DNA of 64,000 nt, taken from NCBI RefSeq assembly GCF_017569225.1, contig NZ_CP071868.1, positions 2,170,001 to 2,234,000 on the forward strand, written 5' to 3'. The notes beneath the pieces are model-generated. The model searched no databases. It was not told where the DNA came from and saw only the letters and a program-made list of their open reading frames with translations. Within the stretch, counting starts at the first letter, position 1, and every line of letters begins with the position of its first letter. Shown in pieces: positions 1 through 64,000 of this stretch. The translations under genes and the position numbers were made by a program. This DNA is from Pengzhenrongella sicca. Lineage in GTDB: Bacteria > Actinomycetota > Actinomycetes > Actinomycetales > Cellulomonadaceae.

Positions 1-2
1 CC

Positions 3-959
3 GGCGGCGCGATCGCCGGTGCGACTCCCGACGCCGACCTCGCCCTCCTCGTCTCCACACCGGCGCGGTTCGCGCTGGCGGCCCAGCCGCCGCTGCAGCT
101 GGCCGACGGCACGGGCGACCCGACCAGCTACCCCCGGATCGTCAGCGCGTTCTACCGGGGCGCCTTCGACGCCGGTCTCCAGGTGCGGGTGGTCCGCCCG
201 CAGCACGTCTTCGACCAGGCGCCCGAGGACGTCGCCGGCACCCATCCCGTGCTCGTCGCGGCCGGCTACTACCCGGCCTCCGACGCCGACCTCGACTGGC
301 TCCTGCGGTACGCGGGCGCGGGCGGCCACCTCGTCGTCGGCCCCCGGACCGGGTACGCCGACCACGAGGCGCGGGCGCGCGCCGAGGTGCAGCCCGCCCG
401 GCTGGCTGCGGCCGCGGGCGCCTGGTACGACGAGTTCAGCAACCTCGCCGAGCCCGTGCCGGTGCGGGGCGCGCTGGCGGGGGAGGCGACCGCGTGGGCG
501 GAGTGCCTGGTCGCCGACGGCGCGGACGTGCTCGCACGGTACGAGGACCCCCACCTGGGGGCGTGGGCCGCGGTCACGACACGAGCGCACGGGGCCGGTC
601 GGGTGACGATCGTCGGCACGGTGCCAGACGCCACCCTCGCCCGCTCGCTCGCCACCTGGCTCGTTCCGACGCCGCTCGCGGCATGGGCGGCGCTGCCGCC
701 CAGCGTCACCGTCCACACGTCGACGCGCCCCGACGGCAAGCGCGTCCACATCATCCACAACTGGTCCTGGGAGGCCGCCACCGTGACTGCCCCGATCGAG
801 CTCGACATCCTCGTCGCCGCCCGCGGCGACGCCCCCGCCGACCCGTCGCCGGGCGACGTCGCCCCCGGGCCACCCGAAACGAGCGCCGCCGGACCGTTGG
901 GCGCCGGCGAGCACGTGACCCTCGGCTCGTGGGACGTCCTCGTGGCGGTGACCCGATGA
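3..959 (+). CDS. GH42 beta-galactosidase, C-terminal part (5' end outside window)
   Basis: The frame is open from the first bases, so the gene starts upstream of the window. The visible part contains the trimerisation-like Rossmann domain of GH42 enzymes (a run ending HPVLVAAGYYPASDADLDWL, then a GGHLVVGPRTGYAD segment) and the small C-terminal beta domain (residues reading RVHIIHNWSWEAATVTAP). The catalytic TIM barrel is not visible. The stop codon overlaps the ATG of the next GH42 gene by 4 bp (ATGA), so the two are translationally coupled and probably act on related beta-galactosides. The family reaction is hydrolysis of terminal non-reducing beta-D-galactose. The call rests on the fold pattern and on the adjacent complete paralogue. 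Confidence 0.85.
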   Translation, partial: GGAIAGATPDADLALLVSTPARFALAAQPPLQLADGTGDPTSYPRIVSAFYRGAFDAGLQVRVVRPQHVFDQAPEDVAGTHPVLVAAGYYPASDADLDWLLRYAGAGGHLVVGPRTGYADHEARARAEVQPARLAAAAGAWYDEFSNLAEPVPVRGALAGEATAWAECLVADGADVLARYEDPHLGAWAAVTTRAHGAGRVTIVGTVPDATLARSLATWLVPTPLAAWAALPPSVTVHTSTRPDGKRVHIIHNWSWEAATVTAPIELDILVAARGDAPADPSPGDVAPGPPETSAAGPLGAGEHVTLGSWDVLVAVTR

Positions 960-2959
960 CCCGGTGGGCGGGCCCGTGGCCCACGGACGGCATCGCGTTC
1001 GGCGCCGACTACAACCCGGAGCAGTGGCCCGAGGAGGTCTGGGCCGACGACGTCGCGCTCATGCGGCAGGCGGGCGTCACCCTCGTCAGCGTCGGCATCT
1101 TCTCGTGGGGGCAGCTCGAGCCCGAGGAGGGCCGGTTCGAGTTCGGCTGGCTGGACCGCATCCTCGACCTGCTGCACGAGGCGGGGATCGGCGTCGACCT
1201 GGCCACCCCCAGCGCGGCGCCGCCGGTGTGGCTGCATTTGGCCCACCCCGAGATGCTGCCCGTCGGCGCCGACGGCCTGCGCCTGACGCAGGGCAGCCGC
1301 GAGACCTGGTGCGTGAGCTCCCCGATCATCCGGGCCCACGCGACGCGCATCGCGCGCGTGGTCGCCGAGCGCTACGGCCACCACCCCGCGGTCCGGATGT
1401 GGCACGTCTCCAACGAGCTGGCGTGCCACAACGGTCGCTGCTACTGCGACGTCTCCGCCGCCGCGTTCCGCGACTGGCTCGGCAAGGAGTACCCGGACGT
1501 CGACGCGCTCAACCTCGCCTGGGGCACCGCTTTCTGGGGGCAGCGGTACGCCTCGTTCGAGCAGATCCTGCCGCCGCGGCGCACCACGGCGATCACCAAC
1601 CCGGGCCAGCGGCTCGACTTCGACCGGTTCTCGTCCGACGCCTTCGTCGGGCACCTCGAGGCCGAGGCGGCCGTGCTGCGCGAGGTGACGCCGCACCTGC
1701 CGGTCACGACCAACTACATGGTGATGGGCGAGTTCAACCAGATCGACTACACGGCCACCACGCCGCTGGTCGACATCGTGTCCAACGACCACTACCTCTC
1801 GGCCGAGGACCCGAGGGGCTGGGCCGAGCTGGCGTTCAGTGCCGACCGGGTGCGTGGGCTGGCGGGCGGCGAGCCGTGGGTGCTCATGGAGCACTCGACC
1901 AGCGCGGTGAACTGGCAGCCGCGCAACCTGGCGAAGGAGCCCGGGCAGCTGCTGCGCAACTCCCTGCAGCACGTGGCCCGCGGCGCGGACGGCGTGCTGT
2001 TCTTCCAGTGGCGCCAGTCCCGGGCCGGCGCCGAGAAGTTCCACTCCGCGCTGGTGCCGCACGCCGGGGCCGACTCGGCGCTGTTCCGCGAGGTGTGCGA
2101 CCTCGGCGCCACGCTCGGGCGGCTTGCCGAGGTGCGCGGCAGCGTCGTCGAGCCCGCGCGGGTCGCGCTGCTGTGGGACACCCAGGCGTGGTGGGCGAGC
2201 GAGCTCGACGCGCACCCGACCATCGACCTGCACTACCTCGACCTCGCGCGGCGCCTGCACGGCGCGCTGGTCGACGCCGGCGTCGCGGTCGACGTGCTCC
2301 CCGCGACGGCGACCCTCGACGGCTACGACGTCGTGCTCGTCCCGACGCTCTACCTCGCGCCGGCCGGCCTGTCCGACCGGCTCGGGGGCGTGGTGGCGCG
2401 CGGCGGGCAGGTGCTCGTGTCGTACTTCTCGGGCATCGTCGACGAGGCCGACCGAGTGCTGCTCGGCGGCTACCCCGGGGCGTTCCGGGACCTGCTCGGC
2501 GTCCGGGTCGAGGAGTTCGCACCGCTGCGCGAGCACGGGTCGGTCGGGCTGAGCGACGGCGGGACCGGGCAGGTGTGGACGGAGCGGCTTACCGCGACGG
2601 ACGCCGAGGTGCTGGCCACCTACGCGGACGGCCCGGCGGCCGGCGGCCCGGCGCTCACCCGGCGCGCCGCGGACGGGCCGGGAGCGGCCTGGTACCTGTC
2701 GACGCGGCTCGACGGGCCCTCGCTCGCCGCGCTCGTCGGGCGCCTGGTCGACGCCGCGGGCGTCACCCCGGTCGTGGCGCAGCCCGGCGGGCTCGAGGTC
2801 GTGCGGCGCACCGGCGGGTCGGGCAGCTGGCTGTTCGCGATCAACCACACCGAGGCCGACCTCCCGCTGCGGGCGGCCGGCTTCGACCTGGTCCGCCAGG
2901 CTCCGCACCGAGCCGGGGACCCGGTCCCCGCCCGCGGCGTCACCGTGCTGCGGGAGTAG
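956..2959 (+). CDS. GH42 beta-galactosidase
   Basis: A 667-residue cytoplasmic glycosidase with no signal peptide, normal length for GH42. The N-terminal barrel starts with FGADYNPEQWPEEVW, a GH42 signature. The predicted acid/base is Glu154 in SNEL and the nucleophile is Glu312 in MEHS. A cysteine cluster (CHNGRCYCD, just after Glu154) matches the zinc-binding loop of many GH42 enzymes. The middle trimerisation domain (around 380-590) and the C-terminal beta domain follow. The ATG lies in a 4-bp overlap with the preceding GH42 stop. The 3' end overlaps the convergent LacI gene by 20 bp. Family role: release of galactose from beta-galactosides or galacto-oligosaccharides. Exact substrate is not deducible. 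The LacI-type gene next door is the likely regulator. Confidence 0.95.
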   Translation: MTRWAGPWPTDGIAFGADYNPEQWPEEVWADDVALMRQAGVTLVSVGIFSWGQLEPEEGRFEFGWLDRILDLLHEAGIGVDLATPSAAPPVWLHLAHPEMLPVGADGLRLTQGSRETWCVSSPIIRAHATRIARVVAERYGHHPAVRMWHVSNELACHNGRCYCDVSAAAFRDWLGKEYPDVDALNLAWGTAFWGQRYASFEQILPPRRTTAITNPGQRLDFDRFSSDAFVGHLEAEAAVLREVTPHLPVTTNYMVMGEFNQIDYTATTPLVDIVSNDHYLSAEDPRGWAELAFSADRVRGLAGGEPWVLMEHSTSAVNWQPRNLAKEPGQLLRNSLQHVARGADGVLFFQWRQSRAGAEKFHSALVPHAGADSALFREVCDLGATLGRLAEVRGSVVEPARVALLWDTQAWWASELDAHPTIDLHYLDLARRLHGALVDAGVAVDVLPATATLDGYDVVLVPTLYLAPAGLSDRLGGVVARGGQVLVSYFSGIVDEADRVLLGGYPGAFRDLLGVRVEEFAPLREHGSVGLSDGGTGQVWTERLTATDAEVLATYADGPAAGGPALTRRAADGPGAAWYLSTRLDGPSLAALVGRLVDAAGVTPVVAQPGGLEVVRRTGGSGSWLFAINHTEADLPLRAAGFDLVRQAPHRAGDPVPARGVTVLRE

Positions 2960-4046
2960 GAACCGGAGGGGGCGTCGGTGGCGGGCCGGTGGTCTCGCGC
3001 AGGACGAGCCGGGTCGGGATCGTCTCGAGCGCCCCGGCGTCGAGGCGACCCTCGATCGCCTGCACGATTTCGACGCCGCGGGCGGCCGTCCCGACGAGGT
3101 CCTGGCGCACGGTGGTCAGCGCGCGGGTCATGAAGGCGGCCTCTGGCACGTCGTCGAAGCCGATGAGGCTGACGTCGGCCGGCACGCGCCGGCCGGCCTC
3201 CTGGAGCGCGCGCGCGACCCCGAAGGCGAGGTGGTCGCCGGCGGCGAAGATCGCGGTCACCCCCGGGCGTCGGGCGAGCTCGCGGCCCGCCGCGTAGCCG
3301 GACGCCGGCGACCAGTCGCCGGTCAGCACCGGCGGGACCTCGCGGCCCGCATCCTCCAGGGCGGCGCGCCACGCCTGCGCGCGCCGGCGCGCGGAGGGCC
3401 ACTCGGTCGGCCCGCCGACGTGGTGCACTGTCGCGTGCCCGAGGTCGAGCAGGTGTCGCACGGCCGCGGCGACCCCGCCCGCCTCGTCGCTGGCCACGAC
3501 GAGCTCGGTCGCCGACAGCTCGAGCGGTCCGGACAGGCTCAGCACCGGCACCGCGAGGTCGTGCCGCCGGGACCGGAACGTGGAGGTCGGCTCGTTGACC
3601 ACGACGGCGTCGACGCCCTGGTCGAGCAGCGCCGAGAGCCCGGTCTCGACCGACTCCGCATCGAGCTCGACCGTGTTGACCACCAGCAGCCCGTATGCCG
3701 CCGCGCGCACGGCCCGCTCGGTGGCGAGCGCGAGCGACGCCGGGCCGTAGGCCGTGCTCCCGACCGTGAGCAGGCCGATCGTGCGGGTCCGGCCGAGCAG
3801 AAGCGACCGGGCCGCGCTGTTGGGCCGGTACCCGAGGTCCTCGATCGCCCGCTGCACGCGGCGGCGGACGTCCGGGCTGACCTGCGGGAAGTTGTTGACC
3901 ACGCGGGAGACCGTCCGCTGCGAGACCCCCGCGGCCCGTGCGACGTCCGTGCCCGAGACGCGGCGGGCGGCGGCCGCCGGTCCCGCCGGGAAGCGCTCCG
4001 CTCGGGGCGGCACCTCAACCGACACGCACTGCCTCCCGGCCCGCAC
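2940..4046 (-). CDS. LacI-family transcriptional regulator
   Basis: Has an N-terminal LacI helix-turn-helix (VSGTDVARAAGVSQRTVSRVV, then the hinge helix ending NSAARSLLLGRT), followed by a periplasmic-binding-protein-like sensor domain with the typical end LIGFDDVPEAAFMTRALTTVRQ. It should be a sugar-responsive repressor of the adjacent GH42 genes, which run towards it. The longest reading starts at GTG 4046; GTG 4025 and 4013 are equally possible because all lie before the HTH and no clear ribosome site decides. The last 20 bases overlap the convergent beta-galactosidase gene. Confidence 0.92.
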   Translation of the reverse strand: MRAGRQCVSVEVPPRAERFPAGPAAAARRVSGTDVARAAGVSQRTVSRVVNNFPQVSPDVRRRVQRAIEDLGYRPNSAARSLLLGRTRTIGLLTVGSTAYGPASLALATERAVRAAAYGLLVVNTVELDAESVETGLSALLDQGVDAVVVNEPTSTFRSRRHDLAVPVLSLSGPLELSATELVVASDEAGGVAAAVRHLLDLGHATVHHVGGPTEWPSARRRAQAWRAALEDAGREVPPVLTGDWSPASGYAAGRELARRPGVTAIFAAGDHLAFGVARALQEAGRRVPADVSLIGFDDVPEAAFMTRALTTVRQDLVGTAARGVEIVQAIEGRLDAGALETIPTRLVLRETTGPPPTPPPVPTPAAR

Positions 4047-4096
4047 CCCGGGCGGCGCGATCGCCAGCCCGCAAAAAGTGTAACGATCTCCACGAC

Positions 4097-4122
4097 GCCG
4101 ATCGCGGCAACCGGCCGATCGC
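4097..4122. promoter_or_regulatory. Direct repeat in the divergent LacI / GH114 promoter gap
   Basis: The gap between the LacI gene and the GH114-like gene (4047-4143) holds two copies of GCCGATCGC at 4097-4105 and 4114-4122, 17 bp apart. TGTAACGATC at 4079-4088 resembles a half-site of LacI-type operators. No protein binding can be shown from sequence alone. This is the only structure seen in the gap. Confidence 0.25.
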
Positions 4123-4143
4123 AGAGACCAGGGGGACCCACGG

Positions 4144-4953
4144 ATGCACGAGCGCAGCCCGCGACGCCGGCGCCCCGTCGGGCGCCTTGGTGCGCTGGGT
4201 GCGCTCGCCGTGCTCGCCGCCCCGGTCAGCGGTTGCGGCGCCGCGGCGCCGACGCGGTGGGTGCCGCCGGCCCAGGTCTCGTGGCAGTGGCAGCTCAGCG
4301 GGGACCTGGACCTGACCGTGCCCGCCGACGTCTACGACGTCGACCTGTTCACGACGACCGAGCGGCAGGTCGCGCAGCTGCACGCGGCCGGGCGGAAGGT
4401 GATCTGCTACGTGAGCGCCGGGTCGTACGAGCCCGACCGGCCCGACAGCGCGTAGTACCCCGCCGAGGTCCTCGGCGCCGCGCTCGACGGCTGGCCGGAC
4501 GAGCGGTGGCTCGACATCCGGCGCCTGGACCTCCTGAAGCCGCTGCTCGCCGCCCGGCTAGACCTGTGCGCCGCGAAGGGCTTCGACGCGGTCGAGCCGG
4601 ACAACGTCGACGGCTTCGCGAACGACTCGGGCTTCGACCTCACGGCGGCCGACCAGGAGGCGTTCAACCGGGAGGTCGCGCGGCTCGCCCACGAGCGGGG
4701 CCTCGCCGTCGGCCTCAAGAACGACCTGGCCCAGGTCGCCGACCTCGAACCCGCCTTCGACTTCGCCGTCAACGAGCAGTGCGCCCAGTACGACGAGTGC
4801 GACCTGCTCGAGCCGTTCACCGCCGCGGGCAAGCCGGTGCTGCACGTCGAGTACGAGCTCGCGGCGGCGGACTTCTGCGCGGCGGCCCGCGGGCGCGGCT
4901 TCAGCTCGCTGCGCAAGACCCTCGACCTGGACGCGACCCGCACGCCCTGCTGA
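4144..4953 (+). pseudogene. GH114-like (endo-alpha-1,4-polygalactosaminidase family) lipoprotein, interrupted by in-frame TAG
   Basis: Read through, the frame gives about 269 residues with a lipoprotein signal (Arg-rich start, LGALGALAVLAAP, lipobox VSGC). A GH114 barrel follows: WQWQLSGDLDLT, VICYVSAGSYEPDRPDS, GWPDERWLDIR, GFDAVEPDNVDGF and VGLKNDLAQV, matching family motifs in order. A TAG at 4453-4455 interrupts the frame after residue 103, where relatives usually carry an acidic residue before YPAEVLG; a single G-to-T change from GAG would explain it. Everything after the stop is intact and shows no other damage, so this is either a very recent pseudogene or a base-calling error. The known substrate class of the family is galactosaminogalactan-type exopolysaccharide. 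Confidence 0.8.
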
Positions 4954-4998
4954 GCCGCACCCTGCGCTACATCAGCCCCACCCAGCTCGTGGCGCGCG

Positions 4999-5928
4999 TC
5001 ACGGAGTCGAGCGAGGACTGCCGTCCGGACGGGCGCGCCGGGTCGGGACGACCATCGGCGTGCCCGTCTCCGGGTCGGGCAGCACCCGGCACTCCAGGCC
5101 GAACACGTCGCGCACCAGCTCGTGCGTGACGACGTCAGCCGGGGCGCCGTGGGCGACGACGCGGCCCGCGCGCATCGCGATCACGTGCGAGGCGTAGCGG
5201 GCGGCCTGGTTGAGGTCGTGCAGCACCGCGACCAAGGTCCGGCCGCGCTCGTGCTGGCGGGCGAGCAGGTCCATCACCTCGTACTGGTGGGCGATGTCGA
5301 GGAACGTCGTCGGCTCGTCGAGCAGCAGCAGGTCGGTGTCCTGGGCCAGGGCCATCGCCAGCCAGGCGCGCTGGCGCTGGCCGCCCGAGAGCTCGGCGAC
5401 GTGGCGGTCGCGCAGGTCGGTCACCTCCGTCGCGGCCATCGCGTCGGCGACGGCCGTGCTGTCGGCGGCCGACCACCGCCGCAGCAGGCCCTGGTGCGGG
5501 TACCGGCCGCGCGCCACGAGGTCGCCCACCGTGATCGACTCGGGCGCGATCGGGCTCTGCGGCAGCAGCGCCAGCCGGCGGGCGACGTCGCGGGTCCGCA
5601 GCCGGGCCATGGGCTCGCCGTCGAGCAGCACCCGACCCGCGCGGGGCGTCAGGGTGCGCGCGAGCGCGCGCAGCAGGGTCGACTTGCCGCACCCGTTCGG
5701 GCCGATGATCACGGTGAACGAGCCGCGGGGGATCGCGACGGTGAGGTCCTGCGCGACGACCAGCTTGTCGTAGGCGAGGGTCAGGCCGTCCGCGAGCAGC
5801 GGCGGCGCCTCGGCGCCCGGGAGCGTCGCGTCCCGGGTCGGCGTGCCGGCAGGCGTCGTGCCCGGGCGAGTCGCGTCCGCGGCCGCCGTGCCCGGGCGGG
5901 TCGAGGGCGTCGTCGGCGTGGAGGTCAT
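4999..5928 (-). CDS. Iron-siderophore ABC transporter ATP-binding protein (FecE/FepC type)
   Basis: A 309-residue ABC ATPase with Walker A GPNGCGKST, the Q-loop LLPQSP, the signature LSGGQRQRAW, Walker B DTDLLLLDEPTTFLD and the switch His in VLHDLNQAARY. The HDLNQA and LDIAHQ motifs are typical of the iron-chelate importer subfamily. The first 40 residues are a Thr/Pro-rich extension. The start at 5928 has a good upstream AAGGGG and overlaps the stop of the permease gene by 4 bp. It is the last gene of a four-gene importer operon and powers uptake of the siderophore delivered by the lipoprotein encoded first. Confidence 0.95.
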   Translation of the reverse strand: MTSTPTTPSTRPGTAAADATRPGTTPAGTPTRDATLPGAEAPPLLADGLTLAYDKLVVAQDLTVAIPRGSFTVIIGPNGCGKSTLLRALARTLTPRAGRVLLDGEPMARLRTRDVARRLALLPQSPIAPESITVGDLVARGRYPHQGLLRRWSAADSTAVADAMAATEVTDLRDRHVAELSGGQRQRAWLAMALAQDTDLLLLDEPTTFLDIAHQYEVMDLLARQHERGRTLVAVLHDLNQAARYASHVIAMRAGRVVAHGAPADVVTHELVRDVFGLECRVLPDPETGTPMVVPTRRARPDGSPRSTP

Positions 5929-6986
5929 GCGGTTCCCCTTCGTGTCTCGTGCACCAGCAGGAACGCGAGGTAGATCCCGCCGAGGCCGGCCGTGAGCACC
6001 CCGACCGGGTATTGCGTGCCCCACCAGCCGTGCTGCGCGAGCAGGTCCGCGGCGACGAGCACCGTCGCGCCCGTGCACGCCGCGGCGACCATCCCGGGGC
6101 CGCTCGAGCCCGTGAGCCGGCGGGCGATCTGCGGCCCGGTCAGCGCGACGAAGGCTATCGGGCCGGAGACCGTGACGGCGGCCGCGGTCAGCGCCACCCC
6201 CACGACGATCGCGAGGTTCCGCGTGAGCGAGGGTGCGACGCCGAGCCCCGTCGCGGCGTCGTCCCCCATCTCGAGGATCTGCAGCCGCCGGGTCAGCGCG
6301 AGGGCGGCGGGCAGCAGCACCAGGAGCGAGACGGCGACGGTCGCGACGTCGGACCACTGCCGCGACTGCAGGCTGCCGTTGAGCCAGGCCGCGAGCTGCA
6401 GCGCCTCCTGCTGGGTGGTTCGGGCCAGCACGAGCTGCACGAACGCCAGGGCCATGGCCCCGACCGCGATGCCGACGACGACCATCCGGTACGGCGCGCG
6501 GAAGCCGCGCCCGGCGCCCAGGAGCACCGCCGCGGCCGCCGCGAGGCCGCCGATCAGGGCGCCGATCGGCACCGGCACGACGTCGGGCGCCACGAGCGTC
6601 GCCGCGGCGGCGCCCGCGGCCGCGCCGGCGCCGAGGCCGATCACGTCGGGGCTGCCGAGCGGGTTGCGCGTCACGCTCTGGAAGATCGACCCCGACACCG
6701 CGAAGGCCGCGCCCGCGCCCACCGCGACGAGCAGCCGGGGGAGCCGGTTGCTGAGCAGCACCCACTCCTGCGCGCGCGTCCCGTTCCCGGCCAGGACGGC
6801 GGGCAGGTCGCCCAGCGCGATGCCGAGCTCGCCCGCGGTGATCGTGACCACGCCGAGCACGACGGTCACGACCGCGAGCAGCAGGCACACGACGACGGCG
6901 CGCCGGTTCAGCCCGGCCGGGCTCCCGGGCGCGGGGCCGGGAGCGGGCGCCGGAGCGCTCGCCCGGATGGTGGCGGTCGCGCTCAC
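5925..6986 (-). CDS. Iron-siderophore ABC transporter permease, FecCD family (second permease)
   Basis: A 353-residue polytopic membrane protein of the FecCD/BtuC fold. The motifs NRLPRLLVAVGAGAAFAVSG, TRNPLGSPDVIG and VSGPIAFVALTGPQIAR are diagnostic. A proline/alanine-rich cytoplasmic extension of about 40 residues precedes the first membrane helix. The GTG start at 6986 overlaps the stop of the preceding permease (GTGA), and its own stop overlaps the ATPase start, so the operon is tightly coupled. It pairs with the neighbouring FecCD protein to form the heterodimeric channel for ferric siderophore import. Confidence 0.95.
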   Translation of the reverse strand: MSATATIRASAPAPAPGPAPGSPAGLNRRAVVVCLLLAVVTVVLGVVTITAGELGIALGDLPAVLAGNGTRAQEWVLLSNRLPRLLVAVGAGAAFAVSGSIFQSVTRNPLGSPDVIGLGAGAAAGAAAATLVAPDVVPVPIGALIGGLAAAAAVLLGAGRGFRAPYRMVVVGIAVGAMALAFVQLVLARTTQQEALQLAAWLNGSLQSRQWSDVATVAVSLLVLLPAALALTRRLQILEMGDDAATGLGVAPSLTRNLAIVVGVALTAAAVTVSGPIAFVALTGPQIARRLTGSSGPGMVAAACTGATVLVAADLLAQHGWWGTQYPVGVLTAGLGGIYLAFLLVHETRRGTA

Positions 6987-8032
6987 AGCCCGGCCCGTCC
7001 CTGCCGCACGGCGGCGATCAGGAACGGCGCGCCGACGAACGCCGTCACCACGCCGACCATGATCTCGCCGGGGCGGGCTACCACGCGCCCGAGCACGTCG
7101 GAGCCGAGCAGCAGCACCGGGCCGAGCAGCGCGCAGTAGGGCAGCAGCCACCGGTGGTCGGAGCCCGCGAAGGACCGGACGACGTGCGGCACGGCGAGCC
7201 CAACGAAGCCCACCGGGCCGACCGCGGCGACGGCCGACGCCGCGAGCAGGGTCGCGGACGCGGCGCCGAGGGCGCGGGTGCGGCCCGTGCGCAGCCCGAG
7301 CGCGGTGGCGCTCTCGTCGCCGAGCGCCAGCGCGTTCAGGCTGCGGGGCAGCAGCAGGGCGAACACCAGGCCGACGGCGACGAACGGCAGGACCCGGCCA
7401 ACCGTGCCCTCGGGGCGCCCGGCCAGCGACCCCACGACCCAGAACCGGTAGCTGTTGAACACGTCGGGCTGGGCCAGCGCGACAGCCTGGACCAGCGCGG
7501 CGAGCACCGCCGAGATCGCGGCCCCCGCGAGGACCAGGCGCACCGGCGTGGCGCGGCCCCGCGGGCCGCCCGAGCCGATCAGGTAGACGACCGCCGCCGC
7601 CACCAGTGCGCCCGGGATCGCCGCCCAGACCGACCGGCCCGCCGTCGCGCCGAGCCCGGCTGTGACGAGCACGACCGAGGCGGAGGCCCCGGCGTTCACG
7701 CCGAGGATCCCGGGGTCGCCGAGCGGGTTGCGGGTCAGACCCTGGATGACGGCGCCGGCGACGGCGAGCGCGGCGCCGGCGAGCAGGCCCAGCTGGGTCC
7801 GCGCGAGCCGGGAGGCGACGACGGCGGAGGCGTACGAGTCGTCCGGGTGCAGCCATGCCGACCAGACCTCGCCGAGCGGGACGGTCTTCGAGCCGACCGC
7901 GACGCTGAGCCCGGCGGCGAGCACGAGCAGGCCGGCGCTCGCCAGCAGCCCCGCGGCCAGCAGCCAGGCGCGCGACCGCGAGCCCCGCCTGCCGGTGGCA
8001 TGCGGGGCTCGCGTCCGGGTCGTGGTGGCGAT
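6983..8032 (-). CDS. Iron-siderophore ABC transporter permease, FecCD family (first permease; start codon unclear)
   Basis: FecCD permease with RTQLGLLAGAALAVAGAVIQ, TRNPLGDPGILG and VGPVGFVGLAVPHVVR. The first canonical start in frame is GTG at 7924, but that would cut the first membrane helix in half. Upstream codons continue as coding sequence (a basic stretch, then WLLAAGLLASAGLLVLAAGL) to the stop of the binding-protein gene. The only initiators available there are ATC at 8032, immediately after the previous stop, or CTG codons. The coordinates given use ATC 8032. Either a near-cognate start coupled to the preceding gene is used, or a base is miscalled. The family call is secure; the N-terminus is not. 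Confidence 0.85.
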   Translation of the reverse strand: MATTTRTRAPHATGRRGSRSRAWLLAAGLLASAGLLVLAAGLSVAVGSKTVPLGEVWSAWLHPDDSYASAVVASRLARTQLGLLAGAALAVAGAVIQGLTRNPLGDPGILGVNAGASASVVLVTAGLGATAGRSVWAAIPGALVAAAVVYLIGSGGPRGRATPVRLVLAGAAISAVLAALVQAVALAQPDVFNSYRFWVVGSLAGRPEGTVGRVLPFVAVGLVFALLLPRSLNALALGDESATALGLRTGRTRALGAASATLLAASAVAAVGPVGFVGLAVPHVVRSFAGSDHRWLLPYCALLGPVLLLGSDVLGRVVARPGEIMVGVVTAFVGAPFLIAAVRQGRAGL

Positions 8033-8035
8033 GGG

Positions 8036-9100
8036 TCAGGAGGCCTTCGCGACGACCGCGGCGATCTGCGGGACGTACGTGTCGAGCGCCCACGGGATGC
8101 TCAGGGGGGAGGCCACCGAGACGGCCATGCCGAGCTGCCGGTCGATCATCGGCAGATAGGCGCCCGAGCTGAACGCCGAGATCTGCTGCCACAGCGGCTG
8201 GGCCTCGGTGGCCGCCTGCTCGTCCGTGTCGTTGAACCACGTGAACAGCACGTCAACGTCGTCGAGCGCGTCGGCGTTCTCCAGCCCGAGCGTCGAGTAG
8301 AAGGAGCCGGGATCCGGCTCGAGATCGGCGACCGACGGCGCGAGCTCCAGGCCCAGGTCGGTCAGCAGCGCGACGCGGGTGTCGCCCGGCATGTAGACCC
8401 CGAGCGCGCCCGGCTGGTCGCCGCCGTACACGTACGCGAACGTCGTGCCGGCGAACTCCGGGTGCTCGGCCGCGACCGCGGCGTAGGCGTCCTGCGTGGC
8501 GGCGATCAGCTCGTCGCCCTTCGCGGGCACCCCGAGCGCCTGCGCGGCGATGGACACCTGGTCGGCCGACGACGTCGCCCAGGCCTCGCCCGGGTGCGCC
8601 ACGACCGGCGCGTACGCGGAGAGCTGGTCGAACGTCGCCTGGTCGATGCCCGACTGCGTCGCGATGATCAGGTCGGGGTCGAGCCCGATGATCTTCTCGA
8701 CGTCGATCTCGGGGTACGCGACGATCGTCGCCGGCAGCTCGGCGCCCTGCTCCTCCACGGCCGCGCGGAACCACGGCTGGTACCCGTCGGCGTCGCCGCC
8801 CCACGTGTCCGCCTCGATGCCGACCGGCACCGTGCCGAGCGCGAGCGCGATGTCGGCCGCGCCCCAGCCGATCGCGACGACGCGCTCCGGCTTCGCCTCG
8901 ATCGTGGCCTCGCCGAGCGTCGACGTGATGGTCACGGGGAAGGCGGACGACGCCTCGCTCGCGTCGCCGGACGAGCTCGCCGACGCGTCGTCGTCGGTCG
9001 AGGCGCACGCGGTGAGCGTCAGGGCGACCGCACCGACGGCGGTCAGGGCAGTGAGGCGCCGACGGGCGACCGAGGGGGGCATGAACGTGCGCTGGTGCAC
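8036..9100 (-). CDS. Iron-siderophore ABC transporter substrate-binding lipoprotein
   Basis: Signal peptide with lipobox LTAC, then an acidic/Ser-rich linker (TDDDASASSSGDASEASS) and a class III solute-binding fold: VTITSTLGEATIEAKPERVVAIG, ADIALALGTVPVGIE, VEKIIGLDPDLIIATQSG. These match FepB/FhuD-type proteins. The GTG at 9100 is preferred over ATG 9082 because GGAG stands 7 bp upstream of it. It is the first gene of the importer operon, downstream of the DtxR-type box. It would be tethered to the outer face of the membrane, capturing a ferric siderophore; which siderophore cannot be told, and no biosynthesis genes are in the window. Confidence 0.95.
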   Translation of the reverse strand: MHQRTFMPPSVARRRLTALTAVGAVALTLTACASTDDDASASSSGDASEASSAFPVTITSTLGEATIEAKPERVVAIGWGAADIALALGTVPVGIEADTWGGDADGYQPWFRAAVEEQGAELPATIVAYPEIDVEKIIGLDPDLIIATQSGIDQATFDQLSAYAPVVAHPGEAWATSSADQVSIAAQALGVPAKGDELIAATQDAYAAVAAEHPEFAGTTFAYVYGGDQPGALGVYMPGDTRVALLTDLGLELAPSVADLEPDPGSFYSTLGLENADALDDVDVLFTWFNDTDEQAATEAQPLWQQISAFSSGAYLPMIDRQLGMAVSVASPLSIPWALDTYVPQIAAVVAKAS

Positions 9101-9172
9101 GGGCTGACTCCGTTCAACAAAGGGGCGTCGCCGGCCGCAGCGGTGCCGCGGCCACCAGCTGCGCCGCGGTGA

Positions 9173-9191
9173 TGAGGTAAGGCTATCCTAT
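9173..9191. promoter_or_regulatory. DtxR/IdeR iron box
   Basis: The 19 bp starting TGAGGTAAGGCTATCC match 14 of 19 positions of the DtxR/IdeR consensus TTAGGTTAGCCTAACCTAA, including the AGGT and CCT half-site cores. It lies 73 bp upstream of the siderophore-binding-protein start, the expected place for iron-dependent repression. The assignment is a consensus match plus context. Confidence 0.75.
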
Positions 9192-9263
9192 GAAATGGGA
9201 GGATTGGGCACCCGCCGCGCCACGACCGCCCGATCATGCTCCGCTGCCGGCCATTGTGCAAGA

Positions 9264-9283
9264 ATCTGCGCATGAATGCAGAT
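9264..9283. promoter_or_regulatory. Candidate operator overlapping the kmtR start
   Basis: An inverted repeat of ATCTGC (9264-9269) and GCAGAT (9278-9283) with an 8-bp spacer sits directly over the ATG of the metal-sensor gene. ArsR/SmtB proteins usually bind such imperfect palindromes at their own promoter, so this is a plausible autoregulatory site for the kmtR-CDF pair. Matching to a known KmtR site was not possible. Confidence 0.45.
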
Positions 9284-9643
9284 ACCGAGGGTAGTGAGGC
9301 CGGACCGGACGAGCCGTTCGTCGAGCTGGCCGTCGAGGTCTTCGCGATGCTGGCGGACGCGACCCGCGTGCGGATCATCCTGGCCCTGCGCGACGGGGAG
9401 CTGGCGGTGAACCGGCTCGCCGAGATCGTCGACAAGTCCCCGGCCGCGGTCTCGCAGCACCTCGCGAAGCTGCGCCTCGGCCGGATCGTCGCGACGCGCC
9501 ACGAGGGGACGCGGGTGTTCTACCGGCTGGAGAACGAGCACGCGCGCCAGCTCGTGACCGACGCGATCGAGCAGGCCGAGCACTCCCTGGGTACGGTCCC
9601 GCGGCACCACCGGGCCGAGGGCGACGCCGGCGGAACCCGGTGA
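9272..9643 (+). CDS. kmtR: ArsR/SmtB-family metal sensor, KmtR-like
   Basis: A 123-residue winged-helix repressor: MLADATRVRIILAL, LAEIVDKSPAAVSQHLAKLRL (recognition helix), then FYRLENEHARQLVTDAIEQAEH and PRHHRAEG. The ENEH...AEH...RHH pattern is the metal-ligand set of mycobacterial KmtR, which senses nickel and cobalt and controls a CDF exporter. The same partner follows here, overlapping by 4 bp. ATG 9272 is chosen over an in-frame ATG at 9236 because family homology begins just after it and the promoter-like palindrome covers it. Confidence 0.88.
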   Translation: MNADTEGSEAGPDEPFVELAVEVFAMLADATRVRIILALRDGELAVNRLAEIVDKSPAAVSQHLAKLRLGRIVATRHEGTRVFYRLENEHARQLVTDAIEQAEHSLGTVPRHHRAEGDAGGTR

Positions 9644-10710
9644 GCGCCGCCGCGTCGCCCGCCGGGCCTGCGCACCTGCCCGAGCCTGCGCATGCACACG
9701 AGCACGAGCACGAGCACGAGTCTGAGCACGGGCACTCCCACCCGGGTGGGTTCAGGGGGTTCGTGCGGGGCCTGGTCATGCCCCACAGCCACGACGCCGC
9801 GGATTCGATTGACGACGCCTTGGCGGCGAGCTCCCTGGGCGTGCGCGCCCTCAAGATCAGCCTGTTCGTGCTGCTGGGCACCACGGTCCTGCAGCTCCTC
9901 GTGGTGCTGGTCAGCGGATCGGTGGCGCTGCTCGCCGACACGATCCACAACTTCGCCGACGCGCTCACGGCCGTGCCGCTGTGGATCGCGTTCGTCCTGG
10001 GGCGCCGCTCGCCCGATCGCCGCTACACGTTCGGCTACGGCCGCGCCGAGGACCTCGCCGGGTTGTTCATCGTCGCGGTCGTCGCGCTGTCCGCGATCGT
10101 GGCCGTGTGGCAGTCCGTCGAGCGGTTGGTGCACCCGCAGCCCCTGCACAACCTGGGGTGGGTCGCCGTCGCCGGCGTGATCGGCTTCGCCGGGAACGAG
10201 GCGGTTGCGGTGTACCGCATCCGCACGGGTCGGCGGATCGGCTCCGCCGCGTTGGTGGCCGACGGCGTCCACGCCCGGCTCGACGGCTTCACATCCCTCG
10301 CGGTCGTGGTCGGCGCGCTGGGCGTGCACCTCGGTGTGCCGCTCGCCGACCCCCTCGTCGGGATCGTCATCGCGGCGGCGATCCTCGTGATGCTGCGGGG
10401 GACCGTCGCCAGCATCGGCCGACGGCTCATGGACGGGATCGAGCCCGAGCTGGTCGAGCGAGCCGAGACCGCGCTCGCGCGCACGCCGGGCGTGCTCGGA
10501 GTGTCGCGCGTCCAGCTGCGGTGGGTGGGCCACCGGCTCCAGGGCACCGCCACCGTCGTCGTCGCCGACACCTCGCTGTCGGTCGCGCAGGAGATCGCCC
10601 ACGACGCCGAGCATCGGCTCGCGCACGCGCTGCCGAACCTCGACGCCATGGCGATCCGCACCGCCACCACCGCGGCCGCGCTCGCGCCGCACGCGCCGCA
10701 CGCGCACTGA
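9640..10710 (+). CDS. Cation diffusion facilitator (CDF) metal exporter
   Basis: A 356-residue CDF protein starting at GTG in a GTGA overlap with kmtR. The N-terminus is a His-rich tail (HAHEHEHEHESEHGHSH) likely to collect metal. Six membrane helices follow with HNFAD (helix 2) and HARLD (helix 5), giving the HxxxD half-sites of the transport site. The C-terminal cytoplasmic domain (VLGVSRVQLRWVGHRLQGTATVVV) is the usual ferredoxin-like dimerisation fold, and the tail ends HAPHAPHAH. It should export divalent metals (Zn, Co or Ni) by proton antiport. With KmtR as regulator, Ni/Co efflux is the most economical guess. Confidence 0.93.
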   Translation: MSAAASPAGPAHLPEPAHAHEHEHEHESEHGHSHPGGFRGFVRGLVMPHSHDAADSIDDALAASSLGVRALKISLFVLLGTTVLQLLVVLVSGSVALLADTIHNFADALTAVPLWIAFVLGRRSPDRRYTFGYGRAEDLAGLFIVAVVALSAIVAVWQSVERLVHPQPLHNLGWVAVAGVIGFAGNEAVAVYRIRTGRRIGSAALVADGVHARLDGFTSLAVVVGALGVHLGVPLADPLVGIVIAAAILVMLRGTVASIGRRLMDGIEPELVERAETALARTPGVLGVSRVQLRWVGHRLQGTATVVVADTSLSVAQEIAHDAEHRLAHALPNLDAMAIRTATTAAALAPHAPHAH

Positions 10711-10746
10711 CCGACCGCTCCGGCGATCCCGCCCGGCGTCGGACGA

Positions 10747-10856
10747 GTGTGGGCGATCTGCTCCAAGCCGCGCGCGTGTGGGCGAAACGCGGGTCCGGGG
10801 CCGTCGGGGGCGACCGAACGCCCACATGTGGGCGGCAGACAGCCGAACGCTCACAC
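10747..10856. promoter_or_regulatory. Cluster of GTGTGGGCG motifs upstream of the SARP gene
   Basis: The 325-bp gap 10711-11035 has no gene. It carries GTGTGGGCGA at 10747-10756 and 10776-10785, a perfect 16-bp palindrome CGCCCACATGTGGGCG at 10819-10834 that contains the same half-site twice, and the inverted variant CGCTCACAC at 10848-10856. Repetition of one half-site within 110 bp, 180-290 bp before the regulator gene, suggests binding sites for a regulator of the SARP gene. Which protein binds is unknown. Confidence 0.5.
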
Positions 10857-11035
10857 CCGCCAGCGCTTGTCGGTATCTCGCCCGCCCGGTCCCGCCCCTT
10901 CCGTCACGGCCACATCAGGAGGATTCTGGCCAGAACAGCACAGAACGGCAGGGCTCGCGGTGGACCACCGGGGGCCCCGCAACCGACAGCGACGTCGGCG
11001 CGGCAGGCCGGCGGCGCGGTACCGGGAGTGCGGAC

Positions 11036-11965
11036 GTGCGCGAGCTGCGAGTGACGATGATGGGGTCGTTCACCCTGACGGATGGCCGCGAGGTCATGCG
11101 CTACCCGCTGCTGCACCGGGCCCAGAGCCTGCTCGCGATCATCCTGCTAGCGCCCGAGCGCAGCCTCCTGCGCGAGAGCGCCGCCGAGTCCGTGTGGCCC
11201 GACGCCGGGGCGGACGCGTCGAAGCGCGCGATGCGGCAGGCGCTGTGGCAGATCCACCACGCGACCGACGCCGGCCTGCCCGAGAGCGCGCGCCTGGTGC
11301 TCTCCGACGGGGAGGCGCTGCGGATCAACCCCGAGCGGCCCGTGCTCGTCGACGTCGACGTCTTCGCCGACGCGGCGCGCCAGCTGCGCGTGGTCGGCCC
11401 CGACGGCCTGACAGACGCCGACGTCGCGCGCCTGGCCCGCGCCGCCGAGCTCTATCGCGGGCCGCTCCTGGCGGGCTGCTACGACGAGTGGTGCCTGGCG
11501 CCGCGCGCCCGGCTCGACGACCGGGCGCTGACCCTGCTCGACGCGCTCAGCCGCGCGGCCGAGCGCCAGGGCCAGCTGGACGCGGCGATCGGGTGGGCGC
11601 AACGGCTCCTCGACGTGGAGCCCGCGCACGAGCGCACCCATCGGCGCCTCATGCGGCTCTACCACCGCACGGGCGACCGCACGCGCGCGCTCCGGCAGCT
11701 GCACCGGTGCCGGTGGACGCTGCAGCACGAGCTCGGGGTCGATCCGTCGGCGCTGACGGAGGAGCTCGGCGCCGCGATCGGGGCGGACCTGTCGCCCGAG
11801 GCCGTGCCGCTGGAGCGGGTGCCGCCCGAGCGCGCGCCCGTCCTGCCGGCGCCGACGTCCCCCGGCGGTCGCGTCGCGGCACTTGAGGCCTTCCGGGCCG
11901 AGCTCGCCGCCGTCCGGCTGAGCATCGACGCCATCGGCGAGCAGCTGCGGGACGCGCCCGCCTGA
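11036..11965 (+). CDS. SARP-type (BTAD) transcriptional activator of the contractile particle cluster
   Basis: A 309-residue regulator: N-terminal winged helix of the OmpR-like SARP type (LRVTMMGSFTLTDGREV ... LLAPERSLLRESAAESVWPDA ... MRQALWQIHHATDAGL), then a bacterial transcriptional activation domain (DVDVFADAARQL ... AELYRGPLLAGCYDEWCLAPRARL ... RTHRRLMRLYHRTGDRTRALRQLHRC ... LGVDPSALTEELGAAI). A short helical tail (AALEAFRAELAAVRLSIDAIGEQL) could form a coiled coil. GTG 11036 is chosen because GGGAG stands upstream and the domain begins right after it. It precedes the tail-like operon by 148 bp and shares its strand. Four 11-bp spaced repeats in that gap fit SARP binding, so it is the likely activator. 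Confidence 0.9.
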   Translation: MRELRVTMMGSFTLTDGREVMRYPLLHRAQSLLAIILLAPERSLLRESAAESVWPDAGADASKRAMRQALWQIHHATDAGLPESARLVLSDGEALRINPERPVLVDVDVFADAARQLRVVGPDGLTDADVARLARAAELYRGPLLAGCYDEWCLAPRARLDDRALTLLDALSRAAERQGQLDAAIGWAQRLLDVEPAHERTHRRLMRLYHRTGDRTRALRQLHRCRWTLQHELGVDPSALTEELGAAIGADLSPEAVPLERVPPERAPVLPAPTSPGGRVAALEAFRAELAAVRLSIDAIGEQLRDAPA

Positions 11966-11991
11966 GCCCAGAAAACGGAAAGCCACGAAAA

Positions 11992-12032
11992 CCGCAGACA
12001 CCGCGAAGACGCGGCCCAGACGCGGCGAAGAC
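11992..12032 (+). promoter_or_regulatory. Four 11-bp spaced direct repeats, probable SARP operator
   Basis: CCGCAGAC (11992), GCGAAGAC (12003), GCCCAGAC (12014) and GCGAAGAC (12025) start exactly 11 bp apart, with AGAC invariant in all four. SARPs are known to bind direct heptamer repeats spaced 11 or 22 bp, with the last repeat about 8 bp before the -10 box. Here CAGGCT at 12043-12048 could be that -10. The site sits between the SARP gene and the first structural gene. Binding is inferred. Confidence 0.65.
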
Positions 12033-12113
12033 ACCACCGGCCCAGGCTGGCTCGATGACGCGGCGGGGGACCTCCCCGACGACGGCGCGGGGGACCGGGA
12101 GAGCACTCGTGAC

Positions 12114-13361
12114 ATGGGCGGCGCAGCGATGGACGACGATGCGGGGGACCTGGTCGTCGCGCGGTCGTTCGTCGTGCGCGCGATGCTCGAGCGGCCTGAC
12201 GTCGCCCCGGCGCGCTGGCACGGCTTCATCACCGACGCCGAGACCGGCGAGCGCCACGCGTGGCGGCGGGTCGCGGACATCGCGCGGTCCGTCGAGGCCA
12301 CGCTGGCCGCGGCCGCGGCCGGTCCCCGCCGCGGATCTCCCGGCGGGCTGCGCATCCGGGGGGCGGCCATGGCCGGACCCGCGCTGACCGACGTCGTGAC
12401 CGACATGCTGACGGTGCTCGGCCTGCGGCTGCCCGCCGCGGCGCCCGCGCTGCCGGACCCCAACGTCACGCTCGAACGCGTGCAGGAGAAGCTCGTGGGG
12501 CTCGGAAACCACCGCGGCGACGAGCCGACCGGGACCCTCGGCACGCGCACCCTGCGCGGCGGCCGGCTGGACGCGCGCGTGCGGTTCCAGCTGTGGGCCG
12601 CGTCGGCCCCCGACGTCGACGCCGCGATGCAGCTGCTGCACACCACCCTGCTCGACGACGGTGCCGACCTGCGCCAGGAGGGCTTCCTCCGGTTCGCGGC
12701 CGCCGGCACGACCCTGGCCGAGCACGTGCCGACCGTGGGTGCGGGGGCCTGGCGCAAGGCGAGCAGCTTCGACCTGCTGTATGAGTACCAGTTCGTCGAC
12801 GCCGACGACGCCGCGAGCCTGATCGCGCGCCTGGAGGTCACGACGGATCCCGAGGTCGTCGCCGGACCGGGCCGGGAGCGCGGTTCGATCGTCGACGAGC
12901 TGGCGCGCTGGGACGACGAGGGCGCGCCCGACCTCGTCGTCCGCGGCCCGGCCGGCGTGGCGCGGGTGAGCGCCCTGACCTTCGTGCCCGGCCCGGCGCT
13001 GGGCGGCACGGTGACGTTCGCGCGGTCGTCCGGCACGGGCGCCCCGGCGGCGCACCTGCCCGACCTCGACGCGTTCTGGCTCGCCACCGCCGGTGCCCGG
13101 CCGGCGCAGCCCGATGCCGACGTCACCCTGACCCCGGCGCTCGCGTTCGCGGCGCTCGGCCCGCCCGCGCCGGGGCTCGAGCTCGGCGACTGGGACGCCG
13201 ACGCGACCCCGGACGCGTACACGGCCTTCGACCGCCGCCTCGACGACGCGCTGGTGCTGCCGACCGCGGCCGACCGCTTCACCCTGACCTACACCCCGCC
13301 CGGAGGCGGCGCCGGGCTGGACCAGACCGCCGTCGTCTACCTCAGGGTCAACCCGCCGTGA
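12114..13361 (+). CDS. Contractile-particle protein in the tail-terminator position (unknown function)
   Basis: A 415-residue soluble protein immediately before the sheath gene, the usual place of a tail terminator/capping gene in contractile tails. The middle region (around 85-245) reads ARVRFQLWAASAPDVDAAM, GFLRFAAAGTTLAEHV, WRKASSFDLLYEYQFVD, an alternating strand/helix pattern like phage tail-terminator proteins. The remaining C-terminal part (around 270-415) looks like a beta-sandwich (VARVSALTFVPGPALGGTVTFARSSG ... RFTLTYTPPGG). ATG 12114 or 12129 are both possible. No family can be named with confidence; the terminator role is an inference from position and pattern. Confidence 0.7.
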   Translation: MGGAAMDDDAGDLVVARSFVVRAMLERPDVAPARWHGFITDAETGERHAWRRVADIARSVEATLAAAAAGPRRGSPGGLRIRGAAMAGPALTDVVTDMLTVLGLRLPAAAPALPDPNVTLERVQEKLVGLGNHRGDEPTGTLGTRTLRGGRLDARVRFQLWAASAPDVDAAMQLLHTTLLDDGADLRQEGFLRFAAAGTTLAEHVPTVGAGAWRKASSFDLLYEYQFVDADDAASLIARLEVTTDPEVVAGPGRERGSIVDELARWDDEGAPDLVVRGPAGVARVSALTFVPGPALGGTVTFARSSGTGAPAAHLPDLDAFWLATAGARPAQPDADVTLTPALAFAALGPPAPGLELGDWDADATPDAYTAFDRRLDDALVLPTAADRFTLTYTPPGGGAGLDQTAVVYLRVNPP

Positions 13362-13380
13362 GCACGAAGGAGAGGAAGTC

Positions 13381-15030
13381 ATGACCGAAACAGTCCTGCC
13401 CGGCGTACTCATCGAGGTGCGCCCGGAGGGTCTCATCGTCCCCGGCGCGATCACCGTGGGAAACGTGGGGGTGGTCGGCACCGCGGGCAAGGGCGCCGTC
13501 GGGACCCCCCAGCTGCTCGGCAGCTACTCCGACGCGACCGGGCGGTTCGGCGCGTACGACCGCTGGGTCGACGGCGCGTCCGGCGAGCTGACGCTCGTGC
13601 GCGCGCTCGAGCAGGCCTACCGGTTCGGCGCCTCGACCGTCTGGGCCGTGCGCGTCGCCGACTCCAACGCCGTCGCCGCGACCGCCGACCTCGCGTCGCC
13701 CACCGGCCCGAACGTGACCGTCGCGGCGCTGTCGCCGGGCACCTGGGGCAACGAGCTCACCGTCGCGGTGAGCACGGCCGACGCCAACGCCGTGGTCGGG
13801 TCCGAGGAGGTGGCCGGGACCCCGCCGACGCTCGCGCACAGCCCCGTCGTGCACAGTGCCGTCAACCGGATCCTCGTGCGGCCGGCGGCGGGCGGCGCCG
13901 ACGCCGTCCCCGGGATCGTGTACGACGCGGCCCCCGGGCCCACCCAGGTCGGGGTTGACACCACGACCGGAGTGCTGACCTTCGGCTCCGCGCCCGGGGC
14001 CGGCGACGTCGTGCTCGCCACCTACACCGTGGCCAAGTCGGCCGCACGCAAGGTGACGATCACGCTCGGCGTCGCCGCGGCGGAGGAGTACAGCGTCGTG
14101 TCGGGCGACGACCTCGTCGCGGACCTGGCGGCGAGCTCGGCCCTCGTGTCGGGCACCGCCCTCGCGAACTCCGCCGAGCTGCCCGACGCCGTCGCGACCA
14201 CCCCGCTCACGGGCGGGGCCAACGGTGCGGCCGGTGCCGACTACCAGACGGGCCTCGACGCGCTCCTCGGCGTCGACGCCCACATCATCGTCGCCGCGGG
14301 GCAGGACCAGTCCTTCGGGGACGACCTCGCCGCGCACACCGCCGCCGCCTCGGGCGACGCGATCAAGCGCGAGCGGATCGCCGTCGTCGGCACGGCGCTT
14401 GAGAACGACCGGGCGACGTTCGTGCAGGACGCGGCCGCGCACACGCTCAACAGCGACCGCGTGATCCTCGTCGCCCCCGGCATCACGGCCGCCGACCGGT
14501 CCCAGTCGCCGCCGGCCACGGTCACGCTGCCCGGCGCGTACGCGGCGGCCGCCGTCGCGGGCCTGCTCTCGTCGCAGCCGCCGCACATCAGCCTGACGAA
14601 CAAGGTGCTCGCCGTGGACGGCCTCGAGCACTCGTTCTCCAGCGCCGAGCTCAAGCAGCTCGTGCTCAGCCGGCTGCTCGCGATCGAGAGCCGGCAGGGC
14701 TTCCGGCTCGTGCGGGGGATCACGACGTCGACCAACACGGCCTGGACGCAGATCACCACGCGCCGCATCGTCGACTACGCGAAGTACGGCGTGCGCAGCG
14801 CGGCGACCCCCTACATCGGGCTGCTGAACAACGAGCGAGTCCGGGGGGCGCTGCGCGCGACCCTCAACAGCTTCCTCACGACGATGGTGCTCGACGAGAT
14901 GCTCGTGAGCTACGAGCTCGACGTGCACGCCTCCCGCGACGACGAGATCCGGGGCATCGCCCTGGTCGACCTCGTCATCCGACCGACCTTCAGCATCGAC
15001 TTCATCAAGGTGACGATGTTCCTCGAGTAA
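13381..15030 (+). CDS. Contractile tail sheath protein
   Basis: A 549-residue sheath. The N-terminus (LPGVLIEVRPEGLIVPGAITVGNVGVVGTAGKG) and C-terminus (ELDVHASRDDEIRGIALVDLVIRPTFSIDFIKVTMFLE) carry conserved sheath features; the terminal IDFIKVT strand is the arm that links neighbouring subunits. The central region includes PGTWGNELTVAV and a domain ending ALRATLNSFLTTMVLDEMLVSY. It follows the preceding gene by 19 bp with GAAGGAGAGG as ribosome site. The sheath polymerises round the tube and contracts to drive it into a target. It is the strongest single identifier of the cluster as a contractile machine. Confidence 0.95.
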   Translation: MTETVLPGVLIEVRPEGLIVPGAITVGNVGVVGTAGKGAVGTPQLLGSYSDATGRFGAYDRWVDGASGELTLVRALEQAYRFGASTVWAVRVADSNAVAATADLASPTGPNVTVAALSPGTWGNELTVAVSTADANAVVGSEEVAGTPPTLAHSPVVHSAVNRILVRPAAGGADAVPGIVYDAAPGPTQVGVDTTTGVLTFGSAPGAGDVVLATYTVAKSAARKVTITLGVAAAEEYSVVSGDDLVADLAASSALVSGTALANSAELPDAVATTPLTGGANGAAGADYQTGLDALLGVDAHIIVAAGQDQSFGDDLAAHTAAASGDAIKRERIAVVGTALENDRATFVQDAAAHTLNSDRVILVAPGITAADRSQSPPATVTLPGAYAAAAVAGLLSSQPPHISLTNKVLAVDGLEHSFSSAELKQLVLSRLLAIESRQGFRLVRGITTSTNTAWTQITTRRIVDYAKYGVRSAATPYIGLLNNERVRGALRATLNSFLTTMVLDEMLVSYELDVHASRDDEIRGIALVDLVIRPTFSIDFIKVTMFLE

Positions 15031-15038
15031 GGATGCTC

Positions 15039-15590
15039 ATGGCACTCACAGAAGTTTTCACCGGCAAGCACGCCGCGCTCACGCTCGCCAGCGAGGACAC
15101 CCCCGAGGGCGCCGACGCCAAGGCCGTGGTCGACGAGTTCGCGATCCAGACCGTGGGGCGGCTGACCGACGTGCGGGTGACCGTGGACACGGCGCTCAAA
15201 GAGTTCTACGAGGTGGGCCGCCGGCACCCGGTCTCGCTCAGCCCCGGGGACATCGCGGTGCACGGCACCGTCGGGCGCGCGTACGTGAACGGCGCGCTGC
15301 TGATGCTGCTGCAGGGCCGCGGGTCGGCGCCGACCGCGATCGCCGAGCCCTACGTCCAGCCCGCGTTCACGATCACCCTGCGGCTGGCGGACCCGGCCCG
15401 GCCCGGGAACTCGCTCACCCTCGAGATCGGCGGCGTGAAGTTCCAGAATTGGAGCTTCACCCTGCCGGAGGACGACTTCGTGCTCGAGAACCTGGCGTTC
15501 CGGGCGCTCACGATCCGCGTCGTGGACCGCGAGGGCGGCGACTCCGGCGGCGAGGCTGCGCCCACGGCCGTCGCGTTCGCCAGCGAGTAG
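15039..15590 (+). CDS. Tail tube protein
   Basis: A 183-residue beta-rich protein directly after the sheath, the standard sheath-tube order. Visible features are DVRVTVDTALKEFYEVGRRHPV, a central AVHGTVGRAYVNGALLMLLQG and a C-terminal strand pair (LEIGGVKFQNWSFTLPEDDFVLENLAFRALTIRV), typical of Hcp/gp19-type tubes, which end with 'v.f.a..i.v'. ATG 15039 is preferred to ATG 15033 because AAGGA stands 7 bp before it. It forms the inner tube expelled on contraction. Confidence 0.88.
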   Translation: MALTEVFTGKHAALTLASEDTPEGADAKAVVDEFAIQTVGRLTDVRVTVDTALKEFYEVGRRHPVSLSPGDIAVHGTVGRAYVNGALLMLLQGRGSAPTAIAEPYVQPAFTITLRLADPARPGNSLTLEIGGVKFQNWSFTLPEDDFVLENLAFRALTIRVVDREGGDSGGEAAPTAVAFASE

Positions 15591-15599
15591 GAGGACGCG

Positions 15600-16055
15600 A
15601 TGCCGCTCTCGGCGGAGGATCTGCTCGCGGGCAGCGCCCTGACCCACGACGTCGCGGTGCCCGCGGCCCTGGTCGGGGCGACCGCCGGGACGGTGCGCAT
15701 CCGCCCGCTCACGGTCCGGGACGTCCAGCTCATCGCGCACGCGAGCAAGGACGACCGCGAGCTCGCCGCGGGGTTGATGATCGCGCGCGCCGTCGTCGAG
15801 CCGGCCCTGACGGCCGAGCAGGCGGGGCGGCTGCCCGCCGGGCTCGCGCGCTTCCTGGTGGACGCGGTGAACGAGCTGAGCGGGATCGACACCCCGCGCG
15901 ACCGTCTGGGCGAGCTGGTGCAGGCGCCGCTGGCCAAGGCGTGCTTCGTGCTGGCCGACGAGTTCGGCTGGACGGCGGAGGACGTGACCGCGATGACGAT
16001 CGGCCAGATCCTCATGTACCTGGAGATGGCCGGCCGGGCCGCGGAGGTCGCATGA
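15600..16055 (+). CDS. Putative tail assembly chaperone-like protein
   Basis: A 151-residue mostly helical protein after the tube gene. It reads TVRIRPLTVRDVQLIAHASKDDRELAAGLMIARAVVEPALTAEQAGRLP ... FLVDAVNELSGI, the pattern of phage tail-assembly chaperones and related proteins ('i.plt..d...i...' then 'a..l...a..ep.l...e...l'). It ends in ATGA overlapping the next gene. In phages this gene guards the tape-measure protein encoded next. The assignment is by position and pattern only. Confidence 0.65.
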   Translation: MPLSAEDLLAGSALTHDVAVPAALVGATAGTVRIRPLTVRDVQLIAHASKDDRELAAGLMIARAVVEPALTAEQAGRLPAGLARFLVDAVNELSGIDTPRDRLGELVQAPLAKACFVLADEFGWTAEDVTAMTIGQILMYLEMAGRAAEVA

Positions 16056-17337
16056 GCACCGCCGGGGTTGGGATCGGGATCGGGCGCGCGGCGCCGGGCA
16101 CGGGCGTGCTCGACGCGGCGGGCGGCGCCGCGGCGTGGTGCCGCGCCGTCGTCGGCGCCACCGGGGCGCTGCACGACGTCGCCGCGTCCGTCGGCGCCCT
16201 GCGCGCGGTCGCGCCGGTCGCCCCGCGGATCGCCCGCGGGCCGGGGTACGGCGCGGCGCTCGCCGAGCTCACCGGCGGCCCACCGGCAGCGACTGCGACG
16301 GCAGCGCCCGCGGAGCGCGCCGGCGGGCGGACCGGCGGGACCGCGTGGGCGCCGCCGGGGGAGTCGACCCGCGGCGCGCCAGCGCCCGCAGCACCGCCAC
16401 CTACCGGCCGGCGCACCCGGCCGGGCACGACCGCGGGCCCGGCCCAGACCGCCGCGCCGGCCGGGACCGCCGGGACCGCCGGGACCGCCAGCTCGATCGC
16501 GGGGTCGCGGCCGCGCGCGCTGGCCGGGCCCGGCGCCGATGCCCCGCTCCGGTCTCGGCCGCAGCGGGTGCACCCCGACCGGCAGGCCGACCGTGCCAGC
16601 GCCTCGGCGGCGTCGGGCGAGGTGGTCGCGGGGGTGCGCGCCGGCGCCGCGACCTATGCGCCGGGCGTCGCGGGGCGGGTGTCCCTGCGCCTCGCGCTGC
16701 TGGCCGGTTCCCTCGCCGCGGGTGGCCGGCTCCGGCCAGGGTCGATCCGTGCCGAGGCAATCCCCGGCGGGTCGCCAGCTGGTGGGTCGGCGGTGCACGC
16801 CGCTCTCCTCACCGCTCTCCTGATGAGCGCGCCGCGGGCGGTCGGCGCAGCTGCCGGCCCGACGACCGCGCGGCTGGTCGAGCTCGCCGCCGGGCCTGCG
16901 CTGACCGCCGGGACGGCGCTCGCCGGGGGGCCGGTCGTGGTGATGGCCGCGGGCGCGCCCACCGCGGGCCCTCCGGCGACCGGCGGCCGCGCCCCGCGGC
17001 GTCGCCGGCGTCGGCGCGCGCCGGCTCGACGGACCTGGCCTCGATGGACCTCGCCGACGCCGCCGCGGGCCGCCCGGGCCGCCGGGCGGAGCCGCGCGCA
17101 GACGCGCGCGGGGTCCGCGCCCTGACGCGCTTCGCGGAGCAGCCGGCCGAACCCGCCCGGCTGGGCCCCGCGCCCGCCGACGGCGGCGCGCCCGCTGGCG
17201 GCGACCCGTCGGTGGGCACCTGGCCCGCGCCGGGTGAACGCGGCGCCGGGGCGGCCGGGCTGGCCGAGCCGGACCTGGAGCGGCTCCTGACGCGCGTGCT
17301 CGACGACGCCGCGCGCCGGCACGGGATCGAGGTGTGA
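16052..17337 (+). CDS. Ala/Pro/Gly-rich particle protein split by a frameshift (tape-measure position)
   Basis: Reading begins at ATG 16052 (ATGA overlap) and runs in one frame with plausible sequence to about 16985 (… LVELAAGPALTAGTALAGGPVVVMAAGAP), after which that frame becomes a run of Arg/Pro and stops at 17125. From about 16990 the frame one base back gives normal coding sequence (ARAGSTDLASMDLADAAAG … RALTRFAEQPAEP … LAEPDLERLLTRVLDDAARRHGIEV) ending at 17337, 1 bp before the next ATG. So one gene of about 428 residues needs a -1 shift or has lost a base. A run of six G at 16925-16930 and GC-only sequence make an indel error likely. The position fits a tape measure, but low complexity prevents a firm call. 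Confidence 0.6.
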
Positions 17338-17338
17338 C

Positions 17339-17881
17339 ATGCGCCCGGTGCTCGCGGGGGCGGAGCTGCCCCAGGTGCAGGACCTGACCACGAACGACCT
17401 GCGCGCCATCGCCGAGCACAAGGCGCCGGGCAAGGACGGCAGCATGCTGCAGAACCTCGGGCGCGCCCCGACCGGCGTCACGGTCCGCGGCGTCGCGACC
17501 GATCCCCGGTCGCTCGAGCTCGTCGAGCGGCTCAAGGCGGACCTGCGCACTGGGGCGCCCGTGCCGTTCGTCGCCGACATCACGACGACGACGACGATCG
17601 AGCAGGTGCTCATCGACGACCTGCAGGTGCGCCAGCTCGCCGGGAAGCCCGACCGGTACGCGTACGTGCTGACCCTGCGCGAGTTCATCGAGCCGGTCGA
17701 GCCGGCGTCCACCGCAGCGCTGGACGCCGACATCCTCGGCGACGCGACCGACCTCGTCGACGGCCTGCTCGACGGCCTCGACCTCGCGTTGCCGTTCGAG
17801 ACCGGCCTCGACCGGTTCGTCGCGCCCCTGACCGAGCTGCTCGAGCGGCTCCAGACCTTCCGCGGCGCCATCGAGCGCTGA
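17339..17881 (+). CDS. Tail-hub adaptor protein (gpU/DNA_circ_N/LysM-adaptor type)
   Basis: A 180-residue protein whose first 120 residues match the adaptor fold linking tube to hub: MLQNLGRAPTGVTVRGVATDP, LKADLRTGAPVPFVADITTTTTIEQVLIDDLQVRQLAGKPDRYAYVLTLREF. The same blocks occur in the first 125 residues of the 1343-residue protein two genes downstream, so the two are paralogous. The C-terminal 55 residues are helical (LDADILGDATDLVDGLLDGLDLALPF). No LysM motif is visible. It probably sits between tube and spike hub. Confidence 0.72.
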   Translation: MRPVLAGAELPQVQDLTTNDLRAIAEHKAPGKDGSMLQNLGRAPTGVTVRGVATDPRSLELVERLKADLRTGAPVPFVADITTTTTIEQVLIDDLQVRQLAGKPDRYAYVLTLREFIEPVEPASTAALDADILGDATDLVDGLLDGLDLALPFETGLDRFVAPLTELLERLQTFRGAIER

Positions 17882-17930
17882 CCCGTCCCGCAGCCAGCCG
17901 CCAGCCAGCCAGCCAGCAAAGGAGCACACC

Positions 17931-18347
17931 ATGGCCGATCAGAACCTCTTCGAGCAGCTCAAGGAGGTGCTCGCGGACTTCAAGGCGTTCCTCGACGCCA
18001 ACGTCGCGACCATCAAGCCCGCCGTCCAGGCGATCGCCTCGCTCGTGCCGCAGATCACCGAGCTCATCGACCTGCTGGTCGGGCTGCTCGGCAAGCTCAA
18101 GACCGAGCTGCAGAACCTCGACGTCGGCGCGATCCCCGGCCTGGGCGAGGTCGCCGAGTTCACCGGGATGATCCCCGCGCTGCTCGAGGCCGCGAAGAAG
18201 CTCCTGCCCGGCGAGACGTCGAGCATCGACTCGATCGCGGACGTCGCGGACGTCGTCACCGGGCTGCCGTCGGTCGACGCGGTCAAGGCCGAGCTCATCG
18301 CGCTGATCGACGCCATCACCGTGCACCTGAACTCCCTGAAGCCCTGA
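17931..18347 (+). CDS. Small all-helical particle protein
   Basis: A 138-residue protein predicted almost entirely helical, with heptad-like hydrophobic spacing (LFEQLKEVLADFKAFLDANVATIKPAVQAIASLVPQITELIDLLVGLLGKLKTELQNL). It lies between the two adaptor paralogues. AAAGGAG precedes the ATG. No signal peptide and no clear membrane helix. It may be a tape-measure or inner-tube component or a chaperone; function is unknown. Nothing outside this cluster was recognised as related. Confidence 0.65.
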   Translation: MADQNLFEQLKEVLADFKAFLDANVATIKPAVQAIASLVPQITELIDLLVGLLGKLKTELQNLDVGAIPGLGEVAEFTGMIPALLEAAKKLLPGETSSIDSIADVADVVTGLPSVDAVKAELIALIDAITVHLNSLKP

Positions 18348-18397
18348 AGCCCTGAAGCCCTGAACTGACGCTCACCCCGGAGGCGAAAGGAGGCGAC

Positions 18398-21300
18398 GTG
18401 GTCCGCCCGATGCTGGGAGACCTCGAGCTGGAGCAGGTCCAGCTCGTCGAGTCCGACGAGGACCAGGTGGTCGTGCGCCACCCGGTCCCCGCGCTCGAAG
18501 GCGACTTCCTGCAGGACCTCGGCCGGCGCGGCGCGCGCCTGTCGGTCACGGGCGTGCTCACGGCCGCCGAGACGTCCGAGCACCTCGCGGACCTGCGCGC
18601 GCAGTTCCACGCGGGCGACCCGGTCCCGTTCGTGTCCGACATCTCGTCCGCGATGCTCGTCGACCGGGTCCTGATCGAGCGGATGGACGTGCGCGAGCTG
18701 GCCGGCCGCCCCAGCATGTTCGAGTACCACCTCACGCTGCGCGAGCTGACCGAGGCCGAGCCGGTCGACACCGAGGACGTGGTCATCCCGCCCCCGCCGC
18801 CCCCGGAGGTGGAGACCGGCAAGCTGGCCGTCACGGTCGTGGTCGAGGGCGACCCCGCGTTCGACATGGACCGCGTGCGGGTCACCGTCCGCGGCACGCA
18901 GGACGACGGCGGCGCGCCCCTCGAGCGCGTGCTCACCACCCGGGTGCGCCCCGACACGTGGTTCGAGGACCCGTTCCCCGCGGGCGCGTACACCGCCGAG
19001 GCGCTCGTGGACGACGACCGGACGCCGACGGGCCAGCACGAGGTCCTGACCGGCTCGGCCCCCGTGCGCGTGGTCGACGGGCAGACGGCGTCGGCCACGA
19101 TCGTGCTGCGCCGCGGCGCCAAGATCGGCACCGTCTTCGTGATCACGTTTCACTTCGACAAGGCGTTCGTGGAGCCGTGCCAGCGGCACGTCCTGGCGCA
19201 GGTGGTCGAGTTCGCGGCCGCGCACCCGGACGAGAAGCTGGTGATCGTCGGGCACACCGACCTCGTCGGCTCGCCCGAGTACAACCAGGCGCTGTCCGAG
19301 CGCCGCGCCCGGGCGACGTTCGCGATGCTCACCTTCGGCAGCGCGCCCCAGGCGTCGGTCGCCGAGTGGGACGAGCTGCGCCGGGCCCGGCCCGCGGGCA
19401 CGATCACCACGGTCAAGGACACCTGGGGCACACGCGAGTACCAGCACATGCTCCAGGACCTCGGCCGGTTCCAGGGCAACGTCGGCGGGGACCCCGCACT
19501 GACGGACGCCGCCGTGCGCCAGTTCCAGCGCGACCACGGCCTGGTCGACGACGGCGTCGTCGGCGACGACACCTGGCCGGTCCTCATCGAGGAATACCTC
19601 GCGCGTGACCCGCTCACCCTGCCCACCGCCCAGCTGCTGCCCAACGCGAACGCGTCCGGCTGCGACAACGGGCCGCTGCGCTGGCTCGGGTGCGGCGAGC
19701 AGGACCCGGTGCTCAACGTCCCGACCGCGTGGCGGCCGAACCGCCGCACCGAGCTGATGTTCGTCAAGGAGCAGGCGATGCCGTGCCCGGTGCCGGAGCC
19801 CATCACGCTCGCGCAGGTGCCCGCGGGCGCGGGCGGCGGCGGCTGGTGCCTGGACGACGGGACGGCCACAGCGGTGGACTGCTTCGTGGTGCCCTGGGAC
19901 CAGGCGTGCCCGGCGGCCCCGACGACGTCGTGGTGCCGCACGCCCGCCGAGCCCGGCACGTTCGAGGTCGCCGGGGCCATCCACTTCGAGGACGGCACGC
20001 CGTTCGCCGGCACGTACGTGCTGACCGCCGCCGACGGCGAGTACCTCAACGGGGAGGTCGCGACGACCGGCCCGGCCGCGCACGCCGGCACCCCGATCGC
20101 CGGCCGCACGGCCGCGGACGGCGGCTTCACGTTCCCCCCGCCCGCGCCGCCGCACAAGGGTCCCGGCACGTTCACGATCTCCGTCGACGGCCCGGTCCTG
20201 GTGCGCACGCGCGCCCAGGCGCTCGCCGACGTGCGCGGCAATGCGACCTGCTTCCGCCTCGACGGGTCCGCGCCCGCCGACGTCGTCGTCGTGGACCGGG
20301 CGGTCGCCTCCGTGCAGCCGGGCATCACCGGCCCCGACGTCGTCGTCGTGCGCAAGCCGCACACCAACCCGGCGCGCCGGCCCGTCGTGCTCCGGTCGTC
20401 GACGGCGTTCACGGGCACCGGCCGGCTTGACCGATCGAGCGACCTCGTCCAGCTCTTCGACGCCGCCGCCGGGGGCACCGAGCTGGCCTTCGACGGCGTC
20501 GACAACGTCTTCACCTCCGCCCAGCTCGCGGCCGGCGTGACGCTGTTCGCGCAGGGCCGCGCGCCGAGCGCCGCGGTCGGCGACGTGATCCTGACCCTGC
20601 TGCTGACGGTCGGCGGCACGCCCGGGCTGAGTTCGACGCACGCGATGACCTCGGTGGAGCTGTTCCTCGACCTGCACGAGAGCCGCACCGCCGCCGGGGT
20701 AGCCCCGGCGGCGCTGTCCGAGGCCGCGAAGATCGTCCCCGGGCGGTTCGTCCAGGTCCAGGACGCCGGCAACCACGCGGGGCGGGCCCTGATCACGGTC
20801 CGCCAGGCTCAGCCGACCGCGTTCGCGGGCACGCTCGTGCTCACCCCGCTCGATGCGCGGACCCGCCTGTTCGCCGCGGCCGACGAGGTCGCCGCGGCCG
20901 GGCAGGCCGTCGTCCCGGCGCCGGTGAACCTCCCGAACGCCGCGATCGGGCCCGCGGGCACCCAGTTCTGGGTCGAGGGCACCGGGGTGAGCGGGGGCCT
21001 GCAGGACACCGTGCTCCAGCTCGGGATCGACGCGGTCGAGCCGGACGGGGACCGGGTCCAGCTGACCGTCGTCCAGCTGTTCAACCTCACCGCGACGATC
21101 CCGCCGACGCCGGAGCGCACCACCCGCGCCAACGCGCCCGCACCGCACGTCGTCGTCGTCGGGGCGGTGCCCGCGCCGGCGGACTTCGACGAGGACCCGA
21201 CCGTCAACCTCCCGGTGCCGCTCGTGGAGGGTTCGGTGGCCGCGGCCACGCCGATCCAGCTCTCGGTCAGCGTCGCGCCCGCCGGGGTCCCCGTGCTCTG

Positions 21301-22429
21301 GGGGGCCCAGCGGGCGCGGGGCCTGTCGGCCGCGAGCGGCGGCGACGATCCCCAGGCCATCATCGACCTGAGCCCCACGGCCGCCCCCGACGTCACCCAG
21401 ATTCTCGCGGCGCCGCTCACGGCCACGATGCTCACCGACAACGTCGGCACGTTCCACGTCCGCCCGTTCGTGGACGGCAACGGCACCGGCCGCTTCGAGC
21501 ACGGGATCGACCGCGAGCCGAACATCGTGCTGAACGTCGTGCTCGGGCGGGCAACGCTCTTCCTCGACAGCTCGATCGCGCGCAGCGGCAACTTCGTGGT
21601 CGGGCCGAACGGGGTCGGTGGGATCGCCGTGAGCTCGGGCGTGTTCAACATCGCGGCGCCCGCGACGGCGGCGATCCACCTGAACGCGCAGATCGACGTC
21701 GTGACCGGCGGCGTGGCGGGGCGGCGCGTCATCGAGCAGTTCTTCGGCGGCTGGATCAACAACGAGACGGCCGTCGAGGCCATCGTCGGAACGTTCCTCG
21801 ACACGACCGGCGTCGTGCCCGTCGCGCACTTCGACCCGACGGTGTTCGCCGCCAACACGGGGGCCGCGACGGGTGGCACCGCGACCGAGCCGATCTTCCT
21901 GCCGGGCGACCCGGCGCCCGTCCCGCTCGCGCCGCCGCTGCTCGACTCGGGCCGCGGCGTCGGCGTCGTCGGCCTGGGCGGGGACTCCGCGACCCTCACG
22001 CGCAGCCGGATCCGCCCGCCGCGCGCCCCGCTCGCGCTCGGGCAACGCTGGATCGTGGAGTCCGTCGACAGCCCCGGCGACGGTGAGCCGCCGAACCACG
22101 TCGGCTTCGCCGCGGCCACCCTGCGCCGGTTCCAGTTCGGTCTCACGTTCTCCTCGACCCTGGGCGTGTGGACCAACCGGTCCGCCGCCAGCGGCGCGAC
22201 GGGCGACCCGGCCGACCGCGCCTACGCCGTCGTGCTCGAGCTGCGCTGGACCCAGCTCGGGGAGTGGACCATCACCCCCGGCACGGGCGCGATCGCCGTG
22301 GTGACGGCGCCGACGACGACGATCGCGGGCACGACGACGACCTCGCCCGCCGTCGCGGCGGCGACCACCGCGGTCGAGGTGCGCTTCCCCGCCTCCACGG
22401 ACCAGCTCGCGAGGGACGCCCGCGCATGA
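18398..22429 (+). CDS. Giant adaptor–OmpA–peptidoglycan-binding fusion protein
   Basis: A 1343-residue multidomain protein starting at GTG with GAAAGGAGG upstream. Residues 1-125: tail adaptor domain paralogous to the gene at 17339. About 140-240: a beta-sandwich (KLAVTVVVEGDPAFDMDRVRVTVRG … FPAGAYTAEALVDD). About 248-335: OmpA-type peptidoglycan-binding domain with HTD (286-288) and the N..LS..RA signature (NQALSERRARATF). About 343-395: PG_binding_1 module (VRQFQRDHGLVDDGVVGDDTW). About 400-600: Cys-containing beta regions, including a carboxypeptidase-regulatory-like segment. About 640-1343: unrecognised beta-rich region with conserved-looking NIVLNVVLGRATLFLDSSIARSG. The wall-binding modules suggest anchoring to, or passage through, peptidoglycan. 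OmpA domains are unusual in Gram-positive particle genes. Confidence 0.82.
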   Translation: MVRPMLGDLELEQVQLVESDEDQVVVRHPVPALEGDFLQDLGRRGARLSVTGVLTAAETSEHLADLRAQFHAGDPVPFVSDISSAMLVDRVLIERMDVRELAGRPSMFEYHLTLRELTEAEPVDTEDVVIPPPPPPEVETGKLAVTVVVEGDPAFDMDRVRVTVRGTQDDGGAPLERVLTTRVRPDTWFEDPFPAGAYTAEALVDDDRTPTGQHEVLTGSAPVRVVDGQTASATIVLRRGAKIGTVFVITFHFDKAFVEPCQRHVLAQVVEFAAAHPDEKLVIVGHTDLVGSPEYNQALSERRARATFAMLTFGSAPQASVAEWDELRRARPAGTITTVKDTWGTREYQHMLQDLGRFQGNVGGDPALTDAAVRQFQRDHGLVDDGVVGDDTWPVLIEEYLARDPLTLPTAQLLPNANASGCDNGPLRWLGCGEQDPVLNVPTAWRPNRRTELMFVKEQAMPCPVPEPITLAQVPAGAGGGGWCLDDGTATAVDCFVVPWDQACPAAPTTSWCRTPAEPGTFEVAGAIHFEDGTPFAGTYVLTAADGEYLNGEVATTGPAAHAGTPIAGRTAADGGFTFPPPAPPHKGPGTFTISVDGPVLVRTRAQALADVRGNATCFRLDGSAPADVVVVDRAVASVQPGITGPDVVVVRKPHTNPARRPVVLRSSTAFTGTGRLDRSSDLVQLFDAAAGGTELAFDGVDNVFTSAQLAAGVTLFAQGRAPSAAVGDVILTLLLTVGGTPGLSSTHAMTSVELFLDLHESRTAAGVAPAALSEAAKIVPGRFVQVQDAGNHAGRALITVRQAQPTAFAGTLVLTPLDARTRLFAAADEVAAAGQAVVPAPVNLPNAAIGPAGTQFWVEGTGVSGGLQDTVLQLGIDAVEPDGDRVQLTVVQLFNLTATIPPTPERTTRANAPAPHVVVVGAVPAPADFDEDPTVNLPVPLVEGSVAAATPIQLSVSVAPAGVPVLWGAQRARGLSAASGGDDPQAIIDLSPTAAPDVTQILAAPLTATMLTDNVGTFHVRPFVDGNGTGRFEHGIDREPNIVLNVVLGRATLFLDSSIARSGNFVVGPNGVGGIAVSSGVFNIAAPATAAIHLNAQIDVVTGGVAGRRVIEQFFGGWINNETAVEAIVGTFLDTTGVVPVAHFDPTVFAANTGAATGGTATEPIFLPGDPAPVPLAPPLLDSGRGVGVVGLGGDSATLTRSRIRPPRAPLALGQRWIVESVDSPGDGEPPNHVGFAAATLRRFQFGLTFSSTLGVWTNRSAASGATGDPADRAYAVVLELRWTQLGEWTITPGTGAIAVVTAPTTTIAGTTTTSPAVAAATTAVEVRFPASTDQLARDARA

Positions 22430-23406
22430 GCGACTACGCCGTGACCTCCGAGGTCCTCACCGCCGGGCTCATCGTGGCGGTCGAGGTGGTGCGCGCCGAC
22501 CTCGGCGCCTGGGAGCCCGAGCCCGGCACGACCCTGCAGCGCCGGACCGGCACGCTTGAGGTGCGCGTGCTCGAGGTCCTCACGGGGCGGCTGCGCGCCG
22601 CGGCGGGGGAGGCGGTGACGCTCGAGGTCGTCGAGCGCAGCTCCGGGAGCCGCATCGGCGACTACTACGGCCTGTGGTCGCACGTGCCGACCCTGCCCGG
22701 GTCGCGGCTCGTCGCGATCTGCGACGCGGCGTCGACCGACCTGCGGGTCGCGCTCACCGAGGAGCACTGCGACCAGCTGGTCGAGGCGGCGGGGGTGCTC
22801 GACGACCTGCGGCTGACGCTGCGGCTGCACCGGCGCCACCTGACGGCGGACCGGCTGCTCGCCGAGGCGGAGCGCGAGCGCGGCACGGGCGGCGCCGCGT
22901 TCGCGCGGTACGTCTGGGTCGCGGCGCGCGAGGCCCTGCGGGCCAGCGCCGAGCGGTTCGACGCGCTCATGCGCATCGCCGAGGATCCGGCCACGCGCAT
23001 CGAGGCGCAGGAGACCTATCTGGTCTCCGCCTACGAGGACCTCACCTTCACCGGCAGCTTCCCAGCCGCCCACCGTGCCCGGCTCGCGCGGGCCATGCTG
23101 CGCAGCGCGCTCGACCCGCGCCTCGGCGAGCTCCGGGAGCACCTGCTCACGACGTATGTGCCGAACCTCGTCGCGGTTCCCCAGCCCGAGCCCCTCACCC
23201 CCGACGACGTCTTCGCGCCGGCACCCGGGCCTGAGGGCGAGCGGACCGTGGGCGAGCGGACCGCGGGCGAGCGGACCGCGGGCGAGCAGGGCGACGCTGA
23301 GCTGCGCGCCGCCCTCCGGACCGAGCTCGCGGACCCGCGCGACCCCGCGACGACGAGCCCCGCGCTGCTGGGCTGGCTGACGGCCGGCGACGAGGGGAGG
23401 GGGTGA
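22426..23406 (+). CDS. Particle-cluster protein of unknown function
   Basis: A 326-residue protein in ATGA overlap with the giant gene and GTGA overlap with the hub gene, so embedded in the operon. The N-terminal 110 residues look like a beta-barrel (AGLIVAVEVVRADLGAW … LEVRVLEVLTGRLRAAAGEAVTLEVVE). The rest is helical (LRLTLRLHRRHLTADRLLAEAERERG … RFDALMRIAEDPATR). Residues around 271-288 are a GERT(A/V) pentapeptide repeat. No known family recognised. Its place before the hub might indicate a baseplate or spike-chaperone role. Confidence 0.7.
   Translation: MSDYAVTSEVLTAGLIVAVEVVRADLGAWEPEPGTTLQRRTGTLEVRVLEVLTGRLRAAAGEAVTLEVVERSSGSRIGDYYGLWSHVPTLPGSRLVAICDAASTDLRVALTEEHCDQLVEAAGVLDDLRLTLRLHRRHLTADRLLAEAERERGTGGAAFARYVWVAAREALRASAERFDALMRIAEDPATRIEAQETYLVSAYEDLTFTGSFPAAHRARLARAMLRSALDPRLGELREHLLTTYVPNLVAVPQPEPLTPDDVFAPAPGPEGERTVGERTAGERTAGEQGDAELRAALRTELADPRDPATTSPALLGWLTAGDEGRG
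23236..23289 (+). repeat. 15-bp tandem repeat inside a particle gene
   Basis: Three and a half copies of GGCGAGCGGACCG(T/C)G in frame, encoding GERT(V/A) pentapeptides near the C-terminus of the unknown protein. Copy number could vary by slippage without breaking the frame. Confidence 0.85.
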
Positions 23407-24476
23407 CCGTGCTGCGACCGGGGTATCGCGTGACGATCGGCGACCACGTCGTCGACACGACCGCGCGGCCGCAGGCGAGCACCGCCGTCGAGCTCGCGGT
23501 GCGGCTCGACATGGACACGCCCGCGGACTCGGTCACCCTGGTCCAGGGCCAGGTGGGCGGGCTGCCCGCCGAGCCGGGCGACGACGTGTCGGTCGACCTC
23601 GGCTACGCCGACGACGCCGCCGGCCTCGTCCGGGTCCTCACGGGCACCGTCGTGACGGTCGAGCCCGGGCTGCGCACGGTGCGCGTCGTCGGCCACTCGC
23701 GCGCCGACGCCCTGCTGCGGACCAGGCTTGACCGGACGTTCGAGGACGGCACCGCGGGCGACATCGTGCGCGCCCTCGCGGGAGAGGCGGGGATCGACGT
23801 CGCGCGCGTCGAGGACGGGCCGGCGCTCGCCGCGTACGTCGTCGACGGACGCCGCGACGCCGCCCGGCACATCCGCGACCTCGCCTACGTCGCCGGTTTC
23901 GACACCTACCTGACGCCCGAGGGCGGGCTCGTCTTCGAGGCGCTGGCGGGCAGCCGCACGGTGCACGTGCTCCGGTACGGCGAGCACGTCCTCGCCGCCG
24001 AGCAGGCCCGCGCCCGGCCGCGCGCCGGCACCGTCGAGGTATGGGGGGACAGCCCCGGGTCGTCCCGCGGGGACGAGTCCTGGGCGTGGCTGACCAAGGA
24101 CTTCGCGCCCCGGCGCGGCAGCGCCGGCACGGGCGCCCCGACGCTCCTGGTCGAGCGGGCGGCGCTGCGCACCGCGCAGGCCGCCGCGACGGCGGCCACC
24201 GGCATCGCCGACGCCCTGGCCGCGGCCGCCGTCCGGGTCTGGGTCCGCATCCAGGGCCGGCCGCAGGTCGCGCTCGGCGACCTGGTCCGCCTCGAACGGT
24301 TCCCCGAGCGCGCGCGCGTCGACCGGCTCGACGGCAACTACCAGGTGCGCGGCGTCGCGCACCGGCTCACGAAGGCGGGCGGCCTGCTCACGGACCTCAC
24401 GCTGCGCAGCCTGGTCGGCGCCGCGGCGGCCGCGGCCTCGGGCCCGACCTCGGGCGCGGGGGGAGGTGCGCCATGA
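23403..24476 (+). CDS. Baseplate hub protein, phage late control gene D family (gp27/VgrG N-domain type)
   Basis: A 357-residue protein with gpD-family order: VTLVQGQVGGLPAEPGDDVSVDLGYADDAAGLVRVLTGTVVTVEP (first barrel), RTFEDGTAGDIVRALAGEAGIDV, HIRDLAYVAGFDTYLTPEGGLVFEAL and a second barrel ending VALGDLVRLERFPERARVDRLDGNYQVRGVAHRLTKAGGLLTDLTLR. GTG start in GTGA overlap; it ends overlapping the spike gene. The protein trimerises as the hub joining tube to spike. Confidence 0.88.
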   Translation: MTVLRPGYRVTIGDHVVDTTARPQASTAVELAVRLDMDTPADSVTLVQGQVGGLPAEPGDDVSVDLGYADDAAGLVRVLTGTVVTVEPGLRTVRVVGHSRADALLRTRLDRTFEDGTAGDIVRALAGEAGIDVARVEDGPALAAYVVDGRRDAARHIRDLAYVAGFDTYLTPEGGLVFEALAGSRTVHVLRYGEHVLAAEQARARPRAGTVEVWGDSPGSSRGDESWAWLTKDFAPRRGSAGTGAPTLLVERAALRTAQAAATAATGIADALAAAAVRVWVRIQGRPQVALGDLVRLERFPERARVDRLDGNYQVRGVAHRLTKAGGLLTDLTLRSLVGAAAAAASGPTSGAGGGAP

Positions 24477-25276
24477 CGATCGTCGACACGATCGCCGCGA
24501 TCGTGCGGCACGAGCTCGCGGCCGTGCGGGTCACCGAGCTCGGCGTGGTCGAGGCGGTGCACTCGCACGCGGACGCCGCCGACGACGACAACTACGGCGT
24601 CGACGTCACGCTCCGCACGAGCGGGCTCGCGCTCCGGCGGGTCCCGGTCGCGACCGGGCACGTCGGCAGCGTCGCGATCCCCAACGTGGGCGACCTGGTG
24701 CTCGTGAGCTTCGACCACGGCGACGTGAACGCGCCGATCGTCGTCGCGCGTCTGTACGACGACGTCGACCGGCCGCCGACGTCGACGACCGACGAGCTGG
24801 TCTTCCGGCTGCCGCTGGCCGCCGCCGACGACGAGAGCGTCCTGGCCGCGATCCGCAACCACGCGGACGCGAGCCCGCCGCGCGAGCTCATCATCGAGAT
24901 GCCGCCCAAGATCACGGTGCGCATCGTCGACGGCACCGTCACCGCGACCGCGGGGGAGACCGAGCTGCGCCTGGACCAGTCGGGCACGAGCGGCGGCACG
25001 GTGCGGGTCAAGGCGGGCACCTCGACCGTCGTGCTGGACCAGGACGGCGACGTCACGCTCGAGTCGGCCGGGGCCGTGACGCTGCGCGCGTCGACCGACC
25101 TCACGCTCGAGGCGGGCGGGTCCGTCACGATCACCGCCGGCACGAGCCTGGACGCCACGGCCGGCACCACCGCGAAGGTGCAGGGATCCCTGTCGGCGAC
25201 CCTCGAGGGGTCGGCCGGCGCGACCGTCCAGGGCGGCTTCGTGACCATCAAGGGTCAGACGTCGTTCTCGCCATGA
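24473..25276 (+). CDS. Baseplate spike protein, gpV/gp45 family
   Basis: A 267-residue spike: N-terminal OB-fold (LGVVEAVHSHADAADDDNYGVDVTL … VATGHVGSVAIPNVGDLVLVSFDHGDVNAPIVVARLYDD), then a triple-stranded beta-helix recognisable from repeated short strands (VTATAGETELRLDQ, VRVKAGTSTVVLDQDGDVTLESAGAVTLRASTDLTLEAGGSVTITAG). This is the central needle under the hub. ATG in ATGA overlap with the hub gene. Confidence 0.9.
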   Translation: MTIVDTIAAIVRHELAAVRVTELGVVEAVHSHADAADDDNYGVDVTLRTSGLALRRVPVATGHVGSVAIPNVGDLVLVSFDHGDVNAPIVVARLYDDVDRPPTSTTDELVFRLPLAAADDESVLAAIRNHADASPPRELIIEMPPKITVRIVDGTVTATAGETELRLDQSGTSGGTVRVKAGTSTVVLDQDGDVTLESAGAVTLRASTDLTLEAGGSVTITAGTSLDATAGTTAKVQGSLSATLEGSAGATVQGGFVTIKGQTSFSP

Positions 25277-25330
25277 CCACCCTCACCTCGGCTGCCCGCG
25301 CAGCCGCCGCTTCCGGAAGGAGCCGCCACC

Positions 25331-25663
25331 GTGCCAGGACTGCCCGTCTCGATCGGCGCGTCGGTCATCGTCACGCCCGGGGCGACCGGCGCCCCGGACA
25401 CCGGCACGATCATGGTCGTCCTGCCGCCGTTCGTGACCGCAGGCGGGATGCCGCTCGCCACGACCGGAGCGATCTGCCTCATGGTCAACTCCGTGACCGG
25501 GGTCCCGTACCCGCTCGTGATCGGGCCGCTGGGCAGCGGCGGCGTCCGGGTCGCGGGCCGGGCCCTGGTCCGCGTGGGCGACATGATCCCCTCGCCGCCC
25601 GGGGTGCTGAGCGTGGTCGGCCCGCCCGCGGCGACCTTCGTCAGCGACGGGTGGCCGCCATGA
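25331..25663 (+). CDS. PAAR-like spike-tip protein
   Basis: A 110-residue PAAR-type protein (GLPVSIGASVIVTPGATGAPDTGTIMVVLPPFVTAGGMPLATTGAICLMV … GGVRVAGRALVRVGDMIPSPPGVLSVVGPPAATFVSDGW). GTG 25331 is preceded by GGAAGGAG. It caps the spike and sharpens it; classical PAAR tips bind a metal ion. Its position after gpV is canonical. Confidence 0.88.
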   Translation: MPGLPVSIGASVIVTPGATGAPDTGTIMVVLPPFVTAGGMPLATTGAICLMVNSVTGVPYPLVIGPLGSGGVRVAGRALVRVGDMIPSPPGVLSVVGPPAATFVSDGWPP

Positions 25664-25725
25664 CCGGGATCGCCAGGAGCGGGGTCGCCAGGCCCGGGAT
25701 GGCCAAACGGAGGGAGCAGCGATGA
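25660..25725 (+). CDS. 21-codon coupling ORF between PAAR and gp25 genes
   Basis: A 21-residue frame (MTGIARSGVARPGMAKRREQR) begins in an ATGA overlap with the PAAR stop and ends in an ATGA overlap with the gp25 start. Exact overlap at both ends means ribosomes can pass from one gene to the next without leaving. The peptide is basic and probably has no function; a translational-coupling role is an inference. Confidence 0.45.
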   Translation: MTGIARSGVARPGMAKRREQR

Positions 25726-26237
25726 GCACACCGATCGTCGGCCCCGCGGTACCCCGCGAGGAGCTGTTCGGCGCGGACCTGCGCCTGCTCGGCGACCTCG
25801 AGCGCGCCGAGCAGCGCGAGCGCGGCGGCGACCTGTTCACCGCGATCCGCCCGCAGCTGCGGCTGCCGGGGGACCCGGACGCGTCCCCGCACGACCTGCA
25901 GCGCCTCGAGGGCGTCGCCGACCTGCAGCAGGCGCTCCTGCTGCGGTTCCTCACCCAGGTCGGGGAGCTCGCCCACCTCGGCCACCCGACGTACGGCAGC
26001 CGCCTGCACGAGCTCGTGGGCGAGCTCAACAACGAGGCGACCCGCAACCGCGCCAAGCTCTACGCGCTGCAGGCGCTGCTCGACGAGCCGCGCATCGCGC
26101 GGGTCCGCTCGATCGTGGTGACCACGCGCAGCGGGGACCCGACCTGGGTCGACGTGCGGGCCGCCGTCGTCGCCATCGACCAGGTGACCGAGCTCAACCT
26201 CGTGTTCCCGGTCCCGCTCGCGGGAGGAGCGACATGA
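25722..26237 (+). CDS. Baseplate wedge protein, gp25/GPW family
   Basis: A 171-residue protein with the gp25 pattern: ERGGDLFTAIRPQLRLPGDP … RLEGVADLQQALLLRFLTQVGELAHLGHPTYGSRLHELVGELNN … RIARVRSIVVTTRSGDPTWVDVRAAVVAIDQ. GGAGGGAG upstream of ATG. In contractile machines gp25 links the sheath to the baseplate and starts sheath assembly. Confidence 0.9.
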   Translation: MSTPIVGPAVPREELFGADLRLLGDLERAEQRERGGDLFTAIRPQLRLPGDPDASPHDLQRLEGVADLQQALLLRFLTQVGELAHLGHPTYGSRLHELVGELNNEATRNRAKLYALQALLDEPRIARVRSIVVTTRSGDPTWVDVRAAVVAIDQVTELNLVFPVPLAGGAT

Positions 26238-26290
26238 ACCTTGACGCCGGAGGTGTCCCGATGAACCTCGACACCGGAGGTGTCCCATGA
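26234..26290 (+). repeat. Tandem duplication of a ribosome-binding/start segment, forming an 18-codon ORF
   Basis: Two near-identical units starting at ATG 26234 and ATG 26261 (27 and 26 bp) precede the real gpJ start at 26287. Each unit contains ATGAACCT(T/C)GAC then GGAGGTGTCCC. The ORF from 26234 encodes MNLDAGGVPMNLDTGGVP and starts and ends in ATGA overlaps with its neighbours. The GGAGG in the second unit is the ribosome site for gpJ. A duplication of the initiation region is the simplest origin. Confidence 0.8.
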
Positions 26291-27891
26291 ACATCGACAC
26301 CGCGACCCTCGTCCATCGCCCCTTCGGGGACCTCGTGGACGACATCCTCACGTCGGTCGTCGGCGGGGTCGTCAACGAGCCGATCCGGTTCGACCTCAAG
26401 GTCCTCACGTACGCCCTCGCCGAGCCCGCCGCGGGCATCCGCGGCATCACGGGGACCGCGGCGGCGCTGCCGCGCACGTTCCTGCTCGCGATCGACTTCG
26501 TGTTCTCCGGGACCGCGACGAACGCGGTCGTCTGGCTCGACGACGGGACGCGCCCCGACGACGACACGACGTTCTACGTCGACTACTTCCGGGTGGACAG
26601 CCGCTCGCCGCTGTCCGACATCAACGTCGGCAGCGTGACGCGCACCCTCACGGAGGCCGTCGGCCGCGAGATCGCGACCGTCTACGAGCAGATCAACCTC
26701 GCGTACCTGTCCGCGTTCGTCGACACCGCGACCGGCACGTCGCTCGACTACGTCGTCGCGATCCTCGACGTGACCCGCAAGACCGCCGAGTTCGCCGAGG
26801 GCCTGGTGACCTTCTTCCGGACCGCCGGCATCGACGGCAACATCACGATCAGCGCCGGCACGCGACTGACGACGACCAACGGCGCCGTCGTGTTCGCCAC
26901 GACCCAGCCGCGCACGCTGCAGCGCGGGCAGGTCCGGATCGACGCCCCGGTCCGCGCGGACGTCGGGTTCGCGGGCGAGCCGGGCATCGTCGCGGCGGGC
27001 ACGATCACCGAGATGTCCCAGCCGGTCGCCGGCATCGAACGCGTGAGCAACCTCGACCCGACCGCGCGGGCCGCGGCGGACGAGACCGACGAGGAGCTCC
27101 GCACGCGCGCCAAGTCCGCCCTGCGCGCCCTGGGCAAGGCCACGCTCGCGGCGCTCGACCACGCGATCCGGGAGGGCCGCGGCACCCCCGTCGAGTTCTT
27201 CGACCCGAACGGCCCGCTCGCGACCCGGTCCGAGCCGGGCACGGTCACGGTCGTCGTCGACGCCGAGCCCGAGCGGCTGCCGGGCCTGCTCGACGCGGTG
27301 CACTCCACCCGCGCCGCGGGGGTCCTCGCGAGCCTCGTCGCGCGGTACGTGACCATCACGCCGCGCGTCCACGCGACGATCACGGGTGGGATCTCCGCGC
27401 CGGGGCAGGAGCAGATCCGCCTCGACGTCGTCGCGGCGCTGCAGGCCTACGTCGACGGCCTCACCCGCGGGGACCCGGCCGACGGCGCCGCGCTGCTCGC
27501 CGCGGTCCGCGCCGTCGACGACGTGACGGCCGCGACCATCGTCGACGTCGTCGTCGTGCGCGCGGACCTCGCGGGGCCGGACGGCGACGCGGGCCTGATC
27601 GAGGCCCTCGTGCAGGCCGCGCGACTCGCCCCGGCCGGGGACGACGCTGCGCTCCGGGCCGCGCTCGCCGGCGCGGTGACGGCCGCCGGCAGCCAGGCGC
27701 CGAGCGGCGCCGGGATCCCCGACCGGTCGCTGCTGCAGTCGACCGCCGAAGGCCGGGCGGGGCGGCCCGCCGCCGACGACGAGATCGAGGCCGGCACGTT
27801 CGCCGTGTCGGCGACCGTGGGCACCGAGCCGTGGTGGATCGCGCTGTCGATGGTCGCGGGCGACGTGGAGACGGAGGCGGGAGGTGCCTAA
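26287..27891 (+). CDS. Baseplate J protein (gp47/gp6-like wedge)
   Basis: A 534-residue baseplate wedge protein. Recognisable blocks are EIATVYEQINLAYLSAFVDTATGTSLDYVVAILDVTRKTAEFAEGLVTFFR, GNITISAGTRLTTTNGAVVFATTQPRTLQRGQVRIDAPVRADVGFAGEPG (the Baseplate_J domain), DETDEELRTRAKSALRALGKATLAALDHAIREG and the C-terminal RYVTITPRVHATITGGISAPG. The start is the third of three repeated ATGAAC segments. It overlaps the next gene by 8 bp. It forms the baseplate ring with gp25 and the gpI-like protein. Confidence 0.9.
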   Translation: MNIDTATLVHRPFGDLVDDILTSVVGGVVNEPIRFDLKVLTYALAEPAAGIRGITGTAAALPRTFLLAIDFVFSGTATNAVVWLDDGTRPDDDTTFYVDYFRVDSRSPLSDINVGSVTRTLTEAVGREIATVYEQINLAYLSAFVDTATGTSLDYVVAILDVTRKTAEFAEGLVTFFRTAGIDGNITISAGTRLTTTNGAVVFATTQPRTLQRGQVRIDAPVRADVGFAGEPGIVAAGTITEMSQPVAGIERVSNLDPTARAAADETDEELRTRAKSALRALGKATLAALDHAIREGRGTPVEFFDPNGPLATRSEPGTVTVVVDAEPERLPGLLDAVHSTRAAGVLASLVARYVTITPRVHATITGGISAPGQEQIRLDVVAALQAYVDGLTRGDPADGAALLAAVRAVDDVTAATIVDVVVVRADLAGPDGDAGLIEALVQAARLAPAGDDAALRAALAGAVTAAGSQAPSGAGIPDRSLLQSTAEGRAGRPAADDEIEAGTFAVSATVGTEPWWIALSMVAGDVETEAGGA

Positions 27892-30800
27892 GGCCGACCG
27901 CATCCTCGCGAACCTGCCGCCCACGTTCCGGCTGCGGGGCGACCCGTCCGCGCTCCGCGCGCTCGTCGACGCGTACGGCGGCGAGCTGCAGCAGGCGGAG
28001 AACTCGCTGGTGGCGGTGATGCGGGCGCACTGGGTCCAGTTCGCGGACGCGGGGGAGCCGCGCATCGAGGACCTCGCGCTGTTCGCCGCGCTGTACGGCC
28101 TCGCGCCGCGGCCCGACGAGAGCGTCGAGGAGTTCCGCGACCACCTGCGCCGGTACGTGCGCACCCACCTCGAGGGGACCGTGACGGTGCGGGGCATCCT
28201 GCGGATCACGGCCGAGGCGCTCGGGCTGCACATCGAGGACGACGCGCTCGACGCGTGGTGGGACCGCGCGGAGCCTGTGCTCGTGACCACCGCGGCGCTC
28301 GGCGCCGACGCCGCGTCGCTCGTGCTCGGCGCGGGAGCGGCGGTAGCCGACGGCGCCGACGCCGCGCCGGCCCGGCTGGTCGGCGACGTGGACCTCGGCC
28401 TCGGCGTCGACCTGCGCGCTCGGTCGATCCTGTGGGTCGCGCTCGACGGGCACGGCGCGCTGCCGGTCGACCTCACGACCGGCGCCGGCGACCCCGCCCT
28501 GGTCACCCCTGCGGAGCTCGTCGCGGCCATCGACGCCGAGCTCGGCGTCGCGGGCGTCGCGGCGGCCGTCGGCGGCCGGCTGACGCTGACCTCGACCACG
28601 ACCGGCGTGGCGTCGCAGGTGGCCGTCGAGGACGGGCCCGGTGACGCCGCCGACCTCGTGCTCGGGCTGGCGCCGCGCTCCTACGCCGGCACGGACGCCA
28701 CGCGGGCCCGGCTGACCGGCACCGCGGACCTGAGTACGGCGCTCGACCTGACCGGCGAGCGGTACCTGCGCCTCGCCGTCGACGGCGCGCACCTGGTCGA
28801 GGTCGACTGCGCCGTGCTCGCGCCCGACCCGGCCGCGGTCGACGTCGGCGACGTGACCGACGCGATCAACGCCGCGCTCGGCTTCGACGCCGCGACCGAC
28901 GACGGCCGGTTCCTCACCCTCGCCTCGCCGACCCTCGGGCCGGCCGGGTCGATCGTGCTGCTGGACCCCGCGGCCCAGCCCGCCACGGCGCGGCTGTTCG
29001 GCGACGCGCCCCGGGCCGCGGTCGGGGCGGCCGCCCGCCGCGCGAGCGTCGCGTCCGACCGGGGGATCGGCCAGGGCGTCGACCTCACCGGCGACTCGCT
29101 GCTGCGGATCGCGGTCGACGCCGAGCCGGCCGTCACCGTCGACATCGCCGGCCTCGCGCCCGCGGCCACGACCCCGGCCGAGATCGTCGCGTCGGTCAAC
29201 GAGGGCCTCGGCGCGACCGTCGCCTCGCACGACGGGGACCGCATCACGCTTGCCTCCACGACCGCCGGCGCGGCCGGCCTCGTGCGCGTCGAGGAGGTCG
29301 CGGGCGACGCGGCCGAGGCCGTGCTCGGCCTGCGCCCGCGGTCCGCGCGCGGCGCCGCGCCGGTGACCGCGGCTCTGACCGGGCAGGTCGACCTCTCCGC
29401 GGGCGTCGACCTCAGCGCCCGCCACCTGCTCGTGCTCGCCGTCGACGGCGCCGCGCCGGTCGAGGTCGACCTGCGTGCGGGGGTCGCCGACCCCACGCAC
29501 GCGAGCGTCGAGGAGGTCGCCGCGGCCGTCAACGCCGCGCTCGGCTCCGACGACCCGGCCGACGACCCCGTCGCGACCGACGACGGCGCGCACCTGATCC
29601 TCGTCTCCACGGCGGCCGGCGCCGCGGGCCGGCTCGAGGTGGCCCCGCTGCGCCGCACGCTGCGCCGCCGGTTCGTGACGCGGGCCCGGGTCACGGACGA
29701 CGCCGCGACTAAGGTCCTCGGCTTCACCGCCCGGTCCGCCGCCGGCGCACCCGCGCAGGCCGCGCTCCTCGCGGGCGGCACCGACCTGTCCGGCGGGGCG
29801 GACCTGACCACCGACCGCTACCTGCGGCTGCGGATCGGCGACGCCGAGCCGGTCGAGATCGACTGCGCCGGGCCGCGCCCGCGCGCGACCACCCCCGCCG
29901 AGATCGTCGCGAGGATCGTCGCCGCGGCGGGCCCGGTCGCGACGACCGACGGCCACACGATCGTGCTCACCGACCCGGAGCCGGGCGGCGCCTCGCGCGT
30001 CGCGCTCGAGCCGCCGCGCGCCTGCGACGCCCTGGACCGCGTCCTGGGCCTGACCCCCCGCACCGCGCGCGGCGACGGCGCCGCCGGCGTGCGGTTCACG
30101 GGCACCGTCGACCTGTCCGCAGGTGTCGAGCTGGTGGCCGACGCGGCGCTCCGCATCGGCGTCGACGGCGCGGCACCCGTCGACGTGCCCGTGGGCGACG
30201 GCGTCGCGACGGCGGTGCGACCCCTGAGCCAGCTCGTCGCGCGGATCAACCTCGCGCTCGCCGCGCCGGTCGCCGCGCACGACAGCACGCACCTGCTGCT
30301 CGTCGCGCCCACGACCGGCGCGGGCGCGAGCCTGACGTTCGAGGCGCCGAGCGTGGGCACCGACGCGACCGCGACGCTGCTGGGGATCGCGCCGCCGCGC
30401 ACCTACGCCGGCCGAGGCGCGACCGCGGCTCGCCTGACCGGGGTGGTCGACCTCACCGCCGGCGCGGACCTGCGCGTCGCGAACCTGCTCACCCTCGCCG
30501 TCGACGGCGCGGCTCCCGTCATCGTCGACCTCACCGCAGCCGTCGCGCCGGCGGACCACGGCGCGGTGCCGGCGGCGCAGGTCGCCGCGGCGATCAACGC
30601 CGCGACGACCGCGGCCGCGGTGACCGTCGCGATCCCCGGCGGGCTCGCGGTCCAGGTCACGTCGCCCTCGAGCGGGCCGTCGAGCCGGCTCGACGTCGCG
30701 CGCACCGGCGCGGGCGACGCCGCGCCGCTGCTGTTCGGCGCCGCGGGCCTGGTCGCGACGGGGGCCGACCCGGCGCCCGCGGTGATCGACGGGACGGTCG

Positions 30801-32209
30801 ACCTGCTCGGCCCCGTCGACCTCGGCGAGCGGTCGATCCTGCGCCTGGCGGTCGACGGCGGCGAGCCGGTCGACGTCGACGTCGCCGGCGTGACGGCGTC
30901 GGCCACGCTGCTGGGCGAGGTCGTCGCCGCGATCGACCGCGTCCTGCCGGGCGTCGCGCAGGTCGGCCCCGCCCAGCGGCTCCGGCTCGTCTCGCGGGAC
31001 GCGGGCGCCGACGCCCGGGTCGAGGTCGTGCCCGTGCGCCAGCTCGAGGTCGTCGAGTACCCGCCCACGACGGCCGCGGCCGGGTTCGACGTGCGGCACG
31101 GCTCGGTCCTGCTGTTCGCGAACGCCGGGGCCGCCGCCGTGCCCGGACGCGTCGAGCTCACCACTGCCGCCGGGGTGGCCGGGCCGCGGCTCGCGGACCC
31201 CGCGGCCGGCTGGTCGGTCCGCGTCGACGAGCCGGTCGTCGCCGGCGGGCGGCTCGTGCTCGAGCCCGCCGCGGCGGGCGGGGTCACCGCGACGCTCGTG
31301 ACGGACGGCGTCGCGCGGGTGCTCGCCCCGGAGCTCGTGCACGTCGCGCCGGCCCCCGGCGCGGGCGCCGACGGGACCCGCGCGCTGACCGTGCGGCGCG
31401 GGCGAAACCGCTGGAGCTTCACGCAGTGCCGCGCCGCCCGGTTCGACGAGGCCGTCTTCGACACCGACCGGTTCGCCGGCGGGGCGTGCACCGAGGAGGC
31501 CGTGTTCGACCTGAGCCGGCTCGGGCCGGCCGAGACCCCCGCGGTGTTCGCGGCCGCCGCGACGCACGCGGCGACCGCGCACGTCGCGGTGACCTGGGAC
31601 GCGCACGAGGCCGGCGCGTTCGAGGTCAGCCTTCCGCGCGAGCTCGACGTCCGGTTCGGGGTCGAGCTCGGGCAGGCGCGGTTCGGCGCCGCCGAGCCCG
31701 AGCTGCTGCCCGGCGTCGTGACCGAGCCGCTGACCGACGACCAGCACGTCGTGACGCGGATCAACACCGGCTCGCGGCTCATCGAGGCCCGGCTCGCGCC
31801 AGCCGTGCCGATCGGCTGGGCCCCGGTCGCGTTGCCGTTCCGCGACCCGGCGCCCCTGACGCTCGGCCGGCCCGACGCCGAGGCGCGGCTGTACGTCTCC
31901 GGGCCGGGGCTCGCCCCCGGCTTCCTCGAGCTGCGCGCCGCCGAGGTGGGCGCGTACGGCAACGAGATCACCGTGACCGCACGGGTCGCCGGGCCGGCCA
32001 TCTACGACCTCGAGGTCCGCCTGCCGGGCGGCCGGTTCGAGAACGCGCGCGCCGTCGTGTTCGGCCCGCCGCTGCCGACGCTCGCGGACGACCTGCTCGC
32101 CCCACGCCCCGTCGGGGTGGGCACCGCCAAGGCCGCGGGGATCCGCGCGCACGTCACCAGGGACAGGGCCGTCCCGGCCGTAACCCACGAAACCGGGCTC
32201 CGCCCGTGA
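27884..32209 (+). CDS. Giant gpI-like tail protein with eight flagellin-hook-IN-like repeats
   Basis: A 1441-residue protein. Residues 1-115 match phage tail protein I (ILANLPPTFRLRGDPSALRALVDAYGGELQQAENSLVAVMRAHW … LYGLAPRPDESVEEFRDHLRRYVRTHLEGTVTVRGILRITAEALG). Residues about 162-1055 hold eight repeats of 110-130 residues, each with a VDL..GVDL strand, a LRLAVDG..PVEVD strand, an EIV.AIN.AL helix and a LTLTSTT.G..S.V strand pair, the layout of flagellin hook-IN motifs. About 1060-1441: beta domains (SVLLFANAG … RFGVELGQARFG … AEVGAYGNEITVTARVAGPAIYDLEVRLPGGRFENARAVVF). The tail-protein head would bind the baseplate, with repeats projecting outwards as a fibre. Length far exceeds the ~200 residues of gpI proteins. 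Confidence 0.82.
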   Translation: MPKADRILANLPPTFRLRGDPSALRALVDAYGGELQQAENSLVAVMRAHWVQFADAGEPRIEDLALFAALYGLAPRPDESVEEFRDHLRRYVRTHLEGTVTVRGILRITAEALGLHIEDDALDAWWDRAEPVLVTTAALGADAASLVLGAGAAVADGADAAPARLVGDVDLGLGVDLRARSILWVALDGHGALPVDLTTGAGDPALVTPAELVAAIDAELGVAGVAAAVGGRLTLTSTTTGVASQVAVEDGPGDAADLVLGLAPRSYAGTDATRARLTGTADLSTALDLTGERYLRLAVDGAHLVEVDCAVLAPDPAAVDVGDVTDAINAALGFDAATDDGRFLTLASPTLGPAGSIVLLDPAAQPATARLFGDAPRAAVGAAARRASVASDRGIGQGVDLTGDSLLRIAVDAEPAVTVDIAGLAPAATTPAEIVASVNEGLGATVASHDGDRITLASTTAGAAGLVRVEEVAGDAAEAVLGLRPRSARGAAPVTAALTGQVDLSAGVDLSARHLLVLAVDGAAPVEVDLRAGVADPTHASVEEVAAAVNAALGSDDPADDPVATDDGAHLILVSTAAGAAGRLEVAPLRRTLRRRFVTRARVTDDAATKVLGFTARSAAGAPAQAALLAGGTDLSGGADLTTDRYLRLRIGDAEPVEIDCAGPRPRATTPAEIVARIVAAAGPVATTDGHTIVLTDPEPGGASRVALEPPRACDALDRVLGLTPRTARGDGAAGVRFTGTVDLSAGVELVADAALRIGVDGAAPVDVPVGDGVATAVRPLSQLVARINLALAAPVAAHDSTHLLLVAPTTGAGASLTFEAPSVGTDATATLLGIAPPRTYAGRGATAARLTGVVDLTAGADLRVANLLTLAVDGAAPVIVDLTAAVAPADHGAVPAAQVAAAINAATTAAAVTVAIPGGLAVQVTSPSSGPSSRLDVARTGAGDAAPLLFGAAGLVATGADPAPAVIDGTVDLLGPVDLGERSILRLAVDGGEPVDVDVAGVTASATLLGEVVAAIDRVLPGVAQVGPAQRLRLVSRDAGADARVEVVPVRQLEVVEYPPTTAAAGFDVRHGSVLLFANAGAAAVPGRVELTTAAGVAGPRLADPAAGWSVRVDEPVVAGGRLVLEPAAAGGVTATLVTDGVARVLAPELVHVAPAPGAGADGTRALTVRRGRNRWSFTQCRAARFDEAVFDTDRFAGGACTEEAVFDLSRLGPAETPAVFAAAATHAATAHVAVTWDAHEAGAFEVSLPRELDVRFGVELGQARFGAAEPELLPGVVTEPLTDDQHVVTRINTGSRLIEARLAPAVPIGWAPVALPFRDPAPLTLGRPDAEARLYVSGPGLAPGFLELRAAEVGAYGNEITVTARVAGPAIYDLEVRLPGGRFENARAVVFGPPLPTLADDLLAPRPVGVGTAKAAGIRAHVTRDRAVPAVTHETGLRP

Positions 32210-32225
32210 TGAGGAGAGGAACACC

Positions 32226-33182
32226 ATGACCGAGACCACCGTGCCCTACGTGGAACGGGCCCCCGGCGACCTGCTCACGGCCGAGGACTGGAACACCGTG
32301 CAGGTCAAGATCCACGCCGACATCCGCTCGACGTCGCAGGCCGCGGCCGACGCCGTCACGCACGTCGCGTCGGCCGACGACGCCGACCACCTCGAGGGCA
32401 AGGACCTCGACGCCCTGACCGCGGAGGTCACCAAGCGGGTGCTCGACGAGGTCCGCGGCCGCTCCGGGTACCAGCAGCTCGTCAAGGTCCTGCGGGCGGG
32501 CGAGATCACGGTGCTCGAGCACGGGCTCGGCACCGCGCCGGTCGTCGACCTGTACAAGCTCGAGTACTTCGAGGTCGTGTGCCGCGAGGACGACGAGACC
32601 CGCGCCGCGTTCGCGACGTTCTACCTGCACCACTCCGAGGAGCGCCGGGTGCGCGTGACGGCCGACGACGGCACGCGCCGCTCGATCGACATCCAACCCC
32701 CCGATTTCCCCGACCTGGGCATCCCGTTCGCGGACATGCTCGCCCGCTATCAGGTCGAGTACACCGACACCACGACGCTGGACGACCTCGAGACGGAGTT
32801 CTGGAAGGCGTTCTACCGCGACCCGAACGACCAGTTCGGGGACGATCAGTACTGCCACTCGCCGTGGTTCGAGCGCTGCTGCAAGGAGCAGCAGACCGTG
32901 CGGCGGCTCAAGCAGAACGGCGACTGGAACGACATCGTGTTCCAGATGCGGCCGCGCAAGTCCGTGAACTTCGCGGGCACGCCCGCGCAGGGCGACAACG
33001 AGCGGGGCCGCAACCCGCGGCCGGCGAACACGTTCGTCCAGCACCTCGACAACAACCGCACCGCCGTCTGGTTCGAGGGCACCGCCCTGCACGACGCCGG
33101 GCTGGAGTCCCGCGCGCGCGACTACATCGGCGCCCGGGAGTTCGACTCCGAGCTGAAGCTGATGATCCTGCTCAAGGCGTAG
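32226..33182 (+). CDS. Particle-cluster protein, possible fibre component
   Basis: A 318-residue acidic protein after the gpI-like giant; AGGAG precedes ATG 32226. The N-terminus (YVERAPGDLLTAEDWNTVQVKIHADIRSTSQAAADAVTHV) resembles the baseplate-proximal helix of tail fibres; the middle is beta-rich (LGTAPVVDLYKLEYFEVVCREDDETRAAFATFYLHHSEERRVRV). The C-terminal third has a Cys cluster (CHSPWFERCCKEQQ) and ends FDSELKLMILLKA. No family recognised. Confidence 0.7.
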   Translation: MTETTVPYVERAPGDLLTAEDWNTVQVKIHADIRSTSQAAADAVTHVASADDADHLEGKDLDALTAEVTKRVLDEVRGRSGYQQLVKVLRAGEITVLEHGLGTAPVVDLYKLEYFEVVCREDDETRAAFATFYLHHSEERRVRVTADDGTRRSIDIQPPDFPDLGIPFADMLARYQVEYTDTTTLDDLETEFWKAFYRDPNDQFGDDQYCHSPWFERCCKEQQTVRRLKQNGDWNDIVFQMRPRKSVNFAGTPAQGDNERGRNPRPANTFVQHLDNNRTAVWFEGTALHDAGLESRARDYIGAREFDSELKLMILLKA

Positions 33183-33231
33183 CCGCGCCGCCGCGCCGCG
33201 GGAAGGTTCGAATCGTCGAGAGGGAGCGGTC

Positions 33232-36200
33232 ATGCAGGTCAGGGCAGTGCACGCCGGGGGGTCGCTGCCGTTCGAGCGGGAGCGCCGGCTCGTGCTGCGC
33301 CGGCTCCCGGTCGGCGCGGTGCTCACCCGCGCGGTCCTGACCCTCACCCCGGTCTCGACCGACCCGGGCCGGCGCTTCCTCGAGACCCTGACGTTCGCCG
33401 ACGGCGTCGGCGACTGGGGCGCGAACAAAGTCGTCACCGCCGCGGCCGTCGAGGTCGACCTGCACGCGCGGCGCAAGCTCGCCGCGCTCGTCGGCGCGAA
33501 CCTCGCGACCGGCACCTTGCTCGTCGATCTCGGCGGCGGGTTCATGGGCGTCAACGCCGCCGGCGGGCTCGGCGGCGGGCCGGCGCTACCGACCGCGAAC
33601 ACGATGGACCTGCCCGGCCTGACGGTCACGGGCCTGCGGGCGGCGCTGACCGGCCCCGGCGCCGGCGCGGGCGACATCTCGCTGCTGCAGGTCAGCTCGC
33701 CGCCGAGCAACGTGACGCTCGCCGTCGAGGGCGGCCCGGTCGTGTTCTCCCACGTCGGCGACCTGGTCGACGCCGTGACGACGCCCGACTTCGCTGATGT
33801 GCTCCAGGCGATGCTGCCGCGGCTCGAGGTGGCGGGCGGGTGCTACCTCGTGCCGTTCACGGTGCACTCCGACACGATCGCGCGCCTGGACCTCACGCTC
33901 GAGCTCGACTACGCGCTCGCCGCGTCGGCCGCGCCCGCGGGCGTGCGCACCGTCCAGGCGCCCTACGCCTTCGGCGGCGCCCCGGTCGCCGGGCAGGGTC
34001 GCCTGTCGGTTCTGGTCCCGCCCGGCATGGTCGCGACGCCGGGCGGCACGGCGGGACGGATCCGGGGCGCGTTCGCGGCCACGCGCGTCGTCTACGGGCC
34101 GGTAACGGCGCCCGAAGCGCCCGAACTCGTCGTCCTCGAGGCCGGGCGGTCGCTGGCCCAGCAGCTCACCCTGCCGACGACGCAGGTCGCCTCGTCCGTC
34201 GACCTGCAGCTCACGGCTGTCACGGCCAGCGCGACGATCGCGGTCGACCTGGTGACCGACCTGGACGGCAAGCCCGGCCGGAGCTCCCTGCTGGCCCGGC
34301 CGGCCGAGCGCACGCTGACCCGGGACGAGGCGGGGGCCCCGACCTGGATCAACGTCCCGCTGCCAGCCGAGGTCGAGGTCGCGGCGGGGCTGGCGCGCTG
34401 GCTCGTCGTCCAGGCGCGGGAGGGCTCGCTCGCCTGGAGCGCCGCCGCGGCGACGCCGCCCGCGCCCGCGCCCGCGCCGTCGTCGTCGTTGTCCTCGTCG
34501 TCGTCGTTGTCCTCGTCGTTGTCCTCGTCGTCGTCCGCATCGTCGTCCGCACCCGCGCTGTCCGCGCCCGCGCTGCAGCTCACGCGCGACGGCGGCCTGT
34601 CGTGGCGCGCGGTCGCGGGCGAGACCGTGCCCGCGCCGCTGGGTGCGCTGCTGCGCCTGCGGCACGCGACGGCCGGCTTCGAGCTGCCGCTCGAGCTGCG
34701 CGTCGGCGCCGGCGGCGAGGAGGTCGCGGTGTCGCTGCAGCGGTTCGCGCCGTCCGGGGGCGTGGACTTCGGCCTCGACTTCCCGGAGGTCGCGGGCGCC
34801 GTCAACGCCGCGCTCGCCTCCGCCGGCGGCGGCGCGACGCCCGGCGGCGGCGAGCAGGTCGCGAACGGGGACTTCGCCGACTGGCTCCGGGCCGGCACGG
34901 CCGTGCGCGGGCCGTCGTCGCTGCGCGGGCGCTCCGCCGAGCCGGTCACGTTCGGGGCGTGCGCGTTCGGTCCCGACAGCGCGCTCGTGCACACGGTCGG
35001 GCGGGGCGAGGCGCAGGCGCGCTACGTCGCCTTCAACCTGTTCTCGCGCGTCGCGGAGGTCGACGAGCCGATCGGCGCCGGGTTCCCGCTCGCGCTCGCG
35101 CTCGATGCCCCGGGACGCACCGCCCTCGTCAGCCTCGCGACCGGCGGCGTCGAGCTCGCCGCGGCGCCCGCAGGCGCGGGTCTGGTCCTCGTCGACACCG
35201 CGACCGGCCGGCCGATCGGCGCGCCGGTCGACGCCCCGGAGCCGGCGGTCGCGCTCGCGGCGGCCCCCGACGGGCTTGGCGTCTACCTCGCCGGGCCCGC
35301 GCGCACGCAGTCCGGCCCGGCGACGATGGTTCGCCACGCCGGCTGGGCCGAGCTGCGCGCCGCCGCCGCGGGCTCTCCCATGGCCTGGGCGGACCTGCCG
35401 GCGGCCGCCGTCGACGGTGCGCCGATCGCCCTCGCCGCCGGGCCCGACGGCCTCGTCGCCGTGCTCACCACCGGCGAGCCCGCCGCGGACGGCAGCCCCG
35501 GCACCCCGCGGCTGGTGACGTTCGTGGACCGGGCGGCGGTCGCCGGGAGCGACGGCCGGGAGGTCGCCGCGGTGCCCGACGCCGTGGCCCTCGCGGTGCT
35601 CGCCTCGGGCGCCGAGATCCTCACGCTCGGGCGCCATCAGGTCCGGTTCCTGCGCGCGGCGGACCGCGCGACGATCGTCGACGTCCCGTTCCCGGACGGG
35701 GCCGGCACGGCGCGCGCCCTCGCGGTCGACCCGCGGGGCGAGCTCGTGCTCGTGGCCCACGACGGCGGGGTCGCGGTGCTCGACGCGGCGAACCGGCGGC
35801 TGCTGCCCGGCCAGGGGGTCGAGCTGGAGACCTCCGACGCCGGCGCCGCGGTCGGGATCAACCTGGCCGGCACGCACGCCGTCGTGCTTGCCACGGGGAC
35901 CACCCGGGCGAGCGTGCTCACGATCGGCGACGCGCTGCCTGCCGAGTGGGAACTGACCGCGGGCCAGGTGCGGCCGGTGGCCCTGCCGACCACGGGAGAG
36001 GTGCTGGCCCTGCTCGGCAGTGCGACCGCCGTCGACCGCCGGGAGGCCTCCCCGCCGGCGTCGATGTCGCAGGTGCTGCCGGTCGCGGGCGGCGCCCGGT
36101 ACCGCTTCGCGTTCGACGGCCTCGCGTTCGTCGAGGGCGCGGTCGCGCAGGTCCGGTGGACGGGCGACGCGTGCGCCACCGAGCGCGTCGACCGGGTCCC

Positions 36201-37341
36201 GGTCCAGGCGGTCGACCTCGCCGTGCGCGGCTCGGTCGCCAGCCTCGGCCACCACCAGGCCGTGCTGACCGCGCCCGCGAACGCGACGACGGCCGAGGTC
36301 CGGTTCTGGACGCCCGAGTCGGTGCTGGTCGTGGACAAGGTCAGCCTCGCCGGGTCCGGGGACGTCGCGACGGCGGCCTGGGCCCCAACGGCGCCGACGA
36401 CGACCGTCAGCCCCGCGGGTGCGGGCCTGACGCTCTCGAACGGCGGGGCGGCCGGCGCGGCCGTGACCCAGGTCGTGGCGGCGACGGCCGGCGACCGGTT
36501 CGCGCTCGAGCTCGCGGCGACAGCGACCGGGGAGCCCGGCGCCGCGGTCGAGCTCGCGTTCGCCGACGACGGCGCCGCGCCGGTCGGCGAGGTCGTGCGG
36601 GTCCCGCTCGACGCCCTCGACTTCGACGTCCGCGGCGCGATCGGCGACGTCCCGGCCGGCGCGGTCGAGGCCGAGCTCCGGGTCGTGCTGCCGCCCGGCG
36701 CGCGGGTCGAACTTGCCGAGCTGACTTTCACGCTCGGCGCCGCGACCGAGGTCGGCCTCTACTTCGCGGCGCAGGCGCCGGGCGACCTCGGCCTGACGGA
36801 CGTCGCGGTCGTGCTCGACGAGGGCGTTCCGCAGCCGGTGTTGGTGCCGCCCGGCGGGCTGTGCCCCGCCACCGCGGCGGGGGACGGGGCCGACGGGGAG
36901 TCCTGCTACTGCCAGGCGTGCGGCACGCGGGGGCCGGCGCGGCGCGGGCGGCCGGCCCGCACCGACGCGGGACGGCCCGCGACGGTGAGCCCGTGCCCGA
37001 CGTGCGGGACGCCGCGCGTGCGGACGGGCGGCCGGACCGCCAGTGGGGCGGGCGCCGTCGGGCTGCCGCGGTTCCGGGTGCCCGACCGGACGCTCGCGCG
37101 CGGGCCCGCGATCGTGAGCCGCGTGCACATCGACGCGCCGCTGACGGCGATCGCGGGGATCGCCGCGGCGCGCGCCGGGCAGCTCGCCGCCGCGGGGATC
37201 GGGGACGTCGTCACGCTCGCCCGCGCGGACGCGAAGGTCGTCGCGGCGCTCCCGCGCGTCTCCGACGCGATGGCCGCGGCGTTCATCGCCGAGGCGGGCC
37301 GGCTGGTGCGCGAGCGGGGCCGGCGGGTCGTGTTCGACTAG
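33232..37341 (+). CDS. Giant distal particle protein: beta modules, Ser linker, propeller-like region, zinc ribbon and helical-hairpin tail
   Basis: A 1369-residue protein ending the operon. Residues 1-410: beta-rich (LRRLPVGAVLTRAVLTLTPVST … LTGPGAGAGDISLLQVSSPP). 417-439: 23-residue Ser/Leu linker. About 600-960: repeated strand motifs with LVLVDTATGRPIG, LALAAGPDGLVAVL and ARALAVDPRGELVLVAHDGGVAVLD, like a beta-propeller. About 990-1200: two carbohydrate-binding-like beta domains. C1227/C1230 and C1255/C1258 form a CxxC…CxxC zinc ribbon. About 1300-1360: a helical segment (LTAIAGIAAARAGQLAAAGIGDVVTLARADAKVVAAL) like the helix-hairpin-helix/DUF4332 type. It may be a receptor-binding protein or a cargo. 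Function is unknown. Confidence 0.75.
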   Translation: MQVRAVHAGGSLPFERERRLVLRRLPVGAVLTRAVLTLTPVSTDPGRRFLETLTFADGVGDWGANKVVTAAAVEVDLHARRKLAALVGANLATGTLLVDLGGGFMGVNAAGGLGGGPALPTANTMDLPGLTVTGLRAALTGPGAGAGDISLLQVSSPPSNVTLAVEGGPVVFSHVGDLVDAVTTPDFADVLQAMLPRLEVAGGCYLVPFTVHSDTIARLDLTLELDYALAASAAPAGVRTVQAPYAFGGAPVAGQGRLSVLVPPGMVATPGGTAGRIRGAFAATRVVYGPVTAPEAPELVVLEAGRSLAQQLTLPTTQVASSVDLQLTAVTASATIAVDLVTDLDGKPGRSSLLARPAERTLTRDEAGAPTWINVPLPAEVEVAAGLARWLVVQAREGSLAWSAAAATPPAPAPAPSSSLSSSSSLSSSLSSSSSASSSAPALSAPALQLTRDGGLSWRAVAGETVPAPLGALLRLRHATAGFELPLELRVGAGGEEVAVSLQRFAPSGGVDFGLDFPEVAGAVNAALASAGGGATPGGGEQVANGDFADWLRAGTAVRGPSSLRGRSAEPVTFGACAFGPDSALVHTVGRGEAQARYVAFNLFSRVAEVDEPIGAGFPLALALDAPGRTALVSLATGGVELAAAPAGAGLVLVDTATGRPIGAPVDAPEPAVALAAAPDGLGVYLAGPARTQSGPATMVRHAGWAELRAAAAGSPMAWADLPAAAVDGAPIALAAGPDGLVAVLTTGEPAADGSPGTPRLVTFVDRAAVAGSDGREVAAVPDAVALAVLASGAEILTLGRHQVRFLRAADRATIVDVPFPDGAGTARALAVDPRGELVLVAHDGGVAVLDAANRRLLPGQGVELETSDAGAAVGINLAGTHAVVLATGTTRASVLTIGDALPAEWELTAGQVRPVALPTTGEVLALLGSATAVDRREASPPASMSQVLPVAGGARYRFAFDGLAFVEGAVAQVRWTGDACATERVDRVPVQAVDLAVRGSVASLGHHQAVLTAPANATTAEVRFWTPESVLVVDKVSLAGSGDVATAAWAPTAPTTTVSPAGAGLTLSNGGAAGAAVTQVVAATAGDRFALELAATATGEPGAAVELAFADDGAAPVGEVVRVPLDALDFDVRGAIGDVPAGAVEAELRVVLPPGARVELAELTFTLGAATEVGLYFAAQAPGDLGLTDVAVVLDEGVPQPVLVPPGGLCPATAAGDGADGESCYCQACGTRGPARRGRPARTDAGRPATVSPCPTCGTPRVRTGGRTASGAGAVGLPRFRVPDRTLARGPAIVSRVHIDAPLTAIAGIAAARAGQLAAAGIGDVVTLARADAKVVAALPRVSDAMAAAFIAEAGRLVRERGRRVVFD
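34480..34548 (+). repeat. TCG-rich low-complexity tract encoding a Ser linker
   Basis: 69 bp built from TCG, TTG and TCC codons encode 23 residues, all Ser except three Leu and one Ala (residues 417-439). Length could change by 3-bp slippage. It separates the N-terminal beta region from the rest of the giant distal protein. Confidence 0.85.
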
Positions 37342-37366
37342 GGGATTGCGCCCGATCGGGTTCGCT

Positions 37367-37387
37367 GGCGGCCACTCCAGAGCCGCC
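37367..37387. terminator. Possible terminator hairpin after the particle operon
   Basis: GGCGGC (37367-37372) and GCCGCC (37382-37387) can pair with a 9-nt loop, 26 bp after the last operon stop; a 10-bp palindrome CCCGATCGGG stands at 37351-37360. There is no T-run, as is common in high-GC actinobacteria. It is the only hairpin seen in the gap 37342-37478. Confidence 0.35.
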
Positions 37388-37471
37388 GGGTCGTGCGTGT
37401 GTGCATCGATTGTGAGGCTGTGCACAGGTCGGGTTGCGGGGTGGGGTGCGTGTGGGTGGTCCGTCCTAGTC

Positions 37472-37485
37472 TGTACACATGTTCG
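37472..37485. promoter_or_regulatory. LexA-like (SOS) site over a leaderless start
   Basis: TGTAC-ACAT-GTTCG at 37472-37485 has a perfect right half and 3 of 5 matches on the left, compared with the actinobacterial LexA consensus CGAAC-N4-GTTCG. It overlaps the ATG at 37479. A TAGTCT at 37467-37472 is a likely -10, putting transcription start at or next to the A of ATG. LexA control is suggested, not shown. Confidence 0.4.
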
Positions 37486-39071
37486 AACCGAGCGATGACG
37501 AGGTAACGGGGGCCCCAGCGGGGGCCGGCCCGACGGGCGTGGGCGCCACCTCCACGGTCGCTGGCGGGCCGCCGGTGTCGGTGGATGTGACGTTCGGGCT
37601 GTTGCTCGGGCGGGTGTTTGCGGAGGCGGGGGCGGCGTTGGCGCAGGCCGCGGCGGCGGGGTCCTGCATCGCGGGGCCGATCGATCAGGTCGCGTTGTCC
37701 GCCGCGTTGATGGAACAGGTGCCCGGCTCACCGCTGGTGGAGCTGCTTGAGGGCCTGTCCCCGTCGGATGTGCATGATGCGGTGTTGATCGAGGCGATCG
37801 CCGCCTGGGAACGCGTCACCTCACTCGCCGCGGCGCGGCAGGGCGAGATGATCGCCGAGCTCGCCCGGCGCCGGGACGCGCAGCGTCTGGGTGAGTTCGT
37901 GGGTGATGAGGTCGCGTCGGTGCTGGTGATGTCCCGGTCGGTGGCGGAGGCGAAGGTCAGCCTCGGGACCTCACTGGCGGCCTGGCCCGCGGTGCGCGAG
38001 GCGCTCGCATCCGGGGTGATCGATCACCGCAAGGCCACCGCCCTGGTCGACGGCGTCGGGCACCTGGATGACGACGCGGCCGCCGCCGTCCTGGACAAGG
38101 TTTTGCCGGTCGCTCCGGGTTTGACGGTGCCGGCGTTGAAGGCGCGCCTGCGCAAGGTCGAGCTGACCGTGAACCCGGCCGCCGTGGCTGAGCGGCGCGC
38201 CCGCGACGCCGCCGACCGGTATGTGCGGGTCAGCCCGGCGCCGGGGGTGATGGCGTGGTTGACCGCGTACCTACCCGCCAAGGACGCGATGACCGTGTTC
38301 ACCGCGATCGACGCCATCGCCGCCTCCGCCGACCCCGCCGACCCGCGCGGTGTGGCGGCGCGCCGCGCGGACGCCCTGACCGACCTCTGCACCGACATCC
38401 TCACCACCGGCATCGCCCCCACCACCGCACTACCCGGCACAGCGGGTCAGGGGTCCGGGACAGCGGGTCAGGCCGGCGGGACTCCGAGGGCTGGCGGGGT
38501 CTTGAAGACGGAGCACGGTCGTCGACCGCACCTGCAGGTGACCGCCGCTGCGACCACGTTGCTGGGTTTGGATGAGGTACCCGGGGAGCTGGCCGGGTAC
38601 GGGCCGATCCCCGCAGACCTGGTGCGGGCGATCGCGGCGGACGCGACGTGGCGGCGGATCTTCACCGACCCCGCCACCGGGTGCGTGACCGGGATCGGGC
38701 CGCGCGGGTACCGCCCCGGCGCCGACCTGACCGGCACCGTCCTGGCCCGGGACAAGACCTGCACGTTCATCGGGTGTCGGATGCCGGCGTGGCGGTGCGA
38801 CCTGGACCACCGCGACCCCTACGACCACGACCACCCCGACCTCGGCGGGCAGACCTGCGCGGAGAACGTCCACTCGTTGTGTCGTCACCATCACCGGGCC
38901 AAGACCTACGGCGGCTGGCACCCCGACCTCGACACCCGCACCGGCGACACCTGGTGGACCTCACCAACCAAACACCGCTACAAGCGACCCTCCGTCGACG
39001 CCAACCCCGAACCGCCGCCACCCGACCGACCCTGGCTCCACGAACCCCAGCCCGACGACCCACCCTTCTGA
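37479..39071 (+). CDS. DUF222 / HNH endonuclease domain protein (13E12 family)
   Basis: A 530-residue protein. The DUF222 region spans about 60-330 (AAWERVTSLAAARQGEMIAELARRR … ASGVIDHRKATALVDGVGHLD … YVRVSPAPGVMAWLTAYLPAKDAMTVFTAIDAIA). The C-terminal HNH domain reads DKTCTFIGCRMPAWRCDLDHRDPYDH … CAENVHSLCRHHHRAKT, with the zinc-site cysteines and the DHR…HHH core. The middle is a Gly/Thr-rich linker. Such genes occur in many copies in actinobacteria and their role is unresolved. No ribosome site is visible, in agreement with a leaderless start. Confidence 0.88.
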   Translation: MFEPSDDEVTGAPAGAGPTGVGATSTVAGGPPVSVDVTFGLLLGRVFAEAGAALAQAAAAGSCIAGPIDQVALSAALMEQVPGSPLVELLEGLSPSDVHDAVLIEAIAAWERVTSLAAARQGEMIAELARRRDAQRLGEFVGDEVASVLVMSRSVAEAKVSLGTSLAAWPAVREALASGVIDHRKATALVDGVGHLDDDAAAAVLDKVLPVAPGLTVPALKARLRKVELTVNPAAVAERRARDAADRYVRVSPAPGVMAWLTAYLPAKDAMTVFTAIDAIAASADPADPRGVAARRADALTDLCTDILTTGIAPTTALPGTAGQGSGTAGQAGGTPRAGGVLKTEHGRRPHLQVTAAATTLLGLDEVPGELAGYGPIPADLVRAIAADATWRRIFTDPATGCVTGIGPRGYRPGADLTGTVLARDKTCTFIGCRMPAWRCDLDHRDPYDHDHPDLGGQTCAENVHSLCRHHHRAKTYGGWHPDLDTRTGDTWWTSPTKHRYKRPSVDANPEPPPPDRPWLHEPQPDDPPF

Positions 39072-39087
39072 GCTGCAAACCCTGCGA

Positions 39088-39120
39088 GCCGCGAACCCTT
39101 CTCAGCCGCGAGCCCTTCTC
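39088..39120 (+). repeat. Short tandem repeat before the MDR gene
   Basis: GCCGCGAACCCTTCTCA (39088-39104) and GCCGCGAGCCCTTCTC (39105-39120) are adjacent near-copies, followed by a more diverged copy. They lie in the 94-bp gap 39072-39165; a TAGCAT at 39153-39158 just upstream of the next ATG looks like a -10 box. Confidence 0.7.
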
Positions 39121-39165
39121 GCCGCGGCCAGCCCTTCCGGGCGCCGGCCCACTAGCATCCGAGGC

Positions 39166-40161
39166 ATGAAGGCTGCGGTCAGCACCCGGTACGGCCCGCC
39201 CGCGGTCGTCCGCGTCGTCGACGTCCCGGCGCCAGCGATCGGCGCCGACGACGTGCTGGTCCGGGTCCGGGTCGCGACGGTGAATCGGACCGACTGCGGG
39301 TTCCGGGCGGGGCAGCCGGTCATCGTGCGCGCGTTCAGCGGCGTGATGCGGCCGCGCGCCCACGTGCTGGGCTCCGAGTTCGCCGGCGTGGTCGAGGCCG
39401 TGGGCGCCGCGGTGACGTCGTTCGCCGTCGGCGATCGCGTCTTCGGGTACGCCGAGGACCAGTGGGGCGCCCACGCCGAGTACCTGGCGATCCCCGCGGC
39501 CGGGCCGATCGCGGCCATCCCGGCGAACGTGACGTTCGAGCAAGCAGCGGCGAGCACCGAGGCGTCGCACTACGCGCTGGCGTCCCTGCGCAAGGCCAGG
39601 GTTCGCACCGGGCACGACGTCCTCGTCAACGGCGCGACGGGCGCGATCGGGTCCGCCGCCGTCCAGCTGCTCGCGGCCGTCGAGGTGACGGTCACGGCCG
39701 TCTGCGACGGCGCCCACGCCGACCTCGTCAGGGGGCTCGGGGCCTACCGGGTGATCGACCGGACCGTCGAGGACTTCACCCAGGACCGGCACTCCTACGA
39801 CGTCGTGTTCGACGCGGTCAGCAAGAGCACGTTCGGCCGTTGCCGGAGCCTGCTCCGGCCCGGCGGCACCTACGCATCGACGGACCTCGGACCGTGGGGC
39901 CAGAACGTTGCCCTGTCCCTGGTGACGCCGCTGCTGAGTACGTGGCTGCTCGACGGGAAGACGGGACTGCTCCCGCTCCCGCCCACCTACGACCAGGCGC
40001 TGGTCCAGTACTTCGGGCGGCTGCTCGAGACCGGCAGGTTCAGCCCGGTCATCGACCGGAGCTACCCGCTGGACCAGATCGTGGAGGCCTACGAGTACGT
40101 GGAGACCGGGCAGAAGATCGGTAACGTGCTGCTGCGCGTCGGCGACCCGGCGGCGCACTAG
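39166..40161 (+). CDS. NAD(P)H-dependent MDR oxidoreductase (quinone reductase-like)
   Basis: A 331-residue medium-chain dehydrogenase without the catalytic zinc pattern: MKAAVSTRYGPPAVVRVVDVPAP, a GroES-like domain with VLGSEFAGVVEAVGAAVTSFAVGDRVFGY, and a Rossmann domain with VLVNGATGAIGSAAVQLLAA. These match the NADPH:quinone reductase branch. It would reduce quinones or enones in the cytoplasm; the substrate is unknown. A -10-like TAGCAT 7 bp upstream of ATG suggests a leaderless mRNA. It stands alone. Confidence 0.9.
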   Translation: MKAAVSTRYGPPAVVRVVDVPAPAIGADDVLVRVRVATVNRTDCGFRAGQPVIVRAFSGVMRPRAHVLGSEFAGVVEAVGAAVTSFAVGDRVFGYAEDQWGAHAEYLAIPAAGPIAAIPANVTFEQAAASTEASHYALASLRKARVRTGHDVLVNGATGAIGSAAVQLLAAVEVTVTAVCDGAHADLVRGLGAYRVIDRTVEDFTQDRHSYDVVFDAVSKSTFGRCRSLLRPGGTYASTDLGPWGQNVALSLVTPLLSTWLLDGKTGLLPLPPTYDQALVQYFGRLLETGRFSPVIDRSYPLDQIVEAYEYVETGQKIGNVLLRVGDPAAH

Positions 40162-40197
40162 CTCCGGCCTGCCACGTCTGCTCCGGCCTGCCACGTC
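40162..40197 (+). repeat. 19-bp period tandem repeat in the gap before kdpD
   Basis: CTCCGGCCTGCCACGTC occurs at 40162-40178 and 40181-40197, directly after the MDR gene, with a third degenerate start (CTCCGACC) following. The rest of the gap to 40363 shows no gene; no clear promoter was identified in it. Confidence 0.75.
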
Positions 40198-40363
40198 ACC
40201 TCCGACCCGCAACTCAGCTGAAACCCGTCCAGCAGCTTCGCGGCGATGCTCCGGCGCAACCGCGGCGCTCGTCGGGGCGACGACGCGGACCCGGACCGTC
40301 CGCGTCGGCGGCGAGCCGCCGGTGAACGTGCTTCGCCTTGTCCGCGCGCTGGACAATGGCCTC

Positions 40364-42880
40364 GTGACCACACCTGCATCGGACACCGCTCGGCCGGGCC
40401 GGCTGACCGTCTACTTCGGCGCCGCTCCGGGGGTCGGCAAGACCTACGCGATGCTCGACGAGGCCCACCGCCGCGCGGCCCGCGGCACCGACGTCGTCGT
40501 CGGCCTCGTCGAGACCCACGGGCGGGCCGCGACGGCGGCCCAGCTCGACGGCCTCGAGGCCGTGCCGCTGCGCCGCCTCGAGCACCGCGGCCGCGAGTTC
40601 ACCGAGCTCGACGTCGAGGCGGTGCTCCGGCGTGCGCCGGAGGTGGCGATGGTTGACGAGCTTGCGCACACGAACATCCCGGGCTCGCGGAACGCGAAGC
40701 GGTGGCAGGACGTGCACGAGCTGCTCGACGCCGGGATCGACGTCGTCACGACGGTCAACGTCCAGCACCTCGAATCGTTGAACGACGACGTCGAGGCGAT
40801 CACCGGCGTCCGCCAGCGCGAGACGGTGCCCGACCATGTGGTCCGGGACGCCGACCAGATCCAGCTGATCGATCTGCCGCCCACGGCGCTGCGCCGCCGG
40901 CTCGCGCACGGGAACGTGTACCGCGCCGAGCAGATCGACGCGTCGCTGTCGTCCTACTTCCGGCTCGGCAACCTCACCGCGCTGCGCGAGCTCGCGCTGC
41001 TGTGGCTCGCCGACCGGGTCGACGACGCGCTGACGACCTACCGCCGCGACCACCGGATCGAGGAGACCTGGCCCGCGCGCGAGCGCGTCGTCGTCGCGGT
41101 CACCGGCGGGGACGAGAGCGAGACACTGATCCGCCGCGGGGCGCGCATCTGCCAGCGTGCCGCCGGGTCCGAGCTGCTGGCGGTGCACGTGCTCGCGACC
41201 GACGGGCTCCCGAGCGCGCGACCAGACGCGATCCGCACGCAGCGCCTGCTGGTCGAGTCGCTCGGTGGCGTGTTCCACACCGTGATCGGTGAGGACGTGG
41301 CGTCGGCGGTCGTCGACTTCGCGCGAGGCGTCAACGCCACGATGATCGTCGTGGGCGTGTCCCGACGCAGCCGCTGGCGCGAGGCGCTGTCGGAGAGCAA
41401 CGGGGTCGAGATCGCCCGGCTCGGCGAGAGCATCGACGTGCACCTGGTCAACCACGAGAATGCGCGCGCGGGCAAGGGCGTGCCGTCGCGGGCGAGCTCG
41501 CAGTCGCCGCTCCGACGCGCGCTCGGCTGGGTCGCGGCGCTCGCCGCGCCCGCGGCGCTCACGGCGGTGCTCCAGGGGGTGGACGCGGGCTTGACCACCG
41601 ACGTGCTGCTCTTCCTTGCGCTGACGGTCGCCGTCTCGCTCGTCGCGGGCCTGTGGCCGTCGATCCTCACGGCGGTGCTCGGGTTCGCCGCGGTGAACTA
41701 CTTCTTCACGCACCCGAAGGGCCAGTTCACGATCGCCGATCCCGAGAATCTCGTCGCCCTCATCGTGTTCGTGCTGGTGGCGATCGCCGTGGCGTCCGTC
41801 GTCGACCTCGCCGCGCGGCGGACGGCGCAGGCGTTCCGGGCCCGCGCCGAGGCGTCGGCGATGGCCGCGGTGTCCCGATCCGTGCTCACCGGCGAGGACA
41901 CGACGCAAGCGGTCGTCTCGCGCCTACGGGAGACCTTCGCCCTGGCCGCGGTCTCCCTCCTGGAGCGCGACGCCGGTCGGGGACCCTGGCGAGTGCTGGC
42001 CACGGACGGCCCCGAGCCCGCCGTGGAACCGGGTGACGCCCAGACGGTGGTCACGATCGACGAGTCACGGGTGCTCGCGCTGCGCGGCCGGGTGCTGCCC
42101 GCGAGCGACCGGCGGGTGCTCGAGGCGTTCGCCGTGCAGGCCTCGGTGGTGCTCGAGCACCGCCGCCTGCGCGAGCGGGCCGAGCACGCGCAGACCCTCG
42201 AGCAGACGGACTCCGTGCGCAACTCGCTGCTCGCGGCCGTCTCGCACGACCTGCGCACGCCGCTCGCGACCATCCGGGCCGCGGTCGACGGCCTCAGGTC
42301 GCCCGACGTCCGGCTCGACGACGCCGACACCGCGAGCCTCGTCGACGCCGTGGGCACCGCGACCGCCCGGCTCGAGCGGCTCATCGACAACCTGCTCGAC
42401 CTGTCCCGGCTGCAGACCGGCAGCGTGCGCGCGCAGGTCCGGCCGACGAGCCTGGACGAGGTCGTGCCGCTCGCGACCGAGGGCTTCACGCCGGCGCAGG
42501 TGGAGGTGGAGGTGCCCGAGACGCTCCCGCTCGTGGCCACCGACGCCGGGCTGCTCGAGCGCGTGCTGGCGAACGTCGTGTCGAACGCGGTGCGCCACTC
42601 ACCGCCGGGCGCCACGGTCCGCGTCTGCGCGTCGTCCACGCTCCGCGAGGTCGAGCTCCGCGTGATCGACACCGGCCCCGGCCTGTCCGAGGAGCTCAAG
42701 GCGCGCATGTTCGAGCCGTTCCAGCGGCTGGGCGACTCGTCCTCGGACGGGCTGGGCCTCGGGCTGGCCGTGGCGCTGGGACTCGCGGCCGCCGTCGGCT
42801 CCGAGCTGGCCGCGGAGGACACCCCCGGCGGCGGCCTGACCATGGTCCTGACCGTCCCGCTCGCCGAGGTGATCGCATGA
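40364..42880 (+). CDS. kdpD: Osmosensitive K+ channel sensor kinase KdpD
   Basis: An 838-residue sensor kinase. Cytoplasmic KdpD domain with Walker A GAAPGVGKT near residue 20 and MVDELAHTN; USP domain around 230-370 (VVVAVTGGDESETLIRRGARI … MIVVGVSRRSRWREAL); four short membrane helices around 390-490; a GAF-like region; then HisKA with phospho-acceptor His628 (AVSHDLRTPLATI) and an ATPase domain (NVVSNAVRHSP, DTGPGLSE, GLGLGLAVALG). GTG 40364 is chosen because the family starts just after it; an in-frame ATG at 40322 is possible. It overlaps kdpE by 4 bp. In family members it responds to potassium limitation or osmotic stress. The kdpFABC pump genes are not in the window. Confidence 0.95.
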   Translation: MTTPASDTARPGRLTVYFGAAPGVGKTYAMLDEAHRRAARGTDVVVGLVETHGRAATAAQLDGLEAVPLRRLEHRGREFTELDVEAVLRRAPEVAMVDELAHTNIPGSRNAKRWQDVHELLDAGIDVVTTVNVQHLESLNDDVEAITGVRQRETVPDHVVRDADQIQLIDLPPTALRRRLAHGNVYRAEQIDASLSSYFRLGNLTALRELALLWLADRVDDALTTYRRDHRIEETWPARERVVVAVTGGDESETLIRRGARICQRAAGSELLAVHVLATDGLPSARPDAIRTQRLLVESLGGVFHTVIGEDVASAVVDFARGVNATMIVVGVSRRSRWREALSESNGVEIARLGESIDVHLVNHENARAGKGVPSRASSQSPLRRALGWVAALAAPAALTAVLQGVDAGLTTDVLLFLALTVAVSLVAGLWPSILTAVLGFAAVNYFFTHPKGQFTIADPENLVALIVFVLVAIAVASVVDLAARRTAQAFRARAEASAMAAVSRSVLTGEDTTQAVVSRLRETFALAAVSLLERDAGRGPWRVLATDGPEPAVEPGDAQTVVTIDESRVLALRGRVLPASDRRVLEAFAVQASVVLEHRRLRERAEHAQTLEQTDSVRNSLLAAVSHDLRTPLATIRAAVDGLRSPDVRLDDADTASLVDAVGTATARLERLIDNLLDLSRLQTGSVRAQVRPTSLDEVVPLATEGFTPAQVEVEVPETLPLVATDAGLLERVLANVVSNAVRHSPPGATVRVCASSTLREVELRVIDTGPGLSEELKARMFEPFQRLGDSSSDGLGLGLAVALGLAAAVGSELAAEDTPGGGLTMVLTVPLAEVIA

Positions 42881-43560
42881 GCGGCTCCCGAGTCCTCGTC
42901 GTCGACGACGAGGCCGCGCTGGTGCACGCGCTCGCGATCAACCTGCGTGCCCACGGCTGGGAGGTCGCGTCGGCGACCACGGGCGCCGACGCGCTCGACC
43001 TCGCGGCGAGCTGGCATCCCGACGTCGTGCTGCTGGACCTCGGGCTGCCCGACATCTCCGGGCTCGACGTCATCGCCGGGATCCGCGGCTGGAGCCGGGT
43101 GCCCGTGGTGGTGCTCTCGGCGCGCCAGCACGGCGAGGACAAGGTCGACGCGCTGGACGCGGGGGCCGACGACTACGTCACGAAGCCGTTCGCGATGAAC
43201 GAGCTGCTCGCGCGGCTGCGGGCGGCGGTGCGGCGCGCGACGCCGGGCGACGCGACCGAGGCGGTCGTCGAGGCGGGCGAGCTCACGATCGACCTGGCGC
43301 GCCGGCGCGTGCTGCGCGCCGGGGTCGAGGTGCGCCTGAGCCCGACCGAGTGGGCCCTCGTGGAGGTGCTCGTGCGCAACCGCGGCAAGCTCGTCGGCCG
43401 GTTGCAGCTGCTGCAGGAGGTGTGGGGCCCCGCCTACTCGACCGAGACCAGCTACCTGCGGGTGTACACGGCGCAGCTGCGCCGCAAGCTCGAGCGGGAC
43501 CCGGCCCACCCGCGGCACATCATCACGCAGCCCGGCGTGGGGTACATCTTCGAGGTCTGA
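42877..43560 (+). CDS. kdpE: Response regulator KdpE (OmpR family)
   Basis: A 227-residue regulator with receiver domain (VLVVDDEAALVHALAINLRAHG, phospho-acceptor Asp54 in VVLLDLGLPD, Lys in DDYVTKPF) and an OmpR winged helix (LSPTEWALVEVLVRNRGKLVGR … SYLRVYTAQLRRKLERDP … IITQPGVGYIF). ATG is in an ATGA overlap with kdpD. It should activate kdpFABC elsewhere in the genome. Confidence 0.95.
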   Translation: MSGSRVLVVDDEAALVHALAINLRAHGWEVASATTGADALDLAASWHPDVVLLDLGLPDISGLDVIAGIRGWSRVPVVVLSARQHGEDKVDALDAGADDYVTKPFAMNELLARLRAAVRRATPGDATEAVVEAGELTIDLARRRVLRAGVEVRLSPTEWALVEVLVRNRGKLVGRLQLLQEVWGPAYSTETSYLRVYTAQLRRKLERDPAHPRHIITQPGVGYIFEV

Positions 43561-44052
43561 CTACCGCACCTCCCGCAGGGTGCCCGTCGCGACGTCGTAG
43601 ACGAAGCCGCGGACGGCGTCCCGGTAGGGGATGGCGGTCTCGGCCTGGATCCGGCCGATGTTCTGCCGCACGTCGGCGTCGAGGTCGGTGAACGCCTCGG
43701 GTGCCCAGGTCGGCTTGACGCCGGTCTCGGCGAGGATGCTGGCGCGGAACTCGTCGTCGCTGAACGTCAGCATGCCGCAATCGGTGTGGTGGATCAGGAC
43801 GATCTCCCGCGTGCCGAGCAGCCGCTGGCTGATCGCGAGCGAGCGCAGCTCGTCCTGCGTGACGATCCCGCCCGCGTTGCGAATGACGTGCGCGTCGCCC
43901 TCCTCCAGGCCCAGCAGGCCGTAGACGTTCAGGCGCGCGTCCATGCACGCGAGGATCGCGATGTGCCGCGCCGGGGGCAGGGGCAGGTCGCCCTTCGTGA
44001 ACGACCGGGCGTACTGCTCGGCGTTGCGCAGGAGCTCATCGGTGACGGACAT
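43561..44052 (-). CDS. Beta-class carbonic anhydrase
   Basis: A 163-residue beta-carbonic anhydrase with ACMDARL and HHTDCGM, giving the zinc ligands Cys (with Asp-Arg pair), His and Cys. It interconverts CO2 and bicarbonate in the cytoplasm. ATG 44052 is used because the family begins at MSVTDELLRNAEQYARSF; a longer reading upstream lacks homology. It is convergent with kdpE with no gap (its stop starts the base after the kdpE stop). Confidence 0.95.
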   Translation of the reverse strand: MSVTDELLRNAEQYARSFTKGDLPLPPARHIAILACMDARLNVYGLLGLEEGDAHVIRNAGGIVTQDELRSLAISQRLLGTREIVLIHHTDCGMLTFSDDEFRASILAETGVKPTWAPEAFTDLDADVRQNIGRIQAETAIPYRDAVRGFVYDVATGTLREVR

Positions 44053-44162
44053 GGTCAGCCCTTCGTGGGTTGGGAGGCGTGCGAGCGGTCGTCGCCATTC
44101 GAGCACGCCGGCCGCCGGTCGGCATCTCGCGCACGGGGACATGTCACCGCAATACTGGCGGC

Positions 44163-45419
44163 GTGCCAGCCGACAACCCGCCGACCAACGTCCGCGGCCA
44201 CCCCCTGGCCCGGATGGCCGGGCGCGACCCGGGCGAGGGGCACCGGCCCGCGAGCCCGCTCGAGCTGCTCTTCGACCTGACGTTCGTCGTCGCGTTCGGG
44301 CAGGCCGCCGACCAGCTCGCCCACCTGGTCGCCGCCGGCCACCCGGCCCCCGGCGTCATCGGCTTCGTCGTCGCCATCGCCAGCACCTGCTGGGCCTGGA
44401 TCAACTTCTCCTGGTTCGCGTCCGCGTACGACACCGACGACTGGTCCTACCGCCTGACCACGATGGTGCAGATGATCGGTGTGGTCGTCTTCGCGCTGGG
44501 CCTGCCGGACCTGTTCGCCTCGCTCGAGGAGGGCCACGGCGTCGACAACGCCGTGATGGTCGCGGGGTACGTCATCATGCGCATCGCGATGATCGGGCAA
44601 TGGCTGCGGGTCGCGCGGCAAGACCCGGAGCGGCGCCGCACCGCCGTCACGTACGTGTCCTTCGTGGGCGTCGCGCAGCTGGGATGGATCGTCCTCGCGC
44701 TTGCCGACCAGTCCACCGCCGCCTTCCTCTGCGGGGCGGCGCTGCTGTTCGTGCTCGAGTGCACCGGCCCGGTCGTCGCCGAGCGGAGGTTCCCGAGCAC
44801 GCCGTGGAACCCGCAGCACATCGCCGAGCGGCACGGCCTCCTCGCGATCATCGCGCTCGGCGAGGTGATCTTCGGCACCGTCGCCGCCGTGTCGGGGCTC
44901 GTGCAGGAGCAGGGCTGGAGCGCCGAGGCCGTCCTGGTGGTGGTCGCCGGGGTCGGCATCGCGTTCGGCCTGTGGTGGAGCTACTTCATCATCCCGTCCG
45001 CCGAGATCCTGGCTAGGCACCGGCGCCGGGCGTTCGTGTGGGCCTACGGCCACGTCGCGGTCTACGGCTCGATCGCCGCCACGGGTGCTGGCCTGCATGT
45101 GGCCGCGTACGTGATCGAGGGCAGCGCCGTCGTCGGCGTGCTCGGGGCGATCGTCGCCATCTCCGTCCCGCTGCTCGCCTCCTCGGTCGCGCTATTCGGC
45201 CTGTACGCCTATCTCCTGCACGACTTCGACCCGCTGCACGTCGCCCTCTTCGTCGGCAGCGTCGTGCTGCTGCTCATCGCCGTCGTCCTCGCCGGGGTGG
45301 GGGTCGCGATCGGCGTGTGCCTGCTGATCGTGACGCTGGCGCCCGCGGTCGTCGTCGTCGGGTACGAGGCGGTCGGGCACCGTCGCCAGGCGGCCGCGCT
45401 CGCCCGCGCGCTGCGGTAG
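44163..45419 (+). CDS. Low-temperature requirement A (LtrA) family membrane protein
   Basis: A 418-residue integral membrane protein with about ten to twelve helices. It contains the LtrA hallmarks ASPLELLFDLTFVVAFGQAADQL, WAWINFSWFASAYDTDDWSYRL and ERHGLLAIIALGEVIFG. GTG 44163 is chosen; an upstream AATACT could be a -10. Function is unknown; in Listeria the gene was linked to growth at low temperature. Confidence 0.9.
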   Translation: MPADNPPTNVRGHPLARMAGRDPGEGHRPASPLELLFDLTFVVAFGQAADQLAHLVAAGHPAPGVIGFVVAIASTCWAWINFSWFASAYDTDDWSYRLTTMVQMIGVVVFALGLPDLFASLEEGHGVDNAVMVAGYVIMRIAMIGQWLRVARQDPERRRTAVTYVSFVGVAQLGWIVLALADQSTAAFLCGAALLFVLECTGPVVAERRFPSTPWNPQHIAERHGLLAIIALGEVIFGTVAAVSGLVQEQGWSAEAVLVVVAGVGIAFGLWWSYFIIPSAEILARHRRRAFVWAYGHVAVYGSIAATGAGLHVAAYVIEGSAVVGVLGAIVAISVPLLASSVALFGLYAYLLHDFDPLHVALFVGSVVLLLIAVVLAGVGVAIGVCLLIVTLAPAVVVVGYEAVGHRRQAAALARALR

Positions 45420-45425
45420 CGGCGC

Positions 45426-47015
45426 TCACGCGGCGTGCTCGAGCGGCCACGCCATCCCGCCGGGCCGGCGCCACGGTGGCTCCGCGGCCGGGCGGCCGAG
45501 AAGGTACCCCTGCGCGCAGATGACCTGGGCGTGCCGCGTCTGGCTGTGCGCCGTCGTGACGAGGTGGTGCAGCAGGGACTCGGTCTCGATGCCCTCGGCC
45601 ACCAAGGCCGCGTGGGCGTCAGCGCAGAAGGCGAGCACGGACGCGAGCGCGGCCCGACCGGCATGCCCGTCGCTCGCCCGGCGCACCGCGTCCCGGCTGA
45701 CCTTGACGTAGTCGGGACGGACCCGGCGCAGCAGGCTGGGCTCGTCGGCGTGCGACAGCGGGTCGTTCAGGGCGAGGCGGAATCCGAGCCCGCGGAGCGA
45801 GTCGCTCGCCGCCGTGACCGCCGCGCCCCCCGCGCGGTCGAGCCCGGCGAGCTCGACGACCACGTGCCCGGGGGACAGCCCGGCGGCCTCGACGTCGTCG
45901 CGCAGCGCGAGGCCGGCCTGCTCGCCGTGCTCGAGGAACTCGGGAGCGACGTTGAGGAACAGCAGGAGGTCCGTCGGCAGGTCCGCGACGTGGGCGAGCA
46001 CTGCCTGACGGCACAGGAGATCGAGGTCGTCCACGCACCCGAGCTGGTCGGCTGCGTCGAAGGCCTCTCGCGGCCCCGAAAGGCCGAGCTCGGCCGCCGG
46101 CCGCGCGAACCCCTCGATCCCGAGCACGACCTGGGTCTCGACGTTCCAGATCGGCTGGTACTCGGCCGACATGAACCGGCTCACCAGGATCTGCTGGACC
46201 GCCGCGATGGTGTCGGGCGCCGGGGCGCGTTCGACGCGCTCGATCAGCCCGCTGTGCGTGACCACCTGGTTCCGCCCGTTGCGCTTGGCCTCGTCCAGGG
46301 CGGCCCCCGCGCGGGCGCGCAGCACGGCGCCGTCCGGGGCGGCGCCGGAGCTCAACGCCGCGGGGTCGAACACCGCCAGGCCCGCGCTGACGGTGATGCC
46401 GCCCATGCGCGCGAGCGCCGCGTGCCGGAGCCGGGTCACCGCCCAGGCCGCGGCGCCGCCGTCGGTGTGCGGCATGATCACCGCGAAGGTGTCGCCGCCC
46501 AGGTAGAACGGGAGGTCGACCGAGCGGCCGGTGCGCAGGGCGTGCGCGAGGGCCACGAGCAGGTCGTCGGCGGTGCGGCCGCCGACGTTCGCCCGGACGA
46601 AGGTGAAGTCGTCCACGTCGACGAGCGCGAGCGTGAACGGGTCGCGGTAGCGCATCGCCCGGTCGATCTCCCGCTCGATGACCTCGCGGAACGTCGCCTC
46701 GTTGGGCAGCCCGGTCAGCTCGTCGCGGAAAGCGCGGGCCTCGACGAAGGACAGGCGTCGGGCGAGGGCGTGGCCGCCGCCGAAGTAGAGCACCGGGAGG
46801 GCGAGCACGACGGTCAGGACGATGCCCCAGGCGGACGCGACGACGAACGTGCTGTAGTCCGGGAGGTCGAGCGCGCGCCGCAGGACGAGCGACTGGGTCA
46901 GGACGAGGACGACCGGGGCGATCATCAGGACGAGGACGACCGGAGCAAACAGCCTCAGACGGGGGTGCCGGGCCGTGACGCTGGCGCCGCGAGCGCCGAC
47001 CGGACGGTTCGGCAT
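45426..47015 (-). CDS. Membrane protein with degenerate GGDEF and EAL domains
   Basis: A 529-residue protein: two membrane helices (about 20-45 and 58-80), then a GGDEF domain (RDELTGLPNEATFREVIEREIDRAMRYRDPFTLALVDVDDFTFVRANVGG) whose active motif is GGDTF instead of GG(D/E)EF. An EAL domain follows: the EAL motif is EGF, the DDFG motif is NDPL, while AEGIET and the Asn of FLNVAP remain. Loss of the catalytic signature in both domains suggests it neither makes nor breaks c-di-GMP and acts as a receptor or scaffold. GAGGG stands 7 bp before the ATG. It is convergent with ltrA. Confidence 0.88.
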   Translation of the reverse strand: MPNRPVGARGASVTARHPRLRLFAPVVLVLMIAPVVLVLTQSLVLRRALDLPDYSTFVVASAWGIVLTVVLALPVLYFGGGHALARRLSFVEARAFRDELTGLPNEATFREVIEREIDRAMRYRDPFTLALVDVDDFTFVRANVGGRTADDLLVALAHALRTGRSVDLPFYLGGDTFAVIMPHTDGGAAAWAVTRLRHAALARMGGITVSAGLAVFDPAALSSGAAPDGAVLRARAGAALDEAKRNGRNQVVTHSGLIERVERAPAPDTIAAVQQILVSRFMSAEYQPIWNVETQVVLGIEGFARPAAELGLSGPREAFDAADQLGCVDDLDLLCRQAVLAHVADLPTDLLLFLNVAPEFLEHGEQAGLALRDDVEAAGLSPGHVVVELAGLDRAGGAAVTAASDSLRGLGFRLALNDPLSHADEPSLLRRVRPDYVKVSRDAVRRASDGHAGRAALASVLAFCADAHAALVAEGIETESLLHHLVTTAHSQTRHAQVICAQGYLLGRPAAEPPWRRPGGMAWPLEHAA

Positions 47016-47138
47016 CAGGTGCCCTCCCAGCGAGGTGAGCCCACGAGCCGCCCGGCGGCGGCCGACGTCGGCCGCCCGCTCGGAGATCCGGCGCGGTGCT
47101 GGAATTCGACGATACGCGCGGAGGTATTACCTGTCGAT

Positions 47139-47205
47139 GCCCGTGAGCCCGCGAGCCCGTCAGTCCGTCAGTCCGGCAGCCCGTGAGCCCGGCAGCCGGT
47201 CAGCC
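47139..47205. repeat. Degenerate CCGTGAGCC / CCGTCAGT repeats
   Basis: The gap 47016-47199 contains about eight degenerate copies of an 8-9 bp unit such as CCCGTGAGCC, CCCGTCAGT and CCGGCAGCC, beginning near 47139 and running into the 3' end of the YqeY gene. No gene or hairpin of interest was otherwise seen there. Confidence 0.55.
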
Positions 47206-47667
47206 CTGCAGCGCGCGTCGCACGCGCGCCGAGAGCTCCTTGCCGTCGACCCGTCCCAGGCCGGCGGCCGCGGCGTTGGCCGCCTTCATGACCGTGCCCA
47301 TGTCCTTGAGGCTGCTCGCGCCTGACGCCGCGATGGCGTCCGCCACGAGCTGGTCGAGCACCTCGGGGGTAACCGTGGCCGGCAGGTACGCCTCGATGAG
47401 GTCGGCCTCGGCGGTCTCGGTCTCGGCACGCTCGGTGGCGTCCGCGTCGCGGTAGATCTGCGCGCTCTCGCGCCGCCGCTTCACCTCGCCGGCCAGCACC
47501 GCCTGGATCTGCTCGTCGGTCAGCTCGCGGGCGGCCGGGCCGGACTTCTCCGCCGCGCGCACGGCGGCGATCGCCTGGCGCACCGTGTTGGTGCGGAAGG
47601 CCGTGCGGGCCTTCATGGACACGGTCAGGTCTGCGGTCAGGCGCTCGAGTGTGGTCACACTGGCCAT
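47200..47667 (-). CDS. GatB/YqeY domain protein
   Basis: A 155-residue YqeY-type protein: LERLTADLTVSMKARTAFRTNTVRQAIAAVRAAEKSG, RESAQIYRDADATERAETETAEADLIEAYLP and DMGTVMKAANAAAAGLGRVDGKELSARVRRALQG. GGAAGGGG lies upstream of the ATG. It resembles the tail domain of GatB and may act on tRNA-dependent amidation, but the free-standing form has no proven role. Confidence 0.92.
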   Translation of the reverse strand: MASVTTLERLTADLTVSMKARTAFRTNTVRQAIAAVRAAEKSGPAARELTDEQIQAVLAGEVKRRRESAQIYRDADATERAETETAEADLIEAYLPATVTPEVLDQLVADAIAASGASSLKDMGTVMKAANAAAAGLGRVDGKELSARVRRALQG

Positions 47668-47701
47668 CGTGCCCCTTCCGCGGCCGGGCCGGCGCGCCGG
47701 G

Positions 47702-48487
47702 TCAGTCCAGGCCCTCGAAGATGCTGTGCAGCGGCGGTTCGGTCGGCGCGCGCGGCGGCCAGACCACCACGTGCGTCTCGTGCGTGGCCCCGCGGACGAA
47801 CGTGTCGTCGTCGACGGCGGGCAGCATGACGTGCCGCTGGCTGCGGTGCTCCTTGAGACCGGCGAGCAGCCGGTGCGCGACGGCAGCGGTGCGCACGTCC
47901 ACCCCGATGCGCGAGTCCTCGACGCTGCGCAGGTGGTAGATGCGGTCGGGGTCCCACGGCGGGTGGCCGTTCGCCCGCCGCCACGCCTGGTGCCGGGCGA
48001 ACCAGGAGTCCGCGATGGCGGGGTGCAGGAGGCGGCGCAGGCCCGGACCGCCGTCGCGGCGCACCGCGTGGAACGCCGCGTCCGTCGCCGCCCCGATCGC
48101 GACGTGGTCGGGGTGGCCGGTGAGCCCGTCGGGCCCGAAGGTCACGACGACGTCGGGGCGCTCGGCGTCCAGGAAGGTCGCCACCGACGAGACGAGGCCG
48201 TCGAACGGCACCTCGGCGAGAGCGCCGTCGGGCAGGCCGAGCCAGTCCTGCCGGTCCGGGGAGTATCCGAGGCTGCGCCACGCGCGCGCGTCCTCCTCCC
48301 GCCGCAGCGCGCCCAGCCCGTCCGGCCCGACCTCGAGGCCCGGCGCCACCTCGCCGGCCTCCCCGTCCGTCGCCAGCAGCACGGCCAGGCGGAACGTCGG
48401 CTCGGCGCAGTGCAGCGCGACCGACGCGTAGGTGCAGTACGCCTCGTCGTCGGGATGCGCGAAGCACGCCGCGAGCGTCGGGCTCAT
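47702..48487 (-). CDS. PIG-L / LmbE-family N-acetylglucosamine deacetylase-like protein
   Basis: A 261-residue zinc hydrolase with AHPDDEAY near the N-terminus and GHPDHVAIGAATDAAF, the metal ligands of the LmbE-like fold. The family includes MshB and Mca of mycothiol metabolism. Whether this copy acts on a sugar amide or a mycothiol conjugate cannot be decided. AAGGGA precedes ATG 48487. It stands 34 bp after the YqeY gene on the same strand. Confidence 0.9.
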   Translation of the reverse strand: MSPTLAACFAHPDDEAYCTYASVALHCAEPTFRLAVLLATDGEAGEVAPGLEVGPDGLGALRREEDARAWRSLGYSPDRQDWLGLPDGALAEVPFDGLVSSVATFLDAERPDVVVTFGPDGLTGHPDHVAIGAATDAAFHAVRRDGGPGLRRLLHPAIADSWFARHQAWRRANGHPPWDPDRIYHLRSVEDSRIGVDVRTAAVAHRLLAGLKEHRSQRHVMLPAVDDDTFVRGATHETHVVVWPPRAPTEPPLHSIFEGLD

Positions 48488-48832
48488 GCGTACCGTCCCT
48501 TCGTCTCGGGTGCCACCCATACAACTCCGCGTCCTCCCGAAACTCATCGCCCCCGATGACCCCCCTTGCACCCGATGACCCCCCTCGCACCCACGAGACT
48601 CCTCGCTGGCGGACGCAGCCGGCACGCCGAACGGGGAGTTGTGTGCCCGAATTCGCCCGTCGGGCGACCACAACTGGCAGTTCGCGGAGAGGGTGAGCGC
48701 GAGTTGAGCGCGAGTTGAGCGCGAGCGGCGTCGGCCGGGTTGTGGGTGGAGGCGGCGGTGTGGGGGGCGCGGTGTGGGTGTCGGGGGATGTGGGTTGCCG
48801 CGGGATGTGGGTGGCGGCGGCGAGAATGGGGC
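48488..48832. other. Gene-free 345-bp gap with several short tandem repeats
   Basis: No coding frame with normal composition. It carries a 19-bp tandem pair at 48552-48570 and 48571-48589 (unit starts CCCGATGACCCCCC, one mismatch), then about three copies of an 11-bp unit GTTGAGCGCGA at 48693-48724, and G-rich GGATGTGGGT repeats at 48786-48812. ACAACTCC at 48521-48528 and GGAGTTGT at 48635-48642 are inverted copies. The gap separates divergent genes and presumably holds both promoters. Confidence 0.6.
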
Positions 48833-50569
48833 GTGTCCTTCCTGGTAGTTGCCGACGACGCCGCTCGGCCGGGCGCCGTCGTCGTCGTTGCGGTCTCGGA
48901 CCAGGGCGCCCCGGGGGACCGCACCGTCGTCGACGCGCGCGAGCTGCCGGCGCTCGTCGCGGCCCGTGAGCAGGATCGTCCCCGGTGGGTGTGGGACGAC
49001 ACGGACCGCTGGTACCCGCCGCTGCTCGCCGCCGGCAGCCGGGTCGAGCGGGCCTACGACCTGCGCCTGTGCCACGCGATCCTGCGCCGCAGCGCGACCT
49101 GCGACCGGTCCGGCCTCGCGCTCGCCCCGGCGGGCCTGTGGGACGAGGCGCGCCGGCAGGAGCACGCGCTGCCGGAGCTCACGCTCTTCGACGACCCGGC
49201 GTCGGCCGCCACCCCCACCGCCGGCGCGGACGGCGACGGCGGCGGCGCGAATCTCGGCGGGGTGCTCGACGACGTCGCCCGCCTTGACGGGAAGCTCGAC
49301 GTCGTCGACGAGCTCGCCGCGCAGCTCGCCGCTGTCGCCGGGTCGCGCGCGCCGGGCCGGTTGCGGCTGCTGCTCGCGGCCGAGTCGACCGGGGCACTCA
49401 TCGCCGCGGAGATGCACCACGACGGCATGCCGTGGAGCGTCGACGTGCACGACGCGCTGCTGACCCGCGCGCTCGGGGCCCGGCCGGTGCACGGCGGCCG
49501 CCCGCCACGCCTCGACGAGCTCGCGGCGCAGGTGCGCGCGGCGCTCGGGAACCCGTCCGTCAACGTGGACTCGCCGCCCGAGCTGCTGCGCGCGCTGCGG
49601 TCGGCCGGGCTCGACGTCGCCACGACCCGCACGGGAGAGCTGCGCGAGCAGACCCACCCCGTGGTCGCCCCGCTGCTGGCGTACAAGAAGCTCGCCCGAC
49701 TGCTCAGCGCCAACGGGTGGTCGTGGATGCAGGCGTGGGTGCACGAGGGCCGGTTCCGGCCGCAGTACGTGCCCGGCGGCGTGGTCACCGGCAGGTGGGC
49801 GACGAACGGCGGCGGCGCGCTGCAGCTGCCCGCGAGCGTGCGGGCGGCGGTCCGGGCCGACCCGGGGTGGAAGCTCGTGGTCGCCGACGCCGCCCAGCTC
49901 GAGCCGCGCGTGCTCGCCGCGATGTCGGGCGACGCCGCGATGGCCGCCGCCGGCCGCCATGCCGACCTGTACCAGGGCGTCGTCGACGCCGGCATCGTGG
50001 ACACCCGGGCCGAGGCGAAGTACGCGATGCTCGGCGCGATCTACGGCGCCACGACCGGGCCGAGCGCGGTCCTGATGCCGCAGCTGACCCGGGCGTTCCC
50101 GCGTGCCGTCGCGCTCGTCGAGGACGCGGCGCGCGCGGGGGAGCGCGGCGAGGTCGTGTCCACGTGGCTGGGCCGGTCGTCGCCGCTGCCCGGCGCCGCG
50201 TGGCAGGAGGTGGTGGCCCGGGCGGAGGGCGAGCTCGCCCGGCCCGACGACGTCCGCGCGGCGCGGGGGCGGCGCCGCGACTGGGGCCGGTTCACCCGCA
50301 ACTTCGTGGTCCAGGGCACGGCCGCGGAGTGGGCGCTGTGCTGGATGGCGGCGCTGCGGCGGCGGCTGCTCGCGCTCGACGGCCGCCCGCACCTGATCTT
50401 CTTCCTGCACGACGAGGTCATGGTGCACGCCCCGGCGGCAGCGGCCGACGACGTCGCCGCCGCCATCGTGGCCGCCGCCGCCGAGGCGGGTCGGCTGCTG
50501 TTCGGGGACGGCCCGGTCGACTTCGCGCTCGACGTCTCGGTCGTCGACTCCTACGACCAGGCGAGCTGA
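48833..50569 (+). CDS. Bifunctional 3'-5' exonuclease/DNA polymerase, PolA-like (actinobacterial short form)
   Basis: A 578-residue family A polymerase without the 5' nuclease domain. Motif A is VVADAAQLEPRVLA, the O-helix is AEAKYAMLGAIYGATTG and motif C is FFLHDEVMV. GGVVTGRWATNGGGALQLP and NFVVQGTAAEWAL are also typical. The N-terminal 200 residues are a divergent exonuclease-like domain. It differs from the replicative-repair Pol I by size. GTG 48833 matches the family start. The likely role is accessory DNA repair synthesis. Confidence 0.88.
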   Translation: MSFLVVADDAARPGAVVVVAVSDQGAPGDRTVVDARELPALVAAREQDRPRWVWDDTDRWYPPLLAAGSRVERAYDLRLCHAILRRSATCDRSGLALAPAGLWDEARRQEHALPELTLFDDPASAATPTAGADGDGGGANLGGVLDDVARLDGKLDVVDELAAQLAAVAGSRAPGRLRLLLAAESTGALIAAEMHHDGMPWSVDVHDALLTRALGARPVHGGRPPRLDELAAQVRAALGNPSVNVDSPPELLRALRSAGLDVATTRTGELREQTHPVVAPLLAYKKLARLLSANGWSWMQAWVHEGRFRPQYVPGGVVTGRWATNGGGALQLPASVRAAVRADPGWKLVVADAAQLEPRVLAAMSGDAAMAAAGRHADLYQGVVDAGIVDTRAEAKYAMLGAIYGATTGPSAVLMPQLTRAFPRAVALVEDAARAGERGEVVSTWLGRSSPLPGAAWQEVVARAEGELARPDDVRAARGRRRDWGRFTRNFVVQGTAAEWALCWMAALRRRLLALDGRPHLIFFLHDEVMVHAPAAAADDVAAAIVAAAAEAGRLLFGDGPVDFALDVSVVDSYDQAS

Positions 50570-50655
50570 GCAAACTAGGGGCGGGCGACGGGGCCGCCGC
50601 GCGGCGTAGGTCAAAAATCCCAGGCGGACCTGCGCCCGATGCGCCATCGTTAGAG

Positions 50656-50672
50656 GGTCGGAGACCCCGACC
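50656..50672 (+). other. Hairpin in the leader of the 76-residue protein gene
   Basis: GGTCGG (50656-50661) and CCGACC (50667-50672) pair perfectly round a 5-nt loop, 31 bp before the ATG at 50704. It could be a leader hairpin or end signal of the polymerase gene. No T-run follows. Confidence 0.35.
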
Positions 50673-50703
50673 ACAACGCGCGATCCACACCCAGGAGCAC
50701 CAC

Positions 50704-50934
50704 ATGTCCACCCTGCAGATCTTCGCCCCGTCCGCCGCCCGACGGCGATCCCCTCTCGGCTCCGTCGGCGCCGCGCGCCGTTGGGTGCGCGAGACCCCCG
50801 CGCCCCGCTGGGAAGGAACCACCGGCGACAAGGCCACCTTCGTCGGGTACGTCGGCGCGAGCATGGTCGGGTGGACGTTCCTCGGGCTGGCGGCCTCCGC
50901 CGCGTTCGGCCAGCTGCTCGGGCTCGCCGGCTAG
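50704..50934 (+). CDS. Small single-pass membrane protein of unknown function
   Basis: A 76-residue protein preceded by CCAGGAG. The N-terminal half is basic (AARRRSPLGSVGAARRWVRE). The C-terminal half has one hydrophobic helix (TFVGYVGASMVGWTFLGLAASAAFGQLLGLAG). The leader region from 50570 has no other gene. No family recognised; a membrane-anchored small regulator or stress protein is possible. Confidence 0.6.
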   Translation: MSTLQIFAPSAARRRSPLGSVGAARRWVRETPAPRWEGTTGDKATFVGYVGASMVGWTFLGLAASAAFGQLLGLAG

Positions 50935-50954
50935 CAGCCCGTCCGGCGGGAACG

Positions 50955-50985
50955 GCGGCATAGACTCATGTTGTGTCTATGCCGC
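50955..50985. promoter_or_regulatory. Perfect 11+11-bp inverted repeat, probable GntR operator
   Basis: GCGGCATAGAC (50955-50965) and GTCTATGCCGC (50975-50985) are exact inverse copies with a 9-bp spacer, and cover both candidate start codons of the GntR gene. TAGACT at 50961-50966 inside it could be the -10 of a leaderless promoter. It is most likely the autoregulatory site of the GntR protein and, through it, of the overlapping transporter genes. Confidence 0.75.
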
Positions 50986-51638
50986 GATCGACCCTGTCCG
51001 CCGCCGACGTCGCGTACCGGCACGTCAAGGATCTGATCCTCGACGACCGCCTGCCCGGGGGCTCGATGGTGAGCGAGGGCGAGATCGCGGGCCAGCTCGC
51101 GCTGAGCCGCACGCCGGTGCGGGAGGCGTTCCTGCGGCTCGAGGCCGAGGGCTGGCTGCGGCTGTACCCCAAGCGGGGCGCCGTCGTCGTGCCCATCGCC
51201 GCGGGCGAGGCCCGGGCGGTCGTCGACGCCCGGCTGCTGCTCGAGGTGCACGCCGTCGCGGCACTGGCCACCGCCGACGACCGGGACCGGCTGCGGTCGG
51301 CGCTGGAGTCGTCCGTGGCGGAACAGACCGCGGCCCTCGACCACGGCGACGTCGAGGCCTACTCGGTGCAGGACACGGCCTTCCACCTCGCGATCGTCGC
51401 GGCCGGCGGCAACGCGCTGCTGACGGGGTTCAGCGTCACGCTGTGCGAGCGACAGCACCGCATGGTCGCGCGCTCGCTGTGGCGCGACGTCGAGCGTGCG
51501 CGCGGCTTCGTCGCCGGGCACGCGCGGCTCGCGGCGCTGATCGGCGCGGGCGACACCGCCGGCTTCGAGGACGCCCTCCGGCGCCACCTGCAGGACGCCC
51601 ACCTGGCCGAGCGCGCCGCCGACGCCGCGTCCCTGTGA
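50973..51638 (+). CDS. GntR-family transcriptional regulator with FCD domain
   Basis: A 221-residue repressor: GntR winged helix (AYRHVKDLILDDRLPGGSMVSEGEIAGQLALSRTPVREAFLRLEAEGWLRLYPKRGAVV) and FCD effector domain (AFHLAIVAAGGNALLTGF … GHARLAALIGAGDTAGFEDALRRHLQDAH). It starts at GTG 50973 or ATG 50979, both inside a perfect inverted repeat. Its stop overlaps the start of the first MFS gene (GTGA), so it probably controls the two exporters. The ligand is unknown. Confidence 0.92.
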   Translation: MSMPRSTLSAADVAYRHVKDLILDDRLPGGSMVSEGEIAGQLALSRTPVREAFLRLEAEGWLRLYPKRGAVVVPIAAGEARAVVDARLLLEVHAVAALATADDRDRLRSALESSVAEQTAALDHGDVEAYSVQDTAFHLAIVAAGGNALLTGFSVTLCERQHRMVARSLWRDVERARGFVAGHARLAALIGAGDTAGFEDALRRHLQDAHLAERAADAASL

Positions 51639-51688
51639 CGCGCGCGGTGGGCCTCGCCCCGGTGACGCGCGCGGCGGGCCTGGCACCC
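51635..51688 (+). repeat. 27-bp tandem duplication at the start of an MFS gene
   Basis: Two adjacent 27-bp units beginning GTGACGCGCGCGG encode VTRAVGLAP and VTRAAGLAP. Each starts with a GTG in frame, so the gene has two possible initiation points. The first overlaps the GntR stop. Confidence 0.8.
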
Positions 51689-52987
51689 GCGCTGGCCCCG
51701 GCCCCGGCAACGGCCCGGGTGCGGTGGTGGCGGGCGCCCTGGCTCGCCGTCGGCGGCTCGATGTTCGCGATCGCCTGGGGCGGCAACGAGTTCACGCCGC
51801 TGCTGGTGATGTACCGCGACGTGAGCAACTTCTCCGCCGTCACGGTCGACCTGCTGCTCGGCGCGTACGTGATCGGCATCGTCCCCGCGCTGCTCGTCGG
51901 GGGACCGCTGTCGGACCGCTACGGGCGGCGGCCCCTGCTGCTGCCCGCGGCGCCGCTGAGCCTCGTCGGGTCGCTCGTGCTCGCGAGCTTCGCGCAGTCC
52001 GTGCTGGCGCTGTCGCTCGGGCGCGTGCTCTGCGGCACCGCGCTGGGCCTGGTGATGGCCGTCGGCACGACGTGGATCGCCGAGCTCTCCGTGGACGACC
52101 CGGACCCGGGGGCGGGCGCGCGCCGCGCGTCGCTCGCCCTGACGCTCGGCTTCCTGGTCGGCGCTGGGGTGGCCGGCGCGCTCGCGCAGTGGGGTCCGCT
52201 GCCCACCGCGACCGCCTACCTCGTGCACGTCGCGCTCACCGTCGGCACGGGCGCGTGGCTGCTGCGCGCCCCGGAGACGCGCCCTGCCAGCACGCCCCGC
52301 GCGCGGGGCTCGCTGCGCGGTGACCTGCGCGTTCCGTCGGTCGCGCACCGCCGGTTCCGGCGGGTCGTGGTCCCGCTCGCTCCGTGGGTGTTCGGCTGCG
52401 TGGGCAGCGCCTACGCGGTGCTGCCGGGCCTGATGCGCTCGCACGCGGGCGGCCTGCCGATCGCGTTCTCGGCCCTGCTGACCGTGCTCACGCTCGGGTG
52501 CGGCGTCGGCATCCAGGTGCTCGGGCGGGCCATCGACACCCACCGCAGCGCGCGGGCCTCGGTCATCGCGCTCGTCATCATCGTCGCCGGGATGGCCCTA
52601 GGAGCCCTCGCCGCACGCGAGCTGACCCTGACGCTCGCGTTCGCGGCGGCCGCGGTGCTCGGCATGGGCTACGGGCTCGCGCTCGTCGCGGGGCTCAACG
52701 AGGTCCAGCGCATCGCGGGACCCGACGACCGCGCCGGCCTCACCGCCGTGTACTACTCGTTCGCCTACCTCGGCTTCTTCATCCCCGCGGTCCTCGCGGT
52801 GCTCGCCCGCCGCTGGACCTACCCGGAGATGTTCGGCGCGGGCGTCGTCATCGCCCTGGGCTGCCTCGCCGTCGTGGCCTCCGGGTGGCGCGCACACCTG
52901 CCGGCGCAGGAGTCGCGCGAAACGCTCGTCGGGGCGGAGAATCGCTGCGCGACCTCGCGCTCCGTCCGAGAGGATCACCGCCCGTGA
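51635..52987 (+). CDS. Major facilitator superfamily transporter
   Basis: A 450-residue MFS protein with about twelve helices. Motif A is GGPLSDRYGRRPLLL between helices 2 and 3; helix 1 follows an Ala/Pro-rich start. It is GTGA-coupled to the GntR gene and to the next MFS gene. Family members of this type export drugs or sugars; the substrate is unknown. The start could be the first (51635) or second (51662) GTG of the duplication. Confidence 0.9.
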   Translation: MTRAVGLAPVTRAAGLAPALAPAPATARVRWWRAPWLAVGGSMFAIAWGGNEFTPLLVMYRDVSNFSAVTVDLLLGAYVIGIVPALLVGGPLSDRYGRRPLLLPAAPLSLVGSLVLASFAQSVLALSLGRVLCGTALGLVMAVGTTWIAELSVDDPDPGAGARRASLALTLGFLVGAGVAGALAQWGPLPTATAYLVHVALTVGTGAWLLRAPETRPASTPRARGSLRGDLRVPSVAHRRFRRVVVPLAPWVFGCVGSAYAVLPGLMRSHAGGLPIAFSALLTVLTLGCGVGIQVLGRAIDTHRSARASVIALVIIVAGMALGALAARELTLTLAFAAAAVLGMGYGLALVAGLNEVQRIAGPDDRAGLTAVYYSFAYLGFFIPAVLAVLARRWTYPEMFGAGVVIALGCLAVVASGWRAHLPAQESRETLVGAENRCATSRSVREDHRP

Positions 52988-54456
52988 CCGACAGCTCCGC
53001 CCCGCCGCCCACGGGCGGCGTCGTCTCACCGCGCTCCTGGCGCGTGCTCGGCGTGCTCCTGATCGGCATGTCGATGTCGCTGCTCGACGCGACCATCGTG
53101 AACGTCGCGCTGCCGACGATCCGGACAAGCATCGACGCCTCGGAGGCGACGCTGTCGTGGATCATCTCCGGGTACGCGCTCGCCTTCGGGCTCGCGCTCA
53201 TCCCTGCCGGCCGGCTCGGCGACCGGTACGGGCACAAGTGGGTCTTCATCGCGGGCCTGGCCCTGTTCACGGCGGCGAGCGTCGCGTGCGGGCTCGCCCA
53301 GGGCGGCACCCAGCTGATCGTCGCCCGGGTCGCGCAGGGGCTGGCCGGGGGCATCTACCTGCCGGCCGTGACCGCGTACATTCAGCTGCTCTTCACCGGG
53401 CGGACCCGCGGCAAGGCGTTCGCGATCATGGGCGCGGTCATCGGGGTTGCCACGGCGCTCGGGCCGCTGATCGGCGGCCTGCTCATCGAGGCGTTCGGCG
53501 ACGCCGACGGGTGGCGGCTGGTCTTCTTCGTCAACATCCCGTTCGGCATCGTCGCGCTCGTCGCGGCGGTCGTCCTGCTGCCCGCGGGCTCGGCCGGTGC
53601 CCAGGCGGCGAAGGGCGTCGATCTCGGGGGTCTGCTGCTGCTCTCGGGCGGCCTCGTCGCGCTGCTGGTGCCGCTCATCGAAGGCGAGGACCAGGGCTGG
53701 CCGCGGTGGACCTTCCTATCGCTGGCCGGCGGGGTCCTGCTGATCGTGGCCTTCGGCGCCTGGGAGGTCAGGGTGGCCCGGCGCGGGCGCAGCCCGCTCG
53801 TGCCGCCGCACCTGTTCTCGCACGCCGCCTTCACGGGCGGCACGATCCTCGCGCTCGTGTACTTCGCGGCGTTCGTCAGCATCTTCTTCACGATCTCGCT
53901 GCTCTGGCAGGCCGGGCTCGGCCACTCCGCGCTCGAGTCGGGGCTCGTGTCGGTGCCGTTCGCGCTGGGCAGCATCGTCGGTGCCTCGCAGAGCGGGCGC
54001 CTCGCCGCCTCGATCGGCCGCCGAGTGCTCGTCATCGGCGCCGGGATGGTCGCGGTCGGCCTCATCGCGCTGTGGCTGGTCCTGCGGCTGGTCGAGCCCG
54101 GCGACCTGACGAACTGGGACCTCCTGGTGCCGTTGCTCGTAGCGGGCGCCGGCAGCGGGCTGTTCATCGCCCCGAACGCCCAGTTCATCATCGCGACCGT
54201 GGATCGGCACGAGGCCGGCGCGGCCAGCGGCGTGATCGCCACGATGCAGCGGCTCGGCAGCGCGATCGGCATCGCGATCATCGGCAGTGTCTTCTTCGGC
54301 ACCCTCACGCTGCCGACGACGACGGCGCCCCCGACCGCGGCCGAGCTCGCGGTGGCCTTCACCCACAGCGCCGCCGTGGCCCTCGCGGTCAGCGCGTCCT
54401 TCGCGGTGGTCGCCTTCGCGCTCGTGTTCGCCCTGCCTCGGCGTGTGACGCGGTAG
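52984..54456 (+). CDS. DHA2-family MFS drug exporter (EmrB/QacA type, 14 helices)
   Basis: A 490-residue exporter: SMSLLDATIVNVALPTI (helix 1, with the conserved LDxTIVNVALP motif), PAGRLGDRYGHKWVF (motif A), QGLAGGIYLPAVTAYIQLLF (motif B), GPLIGGLLI (motif C) and a second half with HEAGAASGVIATMQRLGSAIG. It is the third gene of the GntR-MFS-MFS set, starting at GTG in a GTGA overlap. It presumably pumps out a toxic compound whose presence is sensed by the GntR protein. Confidence 0.93.
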   Translation: MTDSSAPPPTGGVVSPRSWRVLGVLLIGMSMSLLDATIVNVALPTIRTSIDASEATLSWIISGYALAFGLALIPAGRLGDRYGHKWVFIAGLALFTAASVACGLAQGGTQLIVARVAQGLAGGIYLPAVTAYIQLLFTGRTRGKAFAIMGAVIGVATALGPLIGGLLIEAFGDADGWRLVFFVNIPFGIVALVAAVVLLPAGSAGAQAAKGVDLGGLLLLSGGLVALLVPLIEGEDQGWPRWTFLSLAGGVLLIVAFGAWEVRVARRGRSPLVPPHLFSHAAFTGGTILALVYFAAFVSIFFTISLLWQAGLGHSALESGLVSVPFALGSIVGASQSGRLAASIGRRVLVIGAGMVAVGLIALWLVLRLVEPGDLTNWDLLVPLLVAGAGSGLFIAPNAQFIIATVDRHEAGAASGVIATMQRLGSAIGIAIIGSVFFGTLTLPTTTAPPTAAELAVAFTHSAAVALAVSASFAVVAFALVFALPRRVTR

Positions 54457-54468
54457 CTGCCGCCATAT

Positions 54469-54482
54469 CCGTGCCGACACGG
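54469..54482. terminator. Possible bidirectional terminator hairpin
   Basis: CCGTG (54469-54473) and CACGG (54478-54482) pair round a 4-nt loop in the 31-bp gap between the convergent MFS and GH16 genes. It is short and without a T-run, so the call rests on position. Confidence 0.35.
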
Positions 54483-54487
54483 TGCCC

Positions 54488-55294
54488 CTAGCGCGGTCGG
54501 TAACCGTGGACGTAGTCGACGACGAACTCCTTCGGGTAGCGGCCCTCGTGCCCCGGGCCGGTCAGGTCGTACACGTTGAGCATGAGCTGCATCGGGTACT
54601 GCGGGGCCTGCCCGATCACCCGCACGAGCTCGCGGTCGAGGTAGAAGGCCACCTCGTCGGGCGTCCAGCGCACGGCGTACCGATGAAGCTCGCGCGCGTC
54701 GATCGGCTGCGCCAGCACCGAGAAGTCGTCGACGAGCGTCGGGTCCGCAAACGGGTGGATGCCCATCCCGACGGCGGCGACTCCCGGCCCGACGTCCGCG
54801 CCGAAGACCTCGACGACGCAGATCTCCGCCGACCGCTCGGGTGCGTCCTCGACGCCGATCATCCACAGCGCGACGAGCGCGTCGGGGTCGTCGGTCGCCG
54901 CCGCCCGGACCTCGACGACGCCGAACCGCGGCGTGTACAGGCGCGACGCCGCCTGTGGCTCGCGGACCACGAGGCCGGGCCGGAAGCGGTGCTGTCCGTT
55001 GGGTGAGCCGAGCGGCCCGGACCACAGCCCGGTCTGCAGGGACGACACCCGCACCTCGCCGTCGAACTCCGGGGACCACGGTGCCTGGTCGGCGTCGACC
55101 CGGAGCGTCAGGCACCCGGCCCGGATGTCGTAGCGCGCTTCGGTCGCGGCCCGGCTGCTCCATTGCGGCAGGTAGTACGGGAGCCAGTGGTCCCGGTTCA
55201 GCTCAGTGCCCCCGAAGTTCTCGTCGAACTCGAGCTCGTACCTCTCGAGGTCCAGCCGCGACGGAGCACCGGGCGCGCCGACGGGCCTCATCAC
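54488..55294 (-). CDS. GH16-family glycosidase-like protein with altered active-site motif
   Basis: A 268-residue beta-jelly-roll protein without signal peptide. GH16 features are YELEFDENFGGTELNRDHW, FGVVEVRAAA, and RYAVRWTPDEVAFYLDRELVRVI. The catalytic strand reads EICVVE (Glu157 … Glu162), keeping both catalytic Glu positions of the ExDxxE motif but with Cys159 for the Asp. It is ATGA-coupled downstream of the antiporter gene. A beta-glucan or related substrate is plausible, but activity is uncertain. Confidence 0.8.
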   Translation of the reverse strand: MMRPVGAPGAPSRLDLERYELEFDENFGGTELNRDHWLPYYLPQWSSRAATEARYDIRAGCLTLRVDADQAPWSPEFDGEVRVSSLQTGLWSGPLGSPNGQHRFRPGLVVREPQAASRLYTPRFGVVEVRAAATDDPDALVALWMIGVEDAPERSAEICVVEVFGADVGPGVAAVGMGIHPFADPTLVDDFSVLAQPIDARELHRYAVRWTPDEVAFYLDRELVRVIGQAPQYPMQLMLNVYDLTGPGHEGRYPKEFVVDYVHGYRPR

Positions 55295-57102
55295 TGGCTC
55301 CGCAGCTCGGTGCTGATCTGGTCGGCGTCGAGCACGGCGAGCGCCTGGTTGAGGGCCGCCGAGCTGTAGATGCCGAGCTGCCGGGCGTGCAGGAGGTGGG
55401 CGCGCTGCGCGCCGATGACGGCTAGGCGGAGCTCGCGGTACTGGGCCGAGCGGAGCCCCGCGCCGCCCGCGCCGTCGCCCACGCCCGTGGCGTCGTCGTC
55501 GCCCGCGCCGTCCTCCGCATGGCGGTGCTCCAGCGCGAGCCGGATGCGCGCGAGCATCTGCTCGTCGTACGGCCGGCCGTCGGGTCGGCGCAGGTCGGGC
55601 AGGTCGATCGTGGCACTGGCGAGCGCATCGAGCTCGCCGAGCAGCTCGGCACGTTCACCGGCCCCGTCGGCGCTGGCCCGGACCAGACCGAGGCGGCGCA
55701 CCAGCCAGGGCAGGGTGCTGCCTTGCACCAGCAGCGTGCTGGCCGCGACGACGAACGCGATGAGCACCAGGAGCGATCGCTGGGGCGTGTCGTGCGGCAG
55801 CGACTGGGCCGCGGCGAGCGTAACGACCCCGCGCATCCCGGCCCACACGAGCACGACGCCCTCCCGCCAGCCGAGCGGCTCGGCGCTGAGGTAGTCGATG
55901 TCGGCGATCTGCTGGGTGATCCGGGTCCGGAAGCTGGCCGCGTCGGTCGCGCGGCCCGGACGGGTGCCGGCCTTGGCCGGCGCGATGTCGCGGGTGGGTT
56001 GTTCGCCGCGCCGCCCGCGCCCCGTGCGCGCGATCGCGACCCGGGTCAGCCCACTCGCGTCGATCCGCGCGTCCAGGTTCGTGAGGTGTCCCTTGACCGC
56101 CGGACCGCGCCGAGCCCGGGCCCGCAGCTGCCACAGCAGCGGCACGACGTACAGGGCGCGCAAGGCGACGACGACGACCGCGCCGAGGAGCCCGACGCCG
56201 AGGGCGAGGGCGAGGCTGCCGCCCGCCGCGCCGACGTCGTCGACGAGCCCGAAGAGCTCGAGCCCCATCACGAGGAAGACCCCACCCTCGAGCAGCAGCT
56301 CGAGGGTCCGCCAGTTGGCCGTCTCGGCCATGCGGTCCTGCGGGCGCAGGTACTTGGCGCTGCCGTACCCGGTGACGAGCCCAGCGGCGACGGTCGAGAC
56401 GAGCCCGGACGCGCCCAGGCGCTCGGCGGGCAGGTAGGCGATGAACGGGACGATGAACGAGATCGCGGTCGTCAGGTGCGCGTCGGGCAGCTTCGAGCGC
56501 ACGGCGAGGCTGACCCGGCCGACCACCAACCCGATGCCGACGGCGACCGCGATCGAGTACAGGAAGTTGCCCGCGACGTGCCACAGCGAGACCGACGCGG
56601 CGGTGGCCGCGATCGCCGAGCGCAGGAGCACGAGGGCGGAGGCGTCGTTGAGCAGGCTCTCGCCCTCGAGCACCGTCACGACGCGGGGGCCGACGCCGAG
56701 GCGGCGCACGATCGCGGTGGCGACGGCGTCCGTGGGGCTGACGATCGCGCCGAGGGCGATCCCCGTCGCGAGCCCGACGTCGGGGATCACCGCCGAGAAC
56801 ACGACGCCCAGGGCGACGGACGTCACGACGACGAGCGTCACCGACAGGCCGCTGATCGCGGTGAGGTCGCGCCGGAAGTCCATCGCGGGCATCCCGACCG
56901 AGGTCGAGTACAGCAGCGGCGGCAGCACGCCGGCGAGGATCCACTCGGGCTCGAGGTGGATGGCAGGCACGGCCGGGATCAGGCTGAGGCCGACGCCGAG
57001 GAGCATGAGCAGCAGCGCGGCGGAGACGCCGACCTTCGGCGCGAGCGCGTTCACCGCGACGATCAGGACCGCGGCCACGACCCCGAGCAGGAGGTACTCC
57101 AT
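55291..57102 (-). CDS. CPA1-family Na+/H+ antiporter
   Basis: A 603-residue antiporter with about twelve helices (residues 1-470): ILAGVLPPLLYSTSVGMPAMDF, GAIVSPTDAVATAIVRRLG, VLEGESLLNDASALVLLRSA and VLVWAGMRGVVTLAAAQSLP, with the ND pair of CPA1 exchangers. A cytoplasmic tail of about 120 residues follows, with an Asp/Gly-rich stretch. It controls pH and sodium. The small GH16 gene overlaps its end by 4 bp. Confidence 0.93.
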   Translation of the reverse strand: MEYLLLGVVAAVLIVAVNALAPKVGVSAALLLMLLGVGLSLIPAVPAIHLEPEWILAGVLPPLLYSTSVGMPAMDFRRDLTAISGLSVTLVVVTSVALGVVFSAVIPDVGLATGIALGAIVSPTDAVATAIVRRLGVGPRVVTVLEGESLLNDASALVLLRSAIAATAASVSLWHVAGNFLYSIAVAVGIGLVVGRVSLAVRSKLPDAHLTTAISFIVPFIAYLPAERLGASGLVSTVAAGLVTGYGSAKYLRPQDRMAETANWRTLELLLEGGVFLVMGLELFGLVDDVGAAGGSLALALGVGLLGAVVVVALRALYVVPLLWQLRARARRGPAVKGHLTNLDARIDASGLTRVAIARTGRGRRGEQPTRDIAPAKAGTRPGRATDAASFRTRITQQIADIDYLSAEPLGWREGVVLVWAGMRGVVTLAAAQSLPHDTPQRSLLVLIAFVVAASTLLVQGSTLPWLVRRLGLVRASADGAGERAELLGELDALASATIDLPDLRRPDGRPYDEQMLARIRLALEHRHAEDGAGDDDATGVGDGAGGAGLRSAQYRELRLAVIGAQRAHLLHARQLGIYSSAALNQALAVLDADQISTELRSQ

Positions 57103-57170
57103 CAGCGGAACTCCCTGTCGGTCATGCGCACGAGGCTAGCGGCGTGCGCAGATGCGGCACACTTGCGCCG

Positions 57171-57824
57171 GTGAGCGACCTGGCCCCGCACGAGCGCCGA
57201 TGGCCGGCAACGGTGACCGTCGCCGGAGTGCTGGGCCTGCAGCTCGCGCTGCCCGGCGCGGTGACGGCCGGGCCGGTCTGGCTGCTGCCGGTCCTCGAGG
57301 TCGCGCTGCTCGCACCGGTCGCGATGGTCAACCCGGTCCGGCTGTCCCGGGACACCCGCTGGCTGCGGTGGACCGCGCTCACCCTCACCGGACTGCTCGC
57401 GGTGGCGAACGCGTGGCACCTCGCGCTGCTGGTCGACGTCGTCGTGTCGGGCACGTCGATCGCGCCGCGGGCGCTGGTACAGGCCGCGCTGCTGATCTGG
57501 ATCACGAACGTCGCCGCCGTCGCGCTCGCGCTGTGGGAGACGGATCGCGGCGGGCCGTTCGCGCGTGACCCGCGGCACGACCGCCGCCCGGGCCGGCCGG
57601 ACCTGCTCTTCGTGCAGATGGGCGGGGTGCCGGGGTGGGACTCGGACAGCTGGCGGCCCAGCTTCGCGGACTACCTGTTCGTGGGCTTCACGACCGCGAC
57701 GGCGTTCAGCCCGACCGACACGATGCCGCTGTCCGCGCGGGCAAAGGCCATGATGGCCGGCGCCGCGAGCGTCTCGCTCGTGACCCTCGCGATCGTCGCG
57801 GCGCGAGCGGTCAACGTGCTCTGA
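57171..57824 (+). CDS. Small integral membrane protein (DUF1345-like)
   Basis: About 217 residues with five or six helices. The end FADYLFVGFTTATAFSPTDTMPLSARAKAMMAGAASVSLVTLAIVAARAVNVL resembles an ion-channel pore region and is typical of DUF1345-like proteins. GTG 57171 is preferred since a longer start lies before any hydrophobic segment. It diverges from the antiporter gene. Function is unknown. Confidence 0.75.
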   Translation: MSDLAPHERRWPATVTVAGVLGLQLALPGAVTAGPVWLLPVLEVALLAPVAMVNPVRLSRDTRWLRWTALTLTGLLAVANAWHLALLVDVVVSGTSIAPRALVQAALLIWITNVAAVALALWETDRGGPFARDPRHDRRPGRPDLLFVQMGGVPGWDSDSWRPSFADYLFVGFTTATAFSPTDTMPLSARAKAMMAGAASVSLVTLAIVAARAVNVL

Positions 57825-57885
57825 CGGCGACGTACTCTCGGACTCGGGAGGCGCGATGGGCGCGGCACGGCGAGGCGGGCAGGCG

Positions 57886-58571
57886 ATGATCGCCTACGGG
57901 CTGACGGCCCTCGGGTCCTCGCGCTCACGAGCCTGGCGGTCGCCCGACTAGGCCTGACCGACGGCGACGACGCGGCCGTCGGACTGGCGTTCTTCCGCGC
58001 GCACGGCGACGTGTACGTCGCGGCCGGGCTCGGCATCGTCGCGATGGCGGTCGCCCTCACGGTCGCGGTGATCGGCCTCGACGAGGCGCTCGCGGAGCGC
58101 GCGAGCCGCGTCGCCCGGAGGTCCGTCGCCGCCTGCGGGTTCTTCGCTGCCGCCTGCCTCGCGGCCGCGGGCGCCGTCCAGGTCGGCGCACCCGGTCCGG
58201 TGCTGCGGATCGCGGAGATCGACGCCGCCGACGGCCGGGCGGCCTACCTCGTCGTGCACCTGGTGGGCGTCCAGGGCGCCTACGCCGCCGGGCTGCTCGC
58301 CGTGAGCGGGTGGGTCGTCGGGATCTGCGTGCTCGCGGGCCGGTCGCGACTCCTGCCCGCGCCGCTCGTCTGGCTCGGGGTGATCCCCGCCGTGCGGGTG
58401 CTCATCGGCCTGTTCGGGCCGTTGCTCGACGGCGCCCCGGACGCGCTGTTCGTGCTGTACCTCGCCGGCGCCGTCGGGGTGAACCTGTGGGTGCTGATCG
58501 CGGGCGCGGTGCTGGCGCGGGCCGCGCACGGCCGGACCGTCCGGCCGGGGAGCCTCGGGCCCGGCGGTTAG
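57886..58571 (+). pseudogene. DUF4386-like membrane protein gene with 5' frameshift
   Basis: From GTG 58011 a 186-residue membrane protein is open (VAAGLGIVAMAVALTVAVIGLDEAL … VGVQGAYAAGLLAVSGWVVGICVLAGRSRLLPAPLVWLGVIPAVRVLIGLFGPLL), of the DUF4386 type. The same frame continues upstream as good coding sequence (VLALTSLAVARLGLTDGDDAAVGLAFFRAHGD) without a start. ATG 57886 in another frame begins a fitting N-terminus (MIAYGLTALG) and is cut by a stop. A one-base change near 57905-57912 would restore one gene. The 3' end overlaps the convergent EamA gene by 4 bp. Confidence 0.6.
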
Positions 58572-59467
58572 GACCCGGCGCGCGTCGTCGGCGCGATCGC
58601 GGCGTCGGGTCGCGCGCCGCTGCGCTCGGCACCGATCCCGGCGGCGACCACGAAGGCGATGCCGAGCACCGGCACGAGGCCCGGCTGCTGCTGGAGGAAG
58701 ACCAGACCGATCAGCAGCGCGATGGCGGGCTCGAGGCTCATGAGCGTGCCGAACGCGGCCGTGGTCAGCCGGCGCAGCGCGAGCAGCTCGAACGTGAACG
58801 GCACGGTGGGCAGGAGGATCGCGAGGCCAAGGCCCGCGGCCACGAGGGGCCAGGTCAGCGAGCCGACCGTGCTCGGGGCCGCGACGACCGTCGCGACGAG
58901 CGCCGCCACCGGCATCGAGATCGCCAGGCCCCGCAGCCCCGACACCTCGTCCCCGACCCGCTGGGTCAGCACGATGTACGCGGCCCAGCACACCGCCGCG
59001 CCGAGCGCGAAGCCGACGCCGACGGCGTCGACCTTGCCGAGCCACGGCTCGGTCATCAGCAGCACCCCGAGCCCGGCGAGCACCGGCCAGACCAGCTTGC
59101 GCAGGCCGGGGCTGTGCGCGACCGCGACCCCGAGCGGCCCGAGGAACTCGAGCGCGCTCGCCGTCCCGAGCGGCAACCTGGACACGGCCGCCATGAACAG
59201 CAGGGTGACCCCGGCGGTCACGACGCCGAGCAGGACGCTCGCGCGCAGGCCGCGGCGGGACATCGTCCACGGCCGCGGACGCACGAGCAGCAGGAAGATG
59301 ACGCCCGCCCAACCGAGCCGCAGCCACGCGACGCCCGCCGGCCCGAGGTCGTCGACCAGGCCGATGGACGCGGCGAGACCGAGCTGGACGCAGAGCATCG
59401 AGCCGACCGCGAGGCCGGTGCCGACGCGGGCGGATGCCCGGGCGGGCGGGCTCGTGGGCGAGGGCAT
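58568..59467 (-). CDS. EamA/DMT-family exporter (RhtA-like)
   Basis: A 299-residue protein with ten helices in two EamA halves: [23 protein letters not shown] and [19 protein letters not shown] in the first, and [31 protein letters not shown] in the second, matching RhtA threonine/homoserine exporters. ATG 59467 is taken; GTG 59482 is also in frame and no ribosome site decides. The role is export of amino acids or other small metabolites. Confidence 0.88.
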
Positions 59468-59501
59468 CGCTTGAGTAAACACGAACGCGGCGACGGGCGA
59501 C

Positions 59502-60410
59502 CTACTCGGGCTGATCGGCCCCCGTGTCGCTGGCCAAACCGGCGATCCGGCGCACCGCGTCGGCCGTCAGGTCGGTCGAGACCAGCGCGGCCGAGGCCAC
59601 CGCCAGGGCGCCGGCCGCCGCGCCGAGCCGCAGGCAGTGCGCGAGCGGGCGTCGCTCCAGGTGGCCGAGCAGCATGCCGGCGACGAACGCGTCCCCGGCG
59701 CCGTTCGTGTCGACCACCCAGGTGGCGGTCGTGGCCGGCACCTCGAGCCAGCCCTCGGTCCGGCCGAGGGCGAGCGCCCCGCGCGCGCCGCGCGTGCACA
59801 CCGCCCACCGCGCGCCGGCCGCGACGGCGTCGGTCAGGAATGCGCGCGGGTCCGCGAGGCGGTCGGCGCTCACGACGACGACGTCGGCGGCCGCCAGGAA
59901 GTCCCGATGGAACGCCGCGTGCCCGTCGTAGTCGTGCAGGTCGCACCACACCGGAACCCCGGCCGTCCGGGCGAGGTCCAGGTACCGGCGGGACGCGTCG
60001 CTGAGGTCGACAACGGCGACCTCGCAGCGGGCGAGGTCCGCCGCGGCGGACGCGGGCACCTCGTCCGGGGCCCTCGGGACGTCCAGGTAGATCGACACGC
60101 GCTCGCCGCCGGCGGCCATCAGGTTGAGGTGCCGCTCGGTCGGCCCCGGCACGACCGTCGCCTCGAGGCGCAGGCGTGGCTCGGCGAGCTCGGCGCGCAC
60201 GCGCGTGCCGGCGTCGTCGTCGCCGAGCACCGTGTGCAGCGCGACGTCGACGCCCAGCCGCGCCAGTGCGAGCGCCTTGCCGGCCGACGTCCCCCCGAGC
60301 GTGTCCCGGTGGTCGGACGCGAACAGCGTCTGCGAGCGGGGCTCGGGCAGGGCGGCGACCGTGACGATCGCGTTCCAGGACACCGGGCCGGCGACGAGAA
60401 CTGAGGGCAT
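59502..60410 (-). CDS. PfkB-family carbohydrate kinase
   Basis: A 302-residue ribokinase-like protein with [30 protein letters not shown] and the anion-hole/catalytic motif [18 protein letters not shown]. It phosphorylates a sugar or nucleoside; the exact substrate cannot be read from sequence. TAGCGT 8 bp upstream of ATG suggests a leaderless promoter. The 19-residue tail ends SDTGADQPE. Confidence 0.9.
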
Positions 60411-60517
60411 GAGACGCGACGCTAGCGCTGCACCGGGCGCTGGCCTACGCGGGTGTGGTCGGCCACGATGGGCTCGGGCGGCAGCCCGGACCCGTTCGCG
60501 AGAGATGGAGCGACTTG

Positions 60518-60865
60518 ATGGACACCCCAGGTATCGATCCCCACGTCGCGCCGAGCGGGCCCGGGTGCGCGGCCTGCGAGGAGCTCGGCGGTTGGTGGTT
60601 CCACCTGCGCCGATGCGCGCAGTGCGGGCTGGTCGGGTGCTGCGACTCGTCGCCGGCCCAGCACGCCAGCCGGCACGCCCGGGAGCAGGGTCATCCGTGG
60701 ATCCGCTCGTACGAGCCCGGCGAGACGTGGTTCTACAGCTACCCCGACGACGCGATGTCCGAGGGGCCTGAGCTCGCCGCGCCGCTGCACCACCCGGTTG
60801 GTCAGGCGTCGCCGGGACCGCTGGGGCGCGTGCCCGACGACTGGCGCCAGCGCCTGAACCGGTGA
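60518..60865 (+). CDS. UBP-type zinc finger protein
   Basis: A 115-residue protein with a ZnF-UBP domain (residues 17-75): CAACEELGGWWFHLRRCAQCGLVGCCDSSPAQHASRHAREQGHPW, with the C/H ligand order of the family and FYSYPDD. In eukaryotes this domain binds the ubiquitin C-terminus; in actinobacteria the role is unknown. A GAGATGGAG stretch precedes the ATG. Confidence 0.88.
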   Translation: MDTPGIDPHVAPSGPGCAACEELGGWWFHLRRCAQCGLVGCCDSSPAQHASRHAREQGHPWIRSYEPGETWFYSYPDDAMSEGPELAAPLHHPVGQASPGPLGRVPDDWRQRLNR

Positions 60866-60885
60866 CCGCGGCGGGCGACGGCTCG

Positions 60886-62583
60886 TCAGAGCAGGGCCTC
60901 CTCCGCCGCGCGATGCGCCCAGGCCCCGAACGGCTCGACGCCGGTCGGGGTGCTCTCGCGGTCGGCGACGTAGCGGCGCACGACGCGCTCGACGTACTCG
61001 GGCACGCCGTCGGCGGTGACCTTGAGGCCGCGCACGGTGCGCCCGAGCCCGGCCTCGTCGCGGTCCGGCGAGGCGAGCCCGCCGCCCAGGTGCACCTGGT
61101 AGCCGGGCACCTGCGCGCCGTCGTCGTCCATGACCAGCTGGCCCTTGAGGCCGATGTCCGCGGTCTGGATGCGCGCGCACGAGTTCGGGCACCCGTTGAT
61201 GTGCAGGCTGATCGGGGCGAGGCCCGGCTGGTCCATCAGGCGCTCGTCGAGCGAGTCGATCGCGCGGATCGCGGTCGCTTTGGTCTCGACGATCGCGAAC
61301 TTGCAGAACTCGATGCCCGTGCACGCGATCGTGGACTGCCGGAACGGGCTCGGCTCGGCCTCGAGCCCGTGCGCTCGCAGCCCCGTGACGACGGCGGCGA
61401 CCTGGTCGGCGGGCACGTCCAGGACGAGGAGCTTCTGGTAGGGCGTCAGCCGGATGCGGTGCGACCCGGCGGCGTCGGCGAGCTCGGCCACGGCGGTCAG
61501 CGCCGGTCCGGACACGCGGCCGACGTAGGGCGCGGCCCCGACGTAGAACCGGCCGTCCTTCTGCGCGTGCACCCCGACGTGGTCGCCCGCGCGCGTCGGT
61601 CGCGGCGGCGGGGGACCGTCTGGCAGCTCGTACCCGAGGAACTCGTCCTGCAGCACGGTGCGGAACCACGCGGCGCCCCAGTCGGCGAGCAGGAACTTCA
61701 GCCGCGCCTTGGTGCGCAGCCGCCGGTAGCCGTAGTCGCGAAACAGGGAGGTGATCGCGCCCCAGACGTCCGGGACCTGCTCCTCGCGCACGAACGCGCC
61801 GAGCCGCTCGCCCAGGCGCGGGGCGACGCTCAGCGCGCCACCCACCCACAGGTCGAAGCCCGGGCCGAGCTCGGGATGGTTCACGGCCACGAAGGCGATG
61901 TCGTTGATCTGGTGCTGGACGTCCTGGCTCGGGTGGCCGGTGATCGCCGTCTTGAACTTGCGGGGGAGGTTGGCGAGCTCGGGGTCGCCGAGGTAGCGGC
62001 GGGCGATCTCCCCGATCGCCCAGGTGGGGTCGAGGATCTCGTCGGCGGCGATGCCCGCGACCGGGCTGCCCAGGATCACGCGCGGCACGTCGCCCGCCGT
62101 CTCGGTGGTGCTCAGGCCGACGGCCTCGAGGCGGCGCCAGATCTCGGGCACGTCCTCGACCCGGATCCAGTGGATCTGGATGTTCTGCCGGTCGGTGATG
62201 TCGGCGGTGCCGCGGCCGAACTCGGTCGAGATCGCCCCGATCGTGCGCAGCTGCTCGGTGGTCAGCGCGCCGCCGTCGATCCGGACCCGGAGCATGAAGT
62301 ACCGGTCCTCGAGCTCGTGCGGCTCGAGCGTCGCGGTCCGCCCGCCGTCGATCCCCGGCTTGCGCTGCGTGTACAGGCCCCACCAGCGCAGCCGACCCCG
62401 CAGGTCGTCGGCCGGGATCGAGTCGAAGCCGCCCGCGGCGTAGACGTTCTCGATCCGGTCCCGGACGTTCAGGCCGTTGTCGGCGGCCTTGACCACCTCG
62501 TTCGGGTTCAGGGGTGCGTGGCCGTCGACCGCCCACTGGCCATTCGGCCGGGACGCGCGCGCGGGGGTGCTGGGCAGGGTCAT
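60886..62583 (-). CDS. Nitrite/sulfite reductase, siroheme and [4Fe-4S] protein
   Basis: A 565-residue single-chain reductase of the ferredoxin-dependent sulfite/nitrite type. It contains the duplicated ferrite-like domains (GIDGGRTATLEPHELEDRYFMLRVRIDGG; DHVGVHAQKDGRFYVGAAPYVGR) and the cluster cysteines in CTGIEFCKFA (CxxxxxC) and NGCPNSC (CxxxC). It reduces sulfite to sulfide, or nitrite to ammonia, using ferredoxin. No cys, nir or nar partner is in the window, so the assimilatory substrate is open. ATG 62583 fits the family start (GAGGA upstream). Confidence 0.92.
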   Translation of the reverse strand: MTLPSTPARASRPNGQWAVDGHAPLNPNEVVKAADNGLNVRDRIENVYAAGGFDSIPADDLRGRLRWWGLYTQRKPGIDGGRTATLEPHELEDRYFMLRVRIDGGALTTEQLRTIGAISTEFGRGTADITDRQNIQIHWIRVEDVPEIWRRLEAVGLSTTETAGDVPRVILGSPVAGIAADEILDPTWAIGEIARRYLGDPELANLPRKFKTAITGHPSQDVQHQINDIAFVAVNHPELGPGFDLWVGGALSVAPRLGERLGAFVREEQVPDVWGAITSLFRDYGYRRLRTKARLKFLLADWGAAWFRTVLQDEFLGYELPDGPPPPRPTRAGDHVGVHAQKDGRFYVGAAPYVGRVSGPALTAVAELADAAGSHRIRLTPYQKLLVLDVPADQVAAVVTGLRAHGLEAEPSPFRQSTIACTGIEFCKFAIVETKATAIRAIDSLDERLMDQPGLAPISLHINGCPNSCARIQTADIGLKGQLVMDDDGAQVPGYQVHLGGGLASPDRDEAGLGRTVRGLKVTADGVPEYVERVVRRYVADRESTPTGVEPFGAWAHRAAEEALL

Positions 62584-62751
62584 GGGAGGTCCTCGGGGGT
62601 CGAGCGCAGGCGTTGAGCAGAAGTGGGGTTCGGGTTCGGCCGACGGCGGCGGACCCGGACGTGACGCGAGGGTCAGCGCCGACACCAGGCGCGGCGCTGG
62701 CGGGCGCTCGTGCTGGGGGCGTGCAACGCGCTCGGTCGACTGCTCACCCCG

Positions 62752-62770
62752 TGAGGTTAGGCGCACCGTC
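62752..62770. promoter_or_regulatory. DtxR-like half-conserved box upstream of the reductase gene
   Basis: TGAGGTTAGGCGCACC matches 13 of 19 positions of the degenerate DtxR/IdeR consensus (AGGTTAGGC…ACC). It lies 169 bp upstream of the reductase ATG within the 280-bp divergent gap 62584-62863. On the minus strand the same bases read TAACCT, a possible -10. Iron control of a heme/Fe-S enzyme would make sense but is unproven. Confidence 0.35.
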
Positions 62771-62845
62771 CAGATCGCGGTGCGCGTGGCCGCCTCGTGG
62801 GACGGTCCGGCCGCGCGCGGCGCGTCGTCGTCCTGGGCCCCCGCG

Positions 62846-62864
62846 TCAGGTTAGTCTTGACGCA
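62846..62864 (+). promoter_or_regulatory. Leaderless promoter with DtxR-like left half before the HTH gene
   Basis: TCAGGTTAGTCTTGACGC ends at the ATG of the 70-residue HTH gene. TAGTCT (62852-62857) is 6 bp from the ATG and looks like a -10 of a leaderless transcript. The left part AGGTTAG matches one half of a DtxR box; the right half does not, so it may be coincidental. Confidence 0.35.
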
Positions 62865-63076
62865 TGACGACAACGGAGCCGTTCTCAGACACCACCACCG
62901 TTCCCGAAAGCCACGTGCGCGCGATCGGGGCCGCGCGCGATGCGCTGCAGGCCGCGGAGCTGCACATGCGCCAGGCCGTGCACGAGGCGCGACGCCAGGG
63001 TGTGACCTGGCAGCAGGTCGGCGACACGCTCGGCACGACGCGGCAGGCCGCGCAGGAGCGCTTCCGCGACCTGTAG
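62864..63076 (+). CDS. Small HTH protein (70 residues)
   Basis: A 70-residue protein with a helical start (RAIGAARDALQAAELHMRQAV) and a helix-turn-helix (ARRQGVTWQQVGDTLGTTRQAAQERFRDL), of the sort annotated as AsnC/sigma-70 region 4-like small regulators in actinobacteria. It would bind DNA as a dimer. It is divergent from the reductase gene. Target genes are unknown. Confidence 0.75.
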   Translation: MTTTEPFSDTTTVPESHVRAIGAARDALQAAELHMRQAVHEARRQGVTWQQVGDTLGTTRQAAQERFRDL

Positions 63077-63208
63077 CCGCAGCCACCGCTCGGCCCGCTG
63101 AACGCGGGCGTGTAGCGAGCACGGCTGACGAGAGTAGGGCTGGCGCGTCGCCACCCGGCAGTGCCATCGTGCGGAGGGTCAGACGAATCCGCCGTCCCGG
63201 AGGCGACG

Positions 63209-63766
63209 ATGTCCACTCCCGAGCAAGCCGCCGCCGCGCAGCTGCGCAACATCGAGCAGGCGACCGGGCGCAGCGTCGCCGACTGGGCCGCCGCGGCCTC
63301 CGCCGCCGGCCTCGAACGACACGGCGAGATCCTCGCCTGGCTCAAGGCGGAACACGGCCTGACGCACGGCAACGCGAACGGGCTCGCGCTCGCCGTGCGG
63401 GCCGCCGCGGCCGGCGGGCCCGCGTCGCCGGACGCCCTCCTGGACGCGCAGTACGCCAAGGGCAAGGCGGCGCTGCGACCGATCTGCGACCTGGTCGTCG
63501 CGACCGCGCGCGGCCTGGGTGACGACGTGAGCGTCGTCGTGCAGAAGTCGGCCGTGAGCCTGCGTCGGGGCAGACAGTTCGCGCTGGTCGAGGCGCCGTC
63601 GGCGGCCCGGGTCCGCCTCGGCTTCAACCTCAAAGGAGCCGAGCCCGCGGGTCGGGTCGTCGCGACCACCGGGATGTGCACGCACTCGGTCGATCTGACG
63701 GGCCCCGCGAACGTCGACGACGAGGTCCGCGCTTGGCTCACGCGCGCGTACGACGCGCGGGCGTAG
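63209..63766 (+). CDS. DUF4287/DUF5655-like protein
   Basis: A 185-residue soluble protein. The N-terminal helical part (NIEQATGRSVADWAAAASAAGLERHGEILAWLKAEHGLTHGNANGLALAV) is the DUF4287 pattern. The C-terminal part (CDLVVATARGLGDDVSVVVQKSAVSLRRGRQFALVEAPSAARVRLGFNLKG) is the DUF5655 pattern. GGAGG precedes ATG 63209. Function unknown. The gaps 63077-63208 and 63767-63905 contain nothing recognised. Confidence 0.8.
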   Translation: MSTPEQAAAAQLRNIEQATGRSVADWAAAASAAGLERHGEILAWLKAEHGLTHGNANGLALAVRAAAAGGPASPDALLDAQYAKGKAALRPICDLVVATARGLGDDVSVVVQKSAVSLRRGRQFALVEAPSAARVRLGFNLKGAEPAGRVVATTGMCTHSVDLTGPANVDDEVRAWLTRAYDARA

Positions 63767-63905
63767 GGCTCGACGACGGTGCGGCGACACTCGGTCACCT
63801 CGGCGTCACCGCGCGCGTCAGGTGAGTGTGCGGCGATGAGTCGTTGTGCCCGCACCGGTCGAGCTTTGCAAGGCTGAACCCGCCGAGTCCGCAAGGAGCG
63901 TCTCC

Positions 63906-64000
63906 ATGACCACCGTCCAGACGGCACCGAACGCCGCGACCCCCGACGACCTCCGCCGGCGCCTCGCCGGCCGGGTGATCGACCCCGGCGACCCCGACTA
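63906..64000 (+). CDS. Start of a probable FAD-linked oxidase (berberine-bridge type), cut by window end
   Basis: Only 31 codons are visible: MTTVQTAPNAATPDDLRRRLAGRVIDPGDPDY. The stretch LRRRLAGRVIDPGDPDY is how many BBE-type FAD oxidoreductases begin. AAGGAG precedes the ATG. The call rests on this short segment. Confidence 0.5.
   Translation, partial: MTTVQTAPNAATPDDLRRRLAGRVIDPGDPD

What the first reader, a model, noticed from the sequence alone, without database searches (positions are those of the whole stretch)
11036..37341. SARP-led contractile particle cluster that fits neither prophage, T6SS nor canonical eCIS
The genes follow contractile-tail order: terminator-like, sheath, tube, chaperone-like, adaptors, hub, spike, PAAR, gp25, gpJ, gpI, fibre-like. 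There is no capsid, terminase, portal, integrase or lysis gene, and no AAA+ ATPase with a Walker A motif anywhere in the block, although such an ATPase is a core feature of most described eCIS. Two proteins of over 1300 residues and a 1441-residue repeat protein have no counterpart in standard sets that I know of. A dedicated SARP regulator sits at the head. This may be a separate lineage of actinobacterial contractile system.
Basis: partly seen in the sequence, partly recalled or inferred. Interest (0 to 1): 0.88.

Follow-up and report, generated by a model that had tools for sequence, protein, structure and literature searches.

The report
Headless, ATPase-free contractile injection gene cluster
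This is a nearly complete set of genes for a phage-tail-like contractile device without a virus head or the usual loading motor, from a separate family found in several bacterial phyla that seems to have swapped a long length-setting protein for a very short one and gained a cell-wall-binding part.

Summary
In detail: 11036-37341 (+) encodes SARP, sheath, tube, TAC-like, two adaptor-type, hub, spike, gp25, gpJ and gpI-position proteins, with no head, lysis or AAA+ gene found; the whole genome has no portal, HK97-capsid or TerL match. One Eremiobacterota relative carries an eCIS-type ATPase. 'Terminator-like' is not supported. New here: relatives split once on the sheath tree. Class B has a 1087-1248-aa helical, tape-measure-like protein near the adaptor gene; class A (window clade, support 99) has a ~138-aa helical protein there, plus a second adaptor, usually fused to OmpA/peptidoglycan-binding domains, in 23 of 24 loci. 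Most likely a SARP-controlled, peptidoglycan-docking contractile injector with a very short or absent ruler; particle, length and target are inferred. In this strain one gene (16052-17337) breaks frame. Filters of two surveys read in part would probably exclude such clusters. New variant of a known kind.

The parts
11036..11965 (+). SARP/BTAD regulator
   Evidence: Pfam BTAD 9.5e-25; best match beside the cluster in five of five close relatives compared
12114..13361 (+). conserved protein of unknown role (reader: terminator-like)
   Evidence: in all 13 class A regions, as a 168-aa form in Desulfobacula, and in some other class B or unclassified loci; terminator identity not supported
13381..15030 (+). 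contractile sheath
   Evidence: Pfam/PHROG, alignment A1, trees
15033..15590 (+). tube protein
   Evidence: position after sheath; 20-sequence alignment, 40-87% identity; PHROG tail hit only 0.0038; no Pfam hit
15600..16055 (+). tail assembly chaperone (TAC_7-like)
   Evidence: Pfam Phage_TAC_7 0.0031, below cut-off; family in 21 of 21 regions
16052..17337 (+). g06, proline-rich protein with conserved ends; frame broken in the window (16052-17125 in one frame, conserved C-terminus ending 17337 in another)
17339..17881 (+). adaptor / tube-initiator type protein (DNA_circ_N/DUF6046-like)
   Evidence: Pfam 0.001-0.003, below cut-offs; alignment A3
17931..18347 (+). g08, 138-aa all-helical protein at the position where class B has a 1087-1248-aa tape-measure-like protein
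   Evidence: AlphaFold2 model mean pLDDT 84, all helix
18398..22429 (+). g09, second adaptor domain fused to OmpA + PG_binding_1 and a ~940-aa C-terminal part
   Evidence: Pfam OmpA 2.5e-8, PG_binding_1 2.3e-9; N-terminus paralogous to the adaptor, 40% identity, hhalign 99.7%
22426..23406 (+). g10, unknown; found in seven actinobacterial regions, the window included
23403..24476 (+). baseplate hub (gpD type)
   Evidence: PHROG 196 7.3e-8; Phage_GPD 8e-4, below cut-off
24473..25276 (+). spike (gpV OB type)
   Evidence: Phage_base_V 3.1e-7
25331..25663 (+). PAAR-like tip protein (label from position and look)
   Evidence: no Pfam hit; family in 14 regions
25722..26237 (+). gp25-type baseplate wedge
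   Evidence: PHROG 975 6.3e-16
26287..27891 (+). gpJ-type baseplate wedge
   Evidence: PHROG 6 5.6e-35
27884..32209 (+). gpI-position protein enlarged by about 8 repeats of ~111 aa
   Evidence: repeat search; family in 21 of 21 regions by iterated HMM
32226..33182 (+). g17, baseplate/fibre-type candidate, unknown
   Evidence: alignment A8
33232..37341 (+). g18, large protein: choice-of-anchor R-like part, stretch like surface-layer protein 1l0q (a beta-propeller, recalled), cysteine pairs, HHH domain; fibre or adhesin candidate
   Evidence: NCBIfam 1.5e-4, below cut-off; PDB profile 1l0q 4.3e-16 and HHH hits

Best explanation
The block encodes a phage-tail-derived contractile injection device of a lineage separate from the eCIS-like and phage sheaths compared. 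Shown by sequence: a near-complete contractile tail (sheath, tube, chaperone, adaptor, hub, spike, gp25, gpJ, gpI position) with no head, packaging, lysis or AAA+ gene found; a single sheath locus in the genome; purifying selection; membership of a cross-phylum clade (class A) marked by a ~138-aa helical protein where sister class B has a ~1150-aa tape-measure-like protein, and by a second adaptor, mostly fused to OmpA/PG-binding domains. Inferred: the SARP switches the operon on; particles assemble in the cytoplasm without an ATPase loader; the second adaptor ring carries peptidoglycan-binding arms that dock the baseplate on peptidoglycan; contraction drives tube and spike through the envelope. 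With g08 as ruler the tube would be only about 20 nm (138 residues x ~0.15 nm, ratio recalled), against ~170 nm for class B; if g08 is no ruler, length is set otherwise, as in T6SS.
For: Gene content and order. eCIS-type ATPase absent from the window and 19 of 20 relatives' regions (the HMM was built from four control loci, so their detection is by construction, but it found the Eremiobacterota ATPase, not in the model, at 708 bits). No portal, capsid or TerL in the genome, and none on the cluster's contig in the other 16 class A-clade genomes searched (sheath places). Class A one side of a branch (support 99), class A/B state changes once, A+B against eCIS rows support 100. g08 length 129-155 aa (one 236) in 23 distinct sequences against 1087-1248 aa in 29 distinct class B sequences; no locus has both. 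g08 and two class B proteins tested are amphipathic-helical by moment; g08 all helix in the model. Two adaptor matches in 23 of 24 class A loci (the other, L038, ends at the contig edge), fused to the OmpA region in 20; no class B or unclassified locus has more than one. OmpA-region match in 22 of 24. dN/dS 0.15-0.53 against G080.
Against: No experiment, no particle seen. g08 is not shown to be homologous to the class B protein: cross-scores are no better than against reversed sequences, hhalign aligns 19 columns (probability 60.6%), no significant viral fold match (best E 0.36). Some loci outside class A match neither protein (L054 and L055: adaptor followed directly by hub; also L073, L089, L096, L105), so the position may be dispensable. 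In L040, L062 and L064 the second adaptor is a separate gene. g17/g18 and the 415-aa family are not exclusive to class A (Desulfobacula). OmpA/PG-binding parts could bind a target's wall instead. The Eremiobacterota member has the ATPase in the cluster. g06 is frame-broken in this strain, so this copy may be inactive or mis-sequenced.
Confidence: 0.6

Rival explanations
1. T6SS-like reading: no true tape measure, sheath grows to cell-defined length and the device fires from inside, held at the envelope by g09 (compare haloarchaeal CIS, without a tape-measure homologue and bound to the membrane).
For: No long tape-measure candidate matched in class A; OmpA and PG-binding domains, with a weak sub-cut-off hit to the TssL-type OmpA family (0.0027); haloarchaeal CIS precedent (PMC11566945, abstract and passages); best solved match of the sheath profile is the haloarchaeal sheath 9EZM.
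Against: No transmembrane segment in a simple hydropathy scan of the window cluster; no TssJLM-type hits apart from that weak one; no eCIS-type ATPase and no AAA hit in Pfam; a wall-binding domain without membrane passage cannot obviously reach the wall from the cytoplasm; the 9EZM match covers only the N-terminal ~130 residues.
Confidence: 0.25
2. Tailocin-like (R-type bacteriocin) particle that kills by puncture, without cargo or ATPase.
For: Phage-type parts: TAC-like chaperone, split hub and spike, Mu-like order; no ATPase; no toxin family recognised.
Against: No lysis cassette among cluster and nine flanking genes scanned; SARP at the head; cross-phylum spread; no long tape measure; enlarged gpI and g18 instead of a recognisable fibre and fibre chaperone.
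Confidence: 0.2
3. An ordinary eCIS whose ATPase lies elsewhere in the genome or was lost in a sublineage.
For: AAA-domain proteins exist in all 40 genomes searched; the Eremiobacterota member has an eCIS-type ATPase in the cluster.
Against: Of 17 lineage HMMs only sheath (5 of 5), spike (4 of 5) and gpJ (1 of 5) hit the five comparison loci at E 0.01; hub and spike are split; a TAC-like chaperone is present; sheath split from the four eCIS rows with support 100. The two AAA genes found 11-13 kb from the clusters of Phormidesmis and Pyxidicoccus score 114 and 47 bits with the eCIS-ATPase HMM, against 708-1192 for eCIS ones, and look like CDC48-type and FtsH-type (type names recalled).
Confidence: 0.1
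4. A decaying prophage remnant.
For: g06 is frame-broken in the window.
Against: No portal, HK97 capsid or TerL match in the genome; the same block in many phyla; purifying selection on 17 genes.
Confidence: 0.04

Closest known systems
Phage Mu / P2 contractile tails
   Same: Order sheath-tube-chaperone, then adaptor (N)-hub (P)-spike-wedge genes; split hub and spike
   Different: No head genes; a PAAR-like gene; in class A no long tape measure, and the class B long protein follows rather than precedes the adaptor; second adaptor with OmpA/PG-binding; SARP; sheath far away in the tree
eCIS / PLTS (Afp, PVC, Streptomyces CIS)
   Same: Headless contractile tail cluster without lysis genes; BTAD domains are known next to eCIS (PMC8213781, passage)
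   Different: No AAA+ ATPase (PLTS 'always' have one, PMC4122934, passage); phage-type chaperone and split hub/spike; sheath outside the four comparison loci
Haloarchaeal CIS / archaeal T6SS (Halogeometricum borinquense)
   Same: No tape-measure homologue reported; possible envelope link; closest solved sheath (9EZM)
   Different: By the passage seen, all components but plug, tape measure and crown were found, so presumably an ATPase too; a six-TM-helix putative anchor gene (PMC11566945); sheath similarity only N-terminal
R-type tailocins
   Same: No ATPase, no head
   Different: No lysis cassette seen, no long tape measure, SARP regulator (tailocin traits partly recalled)

Membership tests
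eCIS / PLTS | AAA+ ATPase in the cluster | tested here: not met
   absent in window; present in 1 of 20 relatives' regions (Eremiobacterota) and in 4 of 5 comparison loci, from which the HMM was built
eCIS / PLTS | headless contractile tail operon without lysis genes | tested here: met
eCIS / PLTS | sheath inside eCIS tree | tested here: not met
   only four actinobacterial rows were used, so not final
eCIS / PLTS | extracellular particle | not testable with these tools
   needs microscopy
Tailed phage / prophage | portal, capsid, terminase | tested here: not met
   whole genome; PF03354 is a weak probe (hit 1 of 17 genomes while portal hit 5)
T6SS (i-iii) | TssJLM membrane complex | not tested
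   no dedicated search; only a weak TssL-type OmpA hit
T6SS (i-iii) | ClpV-type AAA+ ATPase in cluster | tested here: inconclusive
   no AAA hit in Pfam scans of the cluster; no ClpV-specific search
R-type tailocin | no ATPase and no head | tested here: met
R-type tailocin | lysis cassette | tested here: not met
   none among cluster and nine flanking genes; endolysin PHROG hits cover only the PG-binding part of g09
R-type tailocin | phage-sized tape measure | tested here: not met

The most novel reading that the evidence does not exclude
Class A is a distinct architectural solution among contractile machines: once in its history the ~1150-residue ruler was replaced by a fixed ~138-residue helical protein, together with a second adaptor bearing peptidoglycan-binding domains, giving a stubby, wall-docked, ATPase-free injector that spread across at least six phyla and that the filters of current eCIS surveys would probably exclude.
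Probability: 0.3. Interest if true: 0.87.

Novelty: new variant of a known kind. Interest (0 to 1): 0.67.

Why it matters
Tail length is thought to follow the tape-measure protein. A clade in which that position holds a conserved ~138-aa protein instead of ~1150 aa, with one switch on the sheath tree, makes the ruler rule testable in a natural experiment. It also points to a likely blind spot: one survey removes clusters with fibre and tape measure but no ATPase (PMC12210884, methods section read), another demands eCIS-specific core genes and removes loci with phage domains nearby (PMC8213781, passages), so a cross-phylum group of headless contractile systems may go uncounted. Whether their lists hold any of these loci was not checked (supplements not readable here).

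Tried and rejected
Homology of g08 to the class B long protein: hhalign aligned 19 columns at 60.6%; HMM cross-scores matched those of reversed controls; left as unproven. g09 as the ruler: not amphipathic-helical (helix moment 0.56 against 1.18 for g08); disfavoured. Terminator identity of 12114-13361: not supported. Adaptor against Mu gpN by hhalign: 0.4%, so the Mu link rests on weak Pfam hits and order. Empty insertion site in the genus: the downstream-flank search gave KdpDE matches, not followed. Fold of g08: no viral match better than E 0.36; its PDB fold search never ran; the structure of 12114-13361 never ran. Profile searches of tube, adaptor and the 12114-13361 protein in the PDB: nothing meaningful. 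The first tree had very long phage branches; the second left out the six phage rows, G063, L066 and L089 (85 of 94 rows). A whole-genome AAA search was too unspecific; the two AAA genes it showed nearest to clusters were fetched and are not of the eCIS type. Literature: seven searches of an open-access library listed no description of this lineage that I recognised; most listed papers were seen as listings only, and preprints and most subscription papers are not covered.
Full report
OBSERVATION. The ORF list, codon-position GC and gene calls agree on one + strand block from 11036 to 37341. Profile scans support a SARP/BTAD regulator, sheath, hub, spike, gp25 and gpJ, OmpA + PG_binding_1 inside the 1343-aa protein, and, below curated cut-offs, a TAC-type chaperone and a DNA_circ_N/DUF6046-type adaptor. 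Tube, PAAR-like and gpI labels rest on position and on syntenic relatives. Nine flanking genes scanned are ordinary: FecCD transport, a periplasmic binding protein, ArsR, cation efflux before; DUF222, dehydrogenase, KdpD, response regulator after. The genome holds one Phage_sheath_1 locus and no portal, HK97 capsid or TerL match.

RELATIVES. The window sheath finds, besides itself, one full-length relative (80%) in 150 same-family genomes, three (74-76%) in 396 same-order genomes and one (55%) in 394 same-class genomes; the other matches there are weak and partial. Of five genomes of the window's genus only the window's own has a full-length match. A profile of eight sheaths found 100 relatives in genome contigs, of which 79 loci were kept, and four in viral contigs. 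In 21 regions (window and 20 fetched, about 30-40 kb) the families sheath, tube, TAC, gp25, gpJ and gpI occur in all, hub in 20.

TWO CLASSES. At the adaptor gene, class A has a short helical protein (23 distinct sequences, 129-155 aa, one 236) and class B a long one (29 distinct sequences over 1000 aa, 1087-1248 aa). No locus has both. Many of the loci end before this position and stay unclassified; L054 and L055 have the hub directly after the adaptor, and L073, L089, L096 and L105 match neither protein. Two adaptor matches occur in 23 of 24 class A loci (L038 ends at the contig edge), fused to the OmpA region in 20, separate in L040, L062 and L064; no other locus has more than one. Class A regions have a gpI-position protein of 1421-1642 aa (12 of 13; in the Eremiobacterota region the gene is cut by the region's edge) against 432-857 aa in class B. 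g17 and g18 are found in 12 of 13 class A regions (the Eremiobacterota ones lie in L052) and also in Desulfobacula, class B. Class B loci have an RHS protein (Pyxidicoccus) or a weak Zn-PLC match (Rhodospira) after the long protein.

TREE. On the sheath tree class A is one side of a branch with support 99, the A/B state changes once, and the 81 lineage rows separate from four eCIS-like rows with support 100 (quick method, SH-aLRT only; phage rows, G063, L066 and L089 left out). The tree with phage rows keeps them outside too, on very long branches. Class A rows come from Actinomycetota, Pseudomonadota, Cyanobacteriota, Chloroflexota, Acidobacteriota and Vulcanimicrobiota; several are MAGs. This implies horizontal spread.

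ATPASE AND HEAD. Five comparison loci were taken from genomes whose sheaths matched weakly; four have a 647-670-aa AAA+ protein a few genes after the sheath. An HMM of those four, run on six frames of 109 sources (window, 20 regions, 5 comparison loci, 83 loci), found them (by construction), not the fifth, and one relative, the Eremiobacterota region, at 708 bits. The 83 loci hold at most 10 kb either side of the sheath, so only the window and the 20 regions test the whole block. AAA genes 11-13 kb from the Phormidesmis and Pyxidicoccus clusters score 114 and 47 bits and are of other types. Portal, capsid and TerL were found in 5, 4 and 1 of 17 genomes of the class A clade, never on the contig that holds the cluster (sheath places; for MAG contigs this says less).

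SELECTION AND LESION. Against G080, 17 genes have dN/dS 0.15-0.53 (g08 0.31, g09 0.31, sheath 0.22); over all five relatives compared the range is 0.11-0.63, with a 60-aa gpJ fragment in one (simple Nei-Gojobori). g06 breaks frame in the window; in the 17 other regions listed one frame is open over at least 90% of the gap (homology of that frame was checked in two). Sequencing error or lesion is open.

STRUCTURE. g08 is predicted all-helical (2-38, 41-62, 71-79, 81-91, 93-110, 113-135; mean pLDDT 84.4, pTM 0.64; 12 sequences). Several helices with breaks fit either a compact bundle or segments of a ruler; the model does not decide. No viral fold match reached E 0.001.

MECHANISM. Shown: gene content, lineage, short/long switch, second adaptor with OmpA/PG-binding region, no ATPase or head found. 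Inferred: SARP control, cytoplasmic assembly, docking through g09, contraction and puncture, and a ~20-nm length if g08 is the ruler. The PVC ATPase associates effectors with the particle (PMC11495950, title and start of abstract in a listing); its absence makes ATPase-loaded cargo less likely here, and no known toxin family was recognised in the window cluster.

LITERATURE. PLTS clusters are said to always hold the AAA+ ATPase (PMC4122934, passages). Li et al. exclude clusters with Cis13 and Cis14 but lacking Cis15 (PMC12210884, abstract and one section). Geller et al. [quoted passage not shown] Haloarchaeal CIS lack a tape-measure homologue and are membrane-bound (PMC11566945, abstract and passages). 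PMC13277306 was seen as abstract and outline only. No search listed this lineage, within an open-access library.

Noticed in passing
window 16052-17337: Frame break in g06, the gene between chaperone and adaptor; open in one frame in the 17 other regions listed. Sequencing error or lesion not settled.
   Followed up: partly
Eremiobacterota region (L132/L133; overlapping L052): Class A cluster with gp25-gpJ-gpI on the opposite strand and an eCIS-type AAA+ ATPase one gene call after the PAAR-like gene: a mosaic of the two kinds.
   Followed up: partly
L054, L055 (Acidobacteria): Adaptor gene followed directly by hub: neither short nor long protein at the tape-measure position.
   Followed up: no
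L110-L113 (IMG/VR contigs): Contigs filed as viral carry class B clusters; possibly bacterial DNA misfiled as virus. Their remaining genes were not examined for head genes.
   Followed up: no
window 33232-37341: The 1369-aa protein ends in paired cysteines and a helix-hairpin-helix domain, odd for a tail fibre.
   Followed up: partly
window 40322-43560: KdpD/KdpE pair with a second copy at 83% identity elsewhere in the same genome (G000:C1:4223786-4226960).
   Followed up: no
window 6483-6577: ARAGORN tRNA-Arg call inside a FecCD gene on the same strand; probably spurious.
   Followed up: no
L156/L157 (same-genus genome G063): A different contractile cluster with a 780-aa sheath and no eCIS-type ATPase in the 40 kb fetched; phage or CIS not determined.
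   Followed up: no
L148/L149 (Leptolyngbya): Class B block with about 18 kb of mostly unidentified genes between adaptor and hub, longer than in the other members.
   Followed up: no
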